Below are positions 1 to 64,000 of a stretch of 64,000 bases of DNA, piece by piece; position 1 is the first letter of the stretch, and each line of letters opens with the position of its first letter. Location: contig JAOAEQ010000003.1 of the NCBI GenBank assembly GCA_026416715.1, forward strand, positions 1-64,000, written 5' to 3'. The notes under the pieces are model-generated. The model saw nothing but the letters and a program-made list of their open reading frames with translations, did not search any database and was not told the origin of the DNA. This stretch comes from a bacterium (GTDB lineage Bacteria > UBP4 > UBA4092 > JAOAEQ01). A program made the position numbers and the translations under genes.

Positions 1-441
1 GTATCAGATAGTAATAGCCATAATCCGCAAACTTCGTTAGCCATATTATTAGCGAAAGTCGTTGGCGGAAAAGGAAAAAGTCAGTTGCCAATCTTATACG
101 AAGTGGTAAAATCAAATACTACTTTTACTTTAGCAGCAACTGTGCAACACGCAAAGGTTTCTCTCGAGAATATCCTTAAAATTACTAATACGTTCTATCG
201 CCGGGTTCTAGAAGAAGACCGGAAAGAGTGGAAAAACGAACCAGTAACTTCTCCAATACCAAAAGGTACCCTGCTTCGATTGGGACAAGGCGCAACCGCA
301 TATAGCACCTCATTCTTAATTCTTGCAAAAGATATTGGTTTAGACTCCGAATATCAGCGGGTGACAAGAGTTCATCCGCCAAAAACTCGAAAACGGCTTG
401 AAGGCGGGCATCCTTCATTCGGCTGGGTGGAGATAAGCTGA
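1..441 (+). CDS. csm5: Csm5-like RAMP protein, C-terminal part (type III-A CRISPR)
   Basis: The frame is open from the first base, so this is the 3' end of a gene that starts outside the window. The visible 147 residues end in a pattern typical of Csm5: a glycine-rich segment (RLGQGATAYSTS), then PPKTRKRLEGG and a terminal FGWVEIS (compare 'KTRKL...P.GWVKL' in Csm5 proteins). Csm5 is the Cas7-like RAMP subunit that caps the Csm effector at the 3' end of the crRNA. The stop codon TGA shares one base with the ATG of the next gene (TGATG), which indicates translational coupling within a csm operon. The rest of the operon, cas10 and any array lie to the left and cannot be checked. A Cmr or Csm4 RAMP is the main alternative. 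Confidence 0.7.
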   Translation, partial: VSDSNSHNPQTSLAILLAKVVGGKGKSQLPILYEVVKSNTTFTLAATVQHAKVSLENILKITNTFYRRVLEEDRKEWKNEPVTSPIPKGTLLRLGQGATAYSTSFLILAKDIGLDSEYQRVTRVHPPKTRKRLEGGHPSFGWVEIS

Positions 442-1562
442 TGAACCGAATCTTAATTTCGACGGTCGGTACCTCGCTCTGGGGACATTGGCGAGCTAAA
501 CTTGAAGAACAGAAACTGAAAGAGTTCTCGGAGCAGAGTCGGATTTGGCTGGTCAACCACCTGCGTCAGCTTGACGAAAACGATAAACTTCTCGGTGCAG
601 AAATCACTTCGTTAAATTCGCTCCTTCGCCAGAACAAGATTAATCGGGATACTAAACTTTATTTTTGCGTTTCTGATACCCCGGAAGGAAAATTTATCGG
701 CGAAGTTCTCGGTTCATTTTATGCGAACCAGTTTCATACCGTCAATACCAAAACTATCAAGGATTTACAGCATACTGACGAAAAGAAGTTCTTACGTGGG
801 TTGAAACATCTGGTAGACTATATTGCTGAATTGAAAAAGAAATTTCCGGACGTCTCAATTGCAATCAATGCGACTGGCGGATATAAAGCGCAGATATCGT
901 TCGCCGGGTTGATTGGTCAAGCGTTTGGGATTCCGGTCTATTATCAGTTTGAAAAGTTCGATTCGATTGTTGAACTGCCGCCGATGCCGATTTCGTTTAG
1001 TTTCGATTTATGGCTAGACCATTATGAACTCTTTGAATCTGCAGAAGCTAAATTTAGTGACGAATTTTTGAAAGTAACTGACTCGGAGTATCAGCGAATT
1101 CCGGAATCAATGAAAGTTCTGTTTCTGGAGGAAGATGGGAATGTTTTCTTAAGTGCACTCGGCACACTCTATCATCAACTTTTTCTCCAGCAATTTCCAA
1201 ATGTGCGAAAACAATTATTACCGCCAGATTCGGGACTTGCTCCAGAACAGAAAAAAATTAGTTATGAGAATAAAAACTCTGGCAAACATCACGGGCTGAA
1301 AGAATATCTTGAAAAATTGCTACAAAAACCCTATATTACTCGAATTAATACCTACTACTATAATCCGGATTTGCCTAAGAAAAACCAGTTTCGAAAATCT
1401 ACAAAACATCCGGATGCGATTGAAGGTATCTATTCCGATGGTACAGCGACAACAGAATTTTGTGTCTATACCACTGCAAAAAATGCTAGCCAAATTGAAG
1501 CTGCTGTAGTAGATCTAAACATGGATCTAGATTTAGCCATCGATTTTCGCTCGTCCCATTGA
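441..1562 (+). CDS. CARF-domain CRISPR ancillary protein, possible CARF-RelE (Cami1-like) nuclease
   Basis: This 373-residue protein is coupled to csm5. Residues 1-180 form a CARF domain of the Csm6/Csx1 (APE2256) type: the N-terminal strand and loop STVGTSL (7-13) and the ligand-loop signature NATGGYKAQ (143-151) are the expected cyclic-oligoadenylate contacts. Residues 280-360 form a separate alpha-then-beta unit that does not look like a helical HEPN domain. An R-x4-H string (RKSTKH, 318-323) exists but lies in a loop before beta strands. By size and position the C-terminal unit could be a RelE-type mRNA interferase, as in the known CARF-RelE protein Cami1; this part is inference. Role: an effector activated by the cyclic oligoadenylate made by Cas10, giving collateral RNA cleavage. 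It converges with the parB-like gene 28 bp downstream. Confidence 0.75.
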   Translation: MNRILISTVGTSLWGHWRAKLEEQKLKEFSEQSRIWLVNHLRQLDENDKLLGAEITSLNSLLRQNKINRDTKLYFCVSDTPEGKFIGEVLGSFYANQFHTVNTKTIKDLQHTDEKKFLRGLKHLVDYIAELKKKFPDVSIAINATGGYKAQISFAGLIGQAFGIPVYYQFEKFDSIVELPPMPISFSFDLWLDHYELFESAEAKFSDEFLKVTDSEYQRIPESMKVLFLEEDGNVFLSALGTLYHQLFLQQFPNVRKQLLPPDSGLAPEQKKISYENKNSGKHHGLKEYLEKLLQKPYITRINTYYYNPDLPKKNQFRKSTKHPDAIEGIYSDGTATTEFCVYTTAKNASQIEAAVVDLNMDLDLAIDFRSSH

Positions 1563-1589
1563 ATTACAGTCCCTTTCCTTTTGCACAAA

Positions 1590-2471
1590 TTAAGTGTATT
1601 GCTCGCGAAGATTCTGTTCCTGCATTTGGAGTAGGGTAGCTAAGAGTTTCTGATAATAATCAACCACTTCTTCTAGTCGCTGGATGAATAAAAACAAATA
1701 TTCCGGTTCGAATCGGTCGAATTCGAGCGTTCGTTCTTTCATCTGATGAACCGTCTGGTAGGAATGCTGAACGAGCATGAACAGGTTCATCAGGTTCGGC
1801 GCAGATTGATATTGTTTCTGGAGCGGAGCAATATCCGCTTTATTCGGAAGCGGAATAGATTTGAGCGGAGTTGAAGTTTTATCGAGGAGTTTCCGTGTTC
1901 GGTTTCGTTTCGCTTGTTCTTCGAGTGCAGCGCAATATCCGAGTTTCCGGTTACTAACCTGTTCTTTCAGGTCAGGGTCGAGGTTCCGCAGTTGGAGTAA
2001 TGCAAATATCGAACTTGCACTCAGGTTGAGGAGTTTCGCAGTTTCGGTATAGAAATTCGGGGGAGCAAACTCCGGAGTCTGGAGTTTGCTCCGGTCATTC
2101 GGTTGTCCCATTCGGTTTCCGCCGCGATGGATCGGACCATACCGCTGTTCGAACCGATGTTTTCGTTCGAGAATCACCTCGCTGATTTCCAGCGGAGTTA
2201 GTTCTTTTCGTTTCATATTTTCCGCGAGCTGGATATCCAGTTGGGTGAGCGTTTGGTCGGAATGGATGATTGTGACTGGGACTTCGTGCCAACCGAGCCG
2301 TTCTGCAGCTTTCAGGCGACGATACCCTGCGAGTAATTCGTTATTTTGATTCACGACTAGCGGATGTACCATTCCGTGCTGTTGGATATCCTCTGCTAAG
2401 GTTTCAATATCGCCGAGTTCTTTACGAACGTGCGAAGTATATTTGATAGCGGTAATAGGTAAGAAGACCAT
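1590..2471 (-). CDS. ParB/Spo0J-family nuclease-fold protein, orphan
   Basis: The 293-residue protein starts with the ParB N-terminal domain: LAGYRRLKAAERLG (47-60) is the conserved box II and AENMKRKELTP (83-93) follows the usual spacing. Residues 150-175 look like the helix-turn-helix that follows in ParB proteins. The C-terminal 80 residues are helical and may dimerise. There is no parA next to it and no parS-like site in view, so chromosome partition is not shown; orphan ParB-like proteins also occur in plasmids, phages and as regulators. It converges on the CRISPR ancillary gene and diverges from the repeat protein at 2890. A perfect 12-bp inverted repeat lies inside the coding sequence (2062-2092). 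Confidence 0.85.
   Translation of the reverse strand: MVFLPITAIKYTSHVRKELGDIETLAEDIQQHGMVHPLVVNQNNELLAGYRRLKAAERLGWHEVPVTIIHSDQTLTQLDIQLAENMKRKELTPLEISEVILERKHRFEQRYGPIHRGGNRMGQPNDRSKLQTPEFAPPNFYTETAKLLNLSASSIFALLQLRNLDPDLKEQVSNRKLGYCAALEEQAKRNRTRKLLDKTSTPLKSIPLPNKADIAPLQKQYQSAPNLMNLFMLVQHSYQTVHQMKERTLEFDRFEPEYLFLFIQRLEEVVDYYQKLLATLLQMQEQNLREQYT
2062..2092. repeat. Perfect 12-bp inverted repeat inside the parB-like gene
   Basis: The arms GGAGCAAACTCC (2062-2073) and GGAGTTTGCTCC (2081-2092) are exact reverse complements separated by 7 bases. It sits in the linker-coding region just before the predicted helix-turn-helix. A stem this strong within a coding region is uncommon and could be an mRNA hairpin or a protein-binding site, possibly for the ParB-like protein itself. 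Function is inferred only. Confidence 0.7.
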
Positions 2472-2889
2472 AGTTTACCCTCCGAATCATTAGTCATTTT
2501 ACGGAAGTAGTTTACTGCACCATGAGCTACCCCTGATGTCTCTCATTTCTTCCTGGAGTTAGACAAGTTGGTACGGATAGAGATACCGTTCGAAATTTAT
2601 ACGGAAATTTTAGTTCATGCTTAAGAACCGTTTAAATCTACCCCTAATAGATTCTCTATTAAAGTTGGGTCGAAGTAGTTAGATTAAAGTAAGAAACGAC
2701 TAGGTTTTTACCTGGTGAATGATATTGACATCCGTTCTTTATATATGATATAAAATTCAGTAGTATTGGAACGACGAACACGATAATATCGCGTTCATAG
2801 GTACCCTTTTGTGATAATAATATAAGTTGTAGAAGATTAGAAAGTATTGCTGGTATTGCTGGGTTGGTTCCCTATAGAGGTGAGTGAGC
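2472..2889. other. Divergent intergenic region, 418 bp
   Basis: This region separates the minus-strand parB-like gene from the plus-strand repeat-protein gene. It holds one good promoter facing right (2725-2754) and a Shine-Dalgarno-like GAGGTG just before the start at 2890. I see no RNA gene, repeat array or further coding region. A promoter for the parB-like gene is expected here but I cannot place it. Confidence 0.6.
2725..2754 (+). promoter_or_regulatory. Sigma70-type promoter for the repeat protein gene
   Basis: TTGACA (2725-2730) is followed after 18 bases by TATAAA (2749-2754). Initiation near 2761 would leave a leader of about 130 bases before the gene at 2890. The serine hydrolase gene begins 28 bp after that gene and is probably on the same transcript. 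Confidence 0.65.
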
Positions 2890-3471
2890 ATGGGCATTGG
2901 ATTTTTAGTATCAATGACGATCCGTGAGGAAGATGAGAAACTCATCACAGAATTTTCAAAAGATTGTAAGATTGAACAACCTCTTTCGCGGACAAAACGA
3001 AACGTTGAATATATGCTTTGGGAAAAGAAATACCTCCCAAGATTTATGAGTCCGGTGAGAATAACCTTTCTAACGAAGGAAAATAAGGAAATTGAAATCG
3101 ATAAAAAATTTATGAAGAGTAAATCACCCGAGTTAGTAAAATTCATCGAGTTCCTTAAGAAGATTCCTAGACTAAAACATTTGTCCATCAATTTTGGAGA
3201 ATGTTTATCAATGACGATCCATGAGGAAGATGAGAAGTTCATCGCGGTGTTTTCAGAAGGCATTAAGGTTGAAAGATCTCTTTCGCGCATGAAACGAAAC
3301 GTTATAGGTATACTTTGGGAGAAGCAATACTTTCCAAGATTTATGCAACCAACGCCACTAATCTTCCTAACGAAGGAAGGTAAGAAAATCCTGATCGATA
3401 AAGAATTCCTAAAAAGTAATTCGCCAGAGTTAATCAAATTTCTCGAGTTCCTTAAAAGGGTTTTATTATAA
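2890..3471 (+). CDS. Unknown protein made of two 99-residue tandem repeats
   Basis: I do not recognise this 193-residue family. The protein consists of two copies of one unit. Each begins SMTI(R/H)EEDEK, continues through LSR.KRNV....LWEK.Y.PRFM and FLTKE.K.I.IDK.F.KS.SPEL.KF.EFLK. The offset between copies is exactly 297 bases (2911 and 3208), and the first 30 bases of each copy are nearly identical in DNA, so the duplication is recent or homogenised. The composition is rich in Lys and Glu; there is no signal peptide or membrane segment, so it should be cytoplasmic. The ATG at 2890 is preferred to a GTG at 2884 because it lies at proper distance from GAGGTG. The opposite strand is also open over most of the gene, which is a side effect of codon bias. 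Confidence 0.8.
   Translation: MGIGFLVSMTIREEDEKLITEFSKDCKIEQPLSRTKRNVEYMLWEKKYLPRFMSPVRITFLTKENKEIEIDKKFMKSKSPELVKFIEFLKKIPRLKHLSINFGECLSMTIHEEDEKFIAVFSEGIKVERSLSRMKRNVIGILWEKQYFPRFMQPTPLIFLTKEGKKILIDKEFLKSNSPELIKFLEFLKRVLL
2911..3471 (+). repeat. Direct DNA repeat of 297 bp within the coding region
   Basis: Unit 1 is 2911-3207 and unit 2 starts at 3208 and runs to the stop. The two units match best at their starts (TCAATGACGATCC in both) and keep reading frame, giving the two-domain protein described for this gene. Confidence 0.85.
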
Positions 3472-3499
3472 GAAGAAAATTTGAAAAGGATACATTACC

Positions 3500-4678
3500 A
3501 TGCATCAGTTAAAGAGAATTGTTATCTCAATCGTTGTGGGTATAGCAACTGTTAATTGCCAAAATATCTTTGCGCGTCCGCTACCGAAAACTTCTCCGGA
3601 AAAAGTTGGTATCTCGCTTTCTGTTTTGACTACGGTTGATACTGCAATTGAAACAAGTATCGCGAACAACGAAGTGCGGGGTGCGGTTCTGTTAGTCGCT
3701 CGGAAAGGAAAACTAGTCTATAAAAAAGCGTATGGGAACCGGATGGTGAAACCGCGGATTGAAAAAATGACGGTGGATACGATATTCGATATGGCATCGT
3801 TAACCAAACCGACAGCAACTGCAAGCGGGATAATGTTGTTAGTGCAAGATGGTAAACTGAATATTAATGATAAAGTATCAACATACATTCCGGAATTTGC
3901 GCAGAATGGAAAGGAAAATGTAACCATATTACATTTGTTAACGCATACCTCCGGGCTTAAACCGGGTGGCGCATATTTTAATAAACAGCTTGGCTATGAT
4001 GGGATTATCCGAGATATCGCTTCAATGAGTACAAGCTATTCTCCGGGAACGAAATATGTATATTCCGATTTAGGATACATTATTCTAGGGGAAATTATCC
4101 GTCGTGTTTCCGGTAAACCAGAACATATCTTTGTTGCGGAACGGATTTTTAACCCGTTGAACATGAAAGATACTGGGTATCTACCGCCGAAATATAAATG
4201 GTCACGATGTGCGCCGACTGAATTTCGATTCGGGAAATTATTACGTGGTCAAGTTCATGACCCAACCGCTTGGGAAATGGGCGGAGTTGCCGGTCATGCA
4301 GGGTTATTTTCAACAGTGGATGATATGGTAATATTCTGCCAGATGCTATTGAATGGTGGAGAATATCATGGGGTACGGATTTTTACTCCGGAATCAGTTC
4401 GGCTGATGACTACCAATCAATCACCGACTCCAACTCGTGCGTGGGGACTCGGTTGGGGTATCATCGCGCGTGATACCGGACAAGAACCAATGCTCAGTTT
4501 TCCCAAACAGGGTTTCGGGCATATCGGGTGGACTGGAACTGCGGTTCGTGCTGATTTAAATACGCAAACTTTTATCGTGTTATTATGCAATCGTATCCAT
4601 CCTGATGGGAAAGGTAATATCAATCCTTTATTACGTCAAGTATGTAATATTGTAGGTGCAGCGATTATTGAAGAATAG
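3500..4678 (+). CDS. Secreted serine hydrolase, beta-lactamase/esterase family
   Basis: The 392-residue protein belongs to the class C beta-lactamase-like superfamily (PF00144), which includes D-aminopeptidases, DD-peptidases and esterases. An N-terminal signal peptide spans about 1-25. The active-site motifs are clear: SLTK (100-103) is the SxxK motif with the nucleophile Ser100 and Lys103; YSD (188-190) is the YxN-type motif; HIG (341-343) replaces the KTG box. LLTHTSGL (146-153) is a family hallmark. The length matches the family. It lies 28 bp after the repeat protein and has a weak AAAGGAT ribosome site. The substrate cannot be read; it could be a cell-wall peptide, cyclic peptide or ester. 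It converges with the larA-like gene. Confidence 0.9.
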   Translation: MHQLKRIVISIVVGIATVNCQNIFARPLPKTSPEKVGISLSVLTTVDTAIETSIANNEVRGAVLLVARKGKLVYKKAYGNRMVKPRIEKMTVDTIFDMASLTKPTATASGIMLLVQDGKLNINDKVSTYIPEFAQNGKENVTILHLLTHTSGLKPGGAYFNKQLGYDGIIRDIASMSTSYSPGTKYVYSDLGYIILGEIIRRVSGKPEHIFVAERIFNPLNMKDTGYLPPKYKWSRCAPTEFRFGKLLRGQVHDPTAWEMGGVAGHAGLFSTVDDMVIFCQMLLNGGEYHGVRIFTPESVRLMTTNQSPTPTRAWGLGWGIIARDTGQEPMLSFPKQGFGHIGWTGTAVRADLNTQTFIVLLCNRIHPDGKGNINPLLRQVCNIVGAAIIEE

Positions 4679-4865
4679 ACTCGTATACTAGATTTGTTTT
4701 AATTGAAAATTTTGCGTAAATGTTCTGCTTTTTTAGTATTCAATTCTAGGTTCGTTACTTATTAACCTTCGGGCTAACGTGGGGTAGGTAGAATAATAAA
4801 GTAAGTAGGCATTTTTAGAACTGGAGAACTCAATTTTTTTTACGAACAGTCGCCGGTAGGGTAAG

Positions 4866-6170
4866 TTATTTCGCTCTAAGTACAGTTTTATTTGCGCCAT
4901 CGACAACGATGATTTTTGCGTTCGGGTCATCCGCTAGCCATCGGTCGATAACCGCTTGCGGGTCAGTTATCTTTTTCATATGAATTTTCGTAACCGTTTC
5001 TTCCGCCAGCTCGGTATAAACCAAAATATTAACCTTGTTCAATAGCTGGGCGAATTTATATGCTTTATGGGAATAGAGCTTATATCCGCTGGCGATATTT
5101 TCCATCACTTCATCCGGCTCTTCCGATTGAGCTAATAACTCATAGAAATGGTGGTATGCGTTCTGATTCGGAGCAATACCTAAATCGCAGGGGACTAACC
5201 ATAAAATTTCACCACCAGGGATAATCGCTTGTTTCGTTAATTCAAGGCCGCGCTGTGCGTCATAAAGCTGGTCGCCTTCGGGTTTCGGACCAGGGGTTAC
5301 CACGAGATATTTGACCGGTTCAACTGCAAACGACATCGTCTGGTCAATAAACGTAAACGCAGCGGAACTGACTTCTTGCGGATTACCAGCTTTCGCCCAG
5401 ACGATTCGGTTATTCGCAGTAACAATCGTTAAATTGAATACTGGTTGCTCTGGGGAAATGATCCTATTCACGATTTCTAGCATATCTTCTGCGAGCGGTT
5501 GGATTCTCCGGTTCGGGTCAGGATGCCAGGGATGCCGACCGAACGTAGATAATTCATCAAGGGCTAACCGATGGTTTTTTTCGATAGTTTCGAATGCGCA
5601 AGCACCGGGTATGAAATGTTTGAGATAATTGCTATATCCAGCGAAATAATGATATTTACAATCGGCAATAACCAGATATACTTCCGCATTTAGTATCGCT
5701 TGGTTAACGAGAATCGGAGTTCCTCGAGAAGTTGTTCCGAGATTGACGAACGCTTCTCGATCAAAGCAATCGTTTAACCTGATTGTATACGAAGCTAACC
5801 CTACTTGTTTGCTATTCTCGTCTATCCATCGAGCAATCTGGCGCGTTTTATCCATTTTAATATCATGGGAACCGGTGGTGATAAAAAATGTAACTTCTTT
5901 AGCAGATTTAAGAAAGGGAACGATAACTTCAATCAGTTCCTGATGCGGTTCCGACCGGGTACCGTCAGCGATAAGCAAGCAGATTCGTTTACCGTTTACG
6001 AGAGAAGATACCGATAGTTTCGTTGCTCGAATAGCTTGTGTAATCGCTTGTTTCGTATCCGGTTCGGTTTTAACGGATAATGGAGAATAATATCCAGCGA
6101 CATTCTGTTCTGGAATATGGATAGTAATACTACTACTCCCATACGCTAATTTAAATTCTTGTATAGCCAT
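4866..6170 (-). CDS. larA: LarA-like nickel-pincer racemase family protein
   Basis: The 434-residue protein aligns with lactate racemase LarA (PF09861). ADGTRSEPH (69-76) matches the DxTRxxP motif and GSH (100-102) the first active-site histidine. His174, Lys184 and His200 fall at the same spacing, indeed the same numbers, as the residues of Lactobacillus plantarum LarA that act in catalysis or bind the pincer nucleotide. The usual glycine pair before the lysine is replaced (SNYLK), so the substrate may differ from lactate; the family also includes racemases and epimerases of other 2-hydroxyacids. The cofactor genes larB, larC and larE are not in view. It is the last gene of the minus-strand block that includes ROK, M20 and GATase-like genes. 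Confidence 0.85.
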   Translation of the reverse strand: MAIQEFKLAYGSSSITIHIPEQNVAGYYSPLSVKTEPDTKQAITQAIRATKLSVSSLVNGKRICLLIADGTRSEPHQELIEVIVPFLKSAKEVTFFITTGSHDIKMDKTRQIARWIDENSKQVGLASYTIRLNDCFDREAFVNLGTTSRGTPILVNQAILNAEVYLVIADCKYHYFAGYSNYLKHFIPGACAFETIEKNHRLALDELSTFGRHPWHPDPNRRIQPLAEDMLEIVNRIISPEQPVFNLTIVTANNRIVWAKAGNPQEVSSAAFTFIDQTMSFAVEPVKYLVVTPGPKPEGDQLYDAQRGLELTKQAIIPGGEILWLVPCDLGIAPNQNAYHHFYELLAQSEEPDEVMENIASGYKLYSHKAYKFAQLLNKVNILVYTELAEETVTKIHMKKITDPQAVIDRWLADDPNAKIIVVDGANKTVLRAK

Positions 6171-6234
6171 AATCGCTCATTAGGTCAAAATAATATAGAA
6201 TTTTGTTCGCATATCCATTTTATTTTAGATGATT

Positions 6235-6260
6235 CTGAACACGACACGATGATTGTTCAG
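6235..6260. promoter_or_regulatory. Inverted repeat upstream of larA-like gene, possible operator
   Basis: CTGAACA (6235-6241) and TGTTCAG (6254-6260) are exact 7-base arms separated by 12 bases, about 65 bp upstream of the larA-like start. Half-site centres are 19 bp apart, close to two helical turns, as in many dimeric repressor sites. The neighbouring ROK protein is a candidate ligand, by proximity only. The rest of the 270-bp gap (6171-6440) shows nothing clear. Confidence 0.35.
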
Positions 6261-6440
6261 GTAAGTTTCGCGTATTGAAAAGGCAATACTGTAGACTAAA
6301 GTATCGGTGAAACTCCTGATAGGAACAGAAATCAAACCTGCTACAGATTAATCCTCTATCCATAGCCCCAGCGAATTTTAGCATATCCACAATATCACCG
6401 AGAACTTCACCTCAGCGATATTCCCGTATTCTACGGTATC

Positions 6441-7679
6441 TTATTTAATGTGTGGGGAACCTGCTAACTCAGGAATCGTAAAAATATTTTTTAAAATGAG
6501 CGTCGTCGCACCGAGAAGCGCAGCATCGTCGCCAAGTTCTGACACTCTAATTTTAACCGCTTGCGCAGAGACGCTTAGACTCCGTTCTTGCAACGTGCGC
6601 AGTAACGGTTCTAAAATGAACTCGCCAGCTTTCGTTAAAGCGCCGCCGATAATGAGTAATGCTGGATTTAGGATATTCACCAGATTCGCAGCCCCGATTC
6701 CAAGATGCGTTCCCGCTTCTTGTAATATCCGCCGACAGAGTTTATCCCCACGTGTTGCTGCAATGTAGACTTTTTCAGAAGTAATACTCTCTAAATTTTT
6801 ATTAACTAAATCATTTAGAATCGAATCAACCCCTTTTTCCAACGCAGCAATCGCATGTTCACGAATCGCTTTTGCAGAAGCAATCGCTTCTAAACACCCG
6901 AAATTACCGCATCGACACGGTGGACCAGTTTCGTCAATCACCGTATGGCCTATTTCTCCTGCAGACTGACTTGCCCCAAAATAGAGAACCCCATGACTGA
7001 TAATTCCCGCACCAATACCCATTCCGATATGGTAATAAATCAAATCATCAATATCTCGACCACAACCGAACACGCGTTCCCCTAACGCGGCAGAACGCGC
7101 TTTTTCCTCAATAGCAGTCGGAATATTAAACTCGGATTCGATTAATTGTTTTAATGGAATATTCCGCCATCCGGGAATATTCGCACTAAAAATAACTATC
7201 CCCTGGACACTATCTACCAAACCTGCTACAGCTATCCCAACGCCTAACAGTTTATCTTTATCCGGAACAGCATTAATCAGTTGGCGAATGATATCTTTAA
7301 CCTGTTGCACTACCGCCATCCCGGAATTTTCTGGCGGCATATCCTGTTGCTGATGCGCGATGATTTGTGACCGTAAGTTTGTTAACGCTCCGCGAATATT
7401 CGTCGCTCGTATATCAATACCAATGATATAACCTTGTGTAGGATTAATGGTCAATAGTATCGGTTTTCTACCACCGGTAGATTCAGCACTTCCAACTTCA
7501 ATAACAATCCCGTTCTCGATAAGTTCTTTTACAATTTCAGTAACCGTGGTTAACCGAATATTCGTTATGTTATTGATATCCGTTCGGGATAACGGTCCAT
7601 GCGTCCGGATTAAATTTAATATTTCCATGCGATGCTGATTCAAAATCCGCTTCTTCTCATCAACGCTAGTTTTTACCAT
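6441..7679 (-). CDS. ROK-family transcriptional regulator (NagC/XylR type)
   Basis: The 412-residue protein has an N-terminal winged helix-turn-helix (about 17-62, with HGPLSRTDI and TVTEIVKELIENGIV) followed by a ROK sugar-kinase-like domain. GIDI.AT.IRGAL near residue 88 is the phosphate-1-like strand, and the zinc site CRCGNFGCLE is intact. Proteins of this layout repress sugar catabolic genes and are released by a sugar or sugar phosphate, often N-acetylglucosamine derivatives or xylose. Located inside a cluster of GH20/GH84 hexosaminidase genes, it is the best candidate for local control. It lies 16 bp downstream of the M20 gene and probably shares its transcript. Confidence 0.93.
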   Translation of the reverse strand: MVKTSVDEKKRILNQHRMEILNLIRTHGPLSRTDINNITNIRLTTVTEIVKELIENGIVIEVGSAESTGGRKPILLTINPTQGYIIGIDIRATNIRGALTNLRSQIIAHQQQDMPPENSGMAVVQQVKDIIRQLINAVPDKDKLLGVGIAVAGLVDSVQGIVIFSANIPGWRNIPLKQLIESEFNIPTAIEEKARSAALGERVFGCGRDIDDLIYYHIGMGIGAGIISHGVLYFGASQSAGEIGHTVIDETGPPCRCGNFGCLEAIASAKAIREHAIAALEKGVDSILNDLVNKNLESITSEKVYIAATRGDKLCRRILQEAGTHLGIGAANLVNILNPALLIIGGALTKAGEFILEPLLRTLQERSLSVSAQAVKIRVSELGDDAALLGATTLILKNIFTIPELAGSPHIK

Positions 7680-7695
7680 AATTAACCACCTGCTT

Positions 7696-8889
7696 TCATC
7701 TATTCCTAAAAAATTCTTGCTTTATTATAACAATAGTATTCGGTTCTAACAAGAGGTCAACCGAAGTCATCGCTAACGCTTTAGCTGCAGCTAATAAACC
7801 GTTCCATCCTCGGTTTGAACAAGCTGCGGTAGCGAACTCAGGCGAATGTAAACTTACTGGCGGGTCAGTAATAGCGATTTTCGGATGGATTGTCGGAACC
7901 AGTTGGCTGACATTACCGATATCACTGCTACCTAGTCCGTTCGTCGGATAACTCGGCTGTACTTCAATACCTAACAAGTTTAAGTTCTGACTGAATAAAC
8001 GCGCTAACGCCTGATTCGATTGCATCGCCGCATATGATACCGGGGATAGTTTATAGACCAATTTTGCTCCTGTAGCCGTACTCGCAGCGCGAAAACAATT
8101 CAGTACTTTTTCCACCAGTTCTTTAAGATATCCATTCGTTAGACTACGAACGATAAACACGCCGCTCGCATAATCAGGAACAACATTTGCGGCTTTTCCG
8201 CCGGCAGTAATAATGCCATGAATGCGTGAACTGGAAACGATATGCTGTCGTAACGCATTGATATTATTAAAACTTAATAGAAGTGCATCGAGCGCATTAA
8301 TACCTTGTTCCGGAGCAACTGCAGCGTGTGACGCTTTACCAAAAAATTCTACGGTAATGGATTGGTTTGCTAAACTATAATAATCAACAATCGTTTTATT
8401 ATCCGGATGAAACATCATCGCTACATCAAGGGAATCGAATATCCCTTTTTGTAACAGTAGAATTTTACCGCCCCCTTTTTCTTCTGCCGGTGTTCCAATT
8501 ACCTGAATCTGTCCTGGTAGCCCGAGCGAGTGAAAAACATTTTTTAACGCGACCGCTGCTCCAACGGAAGCAACCGCAATTAAATTATGCCCACAACCAT
8601 GCCCGATTTCCGGTAGTGCATCGTATTCCGCAAGTAGCCCAATTACCGGAGTTGAACGCAACCCCTGATATACCGCACGAAATGCGGTTGGTAACTCTGC
8701 AAGATTGAGTTCAATTCTAAACCCCTGCTCGGTTAAATAGTTGGTTAATATTTCTACAGCATAAAACTCTTCAAAAGCCAGTTCCGGTTTCGCATGGATT
8801 TGCTGACTTAAACCAATCAATCTATCCTTAAGCCGGTCAACTTCCTGAATAATTGCTTGTTTCATCTCTTGAATAGTATTGGGCATCAT
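7696..8889 (-). CDS. M20-family amidohydrolase (AbgB/PM20D2-like)
   Basis: The 397-residue protein is a zinc-dependent M20D-type metallopeptidase/amidohydrolase. LLAEYDALPEIGHGCGHN is the signature of the AbgB / p-aminobenzoyl-glutamate hydrolase and PM20D2 branch, with metal-binding histidines in GHGCGHN. The catalytic glutamates lie in TPAEEKGGGK, and a later HSPEF supplies another ligand. Such enzymes remove acyl groups from amino acids or cleave dipeptide-like amides in the cytoplasm; no signal peptide is seen. The adjacent larA-like and ROK genes suggest a catabolic operon, but the substrate is unknown. ATG codons at 8889 and 8886 are both possible. Confidence 0.88.
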   Translation of the reverse strand: MMPNTIQEMKQAIIQEVDRLKDRLIGLSQQIHAKPELAFEEFYAVEILTNYLTEQGFRIELNLAELPTAFRAVYQGLRSTPVIGLLAEYDALPEIGHGCGHNLIAVASVGAAVALKNVFHSLGLPGQIQVIGTPAEEKGGGKILLLQKGIFDSLDVAMMFHPDNKTIVDYYSLANQSITVEFFGKASHAAVAPEQGINALDALLLSFNNINALRQHIVSSSRIHGIITAGGKAANVVPDYASGVFIVRSLTNGYLKELVEKVLNCFRAASTATGAKLVYKLSPVSYAAMQSNQALARLFSQNLNLLGIEVQPSYPTNGLGSSDIGNVSQLVPTIHPKIAITDPPVSLHSPEFATAACSNRGWNGLLAAAKALAMTSVDLLLEPNTIVIIKQEFFRNR

Positions 8890-8930
8890 AGTTCTTACCC
8901 TTGAATATGGTTAGGATTATACACTCGCAA

Positions 8931-10721
8931 TCATCGTTCATTACCTAATATCCGGTGGAGTTCTAGATAAAGTTGAACGATAGTCCATAATGCTCCTTTT
9001 GACGTAGAAGCATGTATCACCTTCACGGGAGTACCAGTTTTCTGGTCTCGGATGAGTTTACTTTCAGTCATATCATGTTCATTATTCCAATATTTCCAAC
9101 TCTCACCGCCAATAAATTCTGCACTTATTATATATTCTTTAATATTCAATTTCCACCATGCACGTTTTAGGTCAGACGATATAACCGTATTCGTATCCAG
9201 CTGGTTCCCGGTTGATGTAGATTGGTTTTTTTGCGCTACCATAACTACGTTATGAAATTCCTGTTCAAACTCGGTCATACCCGCATAAATCTTGCGCCAC
9301 GACGCTAATACCGGCGGTAACTCTCGCTGCATTTTCTGCAATTGAACATACATTTCTGTACCCTGTGGGAGAACGCATTGAGTCTTCCTATTCCTATCCG
9401 TTGTATCAGCTGTTGTCATTCGAACAATCGCAATTAATAGTTCCTGCAGTTTCTGGATATACTCTTTTGCGCTCGGCATTCTCCATACGAAATAACATTT
9501 ATGCCACATTAAATTCCCTTGTTCTGGTTGAGTATCAATCCTCTCACAGATACGGTCAACTTTTCGAATCAGGTCAGCGATTTGGTTAACTGTAACTAAA
9601 TTTCGTTCAGCTAATTCCGCTAGTTTCGCTGAGCTGACAGTAGGTTTACCTGATTTCTTGGTATAAGTTGATATACGGTTAGATGAAACATACTTCCAAG
9701 CGAAATAGGGTTGTATCGCTCGAGTAGAAGGTGTACTCTGTGTTGCGGTTAAATAGAAGATAATATTTCCATACAACCGTGGCATTCCTTCAACATTCTC
9801 AATACCGGTAGAAGATTCAGGATGCGGTCCGATTAACACCACTTTACCTTTTTGATACTCACTAGCAATCATACACCCCTGCTGACATAATTCCGGTTTT
9901 TTCCATTGCGCCGGAACTGTTTCGATTTTAGCGAGAACACGAGAATCAAGTTGAAACGTTGGCCCACACCAGTATTTAAGCTTGAACCGAGAACGAGGAT
10001 AGCCCCAGAATATTGGTAAATCGGAATTAGTCGGTGCTATTTCTACTTCACCAACCGCAGCACTATCAGCTAGAGTATTCGTTACCAAATTCAATCCCAA
10101 CTCCGTATCTGCGGCGAGATACGCTCCAGCACAAACCCCTAAATAACCATTTCCACGTTTTACAAAATTACGAATTGCTGTTAATCCTTTCGGATAGATT
10201 ACATACGCTTGCACGGTGGATAATCCGCCGGGAATTAAAACCAGATTATATCGGTTACGTGTTAGCATCCCATTGCGGATATCCATACCATTAATCATAT
10301 CGCAGTCAACCCCTAACTGTTCGCAGATTCGAACGAAACTTGCCGGGCCATCAAACGTTCGGTCACCGCAATATATCGCTACCTTAGGTAACCGTAAAGT
10401 ATATACCTTTACGGTTCGTGGGAATTCTGTATATATCGGATTTAGCTTAAATTGCTGGCAGATATTAGAAAATAATTCTGTAAATGCAGGGGAACTAGAT
10501 TCCGGAACAATAAAACTGCCAGGTAACACTTCAGTCCCCTGAACCTGAACCGATTCAGCCAGCCAGAATACCGTATATCGGTTTCGTAATAATCGACTCA
10601 CCGCTTTAAAACTATCCAGTTGCCTTTGGTATTCCGTTGAAGAATCGCTTATCGATGAGAGAGGAACAATGTATCCTTTATGATGGCAACCCTGCTCCCG
10701 AGCTCCTAGAGTAATTCCCAT
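8931..10721 (-). CDS. GATase1/BPL_N-like protein with M14-companion N-terminal domain
   Basis: From the ATG at 10721 the product has 596 residues. Residues 15-100 resemble the domain found after the catalytic domain of M14 carboxypeptidases (GYIVPL, then a segment ending GSFIVP), but no M14 catalytic domain is present. Residues 110-330 are a class-I glutamine amidotransferase/DJ-1-like domain close to the biotin ligase N-terminal family: GVCAGAY carries the nucleophilic elbow cysteine and GPHPE the histidine. The C-terminal 250 residues are helical and unassigned. The frame stays open upstream to 10784 and encodes a fine signal peptide (KRLSPLTKFAIIVWYL) preceded by a GAGGTGA ribosome site, but its first codon would be ACG, not ATG. 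So the real start may be 10784. Related proteins: 18685-19527 and 19616-21562. Confidence 0.8.
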   Translation of the reverse strand: MGITLGAREQGCHHKGYIVPLSSISDSSTEYQRQLDSFKAVSRLLRNRYTVFWLAESVQVQGTEVLPGSFIVPESSSPAFTELFSNICQQFKLNPIYTEFPRTVKVYTLRLPKVAIYCGDRTFDGPASFVRICEQLGVDCDMINGMDIRNGMLTRNRYNLVLIPGGLSTVQAYVIYPKGLTAIRNFVKRGNGYLGVCAGAYLAADTELGLNLVTNTLADSAAVGEVEIAPTNSDLPIFWGYPRSRFKLKYWCGPTFQLDSRVLAKIETVPAQWKKPELCQQGCMIASEYQKGKVVLIGPHPESSTGIENVEGMPRLYGNIIFYLTATQSTPSTRAIQPYFAWKYVSSNRISTYTKKSGKPTVSSAKLAELAERNLVTVNQIADLIRKVDRICERIDTQPEQGNLMWHKCYFVWRMPSAKEYIQKLQELLIAIVRMTTADTTDRNRKTQCVLPQGTEMYVQLQKMQRELPPVLASWRKIYAGMTEFEQEFHNVVMVAQKNQSTSTGNQLDTNTVISSDLKRAWWKLNIKEYIISAEFIGGESWKYWNNEHDMTESKLIRDQKTGTPVKVIHASTSKGALWTIVQLYLELHRILGNER

Positions 10722-10977
10722 AGCAGAATGAGTGAGATACCATACAATAATTGCAAATTTCGTTAGAGGAGATAATCGTTTCGTATATCACCTCAGAGTA
10801 ATTAAAGGATGCTAGGGTAAACCCTCAGATTAGGTATGTTTCATGAGGTTGAACACAAACTCGGTGCGATTCACTTTCCGAAACTGATACACAAAACCTC
10901 ATGCACAACCTAGAATGAAAAAATCGATTTATTTTAACCTAAAGTATTTTGACATTCGGAATTTCTCGAAAGGGAAA

Positions 10978-11829
10978 TTATCCTTTAATTCCGGTCATGA
11001 CAATTCCTTTAACAAAATAACGTTGTGCAGCAATAAAAAGAATAATTACCGGCAATAATACTACCAACGTAGCTGCCATTAGATAATGGTACTCTGTCTG
11101 ATACAACCCTTGGAAAACTTGGAGTCCGAGCGCTAATGTTTTTTTATCTGCACTCCGCAGATAAATCAGCGGACCCCAGAAATCGTTCCAGTTCCAAATG
11201 AATGAAAATAGAACGACCGTCGTTAACACCGGTTTTGATAATGGCATAATTATCTGGGTATAAATGCGGAACGAGCTACACCCATCAATCCGTGCCGCTT
11301 CATCTAAGTCGATAGGGATACTGCGGAAAAATTGACGTAGTAAAAAGATAAAAAAAGCGCTTCCGCCGAAATATGCCGGAACGGTTAAGGGATAAAACGT
11401 ATCTACCCAACCAAGTTTCGTAAATAAAATAAAACGCGGGATTTCAGTTACCATAGCTGGTAACATCATCGTACTCAATAGAACGAAAAATAATAATTCT
11501 CGACCTGGGAACCGTAACCGTGCAAAACCGAAAGCAACTAACGAACAGGAAATGAGTTGACCAGTTAACGCGAATGCAGTAATGATAAGCGTATTTTTAA
11601 GCAAAACCGGAAAATTCATCATTGTTAACGCTTGACGATAATTATCGAGTCGAATGGGATTCGGAATCCATACCATGGGTAACCGATTAAGTTGGGTATA
11701 TTCCATCAACGAAGTTCGAATCATCCACAAAAAGGGTAGTAGATAAAGAATACCACCGATGCAAAGTATGGTTATTACGATTATCTTTCCGATACGTTGT
11801 TTTGTTTTTTTACTTTCTATGAAAGACAT
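10978..11829 (-). CDS. Carbohydrate ABC transporter permease, MalG type
   Basis: The 283-residue membrane protein has six predicted helices and the EAA loop (EAARIDGCSSFRIYTQIIMP), the contact site for the ATPase subunit. This is the CUT1 sugar-importer family (MalG, UgpE, LacG). It follows the fused binding protein-permease gene by 62 bp, so both permease subunits are encoded together. No ATPase gene is nearby, as is common for CUT1 systems that share one MsmK-like ATPase. A strong GGAGGAG lies 23 bases before the ATG, unusually far, and I see no better in-frame start. Confidence 0.95.
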   Translation of the reverse strand: MSFIESKKTKQRIGKIIVITILCIGGILYLLPFLWMIRTSLMEYTQLNRLPMVWIPNPIRLDNYRQALTMMNFPVLLKNTLIITAFALTGQLISCSLVAFGFARLRFPGRELLFFVLLSTMMLPAMVTEIPRFILFTKLGWVDTFYPLTVPAYFGGSAFFIFLLRQFFRSIPIDLDEAARIDGCSSFRIYTQIIMPLSKPVLTTVVLFSFIWNWNDFWGPLIYLRSADKKTLALGLQVFQGLYQTEYHYLMAATLVVLLPVIILFIAAQRYFVKGIVMTGIKG

Positions 11830-11891
11830 AACGTTTAAGTGTAATCCAAATTCTCCTCCTTCTGTGTTTTATTAAACGTTAACGATAATGA

Positions 11892-14165
11892 TTACGTTTG
11901 TTCATAATGTACCCAATGCTGGGCTACTTTAAAGTTTAGTATCGTTAAGCCGAGTATGATGAGAAAGAGAATCCAAGCCATAGCGCAAGCATTTCCCATC
12001 GCTAAATATCGGAATGCGTTCTGATATAAATAGAGAATATACACGAGCGTACTATTCGCTGGTCCACCAGGTTCAATCACGCCAGCTGTTCCGGTCATAA
12101 CATACACGGAGGTGAATACTTGGAAAGAATTAATAATTCCAATGATTAAGTTAAAAAAGATCGTCGGGCTTAACATCGGAATTGTTACATATCGGAATTT
12201 ATGCCAAAAATTCGCACCGTCAATTTCTGCTGATTCATACAGATGTTCTGGTATCCCCTGGAGTCCCGCCAGATAGATAATCATCGGACCACCAACGAAA
12301 CTCCATATTGCCATAATAATGATTGCCGGTAATGCCCAAGTCGGTGAGGTTAACCAGCCTAACGCTGGGATCCCGAACCAACTTAATACATAGTTTATTA
12401 AACCAACATCCGGATTATATAACCATCGCCATAATAGACTGATTGCAACTCCGGAAGTCACCGCTGGTAAATAGTAAATAACCCGAAATATATAAATCCC
12501 GCGAATTTTATTGTTAAGTAACATGGCTAAGAAAAGCGAGAAAACCAATCCAAGTGGAACCGTAAAACTGACGTAGTACACGGTATTAAACAAGGATTTT
12601 TTGAACAACGGGTCTGTAAACAACGTTTTATAGTTTTTCAATCCTACCCAATGGGGACTACTTAAAATATCATATTCCGTAAAACTTAATAGGAACGAAG
12701 CGATAATCGGTCCGACAATGAAAATCAGAAATCCTAATAACCACGGGGCGATAAATAAATACCCTTCCATCCAATGGTATTTTCGTGCGGCGATAATTAA
12801 CACTACTAAAAGAATGACCGCAACCGCAATTCCGTAAGGGAAATAATTCGACCATTTGTTACTCCCGGTTTGGAAAGCGCCGTAATCCGGAACCGGTCGT
12901 TTCGCGAATTCCGATAGAAAGATATTGGTTTTTTCCTGCAGTTCCGCTAATCCAGTATCGATAGGCATAGCGTTCATTCTAATTTTTTCAAAAATCGGGT
13001 TCCAAACTCGAGTTAATAATTCTGTTTTCCATGGTGTATCAGGAATATCAACAATCGAATATGATAATGAATCGATGAACAGTTTGATTGAACGCGGTGG
13101 CGGACATAAAAAATAATTGGTATCCGTTGCCACTTCGATATTCGCAGGAACACAATTCTTTTGAACCCCTAACAATTTTTGTCCTTCTGCGCTCGAATAG
13201 AACTTAATAAACTCCCAGGTTTCTTTCGGATGTTTACTACCGCGCGTGATACAATGTCCACCTACGGCTAAAACTGAAATACGTCGGGCACCTTTCGGCA
13301 TCGGCGCAACATCCCACTCGTCAGGATTCATCGTTTCCGTTAATTTAACCAGTTGCCAGGTTCGACCGATAAACATTCCGAGCCGACCATTTTCAAATAA
13401 CTGCATATCTGAAGTATCAGACAGTTGGGCAACAGTCGGCGCTTCTTTCCCATACATACTCATACCCCAAGCTAATGCTTTTCGTGCTTCCGGTGAATTA
13501 ATCGTACATTTCGTTAAATCCGCATTAAAGAATGTCCCGCCAAATGAAGCAATCAGAATTCGCGAATCCGGAATCAAAGTACCGAATTGGTCAATTTTAC
13601 CATCGCCATTCGTATCTTTAGTTAATTTCGTTGCTGCGGCTTTATAATCGTCCCACGTCCAAGTTTCATCCGGATAAGGTATACCCGCTTGGTCAAAAAG
13701 TTTCCGATTATAGAAAATAACGTTGGTCGAAAAATGGATTGGGTACGCATATAACTTTCCATTGAAAGTTAATACATCTCGTACCTGCGGATAGAAAATC
13801 GACATATCAATCTGGTCTTGTTCAATAAACGGGGTTAAATCTAACACCGCATTTTTTGCAACTAATTGCGCTAAAAATGTTCCGACAAGATACATCACAT
13901 CCGGCGGTGTACCGCTTGCCATTTCAACGAGGAAGATTCGCGAAGCTTCCGCATTCGGTTCTAATTGCACGCGAATGTTCGGATGGAGTTTTTCGAATTC
14001 AGCGATAATCCGTTTAATTCCAACAATTTGTTGATGAGCCGTTTCGTAGGTTAAATAGCGGATGGTAACCGGTTTGTTTCCTGAAGAATCCTGGCAAAAA
14101 CTTTGCGTGGTTATAATAGAAAGAGCGAATAGTAAACAATATGATAGTTTGATAATTTTTCTCAT
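11892..14165 (-). CDS. Fusion of sugar-binding protein and ABC permease (MalE-MalF-like)
   Basis: The 757-residue protein joins two subunits that are normally separate. Residues 1-24 are a signal peptide. Residues 32-425 are a family-1 extracellular solute-binding protein (PDVMYL, NVIFYNRKLFDQAGIPYP and TWTWDDY are family hallmarks). A hydrophobic segment at 442-460 crosses the membrane, and 465-757 are a MalF-type permease beginning GYLFIAPWLLGFLIF, with an EAA loop (YESAEIDGANFW) near 640. The binding domain would thus be tethered outside the inner membrane to its own channel. The reading frame is continuous, with no sign of an assembly artefact. It is the first gene of the importer pair and has no visible Shine-Dalgarno sequence. 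Confidence 0.93.
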   Translation of the reverse strand: MRKIIKLSYCLLFALSIITTQSFCQDSSGNKPVTIRYLTYETAHQQIVGIKRIIAEFEKLHPNIRVQLEPNAEASRIFLVEMASGTPPDVMYLVGTFLAQLVAKNAVLDLTPFIEQDQIDMSIFYPQVRDVLTFNGKLYAYPIHFSTNVIFYNRKLFDQAGIPYPDETWTWDDYKAAATKLTKDTNGDGKIDQFGTLIPDSRILIASFGGTFFNADLTKCTINSPEARKALAWGMSMYGKEAPTVAQLSDTSDMQLFENGRLGMFIGRTWQLVKLTETMNPDEWDVAPMPKGARRISVLAVGGHCITRGSKHPKETWEFIKFYSSAEGQKLLGVQKNCVPANIEVATDTNYFLCPPPRSIKLFIDSLSYSIVDIPDTPWKTELLTRVWNPIFEKIRMNAMPIDTGLAELQEKTNIFLSEFAKRPVPDYGAFQTGSNKWSNYFPYGIAVAVILLVVLIIAARKYHWMEGYLFIAPWLLGFLIFIVGPIIASFLLSFTEYDILSSPHWVGLKNYKTLFTDPLFKKSLFNTVYYVSFTVPLGLVFSLFLAMLLNNKIRGIYIFRVIYYLPAVTSGVAISLLWRWLYNPDVGLINYVLSWFGIPALGWLTSPTWALPAIIIMAIWSFVGGPMIIYLAGLQGIPEHLYESAEIDGANFWHKFRYVTIPMLSPTIFFNLIIGIINSFQVFTSVYVMTGTAGVIEPGGPANSTLVYILYLYQNAFRYLAMGNACAMAWILFLIILGLTILNFKVAQHWVHYEQT

Positions 14166-14205
14166 AGTAATTTATAGTAATATAAAAATTTTAATTGGAT
14201 AATGT

Positions 14206-15696
14206 TTATTTACGTATATAATTTTTTTCTGGTTCGATAATCGCTTCAAACTCAATCAATTCAACCGGAACACACTGGATTACTACCGAAGTTGCGCTCG
14301 CTGGACCTGGTGCAGAATCGCGAACGATAATGGTACAAGTTCCAGTATTACAGACATAAAATCGAGCACTACTCTCTCCCCAAAATACCGCAACTGACCC
14401 GATACTCCAGTTGCTTGTTGTCCAGCGTGTATACGGTTGCCATCCACCACTAGCTTGAAACACGGTACTCGCACCAATCGGTTGTAACGTTATTGTGCCA
14501 GTAGGACTAATGGTTAATGGAGTCGGATTTCCAACAGTATCCCAAGCAGTCCATTGGTATGATTGAATCGGCCAACGAAATGCCGCTACTCCTTGCGTAC
14601 CGGAATCAATTGCGTATCTAGTTTCAGCAGCTATCTCCGCTGCTGGCATATATCCGCCGGTATCATACGTAAATTGTAACCCAGCATAAATCGAACAGGT
14701 TCTGACAGCAGTATTCCGTGCATATTTGATAACTCTACCTACCCACGCGGCGGTCTGTTCATAATTTCCGGTGTATGCCATCAGTGCAAGAATTCGTGCT
14801 CCAGCAGTCGAGAGTTTATAATAACTTTGTCCATAAGAATACTCGTTATTACTAGTTTCTGGCATAACAGCTATTGATACTGGGATTGCGGGGTTATATC
14901 GTCGAACAGTAGTCACGATTTCTAGACAGAATTTAACTAATGATAACCCGGTATCGTAATTGTAGGCATTTCCAGGATAGCGAAAACAATCTAAATGGAC
15001 TCCATTAATATCCGGATGGTCTCGAACTAATGGAATGATACACGAATCCATTAAATACTGGCGGTATCGAGGATCCATCGGGCTTATCCAAGTGCTGCTA
15101 ACAGTTGTATAGATACCTAACGTTGCTGCTGATGAATCTGAAAAGCAAATTACCCACGGATGGATTCGAACGTTGGTATTTAACCCTTTAGCAATCTGTG
15201 TCATCCAAACTAATCGAGTCGTATCAAACGTTCCAGATGTTCCTTTAACAAGCAAGAAAACATCGCGTATTTGGTGTGTAGTTGACGTGGTGATGACCGT
15301 AGTAGCAGCGCTACGATTTGAAATGGAACTACCCCAAATCCAATAACTTTTTATGGGTATAGGTGAAGAGACGACCGTGAGATTATTCGTCGTGCTCGCT
15401 TGAGCTGAATTATCCGTTACAACCACATAACACGTTCCAACATCTACCGTAGCGAGAAATGAGACGGTAGCTCCAGAATATGCACTTAAAATTCCCGGTG
15501 CTCCGGAAACCGTTTTAATCGACCAGGTATATGGCGGGACGCCGCCACTAGCGATAAGCACTCTCGTATCCCCGATTACTATGGTTCCTGAACCGTTCAA
15601 GGTTACCGTCGGTGCAGCTATGCCTAGAGAACTAATTATAAGAAAACTTGATAGTATACTTAACAGATATATCCCCAAAAATATTTTTTTATACAT
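14206..15696 (-). CDS. Secreted GHL10-type glycosidase-like protein with two Ig-like domains
   Basis: The 496-residue protein has a signal peptide (1-28), an Ig-like module (about 30-110, with the GG.PPYTWS signature), a TIM-barrel region (about 118-385) and a second Ig-like module (about 390-475, GGWQPYTRWTTSNWSI). The barrel shares GVHLDCFRYPG with the two GHL10/'family 10 glycosylhydrolase' proteins at 31382-33849, where the motif reads GIHLD.IRY. The Asp is a likely catalytic residue by comparison with this family. It ends in PVELIEFEA plus a short charged tail, shared with 18685-19527 and 49988-51781. A good AGGTGAGG ribosome site precedes the ATG. The substrate is unknown. Confidence 0.85.
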   Translation of the reverse strand: MYKKIFLGIYLLSILSSFLIISSLGIAAPTVTLNGSGTIVIGDTRVLIASGGVPPYTWSIKTVSGAPGILSAYSGATVSFLATVDVGTCYVVVTDNSAQASTTNNLTVVSSPIPIKSYWIWGSSISNRSAATTVITTSTTHQIRDVFLLVKGTSGTFDTTRLVWMTQIAKGLNTNVRIHPWVICFSDSSAATLGIYTTVSSTWISPMDPRYRQYLMDSCIIPLVRDHPDINGVHLDCFRYPGNAYNYDTGLSLVKFCLEIVTTVRRYNPAIPVSIAVMPETSNNEYSYGQSYYKLSTAGARILALMAYTGNYEQTAAWVGRVIKYARNTAVRTCSIYAGLQFTYDTGGYMPAAEIAAETRYAIDSGTQGVAAFRWPIQSYQWTAWDTVGNPTPLTISPTGTITLQPIGASTVFQASGGWQPYTRWTTSNWSIGSVAVFWGESSARFYVCNTGTCTIIVRDSAPGPASATSVVIQCVPVELIEFEAIIEPEKNYIRK

Positions 15697-15773
15697 ACAT
15701 ACCTCACCTTTCTTTCAATACTAACCATGTTTAGGCGAATATCCTTGTAAACATTATAGTCCTAAATCTTCAG

Positions 15774-17360
15774 CTAAAAGTTATCCCATAGTATTCGATG
15801 GTTTTGCTTATCACGTATCAATCCATCGGTTTCATTAAATAACGGTGCAACCGTTGCCGGTGGAAGAACCGTAATGATTACACTAACGGATTGTGCCCAA
15901 TACGTATCTTGTGCAGTTAGGACAACTTGACCAGGATGACAAGCGCTAACTACCACCTGCGGTCCAACCGTAGTGTTCAATGATACAATATCGGTTGTAG
16001 ATACCATCCACAGTTGCGTTGGTATCCCGCCGATAAGTTTAAGGGTTGTACTTTGTCCTACAGTAAGCGTTATACTAGTTGCTGAATCAAGGGTCATTCG
16101 AGTTGGATATACTTTCAACTCATCAAACCAACCGATTTGAGCGCCTGCAACATTGGAATATTGCGAACAAGCAACATATCCCGTAGTAAAACCTGAATAG
16201 CTTCCTGTGGGGTCAGACAATTTTGTTCCATCGAACCATACTTTCATATATCCATCAAGGATACTTAATCGGAAATGATGCCAACCGGATTTTCCGGGGT
16301 CAGGGAAATCAGTCGGATAGTTCCATTCTTTTAATGTGGTTATTGTTCCTTGGGTGTTTCGCGCTTGTAAACACAACCGTTTTCGTGCTGGAGTAAAATC
16401 AGCATTTAGCCGAAGATAATGCATCGGTGATGGATGAAAATATGCGAACAGCTGATTATATCGATATGCAGAATCATTTGCATTAGAATTATATCGGCAC
16501 CAGACATACGCTTCAACCGTATAATTACTATCGGTAGAACTTCCGGTATAAGCATAGCCGGTGCCATAATTTTCCTGGGTTAATTGTCCGACATACCCAT
16601 CGTTTCCTGGTGGTAGACCGCCAACTGTGGTTGCAACCGCTACTACATTCCAGCTCATTTCACCTACGCCACCGAGCCCGCCAATAATCCACGGCAGCTG
16701 AAATTTATCGGAAGCTGAAACTAAATCTTGATATGGAGGATGCGGATACGGTAACTCTTCAATGAGATTATATCTTCTTGGAATATAGTCGGTAAAAGAA
16801 CTTATTGGCAGAATACGATGCGTAACTCGACCAGGTGAAACACTGACGGTAGATTCATACACCATCATTTCAGTTGTTCCGTTAGTAAAATAATCAAAAA
16901 GACGGACATGTTCACGAGAACAGTTCAGGATATCGCCACGAACTAAATCAGACCAGCTAATTTGCCGCGATATACTCGGTAAAGTCCAAGTATATAATTT
17001 CCCAGTAGAAATCCCCCAACATCGAGTAACATAGCCGGAACAGTCTACGCCAGCATGACTTGGTGTATGGGTATTGATTGACCACGGCTGACTATTTCCT
17101 GCAATAACACCATTAGCAAGTTTCCAGAAACAGGTAGATAAAGTGTCCCAACCGCCCATATTATAGGGTGCGCCGGTATACCAATAACCTGCTGTGAAAG
17201 TATTCCACGCTGGATTAGCATTCGCCGATGAACAGAGCCATGTAGCCGTATAATAAGAATAAGCGATACTCATCACACTATCTCGTGATATTGGATATCC
17301 TGAAACGGAAAATATAAACATTATTATTATGAAAACCAATATTATTTTTTCATTAACCAT
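15774..17360 (-). CDS. Secreted NlpC/P60-like peptidase with lectin-like and Ig-like domains
   Basis: The 528-residue protein has a signal peptide (1-22) and an NlpC/P60-type domain: Cys107 in DCSGYVTRCWG is the nucleophile, RGDIL (141-145) the usual turn, and His151 in HVRLF the base. This fold cleaves peptidoglycan peptides or acts as a transglutaminase/acyltransferase. A jelly-roll (concanavalin-like, LamG-type) domain follows at about 225-425 (WHHFRLSILDGYMKVWFDG), then an Ig-like module and the tail ATVAPLF. It is the larger copy of a tandem pair with 17393-18679 and has the extra Ig module. No Shine-Dalgarno is visible at the start. Confidence 0.85.
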   Translation of the reverse strand: MVNEKIILVFIIIMFIFSVSGYPISRDSVMSIAYSYYTATWLCSSANANPAWNTFTAGYWYTGAPYNMGGWDTLSTCFWKLANGVIAGNSQPWSINTHTPSHAGVDCSGYVTRCWGISTGKLYTWTLPSISRQISWSDLVRGDILNCSREHVRLFDYFTNGTTEMMVYESTVSVSPGRVTHRILPISSFTDYIPRRYNLIEELPYPHPPYQDLVSASDKFQLPWIIGGLGGVGEMSWNVVAVATTVGGLPPGNDGYVGQLTQENYGTGYAYTGSSTDSNYTVEAYVWCRYNSNANDSAYRYNQLFAYFHPSPMHYLRLNADFTPARKRLCLQARNTQGTITTLKEWNYPTDFPDPGKSGWHHFRLSILDGYMKVWFDGTKLSDPTGSYSGFTTGYVACSQYSNVAGAQIGWFDELKVYPTRMTLDSATSITLTVGQSTTLKLIGGIPTQLWMVSTTDIVSLNTTVGPQVVVSACHPGQVVLTAQDTYWAQSVSVIITVLPPATVAPLFNETDGLIRDKQNHRILWDNF

Positions 17361-17392
17361 TTGGCTATTTAACGCTATTCAAATATTAACTA

Positions 17393-18679
17393 CTACTTTA
17401 TTTTTATTGTTTCTCTCCTAACCGTCGGTTCTACTTTTAGCTCGCTAAACCAGCCGACGCGTTGTGAACTAGTAGATTTTGCATAGAGCGAACAAGCGAC
17501 ATATCCTGAAGATAATCCAGGATATTTCCCTTTTGGTTCAGATAATTTCTTACCGTCAATCCAGACTATAAACTTTCCATGTAAGATACTCAATCGAAAC
17601 TGATGCCAGCCGGAACATTTCGGGTCAGGAAAATCTTTCGGATACTGCCAGGTTTTAATGGTTTTAACCGTACCTAATGGACCGTACGCTCGTAACCATA
17701 ATCGCTGCCTATCTTTTCCTGGGGAGAAATCTGGATATAACGTTATATACTGCATGGTTAAAGGGTTAAAATAAACTAATATCTGGGGATATTGCTGGAT
17801 GTTACTTGTTCTATTATGATTATATTCACACCATACGTTAACTTCTACCGTATAATTTGAATCAGTTGAACTACCAGTATAGGCATAACTCAACCCCGGA
17901 TTCTGTTGGGTAAGTTGTCCGATATATTTCTTATCACTTACCATAAAACTATTTTCGGTAGTCGAACTATCGAGCATATTCCAGGTAATTACGCCAACTT
18001 TACCGACGCCACCGAGTATCCATGGTTGATAAAATGTATCGGAAGAATATACTAAATCATGATACGGCACCTGCGGTAACGGTAGTTCTTCTATCAGTTC
18101 AAATCGGCGTGGAACATATGTTTTATTCCAGCGCACCGGACGATGGACTACCCTCGCTGGTTTAACACCGACAGTAGATTCATAAACCATCATTTGTTTG
18201 GTTCCGTCAGTAAAATAATCAAAGAGACGAACATGTCCGTCATCACCAGTTCGATTTAAAATATCGCCACGGATTAATTCAGTCCATTTTATTTCTCGTG
18301 AAATACTGGGTAATGTCCACGTATACATTTTTCCGGTATCAATCCCCCAGCATCGGGTAATTAACCCGGAACAATCAACTCCAGCATGTTGCGGAGTATG
18401 CTGATTCAGTTGTTTACTATTCCCCGCAATAACTCCATTCGCTAGTTTCCATAAACAAGTTGAGAGAGTGTCCCATCCACCCATGTTATATGGTACACCG
18501 GTATACCACATTCCTGCAGTAAACGTATTCCATGCAGAATGAGCATTTGCGGTTGAACATAACCAAGTTGCAGTATAGTAAGCATAAGCTGTTGCCATAA
18601 CACTATCCCGGCTAATAGCTTGTGCTGAAACGATAAGGAGTAAAAGCATAACTATTGTATGGAATATAATTAATTTCAT
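17393..18679 (-). CDS. Secreted NlpC/P60-like peptidase with lectin-like domain (paralogue)
   Basis: The 428-residue paralogue of the neighbouring 15774-17360 product is closely similar along its whole length: signal peptide, DCSGLITRCWG with the catalytic cysteine, RGDILN, HVRLFDYF, then the jelly-roll domain (GWHQFRLSILHGKFIVWIDGKK). It stops before the Ig-like module and has a short basic tail instead. The pair is a tandem gene duplication that has diverged at the C-terminus. It begins 5 bp after the stop of the BPL_N-like gene at 18685, so the genes are cotranscribed. Confidence 0.87.
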   Translation of the reverse strand: MKLIIFHTIVMLLLLIVSAQAISRDSVMATAYAYYTATWLCSTANAHSAWNTFTAGMWYTGVPYNMGGWDTLSTCLWKLANGVIAGNSKQLNQHTPQHAGVDCSGLITRCWGIDTGKMYTWTLPSISREIKWTELIRGDILNRTGDDGHVRLFDYFTDGTKQMMVYESTVGVKPARVVHRPVRWNKTYVPRRFELIEELPLPQVPYHDLVYSSDTFYQPWILGGVGKVGVITWNMLDSSTTENSFMVSDKKYIGQLTQQNPGLSYAYTGSSTDSNYTVEVNVWCEYNHNRTSNIQQYPQILVYFNPLTMQYITLYPDFSPGKDRQRLWLRAYGPLGTVKTIKTWQYPKDFPDPKCSGWHQFRLSILHGKFIVWIDGKKLSEPKGKYPGLSSGYVACSLYAKSTSSQRVGWFSELKVEPTVRRETIKIK

Positions 18680-18684
18680 TATTG

Positions 18685-19527
18685 TTAGTTATTTGCAGGT
18701 TCATCTATGGCATCAAAATCAAATAATTCAACGGGAATTTGTGTATCAATTGCTTTTCCAGCCCAAGCGGTTAGTCTCGCTACTAACTCAGGTTTCTGCG
18801 GAGATAACTCCGGATGCGGTCCGCAAAGAATAGTTCTTCCAGAACCATAGGTGTCTCCGACAATCGCAATATGTCCTGGATATCCAGTTATATTATCAGC
18901 ATAGATAGCAAATACGGTTCCGCCCGGTGTATTCTCTTTCATTGCCGGACCGTTTATATAACGAAGCGTTAAGGTTCCTGAATTATTTAACGTATATTGT
19001 CCAGCAGAAGTCATACTTACCGTTAACGCCGTTGAATCCGAAGCGGTAGCGATAGCGTTTACATGTGGTGCTAGTCCCCAAGCATAATATCTCACTGAAG
19101 TAGTATTGGGTGCATAATCATAAACAGTTGAGGTACCGCCATACGCTCCAGCACAGGTTCCGTAATATCCTTTTCCGGTTGCAATCCAGTTCTTTATATC
19201 GTTAGAATTAATATTGGGATCCAACCGATACCCGCTACCAAAACCATCACCACCGGGCATAACGAGAACATCATAACCGGATAACGTTGAAGCATTAATG
19301 GTTCCATTGAAACCCCACGTAAACCATACCCCGGGAACTAGGTTATGATAATTAGCTGTGGATAAACAGGCTACAGTACCATTAACACTGTTCGCTGATG
19401 CATGTATCCCATTATGAATTAAAACGTTTACGGTTACTATTGAAAAAGCTCGACAATAATTGGGATGCATGAACTGTACAATCATACCTCCTAAAAAGCA
19501 TATTAACCATAATCTCATTTTTTGCAT
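18685..19527 (-). CDS. Secreted BPL_N/GATase1-like protein
   Basis: The 280-residue protein has a signal peptide (1-27) and a single class-I amidotransferase-like domain related to the N-terminal domain of eukaryotic biotin protein ligase: YDVLVMPGGDGFG, GYYGTCAGAYGG with the elbow cysteine, and CGPHPE with the histidine near the end. It ends IPVELFDFDA plus seven residues, the same tail type as the GHL10 protein at 14206. The biochemical function of secreted members is not known. It is one of three such proteins in this locus. A GGGAAAGAG ribosome site precedes the start. Confidence 0.85.
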   Translation of the reverse strand: MQKMRLWLICFLGGMIVQFMHPNYCRAFSIVTVNVLIHNGIHASANSVNGTVACLSTANYHNLVPGVWFTWGFNGTINASTLSGYDVLVMPGGDGFGSGYRLDPNINSNDIKNWIATGKGYYGTCAGAYGGTSTVYDYAPNTTSVRYYAWGLAPHVNAIATASDSTALTVSMTSAGQYTLNNSGTLTLRYINGPAMKENTPGGTVFAIYADNITGYPGHIAIVGDTYGSGRTILCGPHPELSPQKPELVARLTAWAGKAIDTQIPVELFDFDAIDEPANN

Positions 19528-19615
19528 ATCGTATCTCTTTCCCTAGCGTAGATAGAACGGATTTTTGTTACAATAACAAGATAATCTGCTTAACAAAAAC
19601 CTATATAATAAGCGA

Positions 19616-21562
19616 TTATTGTACATAATTTTTAAGAAATATCATTTCTCGGATTTGCCGATTTATGCGATATACTATATCTCTCGCATATCGCAATGCC
19701 ATAATCCGATTAGCTGAAGCTGGGTTAACTGGTGCTTCGAAAACGTAGTCTATCCGTTCATTCGATGGAATCGAATCAGATATATATAACTGTAAAAATT
19801 CGGATATCGTTTGCCAATGTTCTTGCCGGTCATCAGCAGAATATGCCGAACCATACTGTCCTTTCGTCCGTTCAATTTGTTTAGCAATATAATGTAACTG
19901 CGTGACCGCATTATTGATAAACACTAGTTCTTTCTTAATACTTTTTAATTGTTGTTCTGCGCATATCAAATCTTTCAACAGTATATCTGTTTTCTCGTTT
20001 GCAAGATTAACTTCTAGCTGGAGTAACGTACCCAAACTATATGATATTTCTGTACCTAGTTTTTTTGTCTGAGATAATATTTTTCCTAAATATTTATTTA
20101 CTGCAACATTCGTTTGGTTTGCTTGTTGCGAGTTCAATTCAGTGATAATTTCATTAAGTTCGTTTATCTCCTGTTCTACGATACCGAGTTCCGATTTCAA
20201 ACGGGCGATATTTTTTTGCGTTAACCTGCTATTAAATTTTTCTCGTGGTATCTGGGTTAAATTACTATCCGAAACTTTGCGAGGCAACCCAAACTGTATC
20301 CAAGATATGGGCGATTGTGTTATCGCATAGATAATATTTGCTTCATACATACATCCGGTATTAATATCCTCTCTCGTTACCATGATGGTTGGTCCATCCT
20401 TATATAAAGGCATTTCCCCTTCTTGAAGCCGTGCTAATGTTTCAGGATGGTCTCCAGTTGCAACCAATCGACCGTTACCATTCGTAGCAAAAACCGTACT
20501 TGCATAATTCGGATTATGTAAATATGGTGCTAACCAATCGCGTGCTTCTTCTTCAGTATTAGCTGGCGGATGCCCTTGATATCGGTTTTGAACCGTATCC
20601 CAATGATAATAATCATGCGCCCAAGGTTTAGCGGCGTAACGAGCTAAATTGGTATATACTGCCATTGGTTTCGCATTGTCATTCAATACCCGCATTCCGC
20701 CACCACCGTTGTGAAACATATAGAATTCATCATCTAGCCCGTAGAATAGAGGACTTGCAGTATCCAGCACTTTTTCAAGAATTAACCCGCGTCCTCGAAA
20801 TGTTACGGTTCCAGCAATTGGAGCTAAATCAAGATAATTATTCGGAAACTCGTCATTGAAATCTCCTTGGGACAGTATGAGTCCTGCCCCGGCGCAGGTG
20901 CCAAAAATTCCGCCGCCGTTCTGAACAAAAGAGCGTATAACCTGTTTGCTTTTTTCTCCAAACGTATACCATGGAGAACCACTATTTCCTCCCAAGCCCG
21001 GTAATACTAGAGCGAGATATTCCGGATATACTAAAGTTCCATCTAATAAATCCATATCTGTGACATACTCGACAGAAAATCCGAGATTATCGAGTACATT
21101 AACATGATTATCAGCGCCACCAAGCGAATAATCGGTATCTAAAACCGCTATTTTTCCTTTAACCAGTTTATATGCCGGGATGCTAAACGCTGTTGATTCA
21201 AAACGACCGATAATACCATGGTGAGTACGTAATCGCCGAAAAACCATAGTTTGTTTATTTGTTAGATTCAAATCAATAATAAACTCTCCTTGATAAAATT
21301 GTATTCCGGAGATATTTGCGGTAGTTGCACAACGATAAACCGCATAATCGAGTTTGATTAACTCGTTGACAAAGCGGACTACTTCCTTCGGATTATTTCT
21401 GAATTCGTTTATTCCGATTATAAATCCACTATAAGTTCTATTACTTTTTTGCACATTTCCACCAACGTTATGCGATTCAGCGCAACTCATATTACTATGG
21501 TTGTCAAGAAACACTAGTGAAACTATCCATAATAGGACTATCCAGTATATCTTATTTCTCAT
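19616..21562 (-). CDS. Secreted GATase1/BPL_N-like protein with helical C-terminus
   Basis: The 648-residue protein has a signal peptide (1-29). Residues 40-130 resemble the M14-carboxypeptidase companion domain also seen in 8931-10721 (FIIGI.EF, VRFVNELIKLDYAVYR, GEFIID). Residues 135-420 form a GATase1-like domain with GTCAGAGLI and TGDHPE, and a central insert. Residues 440-640 are strongly helical and likely coiled (LKSELGIVEQEINELNEII). The domain order matches 8931-10721, so the two are paralogues. No M14 catalytic domain exists in either. Role unknown; possibly an amidase or a binding protein for amide substrates. Confidence 0.8.
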   Translation of the reverse strand: MRNKIYWIVLLWIVSLVFLDNHSNMSCAESHNVGGNVQKSNRTYSGFIIGINEFRNNPKEVVRFVNELIKLDYAVYRCATTANISGIQFYQGEFIIDLNLTNKQTMVFRRLRTHHGIIGRFESTAFSIPAYKLVKGKIAVLDTDYSLGGADNHVNVLDNLGFSVEYVTDMDLLDGTLVYPEYLALVLPGLGGNSGSPWYTFGEKSKQVIRSFVQNGGGIFGTCAGAGLILSQGDFNDEFPNNYLDLAPIAGTVTFRGRGLILEKVLDTASPLFYGLDDEFYMFHNGGGGMRVLNDNAKPMAVYTNLARYAAKPWAHDYYHWDTVQNRYQGHPPANTEEEARDWLAPYLHNPNYASTVFATNGNGRLVATGDHPETLARLQEGEMPLYKDGPTIMVTREDINTGCMYEANIIYAITQSPISWIQFGLPRKVSDSNLTQIPREKFNSRLTQKNIARLKSELGIVEQEINELNEIITELNSQQANQTNVAVNKYLGKILSQTKKLGTEISYSLGTLLQLEVNLANEKTDILLKDLICAEQQLKSIKKELVFINNAVTQLHYIAKQIERTKGQYGSAYSADDRQEHWQTISEFLQLYISDSIPSNERIDYVFEAPVNPASANRIMALRYARDIVYRINRQIREMIFLKNYVQ

Positions 21563-21635
21563 CTCTAAACTTTATTCAACTTACGATATCAATCGCTATC
21601 GTTTTACCAATATGAATGCGGTATCTCGCTCGATA

Positions 21636-23030
21636 TTATTTTTGCAATGCTAAACTAACCGCAGCATTTTCAACCACCTGAGCTACTTCAGGACTAAATG
21701 GGAACGTCGCGAAAAATTTATATGCATCTCTCGTTTCGTATCCTCCTTCAGCGAGCGCTTCCGCAGTAGGAATATATCCCGAACTACCGTTAGTATACCC
21801 AGCGATCAGCGTATATCCTGGCAAACGCGATTTGATATTTTTGCCAATTCGGGCAAATATTTCTCCACTTAACCCGATGATACGTACTCCATCGAACGCT
21901 AGAACGTATACTTCCATAGGCGTTTGAGTTGGTGCTTTACCGGATTCAATTAAACGTAGAGTGTCTTCACCCCATTGAATAAACGCTTCTTTAATTTTAT
22001 ATTCTGTTGAATTGATATCAGTAATTCGTTCTTTTTCACGTTTAAATTGTTCTAATTGAGCTTGAACTTCTTCTTTCGCTAAAGGTCGCAACGGTAATCC
22101 GATAATTTTCGATTTTGCATGTACCGAAATAAACTGAGCTGCGATATTCGCCATCTTATGTTGGTCTATAATTAGATTTAATGCCGCATCTGCTATAGTT
22201 CGGCCAAATTGCTCCATTTCATCCCACGTTCCGCCCATAATTACCGGATTTAAGTTACCACACGCACCGTTGATATAGTAGACTTGTAATCCTGGTTCTG
22301 CAAGTTGCATATCCCAGAGTTTCTCTTTCAGTGTTTTAACCACTACTCCCGGAAAGTCAGCGGTAACCTCTCGGTTGGTAAAATCGCGAACAACCGCATG
22401 ACAAGCGAAATTAACTAATACCGCTTGAATTTTGTTATGGATACTTTTGAAAATTACCACTTGCAATGAGTCGTCATGCTCTGGATTCTTGGTGACTAAC
22501 GGACCATGGATACCTTTTATTCCTTGTTCTGCGCGACGGTCTAAATTTAATCCTTCAATTGTTCCATGATTATATTCAATATGACCAATTTCTATCATAT
22601 TCTCTGGCGCGATAGCAGAAACAACTAATTCCGGTAATTTTTGGGTTAACTCTTCGATATATTGTGGATTTACCGTTCCTAGATTCTTTCGACGCCGAGT
22701 GATAGGAACTCCCTGGTCAGAATTCGGCGGAATAAACGTAGCTATTGGTCCGGAATGGGTATGCGTACAAGAAATCATAATATTTTCAGGCGGTATACCG
22801 GTTTTCTCTTGAATCAATTTGCGAATATATGCTACTCCCAAACTGGATAAATTCAATAAATCACATACAATATATACAAATTGATTTTTCTCTTGTTCAA
22901 TAACGAACGCCGTTGCAAATAAAGGGTCATGAACTCCGACCATCGGTTGTTGCCGAGCGATAAACCCAGCTAAATCAACCGTTCCTGTTGGAGTTATATC
23001 AACTTGGAATGTACCAATTTTACAAGACAT
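21636..23030 (-). CDS. Neutral/alkaline ceramidase-like N-terminal domain protein
   Basis: The 464-residue protein resembles the catalytic N-terminal domain of neutral ceramidases (PF04734). It starts IGTFQVDITPTGTVDLAGF, and CTHTHSGP (near 110) is the conserved zinc-binding HxHxGP-like motif; NFACHAVV and NGACGN are further family motifs. It lacks the C-terminal domain of true ceramidases and has no signal peptide. Proteins of this short type are frequent in carbohydrate loci of environmental bacteria and most likely hydrolyse other amides, for example N-acyl amino sugars; that is inference. An AAGGA ribosome site precedes the ATG. Confidence 0.85.
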   Translation of the reverse strand: MSCKIGTFQVDITPTGTVDLAGFIARQQPMVGVHDPLFATAFVIEQEKNQFVYIVCDLLNLSSLGVAYIRKLIQEKTGIPPENIMISCTHTHSGPIATFIPPNSDQGVPITRRRKNLGTVNPQYIEELTQKLPELVVSAIAPENMIEIGHIEYNHGTIEGLNLDRRAEQGIKGIHGPLVTKNPEHDDSLQVVIFKSIHNKIQAVLVNFACHAVVRDFTNREVTADFPGVVVKTLKEKLWDMQLAEPGLQVYYINGACGNLNPVIMGGTWDEMEQFGRTIADAALNLIIDQHKMANIAAQFISVHAKSKIIGLPLRPLAKEEVQAQLEQFKREKERITDINSTEYKIKEAFIQWGEDTLRLIESGKAPTQTPMEVYVLAFDGVRIIGLSGEIFARIGKNIKSRLPGYTLIAGYTNGSSGYIPTAEALAEGGYETRDAYKFFATFPFSPEVAQVVENAAVSLALQK

Positions 23031-23117
23031 ACTTTCCTTTTTTACCCGTATCCTTTCTCGATAAAAAAATCAAAATCAATTGTTTACTCACCTGGTAACC
23101 AATGGCAATTATGTTTC

Positions 23118-24095
23118 CTATAATTTTAATGGATAGGTACCATACCGTATAAATGTTTCTGCCATCGCTTGAATTTTCTCCCAATTATGTCCGGCAGCTT
23201 CTGGAGAAGCATACCATTGGGCAATAAACCCACCATTGAACTTACCGAATTCTCTCATTAATTTTTTAGCATAGGTAATAACGTCATCTATTGAACCTTC
23301 AATCATAGTTTTTTGGATATCAACTGGACACCAGAAGCATATTCTTCCACCAAACCGTTTCGCTAGAGTTTCAACCCCCATATTCTCCTGTTGATCCATC
23401 TGAATCACATCAAGACCCATATCGATAAAATCATCCAACAGATCTATAATATATCCGCAACTGTGGAGAAAAGTAAGCAGATTTAACCGGTGCGCGATGG
23501 TATAAACTTTTTGGTATCGTGGTTTAAAATATCGTTGAAACATTTCCGGCGATAATATCGGGCGGTCTTGAAATCCCCAATCGTCACAGGAAAATATTCC
23601 ATCGACACCTAATTCCGCAAACTGTTTTACAGCTTGGATTGCTATTTCGGTTAACATATCAAGCAACTGTTCAAGTTGCTCTGGAAATAAATAGACATCA
23701 GTATATGCCTGTTCAAGTCCCCGTAAATTCTGCAGACGATAGATAAAACTACAGGGAACCACCGCTAAAACAAATTTTTCATCCGTATTTTCCGCTATCA
23801 ATTTTCTCGCCGTCAGATAACGTTCGCTAATATCATATCGAGGGAATCGAAAATATTTCAGTTTTTCGTAATCATCTAAAGGATGAAATTTAACCTGCCC
23901 CATCGTTTTATCGGATTCTAGTTTTTCCCAGATACAACCCCATTCATCTTCCCCAGGACGGTTAGGTTTCCAATTCGGGTCAGGGTCAATACCTACCCGC
24001 AAAAAATCACTCCCGAAAGGTTCCGGCAATTCATACGGTATTCGGTCTGGTCCTTGAAATAACACAGCACGTCGAACTCGTTCCCGACTAGTCAT
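23118..24095 (-). CDS. Uroporphyrinogen decarboxylase-family protein
   Basis: The 325-residue protein belongs to the URO-D/MtaA/CmuA superfamily: MTSRERVRRAVLFQGPDRIPYE at the start, DGIFSCDDWGFQDRPILSPEMF in the middle and FLHSCGYIIDLLDDFIDMG late are all family features. HSCG is the metal-site pattern of corrinoid methyltransferases rather than haem enzymes. No haem biosynthesis or corrinoid protein gene is nearby. Such homologues are common in sugar-degradation clusters of uncultured bacteria, with unknown function. It overlaps the GH42-like gene by 8 bp, implying coupling. Confidence 0.87.
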   Translation of the reverse strand: MTSRERVRRAVLFQGPDRIPYELPEPFGSDFLRVGIDPDPNWKPNRPGEDEWGCIWEKLESDKTMGQVKFHPLDDYEKLKYFRFPRYDISERYLTARKLIAENTDEKFVLAVVPCSFIYRLQNLRGLEQAYTDVYLFPEQLEQLLDMLTEIAIQAVKQFAELGVDGIFSCDDWGFQDRPILSPEMFQRYFKPRYQKVYTIAHRLNLLTFLHSCGYIIDLLDDFIDMGLDVIQMDQQENMGVETLAKRFGGRICFWCPVDIQKTMIEGSIDDVITYAKKLMREFGKFNGGFIAQWYASPEAAGHNWEKIQAMAETFIRYGTYPLKL

Positions 24096-26670
24096 AATAA
24101 TTTATACGTTTCGTTCCCGTACTTTTTGCGGCTATCCGCCAAACCATAGCTCGTTTCGACTCTAGAACAACGGAGATACCAGTTTGGGTTAATTCCTTTC
24201 CAGTAATATGTGGATAAATGACCGTATCATTATAGCAATCCGTTACCATATAATTATTAGCTGGTGGCAAATTTACCTGAACGGTAACGTGTTGATTCTG
24301 TGTCGTTTCGTTATAACAAATCAAATAATAAACCGAATCTTTCTGTAACAAGACGGAACGTATATTCGTTCCTCCATGTAGTTTTACATCTCTATGGCAT
24401 CCCGCATAATGCGCTATTATGTCTAACAACCACGAACAATACCCATTTTGATCATTACTTTTCCAATCGACCACGCCGGAAATAAAATACACGCTACCTT
24501 TTCCCAAACGCCATCCGATAATTCCAGGGGTACCATCTTGACGGTAAGCATAAACTGTATATTGCTTCGATATTTTTTTCGGCAGTTCAATCGGAAAATG
24601 TATTGGTAGACCAATAATTCGTTCCCAACCTTTTTGAACGGTCTGTATGCGTTGTGTCGTTCCCTGTTCTTTCAGCGGATACATAAATCCTAATTTTTTT
24701 AACAGACTTGCATCTGACTCAGACGTAGGAGTATATCTGCCAGAATCAGCAAATACTAATAAATGTCCTCCCGCTTGAACATAATGAACTAGACGATTCA
24801 TAGTCGATTCCGGTAAAATTTCCGAATCAAGGTCAATAATTAATTTATAGGGGAGTTCCGTTAAATCCGAGTAATCGGAAAACCATTCAAAGCTAAATCC
24901 GGAATCGTTTATTGTATCAATAAAATTGACTCCGTTATTAATCAATTCATTCCCACGAAAGTAATAGCTAGTATAGAATGTTTTCTCCCGAGCTAATTGC
25001 GTGGCAAATGAACCGAGAATACCGATAGATTTCGAAATAGGTTTAGCTCGGGCGAGTTCGTGAAATACCGGTCGCCATCGAGCGAAATCGCCAGTATAAA
25101 TTCCTTGCGTACTCACCGGTCGTAATCCGATATGCCCGATTACTCCGGAACGGAAATTTTGTAACATTTCAGCATCGAATACTTCTCGGGTTACCGCCGG
25201 CGGTATCCAATAATCTTCGGTTAAACATCGCACTCCATTTTTCCGACAGATATGACCATACACTTCGTTTGTAAACGGCCCGTAGATGGAAGCATTGAAT
25301 ATTGCATGATATTTTTTAAACGGGATAAGATAGGTATCCAAAATTCCCGGTCGTAATCCAAACCCATAAATCCATCGTGTGCTATCTAAAGCGCGGATAA
25401 CCTGAAACTGTTGTTCCCGTAACTTTGATATTAAATCAACTTTAAACAACTGAAAATCGAACCATATTGGACGTCGGTCAAGTCGGTGTGTCCATTGCGG
25501 TTGAGGTAAGTCTATTTCAGGGTAATTATTATAATAATTTCCGTATCTCCTATTGATTTCCGTCAATGGATATCGCTGTTTGAGATACTGTTGGAACGCA
25601 TTCCGAGCATGTGATGAATAATCAAGAAGATATAACGGTTTGCTGGTGTCACCGTGAACCCAAGCGTCTACATCCCAAACCGGAACCTCAGTATATAAAT
25701 TGTCATTATTACAAAATGATATATTCCACCCAAGAATAATATCACGGGAGCGATATCGTTCGACTACTTTCCGTGTCAGGTTTAATACCGCTAGACGAAA
25801 CGAATCACTCGCATACGAGGGGATTGAAAACCCCGGTGCGTAACTAAGTAAGTTGTGGGGATGGGTTATTGAAATATTCGGTTGCGCCATATAATCATTC
25901 CCTGTGATCCATAACGGTTTCATTCCTTCCGACCAGACTATGCTTATAATAATTGGAATCCCGAGTTCTTCAGCCCACTGAACGTGATTATCTAATAATT
26001 CCCAGTCGAATTTCTCCGGTTCTGGTTCTAAAAGATACCACCATTGCCGAACATCAACCACTTCACAGCCAGCTAATTTACGGTCATATAAATCCCATTT
26101 GGAACTTGTCCAACCGGTAACATTAGCGCAACCGTGCATTGCACTATATATAACGTCATCGGTTAAAAGTTTATGTAAATATTCTTTTGAAACCGGTTGA
26201 TTCTTTTTTTCGATTTCTTGAAGTATTGCTGATACCCCTTTAATTACTAACGAAAATGTTGTATCGAGAAGGATATTCTGCTCATATTGAACTTGCAGCG
26301 TGACGTAGTACTGTTCATGGTCTGGCTGGATTCGTTTCGGGAAAGAAAGTGGATTCCATCGTAACGAAATCTTTTTTTGTTGCGATCGTAACCCTACGGA
26401 ATAACGATAGTGATATACCTGACGTTGCGTTTTACTATCGAATACTGCAAACTGAAATGGTATCGCTATTTCATTGCTAATATTATCAAATTCAATATCC
26501 GCGATAAACACTGAATTAATCCCGGATGACACCGTATAAACCATATTTTCGCCAGAAATAAATTTATTGATATGCGGAATTGAAGTTAGTTCTGTGGGAT
26601 AGCACATACCGGTCAAAATACACAATACTCCTACAATATTAATACATCTAATTAGTTTTATTGGTTTCAT
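24088..26670 (-). CDS. GH42-like beta-galactosidase-family secreted protein
   Basis: The 860-residue protein has a signal peptide and a TIM barrel like GH42 (PF02449): WWYLLEPEPEKFDWELLDNHV is the hallmark entry strand, and LTEDYWIPP may hold the nucleophile Glu. The segment aligned to the acid/base motif reads GWNISFCNNDN, without the usual NE, so activity is uncertain. A GATase-like trimerisation domain (LDSEILPESTMNRLVHYVQAGG) and a beta-sandwich C-terminus follow. The ATG at 26670 gives the signal peptide MKPIKLIRCINIVG; an upstream TTG is less likely. Its 5' end overlaps the preceding gene by 23 bp and its 3' end overlaps the URO-D-like gene. Confidence 0.82.
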   Translation of the reverse strand: MKPIKLIRCINIVGVLCILTGMCYPTELTSIPHINKFISGENMVYTVSSGINSVFIADIEFDNISNEIAIPFQFAVFDSKTQRQVYHYRYSVGLRSQQKKISLRWNPLSFPKRIQPDHEQYYVTLQVQYEQNILLDTTFSLVIKGVSAILQEIEKKNQPVSKEYLHKLLTDDVIYSAMHGCANVTGWTSSKWDLYDRKLAGCEVVDVRQWWYLLEPEPEKFDWELLDNHVQWAEELGIPIIISIVWSEGMKPLWITGNDYMAQPNISITHPHNLLSYAPGFSIPSYASDSFRLAVLNLTRKVVERYRSRDIILGWNISFCNNDNLYTEVPVWDVDAWVHGDTSKPLYLLDYSSHARNAFQQYLKQRYPLTEINRRYGNYYNNYPEIDLPQPQWTHRLDRRPIWFDFQLFKVDLISKLREQQFQVIRALDSTRWIYGFGLRPGILDTYLIPFKKYHAIFNASIYGPFTNEVYGHICRKNGVRCLTEDYWIPPAVTREVFDAEMLQNFRSGVIGHIGLRPVSTQGIYTGDFARWRPVFHELARAKPISKSIGILGSFATQLAREKTFYTSYYFRGNELINNGVNFIDTINDSGFSFEWFSDYSDLTELPYKLIIDLDSEILPESTMNRLVHYVQAGGHLLVFADSGRYTPTSESDASLLKKLGFMYPLKEQGTTQRIQTVQKGWERIIGLPIHFPIELPKKISKQYTVYAYRQDGTPGIIGWRLGKGSVYFISGVVDWKSNDQNGYCSWLLDIIAHYAGCHRDVKLHGGTNIRSVLLQKDSVYYLICYNETTQNQHVTVQVNLPPANNYMVTDCYNDTVIYPHITGKELTQTGISVVLESKRAMVWRIAAKSTGTKRINYYD

Positions 26671-27496
26671 TATCGTTGTCAAATAAAAATATTTTCCGGT
26701 GTTCTAATTCAGGATAATTCGGTGCAATCGTGTTCGTATAGATATAAATTGGTTTTGATTGAACACGTTGTGGAATATATGAGCTATCAGAAACGGAAAC
26801 GGTACATGAACCTTGACTTAATGCTACCAATAACGCAGTACTACTCGCAGACAACATGGTAATCGTTGCTATCGACCAATTACTTGTTGTCCATTGTGTA
26901 TATGGCGATAAACCGCCGGAAACTCGAAATATCGTGCTTTGTCCAACTGGAATAAAAAGTTCAGCGGTCGGTTGTAATATAAGTTCCGGCATTGGATACA
27001 CAAAACAATCATCGAACCAGACTTGACTTGGGATAGAGCCAACTGGTGTAGAATTATTGAATAAACAGAATGAACCATACGCTGCATTTGCTGGTGCAAT
27101 GGCTATTCCCGATAACGGGTGCCAATTTGCTGTATAGGTTCCTACCGTAGATATACTCGTGGAAACAATAAGATTCTCGTTACCATCATACCAGTTAACT
27201 CTACACCCAATTGTTCCCGGTGAAATAATGTTTTCCCAACGGAGCCAGCCGCCATATAGATACCCTTGGTTAGGGATAGCTGGAAAATACCCACTTTGCG
27301 ATAGAGTATCACGACTAATCCGCCATTGAACTTCAGTAGTCTGTCCGGAAAATCTTCGTAATAAGATACTGTTACTTCCAGAACGTACAACGGTCGAGTC
27401 AATAGTTGCATCAGAACTATTACCATTCCATCGTATCCAAAACGCTGGTACGGACTGGGCAGTATATATCGATTCAGATTCACTATTGATTATCAA
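26648..27496 (-). pseudogene. CBM-Ig portion of an interrupted EEP/CBM protein
   Basis: This 282-codon segment encodes a CBM4_9-like jelly roll (FWIRWNGNSS, then RSGSNSILLRRF) and an Ig-like module (GGLSPYTQWTTSNWSI), ending in a charged tail after IAPNYP. It has no signal peptide and only a TTG start without a ribosome site. It is in the same frame as the upstream gene (27503-28816) and is separated from it by a single TAA (27503-27505). The codons between continue the fold (STLIINSES, matching NLILNSGFE at the start of the first CBM). Most likely it is the downstream half of one gene. A readthrough product or a separately translated gene are alternatives. Confidence 0.65.
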
Positions 27497-27502
27497 CGTA
27501 GA

Positions 27503-28816
27503 TTATGTTCCATACCCGATTTTTAACCCGCACGAAATATCGTCAAACATACTATACGCTCCATTATTTGCATTGACTAGACTCAATTGAACTTCCATTG
27601 TTTTTGCACCGGCTGGCACCTGGTATTCACCGTGTAACAACACCCAATTGTTGTTTGAACTGCCCGTAGTTAGTATTGTTAACGCACCATAATAAGTAGG
27701 TGCATCAAGTTTATCATCATAACTACGAACTTGAACCTGAACCTGACCGGTAGAGACATTTGCCCATTTTGCTCGAACCGAACAAACATACGTGGCTAAC
27801 GAGCTCACCGCAAATCGTTGACTTTTAATACCGTTATTACTGGTTGTACTCGTGCTATACAAAAAAATTGATTTATTGCCACTATATTTATCGGAAGTAG
27901 CGGTAGTATAATAAAAATCGTTACCGAATGGTTCCCACAACCGAATAGGTTCGTTTTTCAATACAAAAGAAACTACAACAGGTCGATGGTCTGACGCAGA
28001 TGTTGCCGACCCATAATTGGGAACATAGCAGGTGGTCACAGTGAAAGTAACCGGTTGTGGAATGAATATATAATCAAACCGCGCATTCGGATTTGGATTG
28101 GATAAAGTATATCCACCACTATCACTCCCGGTATATACCTTCCACGCATCGCGCATATATTGTTTAATTCTGGTCACTGCTGGCCAAGTATATGATTCAT
28201 TAAAATCGCCAGCGAGCACTTTTACTCCCGTATGTTCTCCCATAAACGTTAGAATTTCTTCAGCGCTTATTTTCCGTTCAGTAGAATTTGTTGCACCATT
28301 TGCCAAATGGGTAACGTAAAACCAGAAATCGGAACCAGCAACTTTTATTTTTGTTCGCAGACAACCCCGCTGTTCGTTCGATGACGGTTCACGAGTGAGT
28401 AACCGATTATAACTTGAAGTAATTGCATAACGAGATATCACGGCATTACCATAATCCCCTTCTAAAAAAAAGTATGTATTTTTACCAAATGCGGAGTACC
28501 AGGTTCCTCCTAAACGCGTTTGTATTTTATTCCGTAAAGAAGTAACCTGGTCACCGTAAATCCCTCCGCCGCCGAAAATCTCGTTAATGCCAACAATATC
28601 GGGATTCTCTTGCGCAATAACTTCCGCAATAGTATCTAAATTTACATTCCCTCTTCCTATATTGTATGTCATGAGTTTAATAGAAAAGGTAGTGCTTATC
28701 CCTTCTGAATATTCAAAACCAGAATTAAGTATTAGGTTATATGGCATCGCCGAACTAAAAGTTATGTTGACCAATAGCAGCAAAAATAGAATTATGGATA
28801 CCCTGTTTCTTTGCAT
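27503..28816 (-). CDS. Secreted endonuclease/exonuclease/phosphatase-family protein with CBM-like domain
   Basis: The 437-residue protein has a signal peptide (1-23) and an EEP domain (about 45-290) with the full catalytic set: MTYNIGRG, GINEIFGG, GDFNES and SDHRPV. The family includes DNases, phosphodiesterases and sphingomyelinases. A jelly-roll follows (YSGNKSIFLYSTSTTS). The segment before the EEP domain, NLILNSGFEYSEG, is how CBM4_9 domains start, so the EEP domain may be inserted in the first loop of the CBM. The gene ends at TAA 27503-27505, after which the same frame continues into a second CBM and Ig module. It is therefore probably a truncated form of a protein of about 720 residues. 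Confidence 0.85.
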   Translation of the reverse strand: MQRNRVSIILFLLLLVNITFSSAMPYNLILNSGFEYSEGISTTFSIKLMTYNIGRGNVNLDTIAEVIAQENPDIVGINEIFGGGGIYGDQVTSLRNKIQTRLGGTWYSAFGKNTYFFLEGDYGNAVISRYAITSSYNRLLTREPSSNEQRGCLRTKIKVAGSDFWFYVTHLANGATNSTERKISAEEILTFMGEHTGVKVLAGDFNESYTWPAVTRIKQYMRDAWKVYTGSDSGGYTLSNPNPNARFDYIFIPQPVTFTVTTCYVPNYGSATSASDHRPVVVSFVLKNEPIRLWEPFGNDFYYTTATSDKYSGNKSIFLYSTSTTSNNGIKSQRFAVSSLATYVCSVRAKWANVSTGQVQVQVRSYDDKLDAPTYYGALTILTTGSSNNNWVLLHGEYQVPAGAKTMEVQLSLVNANNGAYSMFDDISCGLKIGYGT

Positions 28817-28873
28817 AAGTTTTATTGTTAGTCTAATCTTTGCCCTAAATTTTAATCAGCTTTCACCATTGAT

Positions 28874-28894
28874 CCTCTCGAGTTTCGCGAGAGG
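28874..28894 (-). terminator. Hairpin after the GH20 gene
   Basis: CCTCTCG (28874-28880) pairs with CGAGAGG (28888-28894) across a 7-base loop, 17 bp beyond the GH20 stop. No T-run follows on the minus strand, so it is a stem that may stabilise or terminate the message rather than a clear intrinsic terminator. Confidence 0.35.
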
Positions 28895-28910
28895 GATTTA
28901 TATTTTATAA

Positions 28911-31370
28911 TTAATACCAGTCAATTTTGGTTTTCCAAGGAGAAATAAAACCTTTACCGAGCAGTTTTACAGGCACCCAATGTTTTTCTCTCGCTGATGG
29001 TACATGATTATACCAGCCGGAAATACGTCGGTCAGTAACTCGCCAGTGTTTGTCACCGGTAATCATTTCTTTTCTCCCGTTACTATATTCAATGCGCAGT
29101 TCGAGTACTAAGCCAGCATAAGTCGGTAATGCGTTAACCGCTTCTATTGCCAGAATATTCAGGTCGGGTTTAAGCAATTCTTGAACGCTGATTTGTTTCG
29201 GAATATCGCGAAAGGTAACCGTAAATAACTCTTGTCCGTTAAGAAATACTTTACCATAATCATCTGCCCAGACAATTAATTCAGCTGATTTAATTTCGTC
29301 TTTTTTTAGAATAGTAATTGGTCGGACAAAATAATATGTCCCCATTTCAGTAATGGACGTTGGTTCACCCTGTGGATACCACATCCAGACCGCTTCCATA
29401 GGTTTAGGAGCTTGTAATTCACCGGCAATAGATTTTGTAATATAATCTTGCAACTGCGAAATTTGCAACTGTAATCGGTTTAGATTGACCTCAAGTTCAG
29501 GGTACTTATTATTTCGTAGCCATAGTCGGCAATACTCACTATAAATTTCAACTAGCTGATTCCGTAGAGATATTAATGCAGTAGCGATGGTTCGTTGTTC
29601 AGCTAAAGGTAACGTACCTGAAGTGATACGTTTGAATTTTTTGGATATTTTATCCTGCAAAATAATTCTTTCAGCTAAATAGAGGTATCGTTTCGCACTA
29701 TGTTCAATACTTTCCAAATGTTCTCTATGTAATCGAACTTTAGACCGCTGTTGCGAAATAATTGGTAATACTGGGATAATGCGTTTTCGTAACCGTTGCA
29801 TCATTTTAACAAGATTAATCTCTTGTTCCCGTAAGTTAAACTGGGAATGGAATATTCCGAATAATGATTTAACCGGATATCCTGGCAGAAATCCTAATAA
29901 CTCCTCTGCTAGAGCCAACCGCTGTGGATTTTCAATGTTATAATAAAGTTTAACAAACCGTTGAATGAACTCCGTTTGATTTTCTGCCGGTTTGGGCTCC
30001 CAGCTGGCTGACGCATGGTATGCATATCCGAGATAATTATTTTCACGCAGATTTTCTGCTCCGTGGTCACCCCAAGCGGAAACAACAGACCCCAACAATT
30101 TTTCTTTTTTCGCTACTGCAGTTAACTTCCGTATATTAATAAATCCTAAGTAATTGTCAGGATAAAAACAGATATCACTGCGAACTGATGGACTAACTAG
30201 AATATCAGTAAAACCTGCATTGATGAATTTTTTAACGCTCGGATATGTATCTGCCGGTTCATATTGCCAATCCATAATAATACAATCTTTCGGCAGATAG
30301 GGTATCGCTTCCGGATGTTTGAGAAGCATATCACCATATAAAATAGTTCGCCGGTGGTGTCGATCGCGTAGATAATCATGTAATCGGGAGAAATATTCAG
30401 CATGTACTCGACCGATACCAATTTTGTTAACCGCTTGTTTACTGGTTCCTAATCCGACGTCATACGATTCATCACAACCGATATGGAAAAAATCAACCCC
30501 CGGTGTTGCCAAAACTATTTCATCAATCAATTTAGTTACGAAATTGAACGCTGCAGGTGAAACCGGTGAAAATGACCACGGTGTTTTTTCCGGTTCAGGT
30601 AATTCTGCATATTTCCGATTCTGTATTAAACTCAATATCCGGCGCTGATGTCCCAGACATTCGAATACCGGACATAGTGTTATATGATATTTCTTAGCAT
30701 GCGCAACCAGTTCTGCCATTTCATGTTTCGTTATTGCTCCTCGAGTTCTCCCGATATCAGGGTCGGTATTGAACCGAAACATGTCTTCAATATAGGGCAT
30801 ATAGAGATTCATTTTATAGAACGCCAATTCCTCAATAATTCGTTTAAAATCATCTAAGGTTGATACTTGCCCTCGACTAATATCATCGGATACCCCGCGC
30901 CATGCTAATGCCGGATAATCGGTGATTTCAAGTTGGGGAACAAATTTACCCGGTGATGTCCGAATAAGTTGACGTAACGTCTGAACTCCATAGAATTGAC
31001 CACGAAGAGATGGCGCAAGAATATATATTGCATCCTGGTATATTTTTAAAATATATCCTTGTTCAATAAACAACGGGTTATGCTTTTTCCCGGTCTCAGC
31101 AAGGTTGCTGATATAGATATACCGTGCTCCTTTAATCTGCGGGTCAGATGATAGAGCAATGTTCAGGGTTATCCCAAAACATTGCTGAAGTTCAGCATTC
31201 AACACTTCTGCAATGAACCGATGTTCTGAATCATTATTTTCAATCCAGATAATACTGCGGGTATCAAAAATATACTTCCCTTGCAGAAGATTTATTTCCC
31301 GAGGCACAGGAATAAGATTAATTTGGCCGTTTCTATTTTTCTTTTGCTTACTATAGATTTGTAATGACAT
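28911..31370 (-). CDS. GH20 beta-N-acetylhexosaminidase
   Basis: The 819-residue enzyme has an N-terminal GH20b domain (about 17-150: LIPVPREINLLQGKY) and a GH20 TIM barrel (155-470). The catalytic pair is Asp300-Glu301 in HIGCDES, used for substrate-assisted hydrolysis of terminal GlcNAc or GalNAc. RGVSDDISRGQ and FECLGHQ are other family motifs. A helical region (about 520-680) and a beta-sandwich like the accessory domain of rhamnosidases (about 680-800) follow. There is no signal peptide, so it may act inside the cell on imported oligosaccharides. It lies 11 bp downstream of the GHL10 pair and no Shine-Dalgarno is visible. Confidence 0.93.
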   Translation of the reverse strand: MSLQIYSKQKKNRNGQINLIPVPREINLLQGKYIFDTRSIIWIENNDSEHRFIAEVLNAELQQCFGITLNIALSSDPQIKGARYIYISNLAETGKKHNPLFIEQGYILKIYQDAIYILAPSLRGQFYGVQTLRQLIRTSPGKFVPQLEITDYPALAWRGVSDDISRGQVSTLDDFKRIIEELAFYKMNLYMPYIEDMFRFNTDPDIGRTRGAITKHEMAELVAHAKKYHITLCPVFECLGHQRRILSLIQNRKYAELPEPEKTPWSFSPVSPAAFNFVTKLIDEIVLATPGVDFFHIGCDESYDVGLGTSKQAVNKIGIGRVHAEYFSRLHDYLRDRHHRRTILYGDMLLKHPEAIPYLPKDCIIMDWQYEPADTYPSVKKFINAGFTDILVSPSVRSDICFYPDNYLGFINIRKLTAVAKKEKLLGSVVSAWGDHGAENLRENNYLGYAYHASASWEPKPAENQTEFIQRFVKLYYNIENPQRLALAEELLGFLPGYPVKSLFGIFHSQFNLREQEINLVKMMQRLRKRIIPVLPIISQQRSKVRLHREHLESIEHSAKRYLYLAERIILQDKISKKFKRITSGTLPLAEQRTIATALISLRNQLVEIYSEYCRLWLRNNKYPELEVNLNRLQLQISQLQDYITKSIAGELQAPKPMEAVWMWYPQGEPTSITEMGTYYFVRPITILKKDEIKSAELIVWADDYGKVFLNGQELFTVTFRDIPKQISVQELLKPDLNILAIEAVNALPTYAGLVLELRIEYSNGRKEMITGDKHWRVTDRRISGWYNHVPSAREKHWVPVKLLGKGFISPWKTKIDWY

Positions 31371-31381
31371 AACGAAATAAA

Positions 31382-32635
31382 TTATTGTTTATCCACAGTA
31401 GTATTAAATTTATCTAAAGCAATCCACATTTCATCAGTCATCGACCCATATCGGAATATCGTAAATCCATTGAGGTTATGTTGATAGATTGCTTGCAAGG
31501 TTGTTGCGAAATCCGTTGCGGTAAATGGTTTATTTGTTCCTTCAGCAGTGAACCCTTGAATCCCAGGATATACTGGCTTTCCAGTTCTCAATGCGGTCCG
31601 TTTAGCGATATCTATGACCCAATCTGATTTTTTTCCGAAACTACCTTCATATGACATCGGACAGATGAAATCTAAATAGGTACCGAGCTGCCAATAATTC
31701 TGTCCGTAATAACATAGGGCAAAAGCATCATCTGCTTCTCCGCCTTCAGGCATAAGCGCTGCTGATAAATTCACGTTTGGTTTCTTTTTATGAATGATTT
31801 CCTTGATTTCTTGTGTCATTGAGGTAATCTCATCCTGCCGGAATTTAACCCATTTAACTATATCCGGGTCACCGTTTGTATATGCTTCTACAAACGTTCC
31901 GCGCTGGATATTTTTCTCTGCAATGGATTTATATACTATCTTCCGGATATGGTCAAGATTGATACCCAACTCTTTTGCTTTCTGCTGATGTCGTGGACAA
32001 AAACAATACATAATATGCGTATACCGAATACCATCAAGATGAATCCCATCCACTGCGTAGTTATCCAGCAGGTCACTAATTAAACTTTTAAAATAGTTCC
32101 GGTAACCTGGAGCAAGTGGACATACTTTTTCATTTTTAGCTGGGACCGGACCTGCAGCCCAATTCGCTGTATCTCCCGCTTTATAGATAGCTTCTCCTGG
32201 ATGATTATCAACCCACCGTTTATCTCCATGAAACATGAACCAAGCATGAATTTCTATATCCTTTTTATGACAAGCTGAAGTTAACTCCTGGAGAATATCT
32301 TGTTTTCCAACAGTAGTATGCGATGACGAAGTTTTAAATGCAACCTCGCCGCTGTTCCCTTTCACCAATACAATAATCTTATTAAACTTATATTGAGCTA
32401 AACGATTGACGACATTTTCTACCCCTTCATGCGCTACGGTAGTTTCCCAGACCCAGATAGCTCTGGTTCGAGTTCGATGTTGTGCCAACGATTCATTTTT
32501 GCTCGCGGTTGATTGGTTGCTCGTAGTTTTGTTGTTTCCGTGTCGAGTATAGGACATGGATTCTGCTAATAACGGATAATCCATTGAACAGATCAAGCCA
32601 CCTACGATTATCAAACTAATGAAATTTTGCAACAT
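31382..32635 (-). CDS. Secreted GHL10-type putative glycosidase (copy 1)
   Basis: The protein has about 417 residues from the ATG at 32635, which gives a signal peptide (MLQNFISLIIVGGLIC). The catalytic-type TIM barrel matches the GHL10 / DUF187-like family: AIWVWETTVAHEG at the first strand, DGIHLDGIRYTHIMYCFCPRH, LSAALMPEGGEADDAFALCYY and FICPMSYEGSFG. The Asp in HLD is a likely catalytic residue. It is a tandem copy of 32635-33849, with the same motifs throughout, and its ATG overlaps that gene's stop (TAATG), so translation is coupled. A third, more distant member is at 14206. The substrate is unknown; family members are predicted glycosidases. Confidence 0.87.
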   Translation of the reverse strand: MLQNFISLIIVGGLICSMDYPLLAESMSYTRHGNNKTTSNQSTASKNESLAQHRTRTRAIWVWETTVAHEGVENVVNRLAQYKFNKIIVLVKGNSGEVAFKTSSSHTTVGKQDILQELTSACHKKDIEIHAWFMFHGDKRWVDNHPGEAIYKAGDTANWAAGPVPAKNEKVCPLAPGYRNYFKSLISDLLDNYAVDGIHLDGIRYTHIMYCFCPRHQQKAKELGINLDHIRKIVYKSIAEKNIQRGTFVEAYTNGDPDIVKWVKFRQDEITSMTQEIKEIIHKKKPNVNLSAALMPEGGEADDAFALCYYGQNYWQLGTYLDFICPMSYEGSFGKKSDWVIDIAKRTALRTGKPVYPGIQGFTAEGTNKPFTATDFATTLQAIYQHNLNGFTIFRYGSMTDEMWIALDKFNTTVDKQ

Positions 32636-33849
32636 TATTCTAATACCTTCCACATTTCGTCTGTCATCGAACCGTACCGGAATATGGTAAATCCTTTAAG
32701 ATTGCTCGCTTGTATCTTGTTTATCACCGCTTCAAATTGTTCTATCGAGAACGGTTTATCTTCCGAAAAAGCTTGCACCCCAGCGTAGACGGGTTTTCCA
32801 GTTTTACGTTCGGCATTCGTCGCAATGTCAACAACCCATTCGGGACTCTTCCCAAAACTTCCATGATATGTCATAGGGCAGATAAAATCCAAATATTTAC
32901 CTAAATGCCGATAATTTTGTGCATAATAGCATAAAGCAAACGCATCATCTAGTTCGCCCCCTTCGGGCATTAATGCCGCAGATAATTTCACTTGGGGTTT
33001 CTTGGTATTAATAATATCGCGTATCGCTTGTACCAATGAGGTTATTTCGTTCTGCCGTTGGTCAACCCACTTCGCAACATCATTACTATATTTGTATACT
33101 TCTACATATAAATTGCCCCGAGCCTGTTTAGTTGAGTCCCGTTCATACAATGTTTGATAAATTACATTACGAATAGAAGCTAAGTTAATACCAAGTTTTT
33201 TAGCCATTTCTTGGTGTCGTGGACAGAAGCAATATACGATATGGGGATACCGAATGTAATCTAAATGAATACCATCAACTTGATAATTATCGAGCACTTC
33301 TTTAATTAACCGTTTGTTATATTCTCGGTATTCAGTAGCTAACGGACAGATTTTACCATCAGTCATAGCATATGGACCTTTTTCCCATGCAGTTGTGTCG
33401 CCAACATGGTATGCAACTTGGTCGTGATGTTTTTCAGCCCAGTTACTGTCTCTATGAAATACAAACCAGGCATGAACTTCAATCCCTCGTTTATGACAGG
33501 CATCAATCATTTCCTGTAAGATATCTTGTTCGCGATCAGTCTGCGGTGCAATTTTACTTTTAAAATTTACCTGACCGCTCCCCCCCTTAACTAGTAAGAT
33601 AACTTTTGTAAATTTATAACGTTGAAGTTTCTCCGCAATATTGTCCGCTCCTTCCTCTCTCACCGTTGAACCCCATAACCATACCGAACGAACTAGACCG
33701 GTTTCGTTTACTAACGAACTAGACTGTTTAGTATGGTTCGGCTCTATTTTTTGTGTTTTAGATTGACCTTGACTCACAGCCAAGTAGATGCCAATAAATC
33801 CAACCAGAATAAATATTGAGCATTTCTTGTGTAAAGTAAATTGAGTCAT
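32635..33849 (-). CDS. Secreted GHL10-type putative glycosidase (copy 2)
   Basis: The 404-residue paralogue has a signal peptide (1-27) and the same barrel: SVWLWGSTVREEG, DGIHLDYIRYPHIVYCFCPRH, LSAALMPEGGELDDAFALCYY and FICPMTYHGSFG. The cysteine-histidine cluster CFCPRH is shared by both copies and absent from the 14206 member; it may bind a metal. A strong TAGGAGG ribosome site lies 6 bases before the ATG, so this is the leading gene of the pair. A promoter is likely in the 58 bp upstream but is not clear. Confidence 0.87.
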   Translation of the reverse strand: MTQFTLHKKCSIFILVGFIGIYLAVSQGQSKTQKIEPNHTKQSSSLVNETGLVRSVWLWGSTVREEGADNIAEKLQRYKFTKVILLVKGGSGQVNFKSKIAPQTDREQDILQEMIDACHKRGIEVHAWFVFHRDSNWAEKHHDQVAYHVGDTTAWEKGPYAMTDGKICPLATEYREYNKRLIKEVLDNYQVDGIHLDYIRYPHIVYCFCPRHQEMAKKLGINLASIRNVIYQTLYERDSTKQARGNLYVEVYKYSNDVAKWVDQRQNEITSLVQAIRDIINTKKPQVKLSAALMPEGGELDDAFALCYYAQNYRHLGKYLDFICPMTYHGSFGKSPEWVVDIATNAERKTGKPVYAGVQAFSEDKPFSIEQFEAVINKIQASNLKGFTIFRYGSMTDEMWKVLE

Positions 33850-33907
33850 ATTATCCTCCTATAAAAAAATGTAACTTTACTTTTATCCATATCTTTTCAT
33901 CTTGGGA

Positions 33908-36121
33908 TTAGTTTTTTGCATCACCTTCCTGTTTTATTACTGCATAGTTAAACATAAAAAATGGATAACCACCGATACGGTCACTATCCTCTAGATTTTC
34001 TATAGTTAAACTATTATCTCCTTCTTTTAAGAAATATTCTGGTACTGGAAACCGATGGATACTCCACGGTAATTGGTTAAATGGGCTATCCCCCTCATAT
34101 ACCTTATTATTATTGATGGTTATTCGAATCCGGCATGGTTTAGGTCCCTCATCAGGTTGCGCTGAAACCAGTAACGTATAACTCGTTATGGGTGGAGTGC
34201 CTAGACGAAATCGAGCTTCCAATTTATGAAAATTGGTTTTAGCACCATAAATCCAGGTTGCCAACCGCGGGTCACCACCTAATTCATAGACTTTAATACT
34301 ATATCCACCGGAAAAATCATACGGCGAAAGAAAAATGTCATAAGTTTCATCGAGTGCAGTTTCTCGTTTAGCAATTTCTTTTAATCCTTCAATCTGTTTA
34401 ACCAATTGCGATAGATCATGATGTTTTTCTAGTTTCGCTAGAAATGCTTTCTGTTGATTAACATGTCGTTCAAGACTTGTCCATTTTTTCACCGCTTCTG
34501 GGTAAAAAGATAAACAGTTTTTCCAGGCGGTTTCTAATTCTGCAACTTTTTCTTTTATTTCTGCAATGTTCCTAATAGAAACTAAATCTACTCGTAAACC
34601 ATATCGGTCAAAATAGGATAATAGTTTATTTAACTCCTGGAGATATGAAAAGGTTTCAACTCCGGTAAGTTTTTTTGCCGCTTCTGCGACAGATTTGTCT
34701 GATTGATAAGCTTGATGATTCCATAAATAATCAACCAGGGTAACCAATGCTGTACTCTCATGAGGAACATTCGTGTTTAACGTATATACTGCAATATCCT
34801 TGAAAAATTCCGGATAGTACCATTTCTTCCAACTGGTTAACGGATCGGTCACATAATGATACATAAACGCATGAGGTGAACCAGTGCCATTCTGCCACAA
34901 CCATGGTTTCCGTCGAATTAAATTTGTTATCCAGATAACATCATGTTTATTAATTTCCGCTGAACAGACAGCCGGACCGGTCCAAAATATATCTATATCC
35001 TTAGGTACCCGAGTGCCAAGTGCGGTTAAATAGTCTTCTCGAGATTCAGGATATTTTGGAGGATACAGTGGTCCCCAGTAAAAGGGAGGACAGAAAAGTA
35101 ATTTAACTTGGGGATATTTTTTTCGCAAGGCTTGGTGTAATTTATTCAAAACATAGATATCTGCTTCGCGGGCAGAACCAAAGGTTTTTTCATCGACCGG
35201 ATTGATAGGAAACCGTGTATCATCATAGAGTAGCATCACATTTCCCCCTGATTGAGCAATTAACTCTGCCCTGCGGTAAATTGCTGCGAAATCTGCTGTG
35301 TCATTGCTTCTGATTTTATCTTCAGGATTGCCTCGAATAGGACAAATGCTTATGTACCAAGAAATATCTATTGGATTAAGAATATCTCCGATTTTTTTTA
35401 ATTCTCCTTTCCATTCAGCGCTCGGTTCGTGCCGCCAGTTTTTCCAATCAGTATTCCTATCTTCAGGGATAGTGAACACAAGCGTATTGAATTTAAATTG
35501 GATTGCAAACCAAGCCCAATCATGGCATGGGCTTGACCACGGAGTTGCAAGAAACCCTCGTTTTTCTACATCCGGATAATCATAAATTTCCGCTTTCCTA
35601 ACCACTGGTGTTCCAGCTTGATTGGTTACAAGCTGATTAAAGGAAATGATCGCCCAGAGTAATCCGATACCATTATTACTTTGTATCGCAACAATATCAG
35701 TATTCTCCTTTTTGGTCGGATAGATACAATATCCTTCTTTGTTCAAGAAGTGTTTTTTTGATTTGTTTTTTTCGAGTATAAGAATACAACTATACTTATT
35801 TTGCTTCTTACCTTGCGAAATGAATTCGACTTGTCCACCGTTTTCTATGATTCGTTTTATTAACATTTCTATACGAGGATCCTCTTTGGTAATCCCTTTA
35901 CCAAGATAAATACCAGTATGCGTTAAGGGAATATATTCGTCATAATACGTAACCTTTTGTGGGGTAGGGAGTATGGTTCCGGTATAATATGGAATTTGGA
36001 ACGCAGAAAGACCCGAACCGAAACTATTTTGCATTGCCATAAGTAGTCCTATAGTAAAAAAAATAGTAATTCTACAAGACAAGTTTTTGAGCTTTTTAGA
36101 TAGCAAAAACGTTCTTACCAT
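33908..36121 (-). CDS. Divergent GH84-like hexosaminidase with GH20b domain
   Basis: From the ATG at 36121 the protein has 737 residues and a signal peptide after a basic stretch. It carries a GH20b-type domain (ILPTPQKVTYYDEY), then a barrel like GH84: MLLYDDTRFP holds the Asp-Asp pair expected for the substrate-assisted mechanism, and DIFWTGPAVCS matches the FWTG motif of the 38119-39846 enzyme. The later WDN motif is replaced by WQNG. A helical region and a beta-sandwich (TSYTLLVSAQPDEGP) complete it. Likely activity is on beta-linked GlcNAc or GalNAc; the exact family should be checked. It overlaps the upstream glycosidase gene by 26 bp. Confidence 0.8.
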   Translation of the reverse strand: MVRTFLLSKKLKNLSCRITIFFTIGLLMAMQNSFGSGLSAFQIPYYTGTILPTPQKVTYYDEYIPLTHTGIYLGKGITKEDPRIEMLIKRIIENGGQVEFISQGKKQNKYSCILILEKNKSKKHFLNKEGYCIYPTKKENTDIVAIQSNNGIGLLWAIISFNQLVTNQAGTPVVRKAEIYDYPDVEKRGFLATPWSSPCHDWAWFAIQFKFNTLVFTIPEDRNTDWKNWRHEPSAEWKGELKKIGDILNPIDISWYISICPIRGNPEDKIRSNDTADFAAIYRRAELIAQSGGNVMLLYDDTRFPINPVDEKTFGSAREADIYVLNKLHQALRKKYPQVKLLFCPPFYWGPLYPPKYPESREDYLTALGTRVPKDIDIFWTGPAVCSAEINKHDVIWITNLIRRKPWLWQNGTGSPHAFMYHYVTDPLTSWKKWYYPEFFKDIAVYTLNTNVPHESTALVTLVDYLWNHQAYQSDKSVAEAAKKLTGVETFSYLQELNKLLSYFDRYGLRVDLVSIRNIAEIKEKVAELETAWKNCLSFYPEAVKKWTSLERHVNQQKAFLAKLEKHHDLSQLVKQIEGLKEIAKRETALDETYDIFLSPYDFSGGYSIKVYELGGDPRLATWIYGAKTNFHKLEARFRLGTPPITSYTLLVSAQPDEGPKPCRIRITINNNKVYEGDSPFNQLPWSIHRFPVPEYFLKEGDNSLTIENLEDSDRIGGYPFFMFNYAVIKQEGDAKN

Positions 36122-38027
36122 AATAGGTTTGGATTGCACCGAGCAATTCACCTGCACCGACATTAGAAGCGATGACCGGAGTTGCCATTAAACCAGGGTC
36201 TCCGCGAGCGATTTTTCCGGTCTGTGCATTCATACATTCCCAGATACTTGGATAACGCAAAATGAAATTGACGGTCGCTTGTTTAATTCTTTCAAGTAAA
36301 TCCGGATAATAATAAAATGCGGTTGCCATCGCTAGCGAACAGGATTTTGCCCAAGTGGGACCCCGCCAATACAGTTCCGCATGAAATCCGGTTTCATTTG
36401 GTGCTACCGTATAGATACCATACGTGCTAATTAATTTCATAAAGTTTCGTTTTGCTCGAGCCGCTTGTTTACTATCGGCAATATTATAAGCAAATGGGAA
36501 TAATCCATCGACTCCCACCCGGGTATCGAGAGTTCGATTCTGATGCAATACTCCATACCATTGTTTTTTTTCATCCCAGAGAATAGCTTGCATTTGTTGT
36601 TTGGTAATGGTAGATTCGCGAATCCAATCCTGCGAGTTCGTTTCCCCAATAATTTCAGCAATTTTGCCCATCGCTTGTTCATATCGACATCGTTCCGCAG
36701 CAAAAATGGTTGGATAGCAAAATAGTTCTTTCTTGCCATGTTCGCCATAACTAACCTTCTGGAATTGCGGTATTGTATCTAATCCAGTATCCCAGGAACA
36801 GATTATTGCCCAAAGATGGAGATTGAAAAAATGTTCATCTCTGAATTTATTTAAGTATTCATAGTATCGCACCAGTTTCGGATACCATTTTCGTAAACTG
36901 TAGATATCTTTCGTAGCATAATAGTATTGTAAACATACCCAAGGAACATGTGGGGTCTGGATAACACTCTTTTTCGACCACGCTTCCCCAGGGATTTTTT
37001 CATCCAGATAAATAGCATGGGTGACATAACCATCTTCTCGTTGATACTGTAAAAATAAATCGAGTAGGCGTTTCATACATTGAGAGTTAACCTCAGGATT
37101 CATGGAGGTATGCCATTGCATAGCTGGTAATGCCCATTGCCAGTATCCCCGATACACCGGTAACGCTTCTAGAACTGCTTTTCCAATTCGTTTATCGCGA
37201 TAATAGTTCGTTTTAATTACCCACCAGCATTTATAATATGCTTTTTTATCAGGTTCCGTTTTAAATGGCGGATGGGCTAAACTTGAAAACCAGGTATTCC
37301 ATTTACGTTCTAATCGCTGTTGAACATGTTTAGTCGAAAACGCAAGAGATGCATTTTTTTTCGAGTGGGTACTAATTCCAAATCGGATTGTTTTATGTTC
37401 TTGGGGTAAAAGTTTCATCCGATGAGTTAAAACCAGATAATATCCATATTGTACATTCTTAGCGGGTGATTTTCGGATGAAATCGTCGATTTTTTTATAA
37501 AGTTTATACTCATCGAAATCACTCGTAAGATAAATAACCTTTTCTCCAGTCTTAATTTCGAGCATATGGTTGTTCCGTTTTACGTTCGCTAAGGAAGAAA
37601 ACACGATAACCGTATGTATATTTTTTTCAAACGTAAACGGTGCATGATGTTGACCAACCAATGTTAGTTCCCAGAGGAACCCAGGTTGGTTAGCTTGAAC
37701 GAATTTTTCTTCTATTTCAATGCCATCACTAGAGAAAATGATTTTTCTTCGGATGAGCGAAGGGAAATATTCCATCGTTTCAAAATAAAATGTCGGTTTG
37801 GATAGAATATTTCCAGATGATAGATACTCAGCAAACCGAATCGCAAACGTCGGTTGTTCGTCATAGGTGGTATTTTCGCGGTAATCAAATAGGTACCCAA
37901 TACTACTAAACTCCGCAGGGTAGGCGAACGATAGTGAAAAATCATGTTCCTTAACAATAATTGCTGTTCTTCTGGGTAGTTTTTCGTCAAACGTTTCTCT
38001 AACCAATTTGTATAATGACATTTGCAT
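36096..38027 (-). CDS. (alpha/alpha)6-barrel glycoside hydrolase (GH63/GH37/MGH1-like)
   Basis: The 643-residue protein has an N-terminal beta-sandwich and a helical barrel (about 265-640). Motifs resembling GH63, GH37 and mannosylglycerate hydrolase families are RGYWQWALPAMQW, CSWDTGLDTIPQF (a possible catalytic Asp), FHAELYWRGPTWA and a C-terminal NVGAGELLGA segment. The family includes glucosidases, trehalases and mannosidases, so the substrate is open. No signal peptide is seen, so it probably acts in the cytoplasm on imported sugars. It precedes the GH84-like gene, which it overlaps. Confidence 0.82.
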   Translation of the reverse strand: MQMSLYKLVRETFDEKLPRRTAIIVKEHDFSLSFAYPAEFSSIGYLFDYRENTTYDEQPTFAIRFAEYLSSGNILSKPTFYFETMEYFPSLIRRKIIFSSDGIEIEEKFVQANQPGFLWELTLVGQHHAPFTFEKNIHTVIVFSSLANVKRNNHMLEIKTGEKVIYLTSDFDEYKLYKKIDDFIRKSPAKNVQYGYYLVLTHRMKLLPQEHKTIRFGISTHSKKNASLAFSTKHVQQRLERKWNTWFSSLAHPPFKTEPDKKAYYKCWWVIKTNYYRDKRIGKAVLEALPVYRGYWQWALPAMQWHTSMNPEVNSQCMKRLLDLFLQYQREDGYVTHAIYLDEKIPGEAWSKKSVIQTPHVPWVCLQYYYATKDIYSLRKWYPKLVRYYEYLNKFRDEHFFNLHLWAIICSWDTGLDTIPQFQKVSYGEHGKKELFCYPTIFAAERCRYEQAMGKIAEIIGETNSQDWIRESTITKQQMQAILWDEKKQWYGVLHQNRTLDTRVGVDGLFPFAYNIADSKQAARAKRNFMKLISTYGIYTVAPNETGFHAELYWRGPTWAKSCSLAMATAFYYYPDLLERIKQATVNFILRYPSIWECMNAQTGKIARGDPGLMATPVIASNVGAGELLGAIQTYYGKNVFAI

Positions 38028-38118
38028 AGGCGCTAAAAAGGCGGAAAATACATTCCCGCTAATTCATAATAGGTTCCTTGTGAGTTTTGCTATTTATTTC
38101 ATTATAAAATATCAACCA

Positions 38119-39846
38119 CTATTTATTCTTACTACGTTGCATGTGTTCCCGTTTAAAATCGTTTAGCCAATTACCATAACTATTCCAATCCCATTGATTC
38201 AATTCCGAAAATGCACGAGTTTGAGTTAAAACCTGAATCAATTCTTTTCTTAGATAAGGATTATCAATCGTTGTTTTTACTTTTTGTATCAAATCCGATG
38301 CTCGTTTCATTTTTCGTTTCAATAATTTCTGTTGTTCTGAGACTGGAAGTTTTTTCGGGTCAATTAAATACCGACCATATCCGAACCGAATTCCAGGATG
38401 CCCGCATCCGAATTCCTTTGAAATTTTTAAAATAGTATCTTTTCCTTTGTTACCACCATATTGTGCTGCTGCTCGTGCATAGGATTGTTCTGGTTCGTAG
38501 GTAGATGGATTCCAAGCATAATCCGCAAACGTGGTTAATGGAATTCGGTTAGTTTCTGCAAAGAGCATCGGGTTCATAATAATTCCTTCACAAGAGTCTG
38601 GCAAATTTTTATCTCTACCCTCTAAAGGGACTAACCGAAGAATAATCGAATTATCGTTTGCAAAATAGTTATCCCAAATTAGTAATTTGCGTTGTAATCG
38701 TCGGCGCATTTGCTCAGCATCGGATATCGTTATACGAGGTGAGGTGATATTATATCCAGTCCAAAATATCGAAATTTCCGGATGAATGGTTTCCCCAATT
38801 TTCTGCCAATATTGTTCAGCTATTTTATAATCATCATAGTATGCCGGGGATGTAGCGTAATAGGTTGGGCAGAACAGAAACTTGATATTCGGGTAAGAGG
38901 TTTTTAAGTCGCTATATAAACGGTTAACTAAAGCTGATTGTGCACTAGCTAAATCTGGATATTGCGCTGAATCTTCAGCGTAGTTTAACTGTTTCGGCAC
39001 ATCGTCTAATAATAAAGCGAAATAGGTAAACCCAAGATGCATCATTGCTTTCGCTTTTTTCAGGAGCAATTGATAATCAGTTTCAGCAGAATATTTAATG
39101 CTCAATCCCGGACTAATCGAAAAACCAAGGTCGACCCCATTCTTTTTCCCTTGGTGAATAAGTTCTTGGAATTGACACATCGCTTCAGATGAATACGATT
39201 CCCGCCATTTTTCGCGATGGAACGGATCCCATTTTGGTGCGTAAATATATACATTAAGCTTATGGTGTTTCATAAACTCGAGCAACCGCAATCGTTCTTC
39301 ATGTGACCATGGTTTCCCATAGAATCCTTCGATAACTCCACGAATTGCAAATGATGGATTTTCTATTCGATCTGTCATTTCTAGGTACCAATACTTCCGA
39401 CCCTTATGGATTCGTTGTATCAGATCTTGAACTGCATAGTTACATCCTCGAATACTCGGTGAACCAAGAACGATAATATTGTTCTTATTCAGCGTATCGG
39501 CATACAACCAATAGCCATCAGCTGTAATTTTATCAAATTGTTGTAAGCGAGTATCCAGCAGTTTTTTTAGCATCGGATTGTTGAGCGGAGAACCAACTAG
39601 CATAATCGTTTCACCCATTTCGAACGTCTTGCTTTCAGGGGAAATAAAGGTGACTTGGATTCGATTTTTTTTGGTAAAATTCCGAATTGTATCCTTTATG
39701 CATCGATATTGTTCCTCGGACGGAATGAGCACGACAGTCGCTTTTGACGAGATAATAATTCTTTTCACTGGATAGCTTTTTGTATTTCCAATACTGGATA
39801 ACATTAGCAAAAATAGAAGTATAATTTCAATACCTCGAATTTTCAT
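38119..39846 (-). CDS. Secreted GH84 beta-N-acetylglucosaminidase (O-GlcNAcase/hyaluronidase-like)
   Basis: The 575-residue protein has a signal peptide (1-22), a GH20b-like domain (about 28-155) and a canonical GH84 domain (165-460). RGVIEGFYGKPWSHEER (169-185), YIYAPKWDPFHREKWR and ALLLDDVPKQ with the catalytic Asp281-Asp282 pair are all diagnostic, as are FWTGYNIT and WDNYFANDN. Bacterial GH84 enzymes release GlcNAc from glycoproteins, mucins or glycosaminoglycans. The C-terminal helical region ends in a basic tail. It is the first gene of the block and no ribosome site is visible. Confidence 0.93.
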   Translation of the reverse strand: MKIRGIEIILLFLLMLSSIGNTKSYPVKRIIISSKATVVLIPSEEQYRCIKDTIRNFTKKNRIQVTFISPESKTFEMGETIMLVGSPLNNPMLKKLLDTRLQQFDKITADGYWLYADTLNKNNIIVLGSPSIRGCNYAVQDLIQRIHKGRKYWYLEMTDRIENPSFAIRGVIEGFYGKPWSHEERLRLLEFMKHHKLNVYIYAPKWDPFHREKWRESYSSEAMCQFQELIHQGKKNGVDLGFSISPGLSIKYSAETDYQLLLKKAKAMMHLGFTYFALLLDDVPKQLNYAEDSAQYPDLASAQSALVNRLYSDLKTSYPNIKFLFCPTYYATSPAYYDDYKIAEQYWQKIGETIHPEISIFWTGYNITSPRITISDAEQMRRRLQRKLLIWDNYFANDNSIILRLVPLEGRDKNLPDSCEGIIMNPMLFAETNRIPLTTFADYAWNPSTYEPEQSYARAAAQYGGNKGKDTILKISKEFGCGHPGIRFGYGRYLIDPKKLPVSEQQKLLKRKMKRASDLIQKVKTTIDNPYLRKELIQVLTQTRAFSELNQWDWNSYGNWLNDFKREHMQRSKNK

Positions 39847-39935
39847 TGTATTTGATACTATATGATGATACCATCACTAATTTTTGTTAGATACCTTTTT
39901 ACCAAACGCTTAAACATAATGGGGCATAGTAAATT

Positions 39936-41252
39936 TTAAATGTATTTTCTTTTACGCATTGCATCGTAAACGCGTTCCATAGCAATTTGTACCGAGGTCA
40001 GGTATAAACTCGTATTATTTTCTTTACTTGTTTGAAATATTTGTGACAAACTTTTATCAAATTTCTCTTCGATAATTTTGAATACCTGCTCTTTACTGAT
40101 CTTAATTGCACTTAAAGAACGAGAATATTCTTCCATAGAAGCAATCACACCGCCACTATTTGCTATAATATCAGGTATAATTGTAATATTCTTTTTTTCC
40201 AAAACTTCTAGTCCATCGACAGTAATTGGATTATTTGCTGCACATACGACACTTTTCGCCTTGACCAGTTCAGCGGTTTTGCTGTCTAAAACATTGCCAC
40301 AAGCTGCAGGAATTAAAATATCAACCTCTAATGAAAACAACTCTTCATTACTTAATTCTGATGGTGTAAACCCTCTAACCGTTCTCATTGTTTGACTATA
40401 ACCTATTAAGTTAGGAATATCTAATCCTTTTCTATCAAAAACTCCTCCGCTTGCATCAGTAATTCCAATTATTTTAATCCCTTTTTGATATAAAAATAAT
40501 GCGGTATGACTACCAACATTTCCGAAACCTTGAATAGCTACTCGGCAGTGTTCCGGCTTAATATGCAAGATATTCTGCAACAACCATAAACAGCTGTAAC
40601 ATACCCCGTAGCCAGTACTTTCTTTACGACCGGGCAACCATCCGGGGATCCCGTCCGGTTTGCCGGTAACGGACGCTGGGTCTAACGTTTCGTTATAAAT
40701 AAACGCCATTTCTTCCGGTCCAGTGCCCATATCGGGTGCAGGGACATAGGTATGGTCAACAAGGTATCGTCTAATTTGATGAGCCAGTTCACTACAAACA
40801 TCTAACGCAATAACTTTTTCGAATTCATAATCGTACGATTGTTTATTGAAAAACCGGTATAATTCAGGAAAATTAATTCGAATACCAGTTTTCCCGCCGC
40901 CAAACTCGATGTCAACGATAGCCGTTTTTAACGTCATTAATCGCGATAATTCTACCGTTTCATCTACTGTAACATCTTCAGCTAACCGAATTCCTCCTTT
41001 GAATGGACCACGAGCATTATTATGTAGACTTAACACGCCCCATAGTACTGGTACTTTGCCCCAAGATTTTATCGGTAAGCGAAAAACAACGATTTGTTGT
41101 GGGTTGATTAAGCTATCTATTATTTGTTGGTTGAATCCAGCTTGTTCCCCAGCTTTTTGTAACAACGTTGATGATAGTGTCGGAGCTTCACTTTGATAAA
41201 ATAATTTCTTTAAAGGGGTAGTTTGCTCTTCGTGTGAAATATTCATTGCCAT
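39936..41252 (-). CDS. gdhA: Glutamate dehydrogenase family
   Basis: The 438-residue protein matches hexameric Glu/Leu/Phe/Val dehydrogenases. NARGPFKGGIRL holds the substrate-binding lysine, EFGGGKTGI another key lysine, PDMGTG and the Rossmann glycine motif GFGNVGSH binds NAD(P). The enzyme interconverts glutamate and 2-oxoglutarate with ammonia. It is 13 bp from the N-formylglutamate amidohydrolase-like gene, and both could feed glutamate into central carbon metabolism. ATG codons at 41252 and 41246 are both possible. Cofactor preference cannot be read with confidence. Confidence 0.95.
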   Translation of the reverse strand: MAMNISHEEQTTPLKKLFYQSEAPTLSSTLLQKAGEQAGFNQQIIDSLINPQQIVVFRLPIKSWGKVPVLWGVLSLHNNARGPFKGGIRLAEDVTVDETVELSRLMTLKTAIVDIEFGGGKTGIRINFPELYRFFNKQSYDYEFEKVIALDVCSELAHQIRRYLVDHTYVPAPDMGTGPEEMAFIYNETLDPASVTGKPDGIPGWLPGRKESTGYGVCYSCLWLLQNILHIKPEHCRVAIQGFGNVGSHTALFLYQKGIKIIGITDASGGVFDRKGLDIPNLIGYSQTMRTVRGFTPSELSNEELFSLEVDILIPAACGNVLDSKTAELVKAKSVVCAANNPITVDGLEVLEKKNITIIPDIIANSGGVIASMEEYSRSLSAIKISKEQVFKIIEEKFDKSLSQIFQTSKENNTSLYLTSVQIAMERVYDAMRKRKYI

Positions 41253-41265
41253 AGAAGTAGAAGTT

Positions 41266-42117
41266 TTAACAGATACTAAATGTTTTAGGAATATTATCCA
41301 AGTCTTGTTTATAATTTACATAATACTGATTGAAAAATAACAACAAACACTCTGAAAAGTCGCAAACGAATTGGTATCTTTTATTTGCATCATTTCGAAT
41401 TCGTAAATGGATTTCAATTTGTTCTGCATCAATGCCATCCACATTGTGACTACCATAAGTTTTTACGGTATACCCGCCTGATATGTTTGCGGGGGTTGGC
41501 TTTTCCGGACGAGGGTAAACATCGTATCCTTTTTGCAGCAGTAGCCGGATTAGTCCATAGTTATCATGGAGCACATTTGTACCGAATTGTTCAGTCATTG
41601 TTTGGATAGTCAATCCGTTACAATCGCCAAAATAAATATCCCCGGACTCGGTACATTGCCCATGAATATCAATGAGTAATCCGTGCTGGAATGTTAATGT
41701 AATTGAACGAATAGCTGCTCGAATCTGTCGATGGTATAATTCATATACTTCTTTTGCTAATGGATGCTGATATGCTTCTTCCGGTGTGCGGTTTACATCA
41801 AGGTACTTTCGATCTAACAAATTGATTACTAAATATGGTCGTTTACCAGTTACTTGATGGATATATGTTTCAATAGATAAAGCTACTTCAATAGTGTAAA
41901 CATCCGTTTCAGTCGCAAAATCCTTTAAAAAAGGATTGGGGTTCCGTTTGGGAAGACTACAAATCGATGAAGTGCCGCCATGGGGCACGGTTAACAGTAT
42001 AGGTATATCGCCAGATTTATAGAGCACCATATTCGGCGAAGTATCTTTTATCCATAATTCAAAATTATCCAGATACCTATTATCTTTTTCAAAAAATGCT
42101 GTTCTTACTAAACTCAT
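41266..42117 (-). CDS. N-formylglutamate amidohydrolase-like protein
   Basis: The 283-residue protein resembles N-formylglutamate deformylase (PF05013): ILLTVPHGGTS at the start, ETDVYT, then NLLDRKYLDVNR and LLIDIHGQC, which hold the predicted zinc ligands (His in PHGG, His in DIHG). The family releases formate from N-formylglutamate in histidine breakdown, but many members act on other N-acyl amino acids. It is followed at 13 bp by glutamate dehydrogenase, which supports a glutamate-yielding step. No hut genes are present. Confidence 0.8.
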   Translation of the reverse strand: MSLVRTAFFEKDNRYLDNFELWIKDTSPNMVLYKSGDIPILLTVPHGGTSSICSLPKRNPNPFLKDFATETDVYTIEVALSIETYIHQVTGKRPYLVINLLDRKYLDVNRTPEEAYQHPLAKEVYELYHRQIRAAIRSITLTFQHGLLIDIHGQCTESGDIYFGDCNGLTIQTMTEQFGTNVLHDNYGLIRLLLQKGYDVYPRPEKPTPANISGGYTVKTYGSHNVDGIDAEQIEIHLRIRNDANKRYQFVCDFSECLLLFFNQYYVNYKQDLDNIPKTFSIC

Positions 42118-42137
42118 TCTAGTAAATAAAACAAGGG

Positions 42138-42180
42138 CAAGAAGCCTGAAATCAGTGTCATACTGATTCCCGACTTCTTG
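42138..42180 (-). terminator. Terminator hairpin after the first prepilin gene
   Basis: On the minus strand CAAGAAG (from 42180) pairs with CTTCTTG (ending 42138), and an inner AATCAGT/ACTGATT extends the stem; a TTTTATTT tract follows a few bases later. It lies 65 bp beyond the stop of the prepilin gene at 42245. Confidence 0.65.
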
Positions 42181-42244
42181 CTATTTAATACCATTATTGA
42201 TTGAAAACCACCTGACCAATAACTACCAAACTTACACCAATCAA

Positions 42245-42880
42245 CTATAAACCCGGTTCCCAATCGTAGCTTGGATTCGTTCCCCGCCATTCGTATGGTT
42301 CTGCATGTTTTTGCGACCGGAAAATATTCCCATAACTGCTAACTCCATTAGTGGGATCATATTCAATCACATGCCGCCAACCGCGTGTTACCGGTAACCG
42401 TTGATTATAATATACTCCATCCGGACCAACTGAAATAGTTCGCCAATCCCCATAAGCTTTTTCTCGCGCTTCCGGATAGAAGTTGAGATACTTACCCTGT
42501 GCAATTTCCCAGACGATATTGTGATATGTATACCATTGCTTTTCAGCAATCGATGATGATTCTCCACTTGTTCTACCGGGTTGTAAAAACGGGTCAATCA
42601 GCCCTTTAGCATTCGTAATATATGCTACTGGGGTAGTTAAAGTAACTGGAATACCCGCTGCCGACCCCGTCGTTGTTGGTGCTGTTAGGGGATAATAATT
42701 GTTATCCACATAATACGATTCGAGAGCGGTTGCCACAGTTTTTAATTCACCCCGTACGCGAGATACTTTTGCACGAACTTGTGCCGCTAAAAAGTTTGGA
42801 ATTGCTATTGCGGCTAAAATGGCTATAATCGCAACGACAATCAATAATTCAATGAGCGTGAATCCTTTTAACGACTTCAT
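42245..42880 (-). CDS. Type IV prepilin-like protein (pseudopilin) 1
   Basis: The 211-residue protein starts MKSLKG followed by the type III signal FTLIELLIVVAIIAILA: prepilin peptidase would cut after Gly6 and methylate Phe7. Glu5 of the mature protein is present. A globular domain follows, ending GTNPSYDWEPG. Proteins of this type with DPFLQPG- and SVGPDG-like segments are widespread in environmental bacteria and often occur in several copies; their link to a secretion or pilus machine is not proven. A perfect AAGGAGGTGAT ribosome site precedes the ATG. Paralogues are at 43089 and 47706. Confidence 0.93.
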   Translation of the reverse strand: MKSLKGFTLIELLIVVAIIAILAAIAIPNFLAAQVRAKVSRVRGELKTVATALESYYVDNNYYPLTAPTTTGSAAGIPVTLTTPVAYITNAKGLIDPFLQPGRTSGESSSIAEKQWYTYHNIVWEIAQGKYLNFYPEAREKAYGDWRTISVGPDGVYYNQRLPVTRGWRHVIEYDPTNGVSSYGNIFRSQKHAEPYEWRGTNPSYDWEPGL

Positions 42881-43088
42881 AATAAAATATAATCACCTCC
42901 TTACTATTTAATAGAGATTAGCTATTTATATATGACGTTACCGCCGCCATGATATTTCATATTTCATTCTCCAGCACTTGTTTCCGTTTGATAGGTCATA
43001 CGAGATTACAACACAATTCTGACTGTTTTATTGGTTAACGGAAGTACCTTAAAAAGGTAACAATTCACATTCTGCATAACTTTCCCGT

Positions 43089-43694
43089 TTAAGGACCGAA
43101 TCGTGCAATAATTCCTAAACTAACCACGCCATTACTTGGATCATAAACAGTAGTAAGTGTAGTTCCTTTAGGACCAACACTCCATAGTCGCCAATGAAAG
43201 GTACGCCCGCTCGGATACGGAAAAATCCCTGGACCGAGATTATTTTTGCAAATACCAATGTATTGATATCTGCGCCGATTTCCTTGCATTCCTGGATAAA
43301 AGGTTTGACTACCCCAGTTGAATGGATCCAAGTAAATTTGGGTTATGTAACTGACTGGAGTAGTTAAACAAATCAATTCACAATCCATCGGGATCAAGTC
43401 CGCTGGCATACTTAATTCCCATGGTTGACATCGCCACCACGGTTCTGTTACTCCGTCTCGAATCCAAGTCCTTGCCGGATCAGTGGTTGAACTAGGATAC
43501 GCAGTATTATCAACTCGATACGATTCCAGTGCTGTACCGATAGATTTCATATCCGCCTGTGCCCGGGAAACTTTCGACCGGGTTTGCGCTAATAAAAAGT
43601 TTGGAATCGCAATTGCGGCTAGAATGGCTATAATAGCGACAACAATGAGTAATTCTATTAAAGTAAAAGCGTTGCGTTTTCGAAACAAATTCAT
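43089..43694 (-). CDS. Type IV prepilin-like protein (pseudopilin) 2
   Basis: The 201-residue paralogue starts MNLFRKRNA, then FTLIELLIVVAIIAILA; the residue before the cleavage point is alanine rather than glycine, which most prepilin peptidases tolerate. The helix continues AIPNFLLAQTRSKVSRAQADM. The globular part has YLDPFNWG and SVGPKG segments like its siblings. It lies between the PD40 protein gene and prepilin 1. An AAGGAGAG ribosome site is 12 bases upstream of the ATG. Confidence 0.93.
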   Translation of the reverse strand: MNLFRKRNAFTLIELLIVVAIIAILAAIAIPNFLLAQTRSKVSRAQADMKSIGTALESYRVDNTAYPSSTTDPARTWIRDGVTEPWWRCQPWELSMPADLIPMDCELICLTTPVSYITQIYLDPFNWGSQTFYPGMQGNRRRYQYIGICKNNLGPGIFPYPSGRTFHWRLWSVGPKGTTLTTVYDPSNGVVSLGIIARFGP

Positions 43695-43774
43695 TGATTC
43701 CTATTACTCTCCTTTTTAAATATTTATTTCAATATGAAACCCGAATTTTTTCATAATCGGATATGTATGAAAAA

Positions 43775-43825
43775 GCTTCCTAAGGCAGGCAGGAAATCAA
43801 ACCTTCCTACCCAGCCTTAGGAAGC
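43775..43825 (-). terminator. Intrinsic terminator of the PD40-Ig gene
   Basis: GCTTCCTAAGGC (43775-43786) and GCCTTAGGAAGC (43814-43825) are perfect 12-base arms with an inner AGGAA/TTCCT pair. On the minus strand a TTTTT run follows at once. It lies 21 bp after the stop at 43846. Confidence 0.85.
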
Positions 43826-43845
43826 ATAAATAGTTCCACCATGAT

Positions 43846-45423
43846 TTATTGCAGGTCAAGTTTCTGCGATTGTATTATTTCCGCTTCCTTATTCGGGAAT
43901 ATAGGTGCACTCGTTGGAATTACCGTTATATGGATCACCGTTTGTGTCGGTTCAGCATCAGTAAGAATCAAATCTACATTACCGGCAGCTTCTGCAGTAA
44001 ATGTAACCGAGTTAGCTGTGGTAGTGATAGAACCGATTCCTGTAGTACTAAGTGACCAGCTATATGGTGGTGTTCCGCCGGTTGCAAAAAATTCACGGGT
44101 CTGACCAATAGATAGGGTTACTGGTCCTGCTGGATTTGCTACAAGCGGATCCGGAACAATAATAATAGGAATTGTGGTTGACTGAGCTGGTGCAGCTGGT
44201 GGTGTTACCGACCCTGGTTCATTCAGGGTAAGATCTGTCCCGCGACTTAATGCCGTGAATATAACTTGCCTGCCGGTCAACGTATTGATGCTACCACCAG
44301 TTCCGGTTGTACTCCAACTGTAATTCTTTAATCCACCACGTGCCCGCAATGTGGTTGAAACACCGGGTTTCAGGGTAACTTTATCTACTGGTAATCCATC
44401 GAGCCGAATTTGTAACGTGCCTACTGCCGTATATATCCGGCGGTTCGCTGAACCTGCACTGTGTCGGTCGGAAATGAAAAATATCCGGTCCATTTCAGCA
44501 TCGAAAACCGTGTTGCCATCAGTTGACGGTGAATCGAGCTCTGTCAAAAGCGCTGGTGAACTCCAGTCAGTAGCTTCTGCTGGTTTTACACTCATCCACG
44601 GTTCCTGAGACGCTAGTGAACGGGAACTGAAATAGAGATATTTTTCATTCGGAGTTGACCAGGGATATCGAGTTCGATAAACGCCACTATCAGGAGTCCC
44701 GCCTAAATTCACCGTTGTACTTACAAACACCGGAAATTGCCATACTCCACCGACTTTTGTAGATTTCCAAATCTGTCCAAAACCTTGCGGCGAACTGGAA
44801 TGATATGGATTACCGTACGTATATCCCGAATACGTTGCCACGGTAACCGCAGCGAGCGGCGCATTCATTAGACCATAATATAATGTGTTACCGTCTGGGG
44901 TAATATAGGGGCATTCAGCACCCCAACCCGCAGCGGTACCTACCATAGTCCGATAACTAATCGGTGCACCGAGAAATAATACTGTCGCCGACGACCAAGG
45001 GTCATTCGCAGTACTGCGAATAGCTACAAATAAATCGTACGCATCAGGTGTACTCCCTGGGATATCAGTTCGTCGAGAACAAAAGTATAACTCTCTGCCA
45101 TCTGCAGTTATACTTGCTCCTAATACTTCATCGAATGAGGTATTGATTGGTGCACCAATGTTAACTGGAGTAGTCCATCGGCCGGACGCATCAGTGGTAC
45201 TAATCCAAATATCATAACCACCTAAACCGCCGGCACGGTTGGAACATATAAAGAGCGTTTTCCCATCGGGAGAAACCCCAACTGAAGCGTCTGTCGCAGC
45301 CGTAATCGGTCCATGTCCCGGTGCCGCATCCGTATCGATTAAATATGGAGTTAACCATTCAGCTCCGTAACTGCTTGACATTGCAAGCGTTAGGAGTATA
45401 AATGTAATTAATAGTTTTTGCAT
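43846..45423 (-). CDS. Secreted PD40 beta-propeller protein with two Ig-like modules
   Basis: From the ATG at 45423 the protein has 525 residues and a signal peptide (MQKLLITFILLTLAMSSSYG). A GGAGGG ribosome site supports this start over one 87 bases upstream. Residues 25-330 hold TolB/PD40-type blades (SPDGKTLFICSNRAGGLGGYDIW, DGRELYFCSRR, DGNTLYYG). Two Ig-like modules follow (VTLKPGVSTTLRARGG and VTLSIGQTREFFATGG) and a tail starting PTSAPIF. The propeller suggests binding of a glycan or protein partner. It ends at a strong terminator hairpin and sits between prepilin and beta-helix genes. Confidence 0.88.
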   Translation of the reverse strand: MQKLLITFILLTLAMSSSYGAEWLTPYLIDTDAAPGHGPITAATDASVGVSPDGKTLFICSNRAGGLGGYDIWISTTDASGRWTTPVNIGAPINTSFDEVLGASITADGRELYFCSRRTDIPGSTPDAYDLFVAIRSTANDPWSSATVLFLGAPISYRTMVGTAAGWGAECPYITPDGNTLYYGLMNAPLAAVTVATYSGYTYGNPYHSSSPQGFGQIWKSTKVGGVWQFPVFVSTTVNLGGTPDSGVYRTRYPWSTPNEKYLYFSSRSLASQEPWMSVKPAEATDWSSPALLTELDSPSTDGNTVFDAEMDRIFFISDRHSAGSANRRIYTAVGTLQIRLDGLPVDKVTLKPGVSTTLRARGGLKNYSWSTTGTGGSINTLTGRQVIFTALSRGTDLTLNEPGSVTPPAAPAQSTTIPIIIVPDPLVANPAGPVTLSIGQTREFFATGGTPPYSWSLSTTGIGSITTTANSVTFTAEAAGNVDLILTDAEPTQTVIHITVIPTSAPIFPNKEAEIIQSQKLDLQ

Positions 45424-45484
45424 TATGTTATCCCTCCTTTCTCTAGTAAGTTTTAAAATGATTATTTTACAAAGTAAATCTTTT

Positions 45485-45516
45485 GAAGATGTGGAGAAAT
45501 TTTTCTCCACATCTTC
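45485..45516 (-). terminator. Perfect 15-bp stem after the beta-helix gene
   Basis: GAAGATGTGGAGAAA (45485-45499) is the exact reverse complement of 45502-45516, with a 2-base gap. It lies 28 bp beyond the stop of the beta-helix gene at 45544. A-rich rather than T-rich sequence follows on the minus strand, while TTTT follows on the plus strand, so termination of minus-strand transcription is plausible but not certain. Confidence 0.6.
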
Positions 45517-45543
45517 TTTTGATATTGAGAACTCGTTGTAGTA

Positions 45544-47520
45544 CTATTCAAAAATTTCGAATCTAGTTTCTTTTGTTTCCATTACATCAGTAAATAACGG
45601 TGCTGATGTCGGAGTAACAAATACAGGAATTACCGCAGTCTGAGCTGCTCCATCGGTAACGGTGATATTCCCCGTAGCAGTAGTATCCGCCGGCGTAAAT
45701 TGTACCATTCGGCCGGTATTCATATCTAACGTTCCTACTCCACCATTTACTACCCAATTGAAAGGTTCAATCCCGCCAGAAACACTTATCGGTATTGGCG
45801 CACCACTTGGTCGAGTGTAAATAATTGTCGGAGAATAAACCAACGGTGATATCACTTCATCGCATCCTTTCCATGGTGCAGTTAAACTCCGTGCGTTTCC
45901 ATCAAAATCAGTAGTAATCATTATCGGGCTAGTAATCGGTATCCCAGGAGTTAACGGAGCCGGATTCGGTCCTGTAAAATGTAAATCGGTGGTTGAAACC
46001 CAATAATTCGGGCTGGTTGCAAACGGGTCAACCGCCTGCGAATTCGTATCTTTCCCACTATACGTTTTCCAATCATTGAGCGTCGTATATGCCGAACTTC
46101 CAACAAAAGCTACCACCGGATCAGAGCCCGCAGTGTACCAGTTGTTATAATCTGAAATGATATTCGGTAAACTTTCAGGTACTCCAACATAGAGAATACA
46201 CCCGCCTGCCTGTGCTTGTCGGACGATATTATTCTTCATAATCATAGTTCCAACATACGGTAGCTGTGCTGAAGTTGTACTTACTCCGAAAGCAAAACAT
46301 TTCCATGGGGTATAAGTAAACCCGTCGAAATGTGGCATGTTAATCGAATTATGGAATAGGTTAACATTCGCTGTGGTCGAAAGAACTATTACTGCTCGAT
46401 AATTTTGATTAATCGCAGCTGGAGTGAAGGTGAACCCGCCCATCATATTATTGTAAATATTGTAAGTACAGGTTCCTACTCCATTCACTTGAAGGACTAT
46501 CGCGCTAATTCCCCAAGAGATACTTTGCGGTGTATTCGTACCAGCAGTCCCAGGAGTAATATTTCTACAGGTCATAAAATCGAAATTGTTATTGCAAATG
46601 GTAATAGTCCAGTTTGTATTATTACTCCCTTCGTGATTGATACCTCGACCACCAATGTATCCATTTGGTGCGATGATCCAGATCCGATTATTTGAAATCG
46701 TTCCACTAGCGTTAGCTAATAATCTAATGGTATCTCGCTGACCAATAAGCGTATTACCCGTAATTAACCAATCGGTTGGTGCTATTCCTGAAGGAGGATT
46801 TAATCCGGAAACACAACCGACCGCTACGCCGATAACACTGGACGTACAAGCAATATAACAATTCTGTACCGTCCATCTATCCGGTGCAGCAGCACTAATC
46901 ATCCCAAACGCAACGCCATACTGGTAAACTGCGGAATTACTACATCGGTTGATGATATTGCAATTTTTTATGGTTACATTATCACAATCACCAACAACGT
47001 AAATAATTCGAGCTGAAGTTGGTGTGCCAACAGTATTGCAAATTGTCAGGTCCCGTGTTGTACTTCCGCTGTTTGAACCGTCAATAGTGAACCCATCCAT
47101 TTTTGCTAGGTTCAGAGTGCCATCAGCGGTAGTAAAACCGCTATGTGTCCCCCCGATTAGCAAAAGACCCGGAACCACTTGATCCGGTATGTTGCCAAAG
47201 GTTATCGTGGGTTTAACCCCAGAACCAGGTTTAATCGTCACCGTAGTTCCTGCACCAAGTGTACGCATAAAAAATACACAGGTCGTTTCACTTAAATCGG
47301 TCATAATTTCGAGCGTCCAATTTCCAGTATTAGCAGTTGTATTAAAATCGAGCGACGCTTCATATAAACTGGTATAATCACAAAGTGTAGTACCAACAGT
47401 TGAGGTTCCCTGTCCCGCTGGTGGGTCACTATACTTTTTAGCGGAACAAAAACTCACACAAATTATAACCATTATAGAAATCAGTATACTCTTACTATAT
47501 TTACTAAACTTCATCGTCAT
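45544..47520 (-). CDS. Secreted right-handed beta-helix protein with Ig-like module
   Basis: The 658-residue protein has a signal peptide (1-27) and starts KKYSDPPAGQGTSTVG after cleavage, almost the same as its paralogue at 49988. Many short strands with Asn ladders (TIKNCNI, WTVQNCYI, ITGNTLIG, ISNNRIWI) mark a parallel beta-helix of the pectate-lyase type. It then has ITTDFDGNARS and WKGCDE, an Ig-like module (SVSGGIEPFNWVV) and the tail TSAPLF. No catalytic site could be recognised. A GGAGGAG ribosome site, 8 bases from the ATG, fixes the start. Such proteins are usually surface or secreted polysaccharide-binding proteins or lyases. Confidence 0.87.
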   Translation of the reverse strand: MTMKFSKYSKSILISIMVIICVSFCSAKKYSDPPAGQGTSTVGTTLCDYTSLYEASLDFNTTANTGNWTLEIMTDLSETTCVFFMRTLGAGTTVTIKPGSGVKPTITFGNIPDQVVPGLLLIGGTHSGFTTADGTLNLAKMDGFTIDGSNSGSTTRDLTICNTVGTPTSARIIYVVGDCDNVTIKNCNIINRCSNSAVYQYGVAFGMISAAAPDRWTVQNCYIACTSSVIGVAVGCVSGLNPPSGIAPTDWLITGNTLIGQRDTIRLLANASGTISNNRIWIIAPNGYIGGRGINHEGSNNTNWTITICNNNFDFMTCRNITPGTAGTNTPQSISWGISAIVLQVNGVGTCTYNIYNNMMGGFTFTPAAINQNYRAVIVLSTTANVNLFHNSINMPHFDGFTYTPWKCFAFGVSTTSAQLPYVGTMIMKNNIVRQAQAGGCILYVGVPESLPNIISDYNNWYTAGSDPVVAFVGSSAYTTLNDWKTYSGKDTNSQAVDPFATSPNYWVSTTDLHFTGPNPAPLTPGIPITSPIMITTDFDGNARSLTAPWKGCDEVISPLVYSPTIIYTRPSGAPIPISVSGGIEPFNWVVNGGVGTLDMNTGRMVQFTPADTTATGNITVTDGAAQTAVIPVFVTPTSAPLFTDVMETKETRFEIFE

Positions 47521-47599
47521 AAGTTTTTCTCCTCCTTTCTAATTTAAAATTAACGCATCAGTTGATCTTCTAGCAAAAAATTATCCTACGCTACATCCC

Positions 47600-47624
47600 G
47601 AAGATTGTGTTTAACATAATCTTC
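47600..47624 (-). terminator. Short hairpin after the third prepilin gene
   Basis: GAAGATT (47600-47606) and AATCTTC (47618-47624) pair, with an inner TGTT/AACA. It lies about 80 bp beyond the prepilin stop at 47706. No T-run follows, so it is only a candidate terminator. Confidence 0.35.
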
Positions 47625-47705
47625 AAGAGACAAAACCAACCTGAACCTAACTTTATATGTTTATGCCTTTCTGTTTTTGAGTTTTTATGGTTTCCCGTTT
47701 TGAGT

Positions 47706-48383
47706 TTAATACTGTCCCTTCTTACTCGTGCGATAGATTTCACCGCGACTGATTGTTCCATTTGATGGATCGTATGATAGTAATGTTACATCTCCATCAA
47801 TACACCCACGTGCCGGGTCGTTCAGCCAAGGTAATTGATATCTCGACGAATCATTGGGGATAATATATGAACTCCAGATGCCATCAGGTCCCCGTGACCG
47901 TAACGCCCAATACGAAGCATGCCAGATTATGGCAAACGGTCCCGGTCCATCTGCTGCTAACGAATACGACGATTCTCCCGGTCCAACAAATCGTTCCCAA
48001 CAATAGAGGAAATACCCAATACCTGAAGTAGCTGCTTGGCCGCCACTACCGACAAACCGAAATGGGTCTTGAGGTACAGAGGTAATATAAGCAACTGGCG
48101 TAGTTAGTACATCAAACCGATTCGAACCGTAAGCATCGTCACCAAAAACTCCATTTTGATTGTATGGACTTCTATATATTGGATAGGTATTTCCATCAAC
48201 ATAATACGCTTCAACCGCAGTAGCTAACGTTTTAAATTCTGCTTTTAGCTTAGAAACTTTTGACCGGGTTTGTGCAGCTAAAAAGTTCGGAATTGCGATT
48301 GCTGCGAGAATCGCGATAATTGCAACGACTATCAAGAGCTCAATTAGCGTAAATCCCTTATTCGATAATCGGTTTACCATCAT
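47706..48383 (-). CDS. Type IV prepilin-like protein (pseudopilin) 3
   Basis: From the ATG at 48383 the protein has 225 residues. An upstream GTG is part of the GAGGTGA ribosome site and is not the start. It begins MMVNRLSNKG, then FTLIELLIVVAIIAILA, with Gly before the cleavage site. The helix continues NFLAAQTRSKVSKLKAEF. The globular part has PQDPFRFVG and a C-terminal DGDVTLLSYDPSNGTIS; the latter (YDPSNG) is shared with pseudopilins 1 and 2. It lies between malic enzyme and the beta-helix gene. Confidence 0.93.
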   Translation of the reverse strand: MMVNRLSNKGFTLIELLIVVAIIAILAAIAIPNFLAAQTRSKVSKLKAEFKTLATAVEAYYVDGNTYPIYRSPYNQNGVFGDDAYGSNRFDVLTTPVAYITSVPQDPFRFVGSGGQAATSGIGYFLYCWERFVGPGESSYSLAADGPGPFAIIWHASYWALRSRGPDGIWSSYIIPNDSSRYQLPWLNDPARGCIDGDVTLLSYDPSNGTISRGEIYRTSKKGQY

Positions 48384-48455
48384 ATTGTTGTTCACCTCGC
48401 TTTCTTACAAAGTGTTCATAGCTCACTTTAACTTATTAACGCACATTTATTAGCC

Positions 48456-49907
48456 TTATGAGTTTGGTTGTATAGTTAGTTTTTTAAACATACTTTGTCT
48501 TCTACGCGCCACCCCGGTTTTATAGGCAGCCGCTGCAACCGCTGCAGATACGGAAGAAACAACTTCCTTGTTAAAAATACTCGGAATGATATATTCTTCG
48601 TTTAATTCTTTTTTGGTTACCACTGCTGCTATCGCATGTGCTGCTGCAAGTTTCATTGCTTCGTTAATCTCAGATGCCCGGGTATCTAAGGCTCCTCGAA
48701 ATATACCGGGGAATCCGAGTGCATTGTTTATTTGGTTAGGATAATCACTTCGACCAGTTGCCATAACTTTAACATGGGGAGCCGCTTCTTCCCAAGAAAT
48801 TTCTGGAACCGGATTAGATAATGCAAATACTATCGGGTTCTTCGCCATTTTTTTAATATGATGCACTTTTAATATCCCAGGCGCTGAAACCCCTAAAAAT
48901 AAATCCGCTCCTTGAATCGCTTTCGCTAAATCACCTTTAACCATTTTCGGGTTGGTTCGTTCAGCTAACCATTGTTTCACCGGGTTCATGTTTTCTTTTC
49001 TACCTTTATACAATGTTCCGGTAGTATCTACTCCGATAATTTCTGGTATACCGACTTGCATGAATATTTTCGCACAAGCTATTCCAGCGGCACCTAATCC
49101 AGAAATGACAACTTTTAATTGCTGCATTCGTTTCCCAACAATTTTTAAAGCGTTAATTAATGCAGCTAATACTACCACAGCGGTTCCATGTTGGTCATCG
49201 TGAAAAACAGGAATATCAAGCTGTTCTTTTAACCGCTGTTCTATTTCGAAACACCGTGGAGCAGAAATATCTTCTAAATTGATCCCTCCAAATCCAGGCG
49301 CGATATGTTTCACGGTCGCTACAATTTCTCCGGTATCTTTTGTGTCCAAACAAAGTGGAAATGCATCGATATTAGCAAACTCTTTAAATATCATCGCTTT
49401 CCCTTCCATAACCGGCATCGCTGCTTTCGGACCTATATCACCTAAACCCAGAACAGCCGTCCCATCAGTGACTATCGCTACTGAATTCATTTTTATGGTT
49501 AACGACATCGCTTTTTTCGGGTCTTCTTGAATCGCTTTACAAACTCGCGCTACGCCCGGCGTATATGCCATAGATAAGGCATCCCGTGTATTCAATGGTA
49601 TCTTATTCGCAATTTGAATTTTACCACCGAGATGAATTAGAAATACCCGGTCGGAAACATTGAGAACTTTTACTCCTTTAATCTGTTTCACAGCTTCAAC
49701 TATTTGTTGCGCATGTTCTTCATTTCCAGCGTTTACCGTTAAATCGCGGATAATAATATTTTTATTCACACTGACGATATCAACACTACCCATATCACCA
49801 CCAGCAGCACCTATTGCCGAGGTGATTTTCCCGAGCATCCCGATTCGATTTTGGATTTCTAATCGCAGGGTTATACTGTATCCTGGACTAGGAGTAATTT
49901 TCTTCAC
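48456..49907 (-). CDS. NAD(P)-dependent malic enzyme with N-terminal ACT domain
   Basis: The 483-residue enzyme converts malate to pyruvate and CO2. An ACT domain (10-85, starting ITLRLEIQNRIGMLGKI) precedes the catalytic region and suggests control by an amino acid or metabolite. YTPGVARVC, GLGDIGPKAAMPVMEGK, HDDQHGTA and the NAD site GLGAAGIACA are typical of short bacterial malic enzymes. It is a housekeeping gene set between secreted-protein genes. A terminator hairpin (49944-49971) separates it from the beta-helix gene upstream. Confidence 0.95.
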   Translation of the reverse strand: MKKITPSPGYSITLRLEIQNRIGMLGKITSAIGAAGGDMGSVDIVSVNKNIIIRDLTVNAGNEEHAQQIVEAVKQIKGVKVLNVSDRVFLIHLGGKIQIANKIPLNTRDALSMAYTPGVARVCKAIQEDPKKAMSLTIKMNSVAIVTDGTAVLGLGDIGPKAAMPVMEGKAMIFKEFANIDAFPLCLDTKDTGEIVATVKHIAPGFGGINLEDISAPRCFEIEQRLKEQLDIPVFHDDQHGTAVVVLAALINALKIVGKRMQQLKVVISGLGAAGIACAKIFMQVGIPEIIGVDTTGTLYKGRKENMNPVKQWLAERTNPKMVKGDLAKAIQGADLFLGVSAPGILKVHHIKKMAKNPIVFALSNPVPEISWEEAAPHVKVMATGRSDYPNQINNALGFPGIFRGALDTRASEINEAMKLAAAHAIAAVVTKKELNEEYIIPSIFNKEVVSSVSAAVAAAAYKTGVARRRQSMFKKLTIQPNS

Positions 49908-49943
49908 GATACTCAGATTCCTTTTAGAGACGTTATTAAAAGA

Positions 49944-49971
49944 AGGAAGGGAGAGTATTAACTCCCTTCCT
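49944..49971 (-). terminator. Terminator hairpin after beta-helix gene 49988
   Basis: AGGAAGGGAG (49944-49953) pairs with CTCCCTTCCT (49962-49971) across 8 bases; on the minus strand TTCTTTTAATAA follows. It lies 17 bp past the stop at 49988, before malic enzyme. Confidence 0.75.
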
Positions 49972-49987
49972 AGATTATCACTTTACT

Positions 49988-51781
49988 TTAATATGTTTCT
50001 GTTTCAAATCGCGATAATTCCACTGGAACAGGTTGAACATTTGTACTACCTATGTATTGCTCATCGCATCCTGGCCAAGGAGTCGAACTATGACGGGTTT
50101 GACCATCAATGTCAGTCGTTACAGAAATTGGACTAGGCGTTAAATTCGTTGTTCCGGCTCTCAGAGGAAATGCACTACCACCAACAAAACGCAGGTTTGT
50201 GGTTGAAATCCAACTACCCGGAGCGGTTGTAAGTGGGTCAATAGATTGACTGTTTTGGTCTCCGGTCAAATTACCTGCTGCTGCTAGTGCGGTTGTCCAA
50301 GCAGCTAAGGTAGTATAATTAGTGCTACCTAATCTGCCGAGGTTGGCTCCGTTTAGATTGATGTAATTGTTATAATCGTAGCCATAAAGGTTACTCGCAG
50401 TAGTAGCGTTTCCTAAGATAATGCAGTGTCCACCAGGTTGCGCCATTCGAACAATATTATTCTTAATGGTTCGAGCGCCAGTAGGAGCAGTTTTAATCAA
50501 CCCGATACCAAAACAACTATTGGATGAAACTGTAATCCCTAGATTCTCTTGCGAGTCTATACTAATCGAGTTGTACATAATATGATACTTACTCGATGCA
50601 TGTGCAGCATTAAACGCTACAATACCGCGTATACCAGCATTCTGCGGAGTCGTGGTTACAGGATTGACATATTTCAAACCCGAAATCATGTTGTTGTAAA
50701 CATAGGCTTCAAGTGCAGTCGGACTAGCTGAGGAAGAAAGATCAATCCCTGTTGGACCAGTCGTAACACTTCCGGTTTGACTCGATGACTCAACCTTGTC
50801 AATAACATTGTTTGCAATGGTTACTATCCCATTACCAGCAACATCATTTATCGCTATTCCTATCGGAGTAGCTGCGCTGGTCAACGTTTGTCTCACTCGG
50901 ATGGTGTTATTGCTGATAGTAACATTATCATGGAAATTAACGTGAATACCACGTGCCCGCGCTTCAATCAAACAGTTTTTAATCGTGCACCCCGTCGGTT
51001 TGTTTGCATACGCTCCGCCACCGTGGATGCCTAACTGGATTGCATAACATACCGAACCACCTGCTCCACCAGGAGTACCAGTTGACATTACATAGCAGTT
51101 TTCAAGCAGGAAATCTTTTGGCGCTAACGATGATGTCGTTGAGTAATAGAGTAACGGCATAGTGGGTTGCCGACCACGTACGTTTACAACATAATGTGTT
51201 CCGGTAGGTAGAACCGCAGCGTTTATGAGATTACAGTTTCTTACCTGTACATTAGTACATGCGCCGTATACTGCTAATATTACCGGAAATGCTCCAGCAA
51301 CAAGGTCAGGCGAATTGACTACGGTTAAACTACGGTCGGTTCCCCCCGCAGTAGTTGAACCATCAATAATAAAATTGTTCGTTGAAATTGCCGTAGAATC
51401 CATCGCCCCGTAGAGCATATCGAGCTCTTGTAGACCAATAACCCAAGCGCCGGATATACCAGCATTATCTAACGTTGTGGTAAACGATATTGTTAATGGT
51501 TTAGCCGGTTTAAACAATATCGTACTGGCATCAAGTACCCAATTACCAAAAGCAACATTTTTCGGTTCGTATAAATCATTCAGAATGGTTACGGTCCAGC
51601 TCCCGGTATTAGCAGTGGTATTGAAATCTTGGGCACACTCAAACAACGATGCATAATCACCACCAATGCCGATAGTCGAAGTACCTTGCCCTGCAGGTGG
51701 GTCGCTATATTTTTTTGCGAACCCAAAACTCGCACAGATACAAACTAATACTACTATACATATATATTTCATTAATTTCAT
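49988..51781 (-). CDS. Secreted right-handed beta-helix protein (paralogue)
   Basis: From the ATG at 51781 the protein has about 597 residues. A signal peptide (MKLMKYICIVVLVCICASFGFA) is followed by KKYSDPPAGQGTSTIG, shared with 45544. Beta-helix turns (QVRNCNLIN, FLLENCYVM, TIKNCLIEARARGIHV, ISNNTIRV) extend to about 540, then TTDIDGQTR, WPGCDEQ and the tail PVPVELSRFETETY. AAGGAGGTGA lies before this ATG, but a second in-frame ATG at 51847 has its own GGAGGG site, so a form with 22 more residues is possible. A promoter is at 51885-51913. Confidence 0.87.
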   Translation of the reverse strand: MKLMKYICIVVLVCICASFGFAKKYSDPPAGQGTSTIGIGGDYASLFECAQDFNTTANTGSWTVTILNDLYEPKNVAFGNWVLDASTILFKPAKPLTISFTTTLDNAGISGAWVIGLQELDMLYGAMDSTAISTNNFIIDGSTTAGGTDRSLTVVNSPDLVAGAFPVILAVYGACTNVQVRNCNLINAAVLPTGTHYVVNVRGRQPTMPLLYYSTTSSLAPKDFLLENCYVMSTGTPGGAGGSVCYAIQLGIHGGGAYANKPTGCTIKNCLIEARARGIHVNFHDNVTISNNTIRVRQTLTSAATPIGIAINDVAGNGIVTIANNVIDKVESSSQTGSVTTGPTGIDLSSSASPTALEAYVYNNMISGLKYVNPVTTTPQNAGIRGIVAFNAAHASSKYHIMYNSISIDSQENLGITVSSNSCFGIGLIKTAPTGARTIKNNIVRMAQPGGHCIILGNATTASNLYGYDYNNYINLNGANLGRLGSTNYTTLAAWTTALAAAGNLTGDQNSQSIDPLTTAPGSWISTTNLRFVGGSAFPLRAGTTNLTPSPISVTTDIDGQTRHSSTPWPGCDEQYIGSTNVQPVPVELSRFETETY

Positions 51782-51884
51782 CAACTCAAACTCACCTCCT
51801 TTCATTCTGGAAATGAAACTGTTGTACATCATGTCGTATAACTTCATTACTTTCCCTCCTTTCATTTATTGATATATTATTTAT

Positions 51885-51913
51885 TGTATATCACTAAAAG
51901 TTACCATCGTCAA
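51885..51913 (-). promoter_or_regulatory. Sigma70-type promoter for the beta-helix gene 49988
   Basis: On the minus strand TTGACG (51913-51908) is followed after 17 bases by TATACA (51890-51885). It lies just past the stop of the aminotransferase gene and gives a leader of about 30 to 100 bases, depending on which start is used. Confidence 0.6.
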
Positions 51914-51917
51914 TTAT

Positions 51918-53141
51918 TTATGAACGTAATAGCTTATGTTGAATGCTCTCTATGGTATATACGATATCATCCATATCTTTTTTCGATCCTAACATAACCG
52001 TTTGAGGTAACCATATCGCTTCTTGTTTACAAGCTATTTCACAGTTCGGACAATATACTGCTCTATAATTGATTTTTTTTGCTGCCGCTGCATAGGAACC
52101 AAAATTCTGGTTTATAAATAACGGCTGTTTATATAATGGGATAGGATACCCAATACTTGCTGGTATACCATTTCTATTTAATATCGAAACGAACTCCTGT
52201 TTTGGAATATTATTGAAAAACTCTTTTTTGTACTTGAAAATGTATAAATGGTATGAATGTCGTGTTTCACCTATCCCTCGTTTTAATGGGACAATTCCCG
52301 GAATTTTACTCAACCGCTGGGTTAAATATAATCCATTCGTATCGCGTTGCTTAGTCTGTTTATCTAATCGGGTGAGTTGCGCTAATAATACTGCTCCCTG
52401 CCATTCAGTCATTCGATGGTTGCCACCTAAACGATAATGCGCATACCATGCTCGGCCTTCTTCTCGTCCGCAATTCACATAAGAACGGAGTAATTTAGCG
52501 TATGTTTTGTTGTTGGTGAGAATTATCCCTCCTTCACCAGCAGTCATATTCTTCGTTGATTGAAAACTGAATACGCCCATATCACCGAGGGCACCTAATT
52601 TTTTCCCTTTCCATTCTGCACCGTGTGCATGGCAGGCATCTTCGATCACGATTAAATTATGTTTTTTCGCAATTGCATTCAATCTATCCATATCCACGGG
52701 TAAACCCGCAAAATGAACTGGAATAATCGCTTTCGTTTTCTTTGTAATTGCGCGTTCAACTAAATCGAGATCGAGATTATACGTTTCTGGTTCGATATCA
52801 ACAAAAATAGGAACCGCATTTACTTCTAAAACAGCAGTTGCTGTTGCGAGAAAGGTATATGGCGGTACTATAACTTCATCGCCTGCTTGAATATTTGCGG
52901 CTTGTAATGCTATTCTTAGCCCGCTAGTTCCATTCGTAACAGCAATACCATATTGTGCCCCATGATATTTTGCGAATTTCTGTTCGAACATCTGAACAAA
53001 ATTACCATTTAAACATCCCCATTTTTTTGAGGTTAAAACTGCCAATAATCCTTTTTTTTCTTGACTATCGTAAATCGGCCAATCAGTAACTTCATTTTTC
53101 TGCATTATTTTTCCATTGTATATAAATTGGTTCCTATTCAT
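51918..53141 (-). CDS. DegT/DnrJ/EryC1/StrS-family aminotransferase
   Basis: The 407-residue PLP enzyme has the family features: NGTSGLRIALQAANIQAGDEVIVP near 90, IEDACHAHGA (cofactor-contacting Asp) and FSFQSTKNMTAGEGG with the Schiff-base lysine. LGGNHRMTEWQGA is typical of the branch of sugar and cyclitol aminotransferases. Such enzymes transaminate keto-sugars or inososes in cell-surface glycan or antibiotic pathways. Its sugar substrate cannot be inferred, as no nucleotide-sugar genes flank it. A GAGGAGA ribosome site supports the ATG at 53141, and a promoter lies at 53269-53298. Confidence 0.92.
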   Translation of the reverse strand: MNRNQFIYNGKIMQKNEVTDWPIYDSQEKKGLLAVLTSKKWGCLNGNFVQMFEQKFAKYHGAQYGIAVTNGTSGLRIALQAANIQAGDEVIVPPYTFLATATAVLEVNAVPIFVDIEPETYNLDLDLVERAITKKTKAIIPVHFAGLPVDMDRLNAIAKKHNLIVIEDACHAHGAEWKGKKLGALGDMGVFSFQSTKNMTAGEGGIILTNNKTYAKLLRSYVNCGREEGRAWYAHYRLGGNHRMTEWQGAVLLAQLTRLDKQTKQRDTNGLYLTQRLSKIPGIVPLKRGIGETRHSYHLYIFKYKKEFFNNIPKQEFVSILNRNGIPASIGYPIPLYKQPLFINQNFGSYAAAAKKINYRAVYCPNCEIACKQEAIWLPQTVMLGSKKDMDDIVYTIESIQHKLLRS

Positions 53142-53572
53142 AATATAATCTGTTCTCCTCTTATATGCTTTTTTCTCAATCGAACAGCATAAAACTTATT
53201 AACGCAAAAGTTATTTAACTATACAAATAAATTAAATATAATTTTAAACTTATTATCGTATTAGATATTTTATAGCACATTTCTACTACCTTTGTCAACT
53301 TTTTTTTATTTATATTTCACGAGATGCAAAAGCGAATTGGTAACTCTTTTCTTTTAGAAAATTTTTTATTTACCTTGTTGCATTGCCGTTATTTTGGATG
53401 ATGATTCCCGTTGAGTTAATAAATTAAACAGTGTTTGTAAGATTGACGATAGACAAATTCTCAATAGTTAGTTATACTATATTATTAGTTTATTGTCATT
53501 AAAATAAAACTAAAAAATTGTTAATTTGTAATCGTTATAATCTATTAAACTATTATTAAGGTAATACGGCTT
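53142..53572. other. Divergent intergenic region, 431 bp, AT-rich
   Basis: This region separates the aminotransferase (minus) and the cyclase-like gene (plus). It holds a strong minus-strand promoter (53269-53298) and a TATAAT at 53536-53541 that could be a -10 element for the plus-strand gene, though no well-spaced -35 is seen. There is no sign of an RNA gene or coding region. Confidence 0.6.
53269..53298 (-). promoter_or_regulatory. Sigma70-type promoter for the aminotransferase gene
   Basis: On the minus strand TTGACA (53298-53293) and TATAAA (53274-53269) are separated by 18 bases. Initiation near 53262 leaves a leader of about 120 bases. Confidence 0.7.
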
Positions 53573-54211
53573 ATGGCATGGATTGATATAACCGGTCCGA
53601 TTCAGGAAGGAATGTGGAATTATGGACCACATTTACCGGAAATTACCATAAAAAAAATTGAAGCAATAGAACAGGGTAAGCACGATATATATGCTTTTTG
53701 TTTAACCTCTCTTACTGCAACCTATTTGGAAACTGCTGCCCATTATTTTAAAGGAGAACGTAGTATTGACCAATTACATCCTGAAGACTTTATTTTAGAT
53801 GCGAATATCATTAAACTTAAACCGAAAGGATTTCAGGAAGCTATTTTAGTTGAAGAACTTAGACCTTACACTGAAAAAATTAAACCGAACAGTGCTCTAT
53901 TAATTTCTACCGGTTGGGAAGATAAATGGAACAACCCTGATTTTGTTATCGGGAGTCCTTATTTCACGCCGGAAGCGATGCAGTGGGTGGTCGACCGGAA
54001 AATATCATTACTCGGGGCAGATATCCCCTGTTACGACAATCAGAAAAATTCCGTTAGAGTAAATAGTCTCCTATTCAAATCCGGTGCTTTAATATTAGCT
54101 CCGTTAGTGAATCTAAAAAATATACCGAAAGATTCGGCGAAACTCTATGCTTTCCCTTTAAAAATCGTCGGTGTATGCGCAACTCCCTGTCGAGCACTAC
54201 TCGAACTTTAA
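53573..54211 (+). CDS. Cyclase/kynurenine formamidase-family protein, degenerate metal site
   Basis: The 212-residue protein resembles the cyclase family (PF04199): it starts WIDITGPIQEGMW, and GWEDKW and LLGADIPCYDN are typical. The metal-binding motif HxGTHxDxPxH is replaced by LTSLTATYLETAAHYF, in which only the last histidine and an acidic residue remain. It may therefore have lost or changed its metal-dependent hydrolase activity. It follows a divergent region and precedes the Asp23 gene with its own promoter, so it is probably a single-gene unit. The substrate is unknown. Confidence 0.8.
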   Translation: MAWIDITGPIQEGMWNYGPHLPEITIKKIEAIEQGKHDIYAFCLTSLTATYLETAAHYFKGERSIDQLHPEDFILDANIIKLKPKGFQEAILVEELRPYTEKIKPNSALLISTGWEDKWNNPDFVIGSPYFTPEAMQWVVDRKISLLGADIPCYDNQKNSVRVNSLLFKSGALILAPLVNLKNIPKDSAKLYAFPLKIVGVCATPCRALLEL

Positions 54212-54265
54212 AATCTGAATGCGAGTATACCTGATTTTGTTTAGCGACATTTTTTCTTCTAACAC

Positions 54266-54295
54266 TTGACAAAGTTTGCGGTATCAACTTATGAT
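54266..54295 (+). promoter_or_regulatory. Sigma70-type promoter for the Asp23-AmaP-DUF2273 operon
   Basis: TTGACA (54266-54271) and TATGAT (54290-54295) are spaced by 18 bases. Initiation near 54302 leaves about 33 bases before the ATG at 54335. Confidence 0.75.
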
Positions 54296-54334
54296 TTATA
54301 GGTTGAGAGCGAAAGTATCATCAGGTTGATAATT

Positions 54335-54730
54335 ATGGTTACTGTTGAAAATAGAAGAAATGAACTTGGTGCGGTACGTATCCAGAATGAAGTGGTTGGA
54401 ACGATTGCTGGAATTGCCGCTAGTGAAGTGAGTGGCGTGCTTGGATTGGGAGGAGGCTTTTCAATCGCTGAAGTATTCGGCAGAAAAAGTTTTAATAAAG
54501 GGATTAAGGTAGAAATTGCTAATGGTGAAGCGGCAATAGATTTATATATTACCGTTGAATATGGTCGGAATATTCCGGAAATTTCTTATCTGGTACAGCA
54601 GAATGTAAAACGGGCTATAGAAAATATGACCGGGCTATCTGTGGTCGAAGTGAATGTTAATATTGAAGGGGTTCAACCCAAAAAAGGGGGTACGCCTGAA
54701 CCGGAAGTGGATTTTCGACATATTCGCTAA
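54335..54730 (+). CDS. Asp23/Gls24-family envelope stress protein
   Basis: The 131-residue protein is an Asp23/Gls24 family member (PF03780): GAVRIQNEVVGTIAGIAASEVSGVLGL is the signature start, and the remainder (DLYITVEYGRNIPEISYLVQQNV) follows the family. The ATG at 54335 with AGGTTGA upstream is preferred to a TTG at 54326. In Staphylococcus, Asp23 is tethered to the membrane by AmaP, whose homologue follows here. An acidic-basic tail (PKKGGTPEPEVD) is specific to this copy. The role is inferred: cell-envelope stress. Confidence 0.92.
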   Translation: MVTVENRRNELGAVRIQNEVVGTIAGIAASEVSGVLGLGGGFSIAEVFGRKSFNKGIKVEIANGEAAIDLYITVEYGRNIPEISYLVQQNVKRAIENMTGLSVVEVNVNIEGVQPKKGGTPEPEVDFRHIR

Positions 54731-54792
54731 GGGGTTATTCGCGGATAGAAAAGGCGTGTTTGTATAAACAAAAATAGGGAAAGGAATACCCT

Positions 54793-55395
54793 ATGGGGAT
54801 GCGATTTATTCGGAGAACCGCAGCAACAATTTGTATTCTTTTAGTATTAAGCGTTGGCATTATCCTGACAGCAATTGCGATTCATTATTCTTTTGCTACG
54901 CAAGGGAGTATTGCGGTTGAAACCATCATCTCTCAGTACCTATTGATGCTAAAGCAAAATCCTAATACCCGCGTTGCGACTTTTTTAGCTGGGCTGGTTT
55001 TATTGCTCGTTAGTTTGATAACGCTCTACTTAGCGATTCGGGGAGATAGTCTTTCACCAACCATTGTGGTTAGAACCGAATCCGGAAACGTCATTGTATC
55101 TGCCTCTGCTATTGAAGATTTTATCCAGCGTCTTGGACGGACTATTGATGGAATTAAAGATTTACGACCGAATTTAATATTAACTAAAACCGGCTGGAAA
55201 CTTGATGTACGGGTAACCATGTGGTCGGATAGCAGTATTCCGGAGTTACGCAAACGGATTGAAGACCAGATAAAGTTCCATATGCTCAATCTGATTGGGA
55301 GTGAAAAAATCCAACAGATTAATGTATATGTTGTGCGGATAGTTGATCGTGGACGTTTAACTAGGAGAAGTTCGGATATTGATTTTATTACCTAG
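54793..55395 (+). CDS. amaP: AmaP-like membrane anchor of Asp23
   Basis: The 200-residue protein has two transmembrane helices (about 10-33 and 60-82) separated by a loop, then a cytoplasmic Asp23-like domain (95-200: LSPTIVVRTESGNVIVSASAIEDFI). This is the alkaline shock response membrane anchor. It follows Asp23 in the usual order. An AAAGGAAT ribosome site precedes the start. Confidence 0.9.
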   Translation: MGMRFIRRTAATICILLVLSVGIILTAIAIHYSFATQGSIAVETIISQYLLMLKQNPNTRVATFLAGLVLLLVSLITLYLAIRGDSLSPTIVVRTESGNVIVSASAIEDFIQRLGRTIDGIKDLRPNLILTKTGWKLDVRVTMWSDSSIPELRKRIEDQIKFHMLNLIGSEKIQQINVYVVRIVDRGRLTRRSSDIDFIT

Positions 55396-55422
55396 GATAA
55401 AATCAATCATAAGCTCCAAACA

Positions 55423-55510
55423 CCAATATCAAATACATCGAAACGAGTTTCAATGTATGATTAGATTTGGCTATAACGGGTAACATTTAGAACTTGGATT
55501 TTGATATTGG
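55423..55510. repeat. Inverted repeat between amaP and DUF2273 gene
   Basis: CCAATATCAAA (55423-55433) and TTTGATATTGG (55500-55510) are perfect 11-base arms separated by 66 bases; ACAT and ATGT pair inside. It may be a REP- or MITE-like relic, or an RNA stem in the operon message. No copy elsewhere in the window was recognised by eye. Confidence 0.5.
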
Positions 55511-55534
55511 GATTTAATCTTGGGAGAAATGGAT

Positions 55535-55753
55535 ATGTGGGATGTAATTCTATCGTTTCTTGAACGACGACCGAGAACAGTTATCGGATTGATAATAGGT
55601 TTTATCATCGGGCTTCTCTTAGTTACCCTACATTTTTGGAAAACTGTGTTGGTTATCGTCTGTGTTACTATCGGGTATTGTATTGGAAAATATTTAGATA
55701 CCCGAAAAGACTGGGGAGAAATTCTCGATCGTTTATTTACGCAAAAACCATAA
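55535..55753 (+). CDS. DUF2273 small membrane protein
   Basis: The 72-residue protein has two hydrophobic helices (about 17-34 and 37-54: IGLIIGFIIGLLLV and FWKTVLVIVCVTIGYCIGKYLD). It matches DUF2273, which is commonly encoded with Asp23 and AmaP and may assist their membrane placement. The ATG at 55535 lies 8 bases after GGGAG and gives the family start MWD; ATG 55529 and TTG 55520 are less suitable. Confidence 0.88.
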   Translation: MWDVILSFLERRPRTVIGLIIGFIIGLLLVTLHFWKTVLVIVCVTIGYCIGKYLDTRKDWGEILDRLFTQKP

Positions 55754-55881
55754 AAAATATATTGTAGCGATAGATAACGGAATTTATTCTGGAATCAAAT
55801 TTACTTCGCGGGGTTACCTCAAGGTATTAGTATATCCTACCTCGCAATCTTAAACCAAACCTACTAAATTCTGGCTCGCTT

Positions 55882-56454
55882 ATGAACGCAAGAATCAAAC
55901 AACGAATTCAAGAAGGTATTGAGATTAAAACGTTATTGCTCGATGATGGGATTGTAAACAATATTGCACAGATTATAACGGAAATCATTGCAACTTATCA
56001 TCGTGGAGGGAAAGTTATTTTATTTGGAAATGGCGGGAGTGCCGCCGATGCGCAGCATATTGCCGCGGAATTCGTCGGTCGGTTTATGAAAGAAAGAAAA
56101 GGTTTACCTGCAATTGCGTTAACCGTTAATACTTCTATTGTAACTGGAGTAGCCAATGATTATGGATACGAGCAAGTATTCGTTCGTCAACTTGAAGCGC
56201 TCGCAACCCAACAAGACCTGGTTATCGCCATCAGCACCAGTGGTAATGCAGCGAATGTAAATCGAGCGGTTGAATTTGCTAAATCTATGGGATTAAAAAC
56301 TGTCGGATTAACCGGTGGTACCGGCGGAACCTTAGCAACGCTTGTTGATATTAGCGTGATTATACCAACCGCAATTACTCCACGAATTCAGGAAGCTCAT
56401 ATTACGCTAGGTCATATCATCTGTGAATTGGTCGAGGAAGAACTATTTAAATAG
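55882..56454 (+). CDS. gmhA: Phosphoheptose isomerase GmhA
   Basis: The 190-residue SIS-domain enzyme converts sedoheptulose 7-phosphate to D-glycero-D-manno-heptose 7-phosphate. FGNGGSAADAQHIAAEFVGRF is the diagnostic motif, with ISTSGNAANV later in the sugar-phosphate site and QEAHITLGH near the C-terminus. The heptose is used in lipopolysaccharide inner core or S-layer glycans. The next gene, rfaE2, encodes the adenylyltransferase of the same pathway. There is no clear ribosome site before the ATG. Confidence 0.95.
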   Translation: MNARIKQRIQEGIEIKTLLLDDGIVNNIAQIITEIIATYHRGGKVILFGNGGSAADAQHIAAEFVGRFMKERKGLPAIALTVNTSIVTGVANDYGYEQVFVRQLEALATQQDLVIAISTSGNAANVNRAVEFAKSMGLKTVGLTGGTGGTLATLVDISVIIPTAITPRIQEAHITLGHIICELVEEELFK

Positions 56455-56480
56455 ACTTTAGGTTGTTATCAAAGATTCTT

Positions 56481-56966
56481 ATGAACCGTGATACTCGCAC
56501 AAAAATTATCGCGCGCGAAAATCTCAAACCGATTATTGTACAACTACAACAACAAGGGGAAAAAATCGTTTTTACTAACGGTTGTTTCGACATAATCCAT
56601 ATCGGTCATGTGCGGTTACTACAGCAAGCGCGGCAGCTAGGAGATAAACTTATCGTAGCTATTAACACGGATGAATCGGTGCAAGAATTGAAAGGGAGTA
56701 CGCGGCCGATTCTCGGTCAACAGGATCGAGCCGAAATGCTTGCAGCGTTAGAATGTGTCGATTATGTAACGTTTTTTCAAGAAACGATTCCATTAGCTAC
56801 CATACTTCTTTTACGGCCGGACGTATTAGTGAAAGGCGGAGATTATACGTTAGACGAAATCGTAGGGTATAAAGAAGTGTTAGCGTATGGTGGTAAGGTT
56901 TTCACCATTCCATTAGTTCAAGGGTTTTCGACAACAACACTCATTGAAAAAATTAAGCGATTGTAA
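56481..56966 (+). CDS. rfaE2: D-glycero-beta-D-manno-heptose 1-phosphate adenylyltransferase
   Basis: The 161-residue nucleotidyltransferase transfers AMP to heptose 1-phosphate. FTNGCFDIIHIGHVRLLQQAR holds the HIGH motif, and the later sequence RPILGQQDRAEMLAALECVDYVTFF and PDVLVKGGDY follow the RfaE C-terminal domain. It is a stand-alone domain, not fused to the kinase (HldE), so a separate heptose kinase is expected elsewhere. The ATG at 56481 is chosen; a TTG at 56463 is also open and no strong ribosome site favours either. It ends before a terminator at 57000. Confidence 0.93.
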   Translation: MNRDTRTKIIARENLKPIIVQLQQQGEKIVFTNGCFDIIHIGHVRLLQQARQLGDKLIVAINTDESVQELKGSTRPILGQQDRAEMLAALECVDYVTFFQETIPLATILLLRPDVLVKGGDYTLDEIVGYKEVLAYGGKVFTIPLVQGFSTTTLIEKIKRL

Positions 56967-56999
56967 TGCGAGTAACAATGGTATTGTTGTATACCACCG

Positions 57000-57028
57000 A
57001 ACCCGTTCTACATTCTATAGAACGGGTT
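57000..57028 (+). terminator. Intrinsic terminator after rfaE2
   Basis: AACCCGTTCTA (57000-57010) and TAGAACGGGTT (57018-57028) are perfect 11-base arms with a 7-base loop, followed by TATTATTT. It ends the gmhA-rfaE2 transcript before the helicase gene. Confidence 0.85.
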
Positions 57029-57050
57029 TATTATTTCGCAGTATCCACCT

Positions 57051-59069
57051 ATGCATAATTTACTGAAAGATTTAAATCCACAACAGCGAGAAGCGGTAAC
57101 CTATCTAGAGGGTCCGCTATTAGTTCTCGCTGGCGCTGGAAGTGGGAAAACTCGCGTTATCACCTATCGAATCGGGTATCTCATTGAACAGAACATTGTT
57201 CGTCCGGCAGAATTGCTTGCGGTTACGTTTACGAACAAAGCAGCCGATGAAATGAAATCACGGGTTGCGCATCTACTAGGCACAGATTTACCGCGAATGT
57301 GGATTAGTACTTTTCACAGCGCTTGTGTTCGCATATTACGGCGGCATATTCATCTACTCGGTTATACTCCTGAATTTAGCATTTATGACACTGATGACCA
57401 ATTATCACTCATCCGAGATTGTTTTGATGAACTCGGGTATGATACGAAACAACTCAATCCGCGAGCAGTACTCGGAGAGATTTCACGGGCAAAAAATAAA
57501 CTGATTCCACCGGAAAATTTTTATGATGGGAAAGATGATTTTTTTCTCAACCTAGTTAAAAATATCTATGTGAAATATCAAGACCATCTCAAGAAAAACG
57601 ATGCGGTCGATTTCGATGATTTACTGAGTTTAACCGTGCAATTGTTTGAACGGTTCCCCGAAGTGCTGCGTAGATATCAAGACCAATTTCGTCATATTTT
57701 AGTTGATGAATATCAAGATACCAATCACGCACAATATGTTTTGATAAAGAAACTAGCTGAACCACAACGGCAGATCTGTGTGGTTGGTGATGATGACCAG
57801 AGTATTTACGGGTGGCGTGGTGCAGATATTCGAAATATTCTTAATTTCGAAAAAGATTATCCAGAAGTTAAAGTAATTATGCTCGAGCAGAACTATCGGT
57901 CAACACCCCAAATACTTGCAGCAGCGAATCGGCTCATTAGCAAAAATCCACGGCGGCATAGGAAAGTATTAAAAACGACGCGCCAGTCCGGAGCACAACC
58001 TGAATTTTTCTACGCACCGGATGAACTCACCGAGTCTGATTGGGTTTGCCAGCAATTGCTAAACTGGAAAAACCAGGGGAAAAGGAAATGGCGTCAGGTA
58101 GCAATTTTTTATCGTACCCATGCCCAATCCCGTGTATTGGAAGATATGCTTCGCCGGGCTCGAATTCCCTATACCATCGTTAGTGGTATCCGATTCTATG
58201 AACGAAAAGAAATTAAGGATATTATCGCATATCTACGTCTCTTAATCAATCCAGCAGATGAAATCGCGTTAGAACGAATCATTAATGTTCCCGGTCGAGG
58301 GATTGGAAATAGCACGATTACCCGGTTGAAACAGTTCGCCGCAGAGAAGCAGATATCGCTGTATTACGTGTTAGAACATATCAAAGATATTCCCTCTCTT
58401 CATTCGGGAGTGAGAAGTAAAATTATTCATTTTGTTACACTTATTGAATCATTCCGCAATGCGATGGATAACCTACCAGTCCATGATTTGGTTAAAACCA
58501 TTATTGACCGCCTCGATTATTTTGAGTATTTAAAATCATTCGATCCGGAAGATGGCGAATCACGGATTGAGAATGTGAAAGAATTAGTTTCTGCAGTAAC
58601 CGAATTTGAGCTCCGTAGCGAAGATAAAACCTTAGCTGCGTTTCTCAATGAAGTTTCACTACTAACCAATATGGATATTCATACAGAAGCTACGGATGCG
58701 GTTCAATTGATGACACTGCATAGTGCTAAAGGACTTGAATTCCCGCTCGTGTTCATGATTGGAATGGAGGAGAATTTATTTCCCTGTGTTCGCGACGAAG
58801 ACCATCTCGAGTTCACCGATGAAATTGAGGAAGAACGTCGGCTGTGTTATGTCGGGTTAACGCGCGCAAAAGAACAGGTGATATTAACCGCAGCAAGTTC
58901 ACGTCGCCAGTATGGCCAGATTGTTTATAATCCTCCGTCTCGTTTTTTAGTTGAAATTAATCCCGAATGGCAAAAAAAGTTCTATCCACTATCCAAAATA
59001 GCACCTTCTATGGCAAAATATTATAGCAATACTAATTGGAGGTATACCTATGGTTTCCGAAAATTCTGA
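57051..59069 (+). CDS. pcrA: UvrD/PcrA-type DNA helicase (without C-terminal domain)
   Basis: The 672-residue superfamily 1A helicase has all core motifs: Walker A AGAGSGKTR (27-35), FTNKAADEMK (Ia), DEYQDTN (II), GDDDQSIYGWRGA (III), EQNYRS (IV), VQLMTLHSAKGLEFP (V) and RRLCYVGLTRAKE (VI). The role is unwinding of DNA in repair and replication restart. Typical PcrA proteins continue about 80 residues further, with a Tudor-like domain that binds RNA polymerase. Here the frame stops at 59069, and that domain is encoded in the next, overlapping frame (59050-59409). Confidence 0.93.
   Translation: MHNLLKDLNPQQREAVTYLEGPLLVLAGAGSGKTRVITYRIGYLIEQNIVRPAELLAVTFTNKAADEMKSRVAHLLGTDLPRMWISTFHSACVRILRRHIHLLGYTPEFSIYDTDDQLSLIRDCFDELGYDTKQLNPRAVLGEISRAKNKLIPPENFYDGKDDFFLNLVKNIYVKYQDHLKKNDAVDFDDLLSLTVQLFERFPEVLRRYQDQFRHILVDEYQDTNHAQYVLIKKLAEPQRQICVVGDDDQSIYGWRGADIRNILNFEKDYPEVKVIMLEQNYRSTPQILAAANRLISKNPRRHRKVLKTTRQSGAQPEFFYAPDELTESDWVCQQLLNWKNQGKRKWRQVAIFYRTHAQSRVLEDMLRRARIPYTIVSGIRFYERKEIKDIIAYLRLLINPADEIALERIINVPGRGIGNSTITRLKQFAAEKQISLYYVLEHIKDIPSLHSGVRSKIIHFVTLIESFRNAMDNLPVHDLVKTIIDRLDYFEYLKSFDPEDGESRIENVKELVSAVTEFELRSEDKTLAAFLNEVSLLTNMDIHTEATDAVQLMTLHSAKGLEFPLVFMIGMEENLFPCVRDEDHLEFTDEIEEERRLCYVGLTRAKEQVILTAASSRRQYGQIVYNPPSRFLVEINPEWQKKFYPLSKIAPSMAKYYSNTNWRYTYGFRKF
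59038..59043 (+). promoter_or_regulatory. Strong internal ribosome site within pcrA for its C-terminal gene
   Basis: GGAGGT (59038-59043) lies 6 bases before the ATG at 59050 while still inside the helicase coding region. It decides that the downstream domain is translated from its own start, though such sites can also stimulate frameshifting. Confidence 0.75.
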
Positions 59070-59409
59070 ACATATCGTTGAATTCAATATCAATGATAAA
59101 GTTGAACATCCCAAATGGGGATTAGGCGTGGTTATGCATCGGAGCGGTTCCGAAGATAAAGCCAAGGTTGTTGTTCAATTTTATAAAGAAGAAAAACTAA
59201 AAACTTTGATGGTTAAATATGCGAAATTGAAAAAAGTTGCTTCCGGTACGCCACCGAAACCTGTTCATAAACCGATTATTGAAGAAGAACTTGAAGAATC
59301 GCATACTGAACTGGATATGGTGCCGCATGTTGAACATTTAACAGGTATTTCCCATACGGATGAAGATGAAAACGTTGAAGAAATTCAAGAAGAGGAAGAT
59401 GAAGCGTAA
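59050..59409 (+). CDS. Stand-alone PcrA/UvrD C-terminal (Tudor-like) domain protein
   Basis: The 119-residue protein overlaps the helicase gene by 20 bp in the +1 frame. Residues 12-63 (INDKVEHPKWGLGVVMHRSGSED, then VVQFYKEEKLKTLMVKYAKLKKV) match the C-terminal domain of PcrA, which binds RNA polymerase. The remaining 50 residues form an acidic tail (EEELEESHTE, EEIQEEEDEA). The start has its own GGAGGT site. Because the two halves match one ordinary PcrA protein, this is either a natural gene split or a frameshift in the assembly. The strong ribosome site favours a real split. Confidence 0.85.
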   Translation: MVSENSEHIVEFNINDKVEHPKWGLGVVMHRSGSEDKAKVVVQFYKEEKLKTLMVKYAKLKKVASGTPPKPVHKPIIEEELEESHTELDMVPHVEHLTGISHTDEDENVEEIQEEEDEA

Positions 59410-59493
59410 TTTGAGGTTAGAAGTGAAAAGGATAGGTTTAGGTAATCGTTAAAATGTCGAATGTTAATTTTATCCGCTATTGAGGTGAGAATT

Positions 59494-59781
59494 ATGTCGG
59501 TATCGATTCAAGATGTAGAACATATAGCGCAATTAGCACGATTGAAATTAACCGAATCAGAAAAACTTGAGTTTCAAAAAGATTTAAACCAGATTTTAAC
59601 CTATGTCGAAAAAATAAACGAACTGGATACATCGGAAGTAGAACCAACCTCACATGTGATAGCGCTACGGAATGTTTTTCGCGAAGATATCATGCACCCA
59701 TCTCCTGAAAGGCAAGAGATGTTGAAAAATGCACCTGAGGAACATGATGGATTTTTTAAAGTTCCATCAGTGCTGGAGTAG
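59494..59781 (+). CDS. gatC: GatC, aspartyl/glutamyl-tRNA amidotransferase subunit C
   Basis: The 95-residue protein is the small subunit of the GatCAB complex, which amidates Glu-tRNA(Gln) and Asp-tRNA(Asn). VEHIAQLARLKLTESE, NQILTYVEKINELDT and RNVFREDIMHPS are typical, and the length fits. The ATG at 59494 has a GAGGTGA site upstream. The usual partner gatA does not follow: the next gene is on the other strand. gatA and gatB must be elsewhere. A nearby position of pcrA and gatC is also seen in other bacteria. Confidence 0.95.
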   Translation: MSVSIQDVEHIAQLARLKLTESEKLEFQKDLNQILTYVEKINELDTSEVEPTSHVIALRNVFREDIMHPSPERQEMLKNAPEEHDGFFKVPSVLE

Positions 59782-59809
59782 GCATAAATTTTCGGCTTAT
59801 CTAAACTGG

Positions 59810-61663
59810 TTATTTCTTTTCTTTCAATGTCAATTTGACTTCTTCTATCCAAGAGTTGACTTGCGGATCACGACCGCCAACTTTTAAAAATTGCTCATAG
59901 TTTTGGAGTGCTTTGGGATAATCCTGATATACTTGATGGTAAAGAATTCCTAACCCTTGATACGGTTCAGCGAGATTTGGATTTATCGCCGTCGCTTTAC
60001 TATAAGCTTCAATTGCAAATTCATAGTTTTTCTTATACCGATACGCTTTTCCCATTTCCGCATATGCTTCGGCATAGTCTGGTTTATATTTTAATGCATC
60101 CTGAAAATTGCCAATCGCATTCGAATAATATCCTTCAGCAATGTTAATTTGTCCTAATGCAAAATGCGCAATTGGATTCTGTGGATTTGCCTGAAGGACA
60201 ATTTCAAATTCTTTTCGTGCGAGGTCATATTGTTTAAACTGCCGATATAAAATTGTCCCGAGCGCTAGATGCGCCTGAATTTCATCCGGTCGAATCTCAG
60301 TCGCCCGACGATAATGCGTTATCGCTTCATCATACTTCTGCATCCCTTCAAATGTCATTGCTATTCCATAGTGAGCAGGATAATAGTTCGGTTCGAGTTC
60401 GAGCGCTTTGTAATAGTTTTTGGTGGCGTCAGAATACATTCCACGATAGCGATATGTATCTGCTAGCGAAGTCCAGATTGCACTATCACTCGGCGCTAAT
60501 TCTGTCGCCCGCTGGTATCGTTTTATCGCTTCCGCAAATCGTTGCAATTTAACGTTCGTATCGCCCAGTAGACGATGAATTTCAGTCCGATTCGGTTCAA
60601 GCTGTACAGCTTTTTCTAGCATAGATAAGGCAGAGTCAAAGTTATTCTGTTTATATTGAATCGCGCCAAGTTCGTAATATGCTAAACCGAATTCCGGACG
60701 ATATATCAGCGCTTCACTAAAATAATAGACAGCGGTATCGAAAGCATTGAGTGTGACCGCATTTCTTCCAAGCTCGAGATAAGCAGCTGCAATTTGTTTG
60801 GTTAAAACTTGTTTAACCGCATCGCTGGTTTCCTGGCTTAATACCTGTTTATAATCTGCTATCGATTCGTTAAATTTGCCGAGCCGAAAATAAGCTTCAG
60901 CTCGTTGCCATAACGCACTCCGATTGTTGGGCTGGAGTTGCAGCCCGTATGTGAATTGTTCAACCGCATCTTGTTCACGTTGGGCTAGAGTAAGATAAAC
61001 ACTGCCTAATGAAAAATATACTTCCGGATTAGTCCGGTCATATTCAATTGATTTCTGAAATGCAGAAATCGCTTCTGCTTTGCTGATATGGTCAAGTTTG
61101 TATTTTCCGAGCTGATAGTAGGTCTGGGCAAGTTTTTTCCGTGCTGCGTCCATTAAGACCGGATTCGGATTCTTAGCATAAATCTCTTGATAAAAAGCGA
61201 TCGCTTCTTTAAATCGCCCTTGTTGAACCATTTTTTCTCCATCGCTAAAGTAGGGTGCAAGGCGTTCCCATTTGAGTTGGTCGAGTTTCGCAGAGATAGT
61301 TTTCAATTTTTCATTCGCTTCCGTTGAATTTGGATTGAGTTGTAACGCTAAGGCATATTGCGTTGTCGCCTTATCCAATTCACCTTTTTCAACCGCTAAA
61401 TCTCCTGCGCGAATATAATTTGCTTCAGGTGTTTCCTTTTCGATAGCAACAATAGAACTTAGTGGTAAAGAGATAACCCCGACATTTGTTCGAAACTGGA
61501 TAAAGGTACTATCTTGCGCAATAATTACTCCAGATAGCGATGAGCCGGATTTAAGTTTAATAATATCTGCTTGAACCGCTGTACTGATGCATAGATATAG
61601 AAATATCACGCAGATTCTGAGCACTGTGTTTCTTTGGTTGTATCTGAACATGTTTTGTCCCAT
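59810..61663 (-). CDS. Secreted or envelope TPR-repeat protein
   Basis: The protein has about 617 residues from the ATG at 61663 (another ATG at 61651 is also possible). A signal peptide (about RICVIFLYLCISTAVQA) is followed by a small beta domain (DIIKLKSGSSLSGVIIA) and about 13 tetratricopeptide repeats with the usual A.....G.......A.....A...P pattern up to the end. It would be a periplasmic or outer-membrane-linked scaffold for protein complexes; no partner is evident. It converges with gatC with a 28-bp gap. Confidence 0.9.
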   Translation of the reverse strand: MGQNMFRYNQRNTVLRICVIFLYLCISTAVQADIIKLKSGSSLSGVIIAQDSTFIQFRTNVGVISLPLSSIVAIEKETPEANYIRAGDLAVEKGELDKATTQYALALQLNPNSTEANEKLKTISAKLDQLKWERLAPYFSDGEKMVQQGRFKEAIAFYQEIYAKNPNPVLMDAARKKLAQTYYQLGKYKLDHISKAEAISAFQKSIEYDRTNPEVYFSLGSVYLTLAQREQDAVEQFTYGLQLQPNNRSALWQRAEAYFRLGKFNESIADYKQVLSQETSDAVKQVLTKQIAAAYLELGRNAVTLNAFDTAVYYFSEALIYRPEFGLAYYELGAIQYKQNNFDSALSMLEKAVQLEPNRTEIHRLLGDTNVKLQRFAEAIKRYQRATELAPSDSAIWTSLADTYRYRGMYSDATKNYYKALELEPNYYPAHYGIAMTFEGMQKYDEAITHYRRATEIRPDEIQAHLALGTILYRQFKQYDLARKEFEIVLQANPQNPIAHFALGQINIAEGYYSNAIGNFQDALKYKPDYAEAYAEMGKAYRYKKNYEFAIEAYSKATAINPNLAEPYQGLGILYHQVYQDYPKALQNYEQFLKVGGRDPQVNSWIEEVKLTLKEKK

Positions 61664-61965
61664 AAAACCAGCAATAAAAAATTGACCGGAAAAATCTATC
61701 AACCAGCTTGTGCCTAGGATTTCGTGTACAATTATCCTGTATGTATTTTCAGGCTAGAAAAGCTGAGTATATTATGAAATCTATTAAAACTTGCTAGGTT
61801 AATAAAACGTATATTTCTCTTGTTAGTATATATTTATAGCACAATTTGCTGGGATTAACCAAGCAAATTGAGTAAAATTTGGTGAGAGATAGTTATTTTA
61901 TGTTCATTTCCTTCGTAGATACGACTGGATATTTCAATGAATGGAAGATTTACACTTCATTCGGT

Positions 61966-64000
61966 TCAAATTCCAGGGTCTGGAGTTTGAGCCCGAAATT
62001 TTCGTAAACGGAGCGAATTGGTAATCACTGATACTGAGGAGAACGCCATCGCTGCTGCTGCGTAGATAGGGTTGAGTAGGATTCCGAAAAATGGGTAGAG
62101 AACCCCTGCGGCAATAGGGATTCCGATAAGATTGTAGATAAACGCCCAGAATAGATTTTGCTTAATCGTTTTCATGGTTTCTCGGGATAACTGTATAGCT
62201 ATTGGAACACTTTTCAAGTCATTTGTAATCAGGGTTATATCCGCAGATTCGATTGCGATATCAGAGCCGGAACTAAGTGCGAGTCCGATATCCGCTTGAG
62301 TTAACGCCGGTGCATCGTTTATCCCATCGCCAACAAACGCAACGATATGTCCCTGCTGTTGTAAGTGTTTAATTTCGTTTGCTTTTTCTTGTGGAAGCAC
62401 TTCTGCAATAATCCGATTCATCCCGAGTTGGTTTGCGATTGCCGTAGCAGTTTTTTGATTGTCTCCGGTAAGCAGGATAGTGGTCAATCTGAGGGATTCC
62501 AGTTGTGCAATAACCTCTTTCGCAGTTGGTTTAAGAGTATCTGCCACCGCTATGATTCCAGCTGGTTTGCCATCAACAGCAATAACCATAATCGTTTTCC
62601 CCTGTGCTGATAAGTCATCAATAGCCTTGATGAATCGGGAACTACCATCGTCTGGACTCGACTCGAAAATCTTGATTTCATTTAACTCCATAAATTTTTT
62701 ATTTCCAATTAATATTTTTCTTCCGTTCACTATCCCACTTAATCCCAACCCAGGGTCAACCTTGAATTCTGCCACTTCAACCGGTTTGATTCCCTGTTTA
62801 ACAGCATATGTAACGATCGCATCGCTAATTGGATGTTCGGACGCATTCTCAAGTGATGCGACTAAAACCAGCAAATCCGTTTCCGGCGTTTGTAGGGATG
62901 GTGTCGTATTCGCATCGGTAGAACCGAAATTTACAACAAAATCAGTAACCTGTAACTTCCCTTGGGTAAGGGTTCCGGTTTTATCGAAAACTACGGTATC
63001 AATCTGCTGTGCTTTTTCCAAACTATCAATATTGCGGATTAAAATGCCGAGTTCCGCCCCTTTCCCGGTTCCAACGATAACCGCTGTTGGAGTAGCTAAA
63101 CCCAGTGCACAAGGACAGGCAATGATTAATACTGAGACAAAATTCATGAGCGCAAATCCTAACGATGGTTTCGGACCCAATAATAACCATAACAGAAACG
63201 TTATGCTGGCAATGCTGATAACCAACGGAACGAAAATCCCGGCAACGCGATCCGCAAAACGTTGAATTGATGGTTTCTGCAATTGCGTTTGCTGAACGAG
63301 AGCAACGATTTGTGCGAGCATTGTTTCTTTTCCAACCTTGGTTGCACGAACTTTCAATACCCCGTGGATATTGATGGTTGCGCCGATAACCGCATCACCA
63401 ACCTGTTTTTCAACTGGGATACTTTCTCCCGTTAGCATCGATTCATCTACGGCGGACGTTCCATCAATGATAATTCCATCAACAGGAATCTTTTCTCCTG
63501 GGCGAACTATGATAATATCACCAACTAGAATTTCATCAAGTGGAAGGTCTACTTCAGTTTCGTTGCGAATAACACGAGCGGATTTGGGTTGTAATGCGGT
63601 TAGTTTCCGAATCGCAGATGATGTTTGACGCTTCGCTCGCGATTCTAAAAGTTTTCCAAGCAAAATCAGGGTGATAATCGTAGCAGTAGTATCAAAATAG
63701 ATATTGGCGCTAAGGTGCATCGAACCAGCTGAATGGCTCGGGTGAACATCAAATAGCGAATAAAAAGTTGCAATGGTGCTATATAAATAAGCGGAAACAG
63801 TGCCAACGGTAACTAGCGTATTCATATCAGCGGTTTTATGTTTCGTCGCTGACCAGAATCCACGAAGGAATGGGCTTCCTGCCCAGAAAAGAACCGGCGT
63901 GGTGAGCAGGAATAAGACCAGATTAATAACCTGATTCGGAATCGCTCGAAGCCCAGATATCATATGTGCCATACTACCGAGCATAATGATTGTGGTTAGA
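61966..64000 (-). CDS. copA: Copper-translocating P1B-type ATPase, N-terminus outside window
   Basis: The visible 678 residues run from the first membrane helices to the stop. The frame stays open to the right edge, so the N-terminal part (usually with metal-binding HMA domains) is missing. Motifs: TGESIPVEK (actuator), [11 protein letters not shown] (the Cys-Pro-Cys metal site of Cu+ pumps), [10 protein letters not shown] with the phosphorylated Asp, HPIS (nucleotide domain) and [10 protein letters not shown]. The C-terminal helix carries the MAFSSVSV motif of CopA. It exports copper(I), giving metal resistance or supplying cuproenzymes. Its regulator is not in view. Confidence 0.95.

Follow-up and report, generated by a model that had tools for sequence, protein, structure and literature searches.

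A large and probably catabolic ABC/ROK-type locus for a beta-N-acetylhexosamine-containing polymer in a UBP4 bacterium

We analyzed a 64,000-nucleotide stretch of a UBP4 genome (hereafter, the window) and found that positions 4866-39846 carry an unusually large, mosaic locus, which is probably a non-Sus, ABC/ROK-type catabolic locus for a polymer containing beta-N-acetylhexosamine. An SBP and two permeases are encoded beside glycosidases, and an HTH-bearing ROK gene lies within the cluster, which fits the ABC/ROK type. The new features are the fusion of an SBP with a permease, a gene interrupted by one in-frame TAA, and a broad and widespread NlpC/P60 clade that Pfam barely detects. The literature searched contained no physiological study of the candidate phylum UBP4, for which this reading offers a concrete feeding hypothesis. 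The reading also connects sugar catabolism, in several lineages, with orphan families: URO-D-like, ceramidase-like, GATase1-like and LDYIRY-type GHL10.

Gene content and layout of the locus

Using open reading frames together with Pfam and NCBIfam models, we read 22 genes at 4866-39846, all of them on the minus strand, as the earlier note had described. However, the same-strand run is longer than the locus: it continues to 53141 and takes in pilin-like and PD40 genes, so that strandedness alone sets no boundary for the locus. The membership of a glutamate dehydrogenase and FGase-like gene (39936..42117), separated from the locus by 89 bp, is uncertain. Pfam backs the composition first proposed (GH20, GH84-type, GHL10, GH42-like, (alpha/alpha)6, GATase1-like and other proteins), with the third GHL10 below the cut-off, and, in agreement with the same proposal, no SusC/SusD family match was found among the locus genes. 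An ABC ATPase, NagA, NagB or sugar kinase was not found among the scanned locus genes, which counts against the ABC/ROK reading. The same is true of the probable division of the locus into several transcription units, which is suggested by intergenic gaps of 256 bp and 270 bp and by a hairpin resembling a terminator that follows the GH84 gene, although the terminator scan gave fewer matches in the real sequence than in shuffles.

The window genome comprises 2.96 Mb in 64 contigs, and the locus takes up 1.2% of it. On this fraction are encoded both GH84-type proteins, two of the three NlpC-like domains, one of the three GH20 proteins and one of the two closely related HTH-ROK genes; because rare families are so concentrated, the clustering of these genes is not chance. 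Recent transfer of the whole locus is unsupported, since its G+C is that of the flanks.

Export was called from hydrophobic N-termini by a simple hydropathy reading rather than by a signal-peptide predictor. Such N-termini are present on the SBP, on the GHL10-type, NlpC/P60, GH42-like, phosphodiesterase-like and GH84-type proteins, and on two of the three GATase1-like proteins; the third GATase1-like protein lacks one, as do the GH20, (alpha/alpha)6, M20, LarA, URO-D-like and ceramidase-like proteins. This pattern suggests a layout of trimming outside, import, and digestion inside, and it argues for the ABC/ROK reading. The substrate, import, regulation and co-expression that we infer for the locus are as follows. 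The secreted GH84, GH84-like, GHL10-type, GH42-like, NlpC/P60-lectin and GATase1-like proteins would bind and trim the polymer extracellularly, and small GlcNAc-containing products would be imported by the SBP-permease fusion and its partner permease, with an ATPase encoded elsewhere. Cytosolic GH20 and (alpha/alpha)6 enzymes would then free monosaccharides; the M20, ceramidase-like, LarA and URO-D-like proteins would process substituents; GlcNAc-6-P would enter metabolism via NagA; and the ROK protein would sense the sugar and repress the locus.

Enzymes, importer and regulator

The secreted GH84 beta-N-acetylglucosaminidase (38119..39846; PF07555, E 7.1e-93) matches solved O-GlcNAcases with E values down to 2.9e-69 (5diy) and keeps the Asp-Asp pair. 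An exported GH84-like protein (33908..36163; PF07555, E 5.7e-28), with an N-terminal GH20b domain according to Pfam, matches solved O-GlcNAcases at 1e-15 and keeps the Asp-Asp pair as well. In the GH20 hexosaminidase (28911..31370; PF00728 and PF02838), which has no signal peptide, both the GH20 domain and the catalytic Asp-Glu (Asp300-Glu301) are present. These GH84 and GH20 motifs argue for the ABC/ROK reading. The cytosolic (alpha/alpha)6 glycosidase (36096..38027; MGH1-like, PF22422, E 6.2e-28) is of the MGH1/trehalase type. The secreted GH42-like protein (24088..26682; PF02449, E 2.1e-16) may not be a beta-galactosidase, because the acid/base Glu of the WxxxNE motif is missing at the aligned place (WNISFCNND in the alignment to 4ucf). 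Two secreted GHL10 proteins are clear (31382..32653, PF02638 E 3.6e-19; 32635..33849, E 1.5e-21); a third secreted protein (14206..15696), with Ig-like repeats and an NGVHLD motif, is GHL10-like at E 3.3e-4, below the cut-off (20.3 versus 27.9 bits).

Three GATase1-like proteins match PF09825 and retain the Cys and His-Pro-Glu motifs: a BPL_N protein without a signal peptide (8931..10721; E 9e-12; CAG and GPHPE), a secreted one (18685..19527; E 8.9e-13; Cys125 and GPHPE), and a secreted one with a helical C-terminus (19616..21562; E 9.1e-6). The M20 amidohydrolase (7696..8889; TIGR01891, above cut-off) is cytosolic, as is the LarA homologue (4866..6170; Ni-dependent 2-hydroxyacid racemase family, PF09861, E 1.9e-31), which lies below the lactate racemase equivalog cut-off (145 versus 460 bits); its top NCBIfam model is LarAH5 malate racemase, at a score far below cut-off. 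The URO-D/MtaA-like protein (23118..24095; PF01208, E 9.5e-17) has the MtaA/CmuA subfamily as its top NCBIfam model, also below cut-off. A protein of the endonuclease/exonuclease/phosphatase family with CBM and Ig-like domains (26648..28816; PF03372) is encoded by a single frame, split into 27503-28816 and 26648-27496 by the TAA at 27503-27505.

The neutral-ceramidase-like amidase (21636..23030; PF04734, E 8.3e-16) is short and cytosolic; it aligns to 2zws at THTHSGP and contains further motifs resembling Zn ligands. With 464 aa it is not a full-length two-domain protein, and it fails the neutral-ceramidase equivalog (19.2 versus 1200 bits). Use of glycosphingolipids, with the ceramidase-like and phosphodiesterase-like proteins acting together, was set aside, given the cytosolic location and low equivalog score of the former, whose relatives also often adjoin sugar genes.

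Import is represented by an ABC sugar permease of the MalG/UgpE type (10978..11829; PF00528), with 51% identity to a UBA6127 permease, and by an SBP fused to a MalF/UgpA-type permease (11892..14165; PF01547 and PF00528 within a single ORF), whose two parts are separate genes in UBA6127. Two genes relevant to the onward route are located outside the locus: NagA, above cut-off (contig C9), and a GCKR-like double-SIS protein, above the NCBIfam cut-off for the MurNAc-6-P etherase (MurQ) subfamily (contig C1). The presence of both in the genome argues for the ABC/ROK reading.

The NagC-like ROK regulator (6441..7679; PF00480, E 1.1e-62) has a winged helix and a CxCGxxGC motif. A paralogue, 67% identical, is found on contig C12 of the same genome, next to genes for GHL10-type proteins, a DegT aminotransferase and an enolase-superfamily protein. 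This second ROK gene in a GHL10 cluster argues for the ABC/ROK reading, and a common regulon of the two loci is plausible. Separately, the 10-mer TAACAAAAAT was spotted post hoc upstream of three genes: the GH84 gene, a GATase-like gene and, at the second ROK locus, the DegT gene. It occurs no more often than chance would give, and we list it as a candidate operator and a lead only.

Two secreted proteins with lectin-like domains (15774..17360, with an additional Ig-like tail and Cys107, His151 and Glu169 in the family alignment; and 17393..18679, 61% identical to it) had been named NlpC/P60-lectin proteins. Neither of them has a Pfam match, PF00877 included, even at E 10, a PDB search with these two proteins alone gave no match, and a scan of the genome contigs with the pair found no relatives. 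Among 386 genomes searched, matches were obtained in 19 others; about a dozen of these span the N-terminal 190 residues, in proteins that differ in architecture, while the weakest lie outside the N-terminal domain. In a 14-member alignment, Cys and His are invariant and Glu is nearly so. With hhalign, the corresponding profile aligns to E. coli MepS/MepH/NlpC at 96.6% probability and E 5.7e-10; its solved-structure matches are mostly NlpC/P60 proteins. PF00877 is matched weakly by 9 of the 14 members (best member, E 0.0021). By these profile comparisons, the naming was right, and the two proteins are members of a divergent NlpC/P60 clade. For the 428-aa protein, AlphaFold gave a poor model (pLDDT 38, from two sequences), which was not used.

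The polymer and rival readings

The GH84 and GH20 motifs agree with the proposal that GlcNAc-containing polymers are scavenged, as do the ROK protein and the ABC importer. Peptidoglycan from bacterial necromass is one possibility, albeit a tentative one: NlpC/P60 proteins would cut stem peptides, GHL10 and GH84 proteins would cut the glycan, GH20 would remove GlcNAc inside, the MurQ-like protein and NagA would finish the route, and LarA would handle released lactate. The main support comes from the two secreted NlpC/P60-superfamily proteins with invariant Cys and His, and the MurQ-like protein scores above its subfamily cut-off. The profile of the GHL10 pair (31382-33849) matches Cwp19 best (E 5.9e-7), a peptidoglycan lytic transglycosylase with a GHL10 domain (PMC6016235); DigH of E. 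coli breaks down denuded glycans (PMC12288456). However, the window GHL10 proteins have LD[YGC][IF]RY where Cwp19 and DigH have DDYFY, and Asp196, the proposed active-site residue of Cwp19 (PMC5765458), is aligned with Tyr, Gly or Cys; the LDYIRY-type motif is found in most of the matched GHL10-type relatives. Lacking the Cwp19-type Asp, the GHL10 domain by itself does not point to peptidoglycan. Furthermore, the GCKR/MurQ-like gene is off-locus and occurs in UBA6127 too, AnmK was found neither in the window genome nor in UBA6127, and LarA fits malate models best, not lactate ones. A peptidoglycan or necromass pathway of a new type, in which Cys-His-Glu NlpC/P60-lectin and secreted GATase1-like proteins would strip peptides, LDYIRY-type GHL10 and GH84 proteins would cut the glycan and the SBP-permease fusion would import the products, is improbable.

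A host-type or microbial glycoconjugate with terminal beta-GlcNAc (N-glycan, mucin-like or exopolysaccharide), rather than peptidoglycan or chitin, is a somewhat weaker candidate than peptidoglycan. The resemblance of the GH84 protein to NagJ and BT_4395 in the solved-structure search is consistent with it, as is lacto-N-biosidase as the best solved match of the GH20 protein, and the varied extra GH types suggest mixed linkages; on the other hand, none of the scanned locus genes matched a sialidase, fucosidase, sulfatase or GH101/GH109-type model above cut-off. Chitin or chitooligosaccharides are an unlikely substrate: the GH20, GH84 and NagC-like ROK proteins fit chitobiose use, and GH18 proteins are encoded elsewhere in the genome, but the locus has no GH18/GH19 chitinase above cut-off, and the NlpC/P60 and GATase-like proteins would be left unexplained. 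It is about as improbable that carbohydrate genes came together by chance in a co-directional region and do not form one functional unit. The length of the same-strand run with its unrelated genes and the gene order, not conserved in UBA6127, are compatible with such an accumulation; the concentration of rare families and the recurrence of sub-combinations in other phyla speak against it.

Comparison with other genomes and known systems

Within the class, the comparison was to one relative, whose contig C11 includes a stretch identical, base for base, to DIVR01000006.1 of bacterium UBP4_UBA6127; by this kinship, the organism of the window is placed in the same class of UBP4. In UBA6127, homologues of the GH84, GH20, ABC permease and ceramidase genes are scattered over contigs C41/C11, C25 and C19. 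No such cluster is found there and the whole locus is not conserved, which weighs against the ABC/ROK reading; variable neighbours in related genomes, which the earlier note would have taken as refuting its own proposal, are thus partly observed.

Among 80 GH84 loci in named genomes, importer permeases are nearby in 20, ROK genes in 7, ceramidase-like genes in 8 and GH20 genes in 6. Permeases of the same type are present in none of 27 comparison loci (0/27 versus 20/80, Fisher p 0.003), which argues for the ABC/ROK reading; these loci are anchored on other genes (a few on GH84), stem from different taxa and have a lower mean length, and the GH84-permease association is indicative only. A URO-D-like gene is found in 4 of 20 ceramidase-anchored loci versus 0 of 107 others (p 5e-4), a count that calls for the same caution, as taxa and lengths of the compared loci differ; this pairing is seen in other phyla. 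GH84 genes with an ABC importer, accompanied by ROK in some loci, occur in Actinobacteria, Bacilli and an Anaerolineae genome. An actinobacterial locus combines ABC, ROK, GH4, BadF-type kinase and GH84 genes, and the Anaerolineae locus has GH84, SBP, two permeases and an (alpha/alpha)6 enzyme; the similarity of both also argues for the ABC/ROK reading. The (alpha/alpha)6 family was found in only 3 of the searched genomes (63% and 56% identity in the two others), which suggests transfer between lineages.

The earlier note's view that the route is not one it recognised as a described system holds in part: GH84 with ABC (and ROK) and ceramidase with URO-D recur elsewhere, whereas the complete gene set was seen only in the window genome among the genomes compared. 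The core of the locus is known in kind, and the accessory set recurs piecemeal in other uncultured lineages.

Actinobacteria, Bacilli and Anaerolineae have ABC-linked GH84 loci (L119, L129, L115 and L102) in which GH84 stands beside an SBP and two permeases, as in the window, with a ROK, kinase or (alpha/alpha)6 gene in some. The locus described here is larger than these, with GHL10, NlpC/P60, GATase1-like, ceramidase-like, URO-D and LarA genes in addition, and differs in the fusion of the SBP to a permease. Genome G039, outside the class of the window, shares on one contig (C51, C77 being the two involved) an (alpha/alpha)6 homologue, 62-63% identical, that adjoins URO-D-like, ceramidase-like and GHL6/GHL10 genes, and in another stretch GH20-like, two ceramidase-like and ROK genes; it differs in that these genes are on two contigs and no close GH84 or ABC homologue is present in the stretches read. 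Cwp19 of C. difficile and DigH of E. coli have the GHL10 domain family in common with the window proteins, but their Asp-Asp-Tyr motif is not kept in the LDYIRY-type group. Neutral ceramidases (P. aeruginosa, human) share the N-terminal catalytic domain, including probable Zn-ligand motifs, whereas the window protein is short, cytosolic and far under the equivalog cut-off. Finally, Sus-type PULs of Bacteroidetes likewise group glycoside hydrolase genes together with those for uptake and regulation; the locus has no SusC/SusD pair, and uptake would be by an ABC importer instead.

Interrupted phosphodiesterase frame and features around the main locus

At 26648-28816 (-) of the window, a single TAA codon (27503-27505) interrupts one frame, which comprises a phosphodiesterase-CBM protein and the CBM/Ig-like ORF that follows it. 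The codon could be a nonsense change, a site of read-through or a sequence error. Two secreted proteins of the main locus, GHL10-like (14206-15696) and GATase1-like (18685-19527), end in similar short tails, PVELxxFxAIxEP, possibly a common sorting or linker motif. A serine beta-lactamase/DD-peptidase family gene (PF00144; 3500-4678, +) adjoins the locus with its end, on the opposite strand.

Related genes elsewhere in the genome

A second ROK locus lies at a contig end (G000:C12, 86-94 kb; L074), with GHL10-type proteins, a DegT aminotransferase and an enolase-superfamily protein. The 10-mer TAACAAAAAT was found at window positions 19570 and 39889 and at L074:13242 (-), all three intergenic and within the two ROK loci, a number of occurrences not above chance. 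Another contig (G000:C20; L069:7614-11430) carries a phosphodiesterase-family gene clustered with two GHL-type genes, reminiscent of the window. Genes of the divergent NlpC/P60 clade are preceded by a conserved protein of ~300-320 aa, without a Pfam match, at G000:C6 83.6-84.2 kb (L211:8587-11654) and in the gene-locus stretches L205, L206 and L207; the pair occurs in genomes of family f14 and in the window's own genome.

Fusion of substrate-binding protein and permease

One 757-aa ORF (11892-14165, -) encodes a substrate-binding protein fused to a MalF-type permease, with an additional transmembrane stretch at the junction of the two parts. The two proteins are encoded by separate genes in UBA6127, the class relative compared, and in the inspected GH84 loci.
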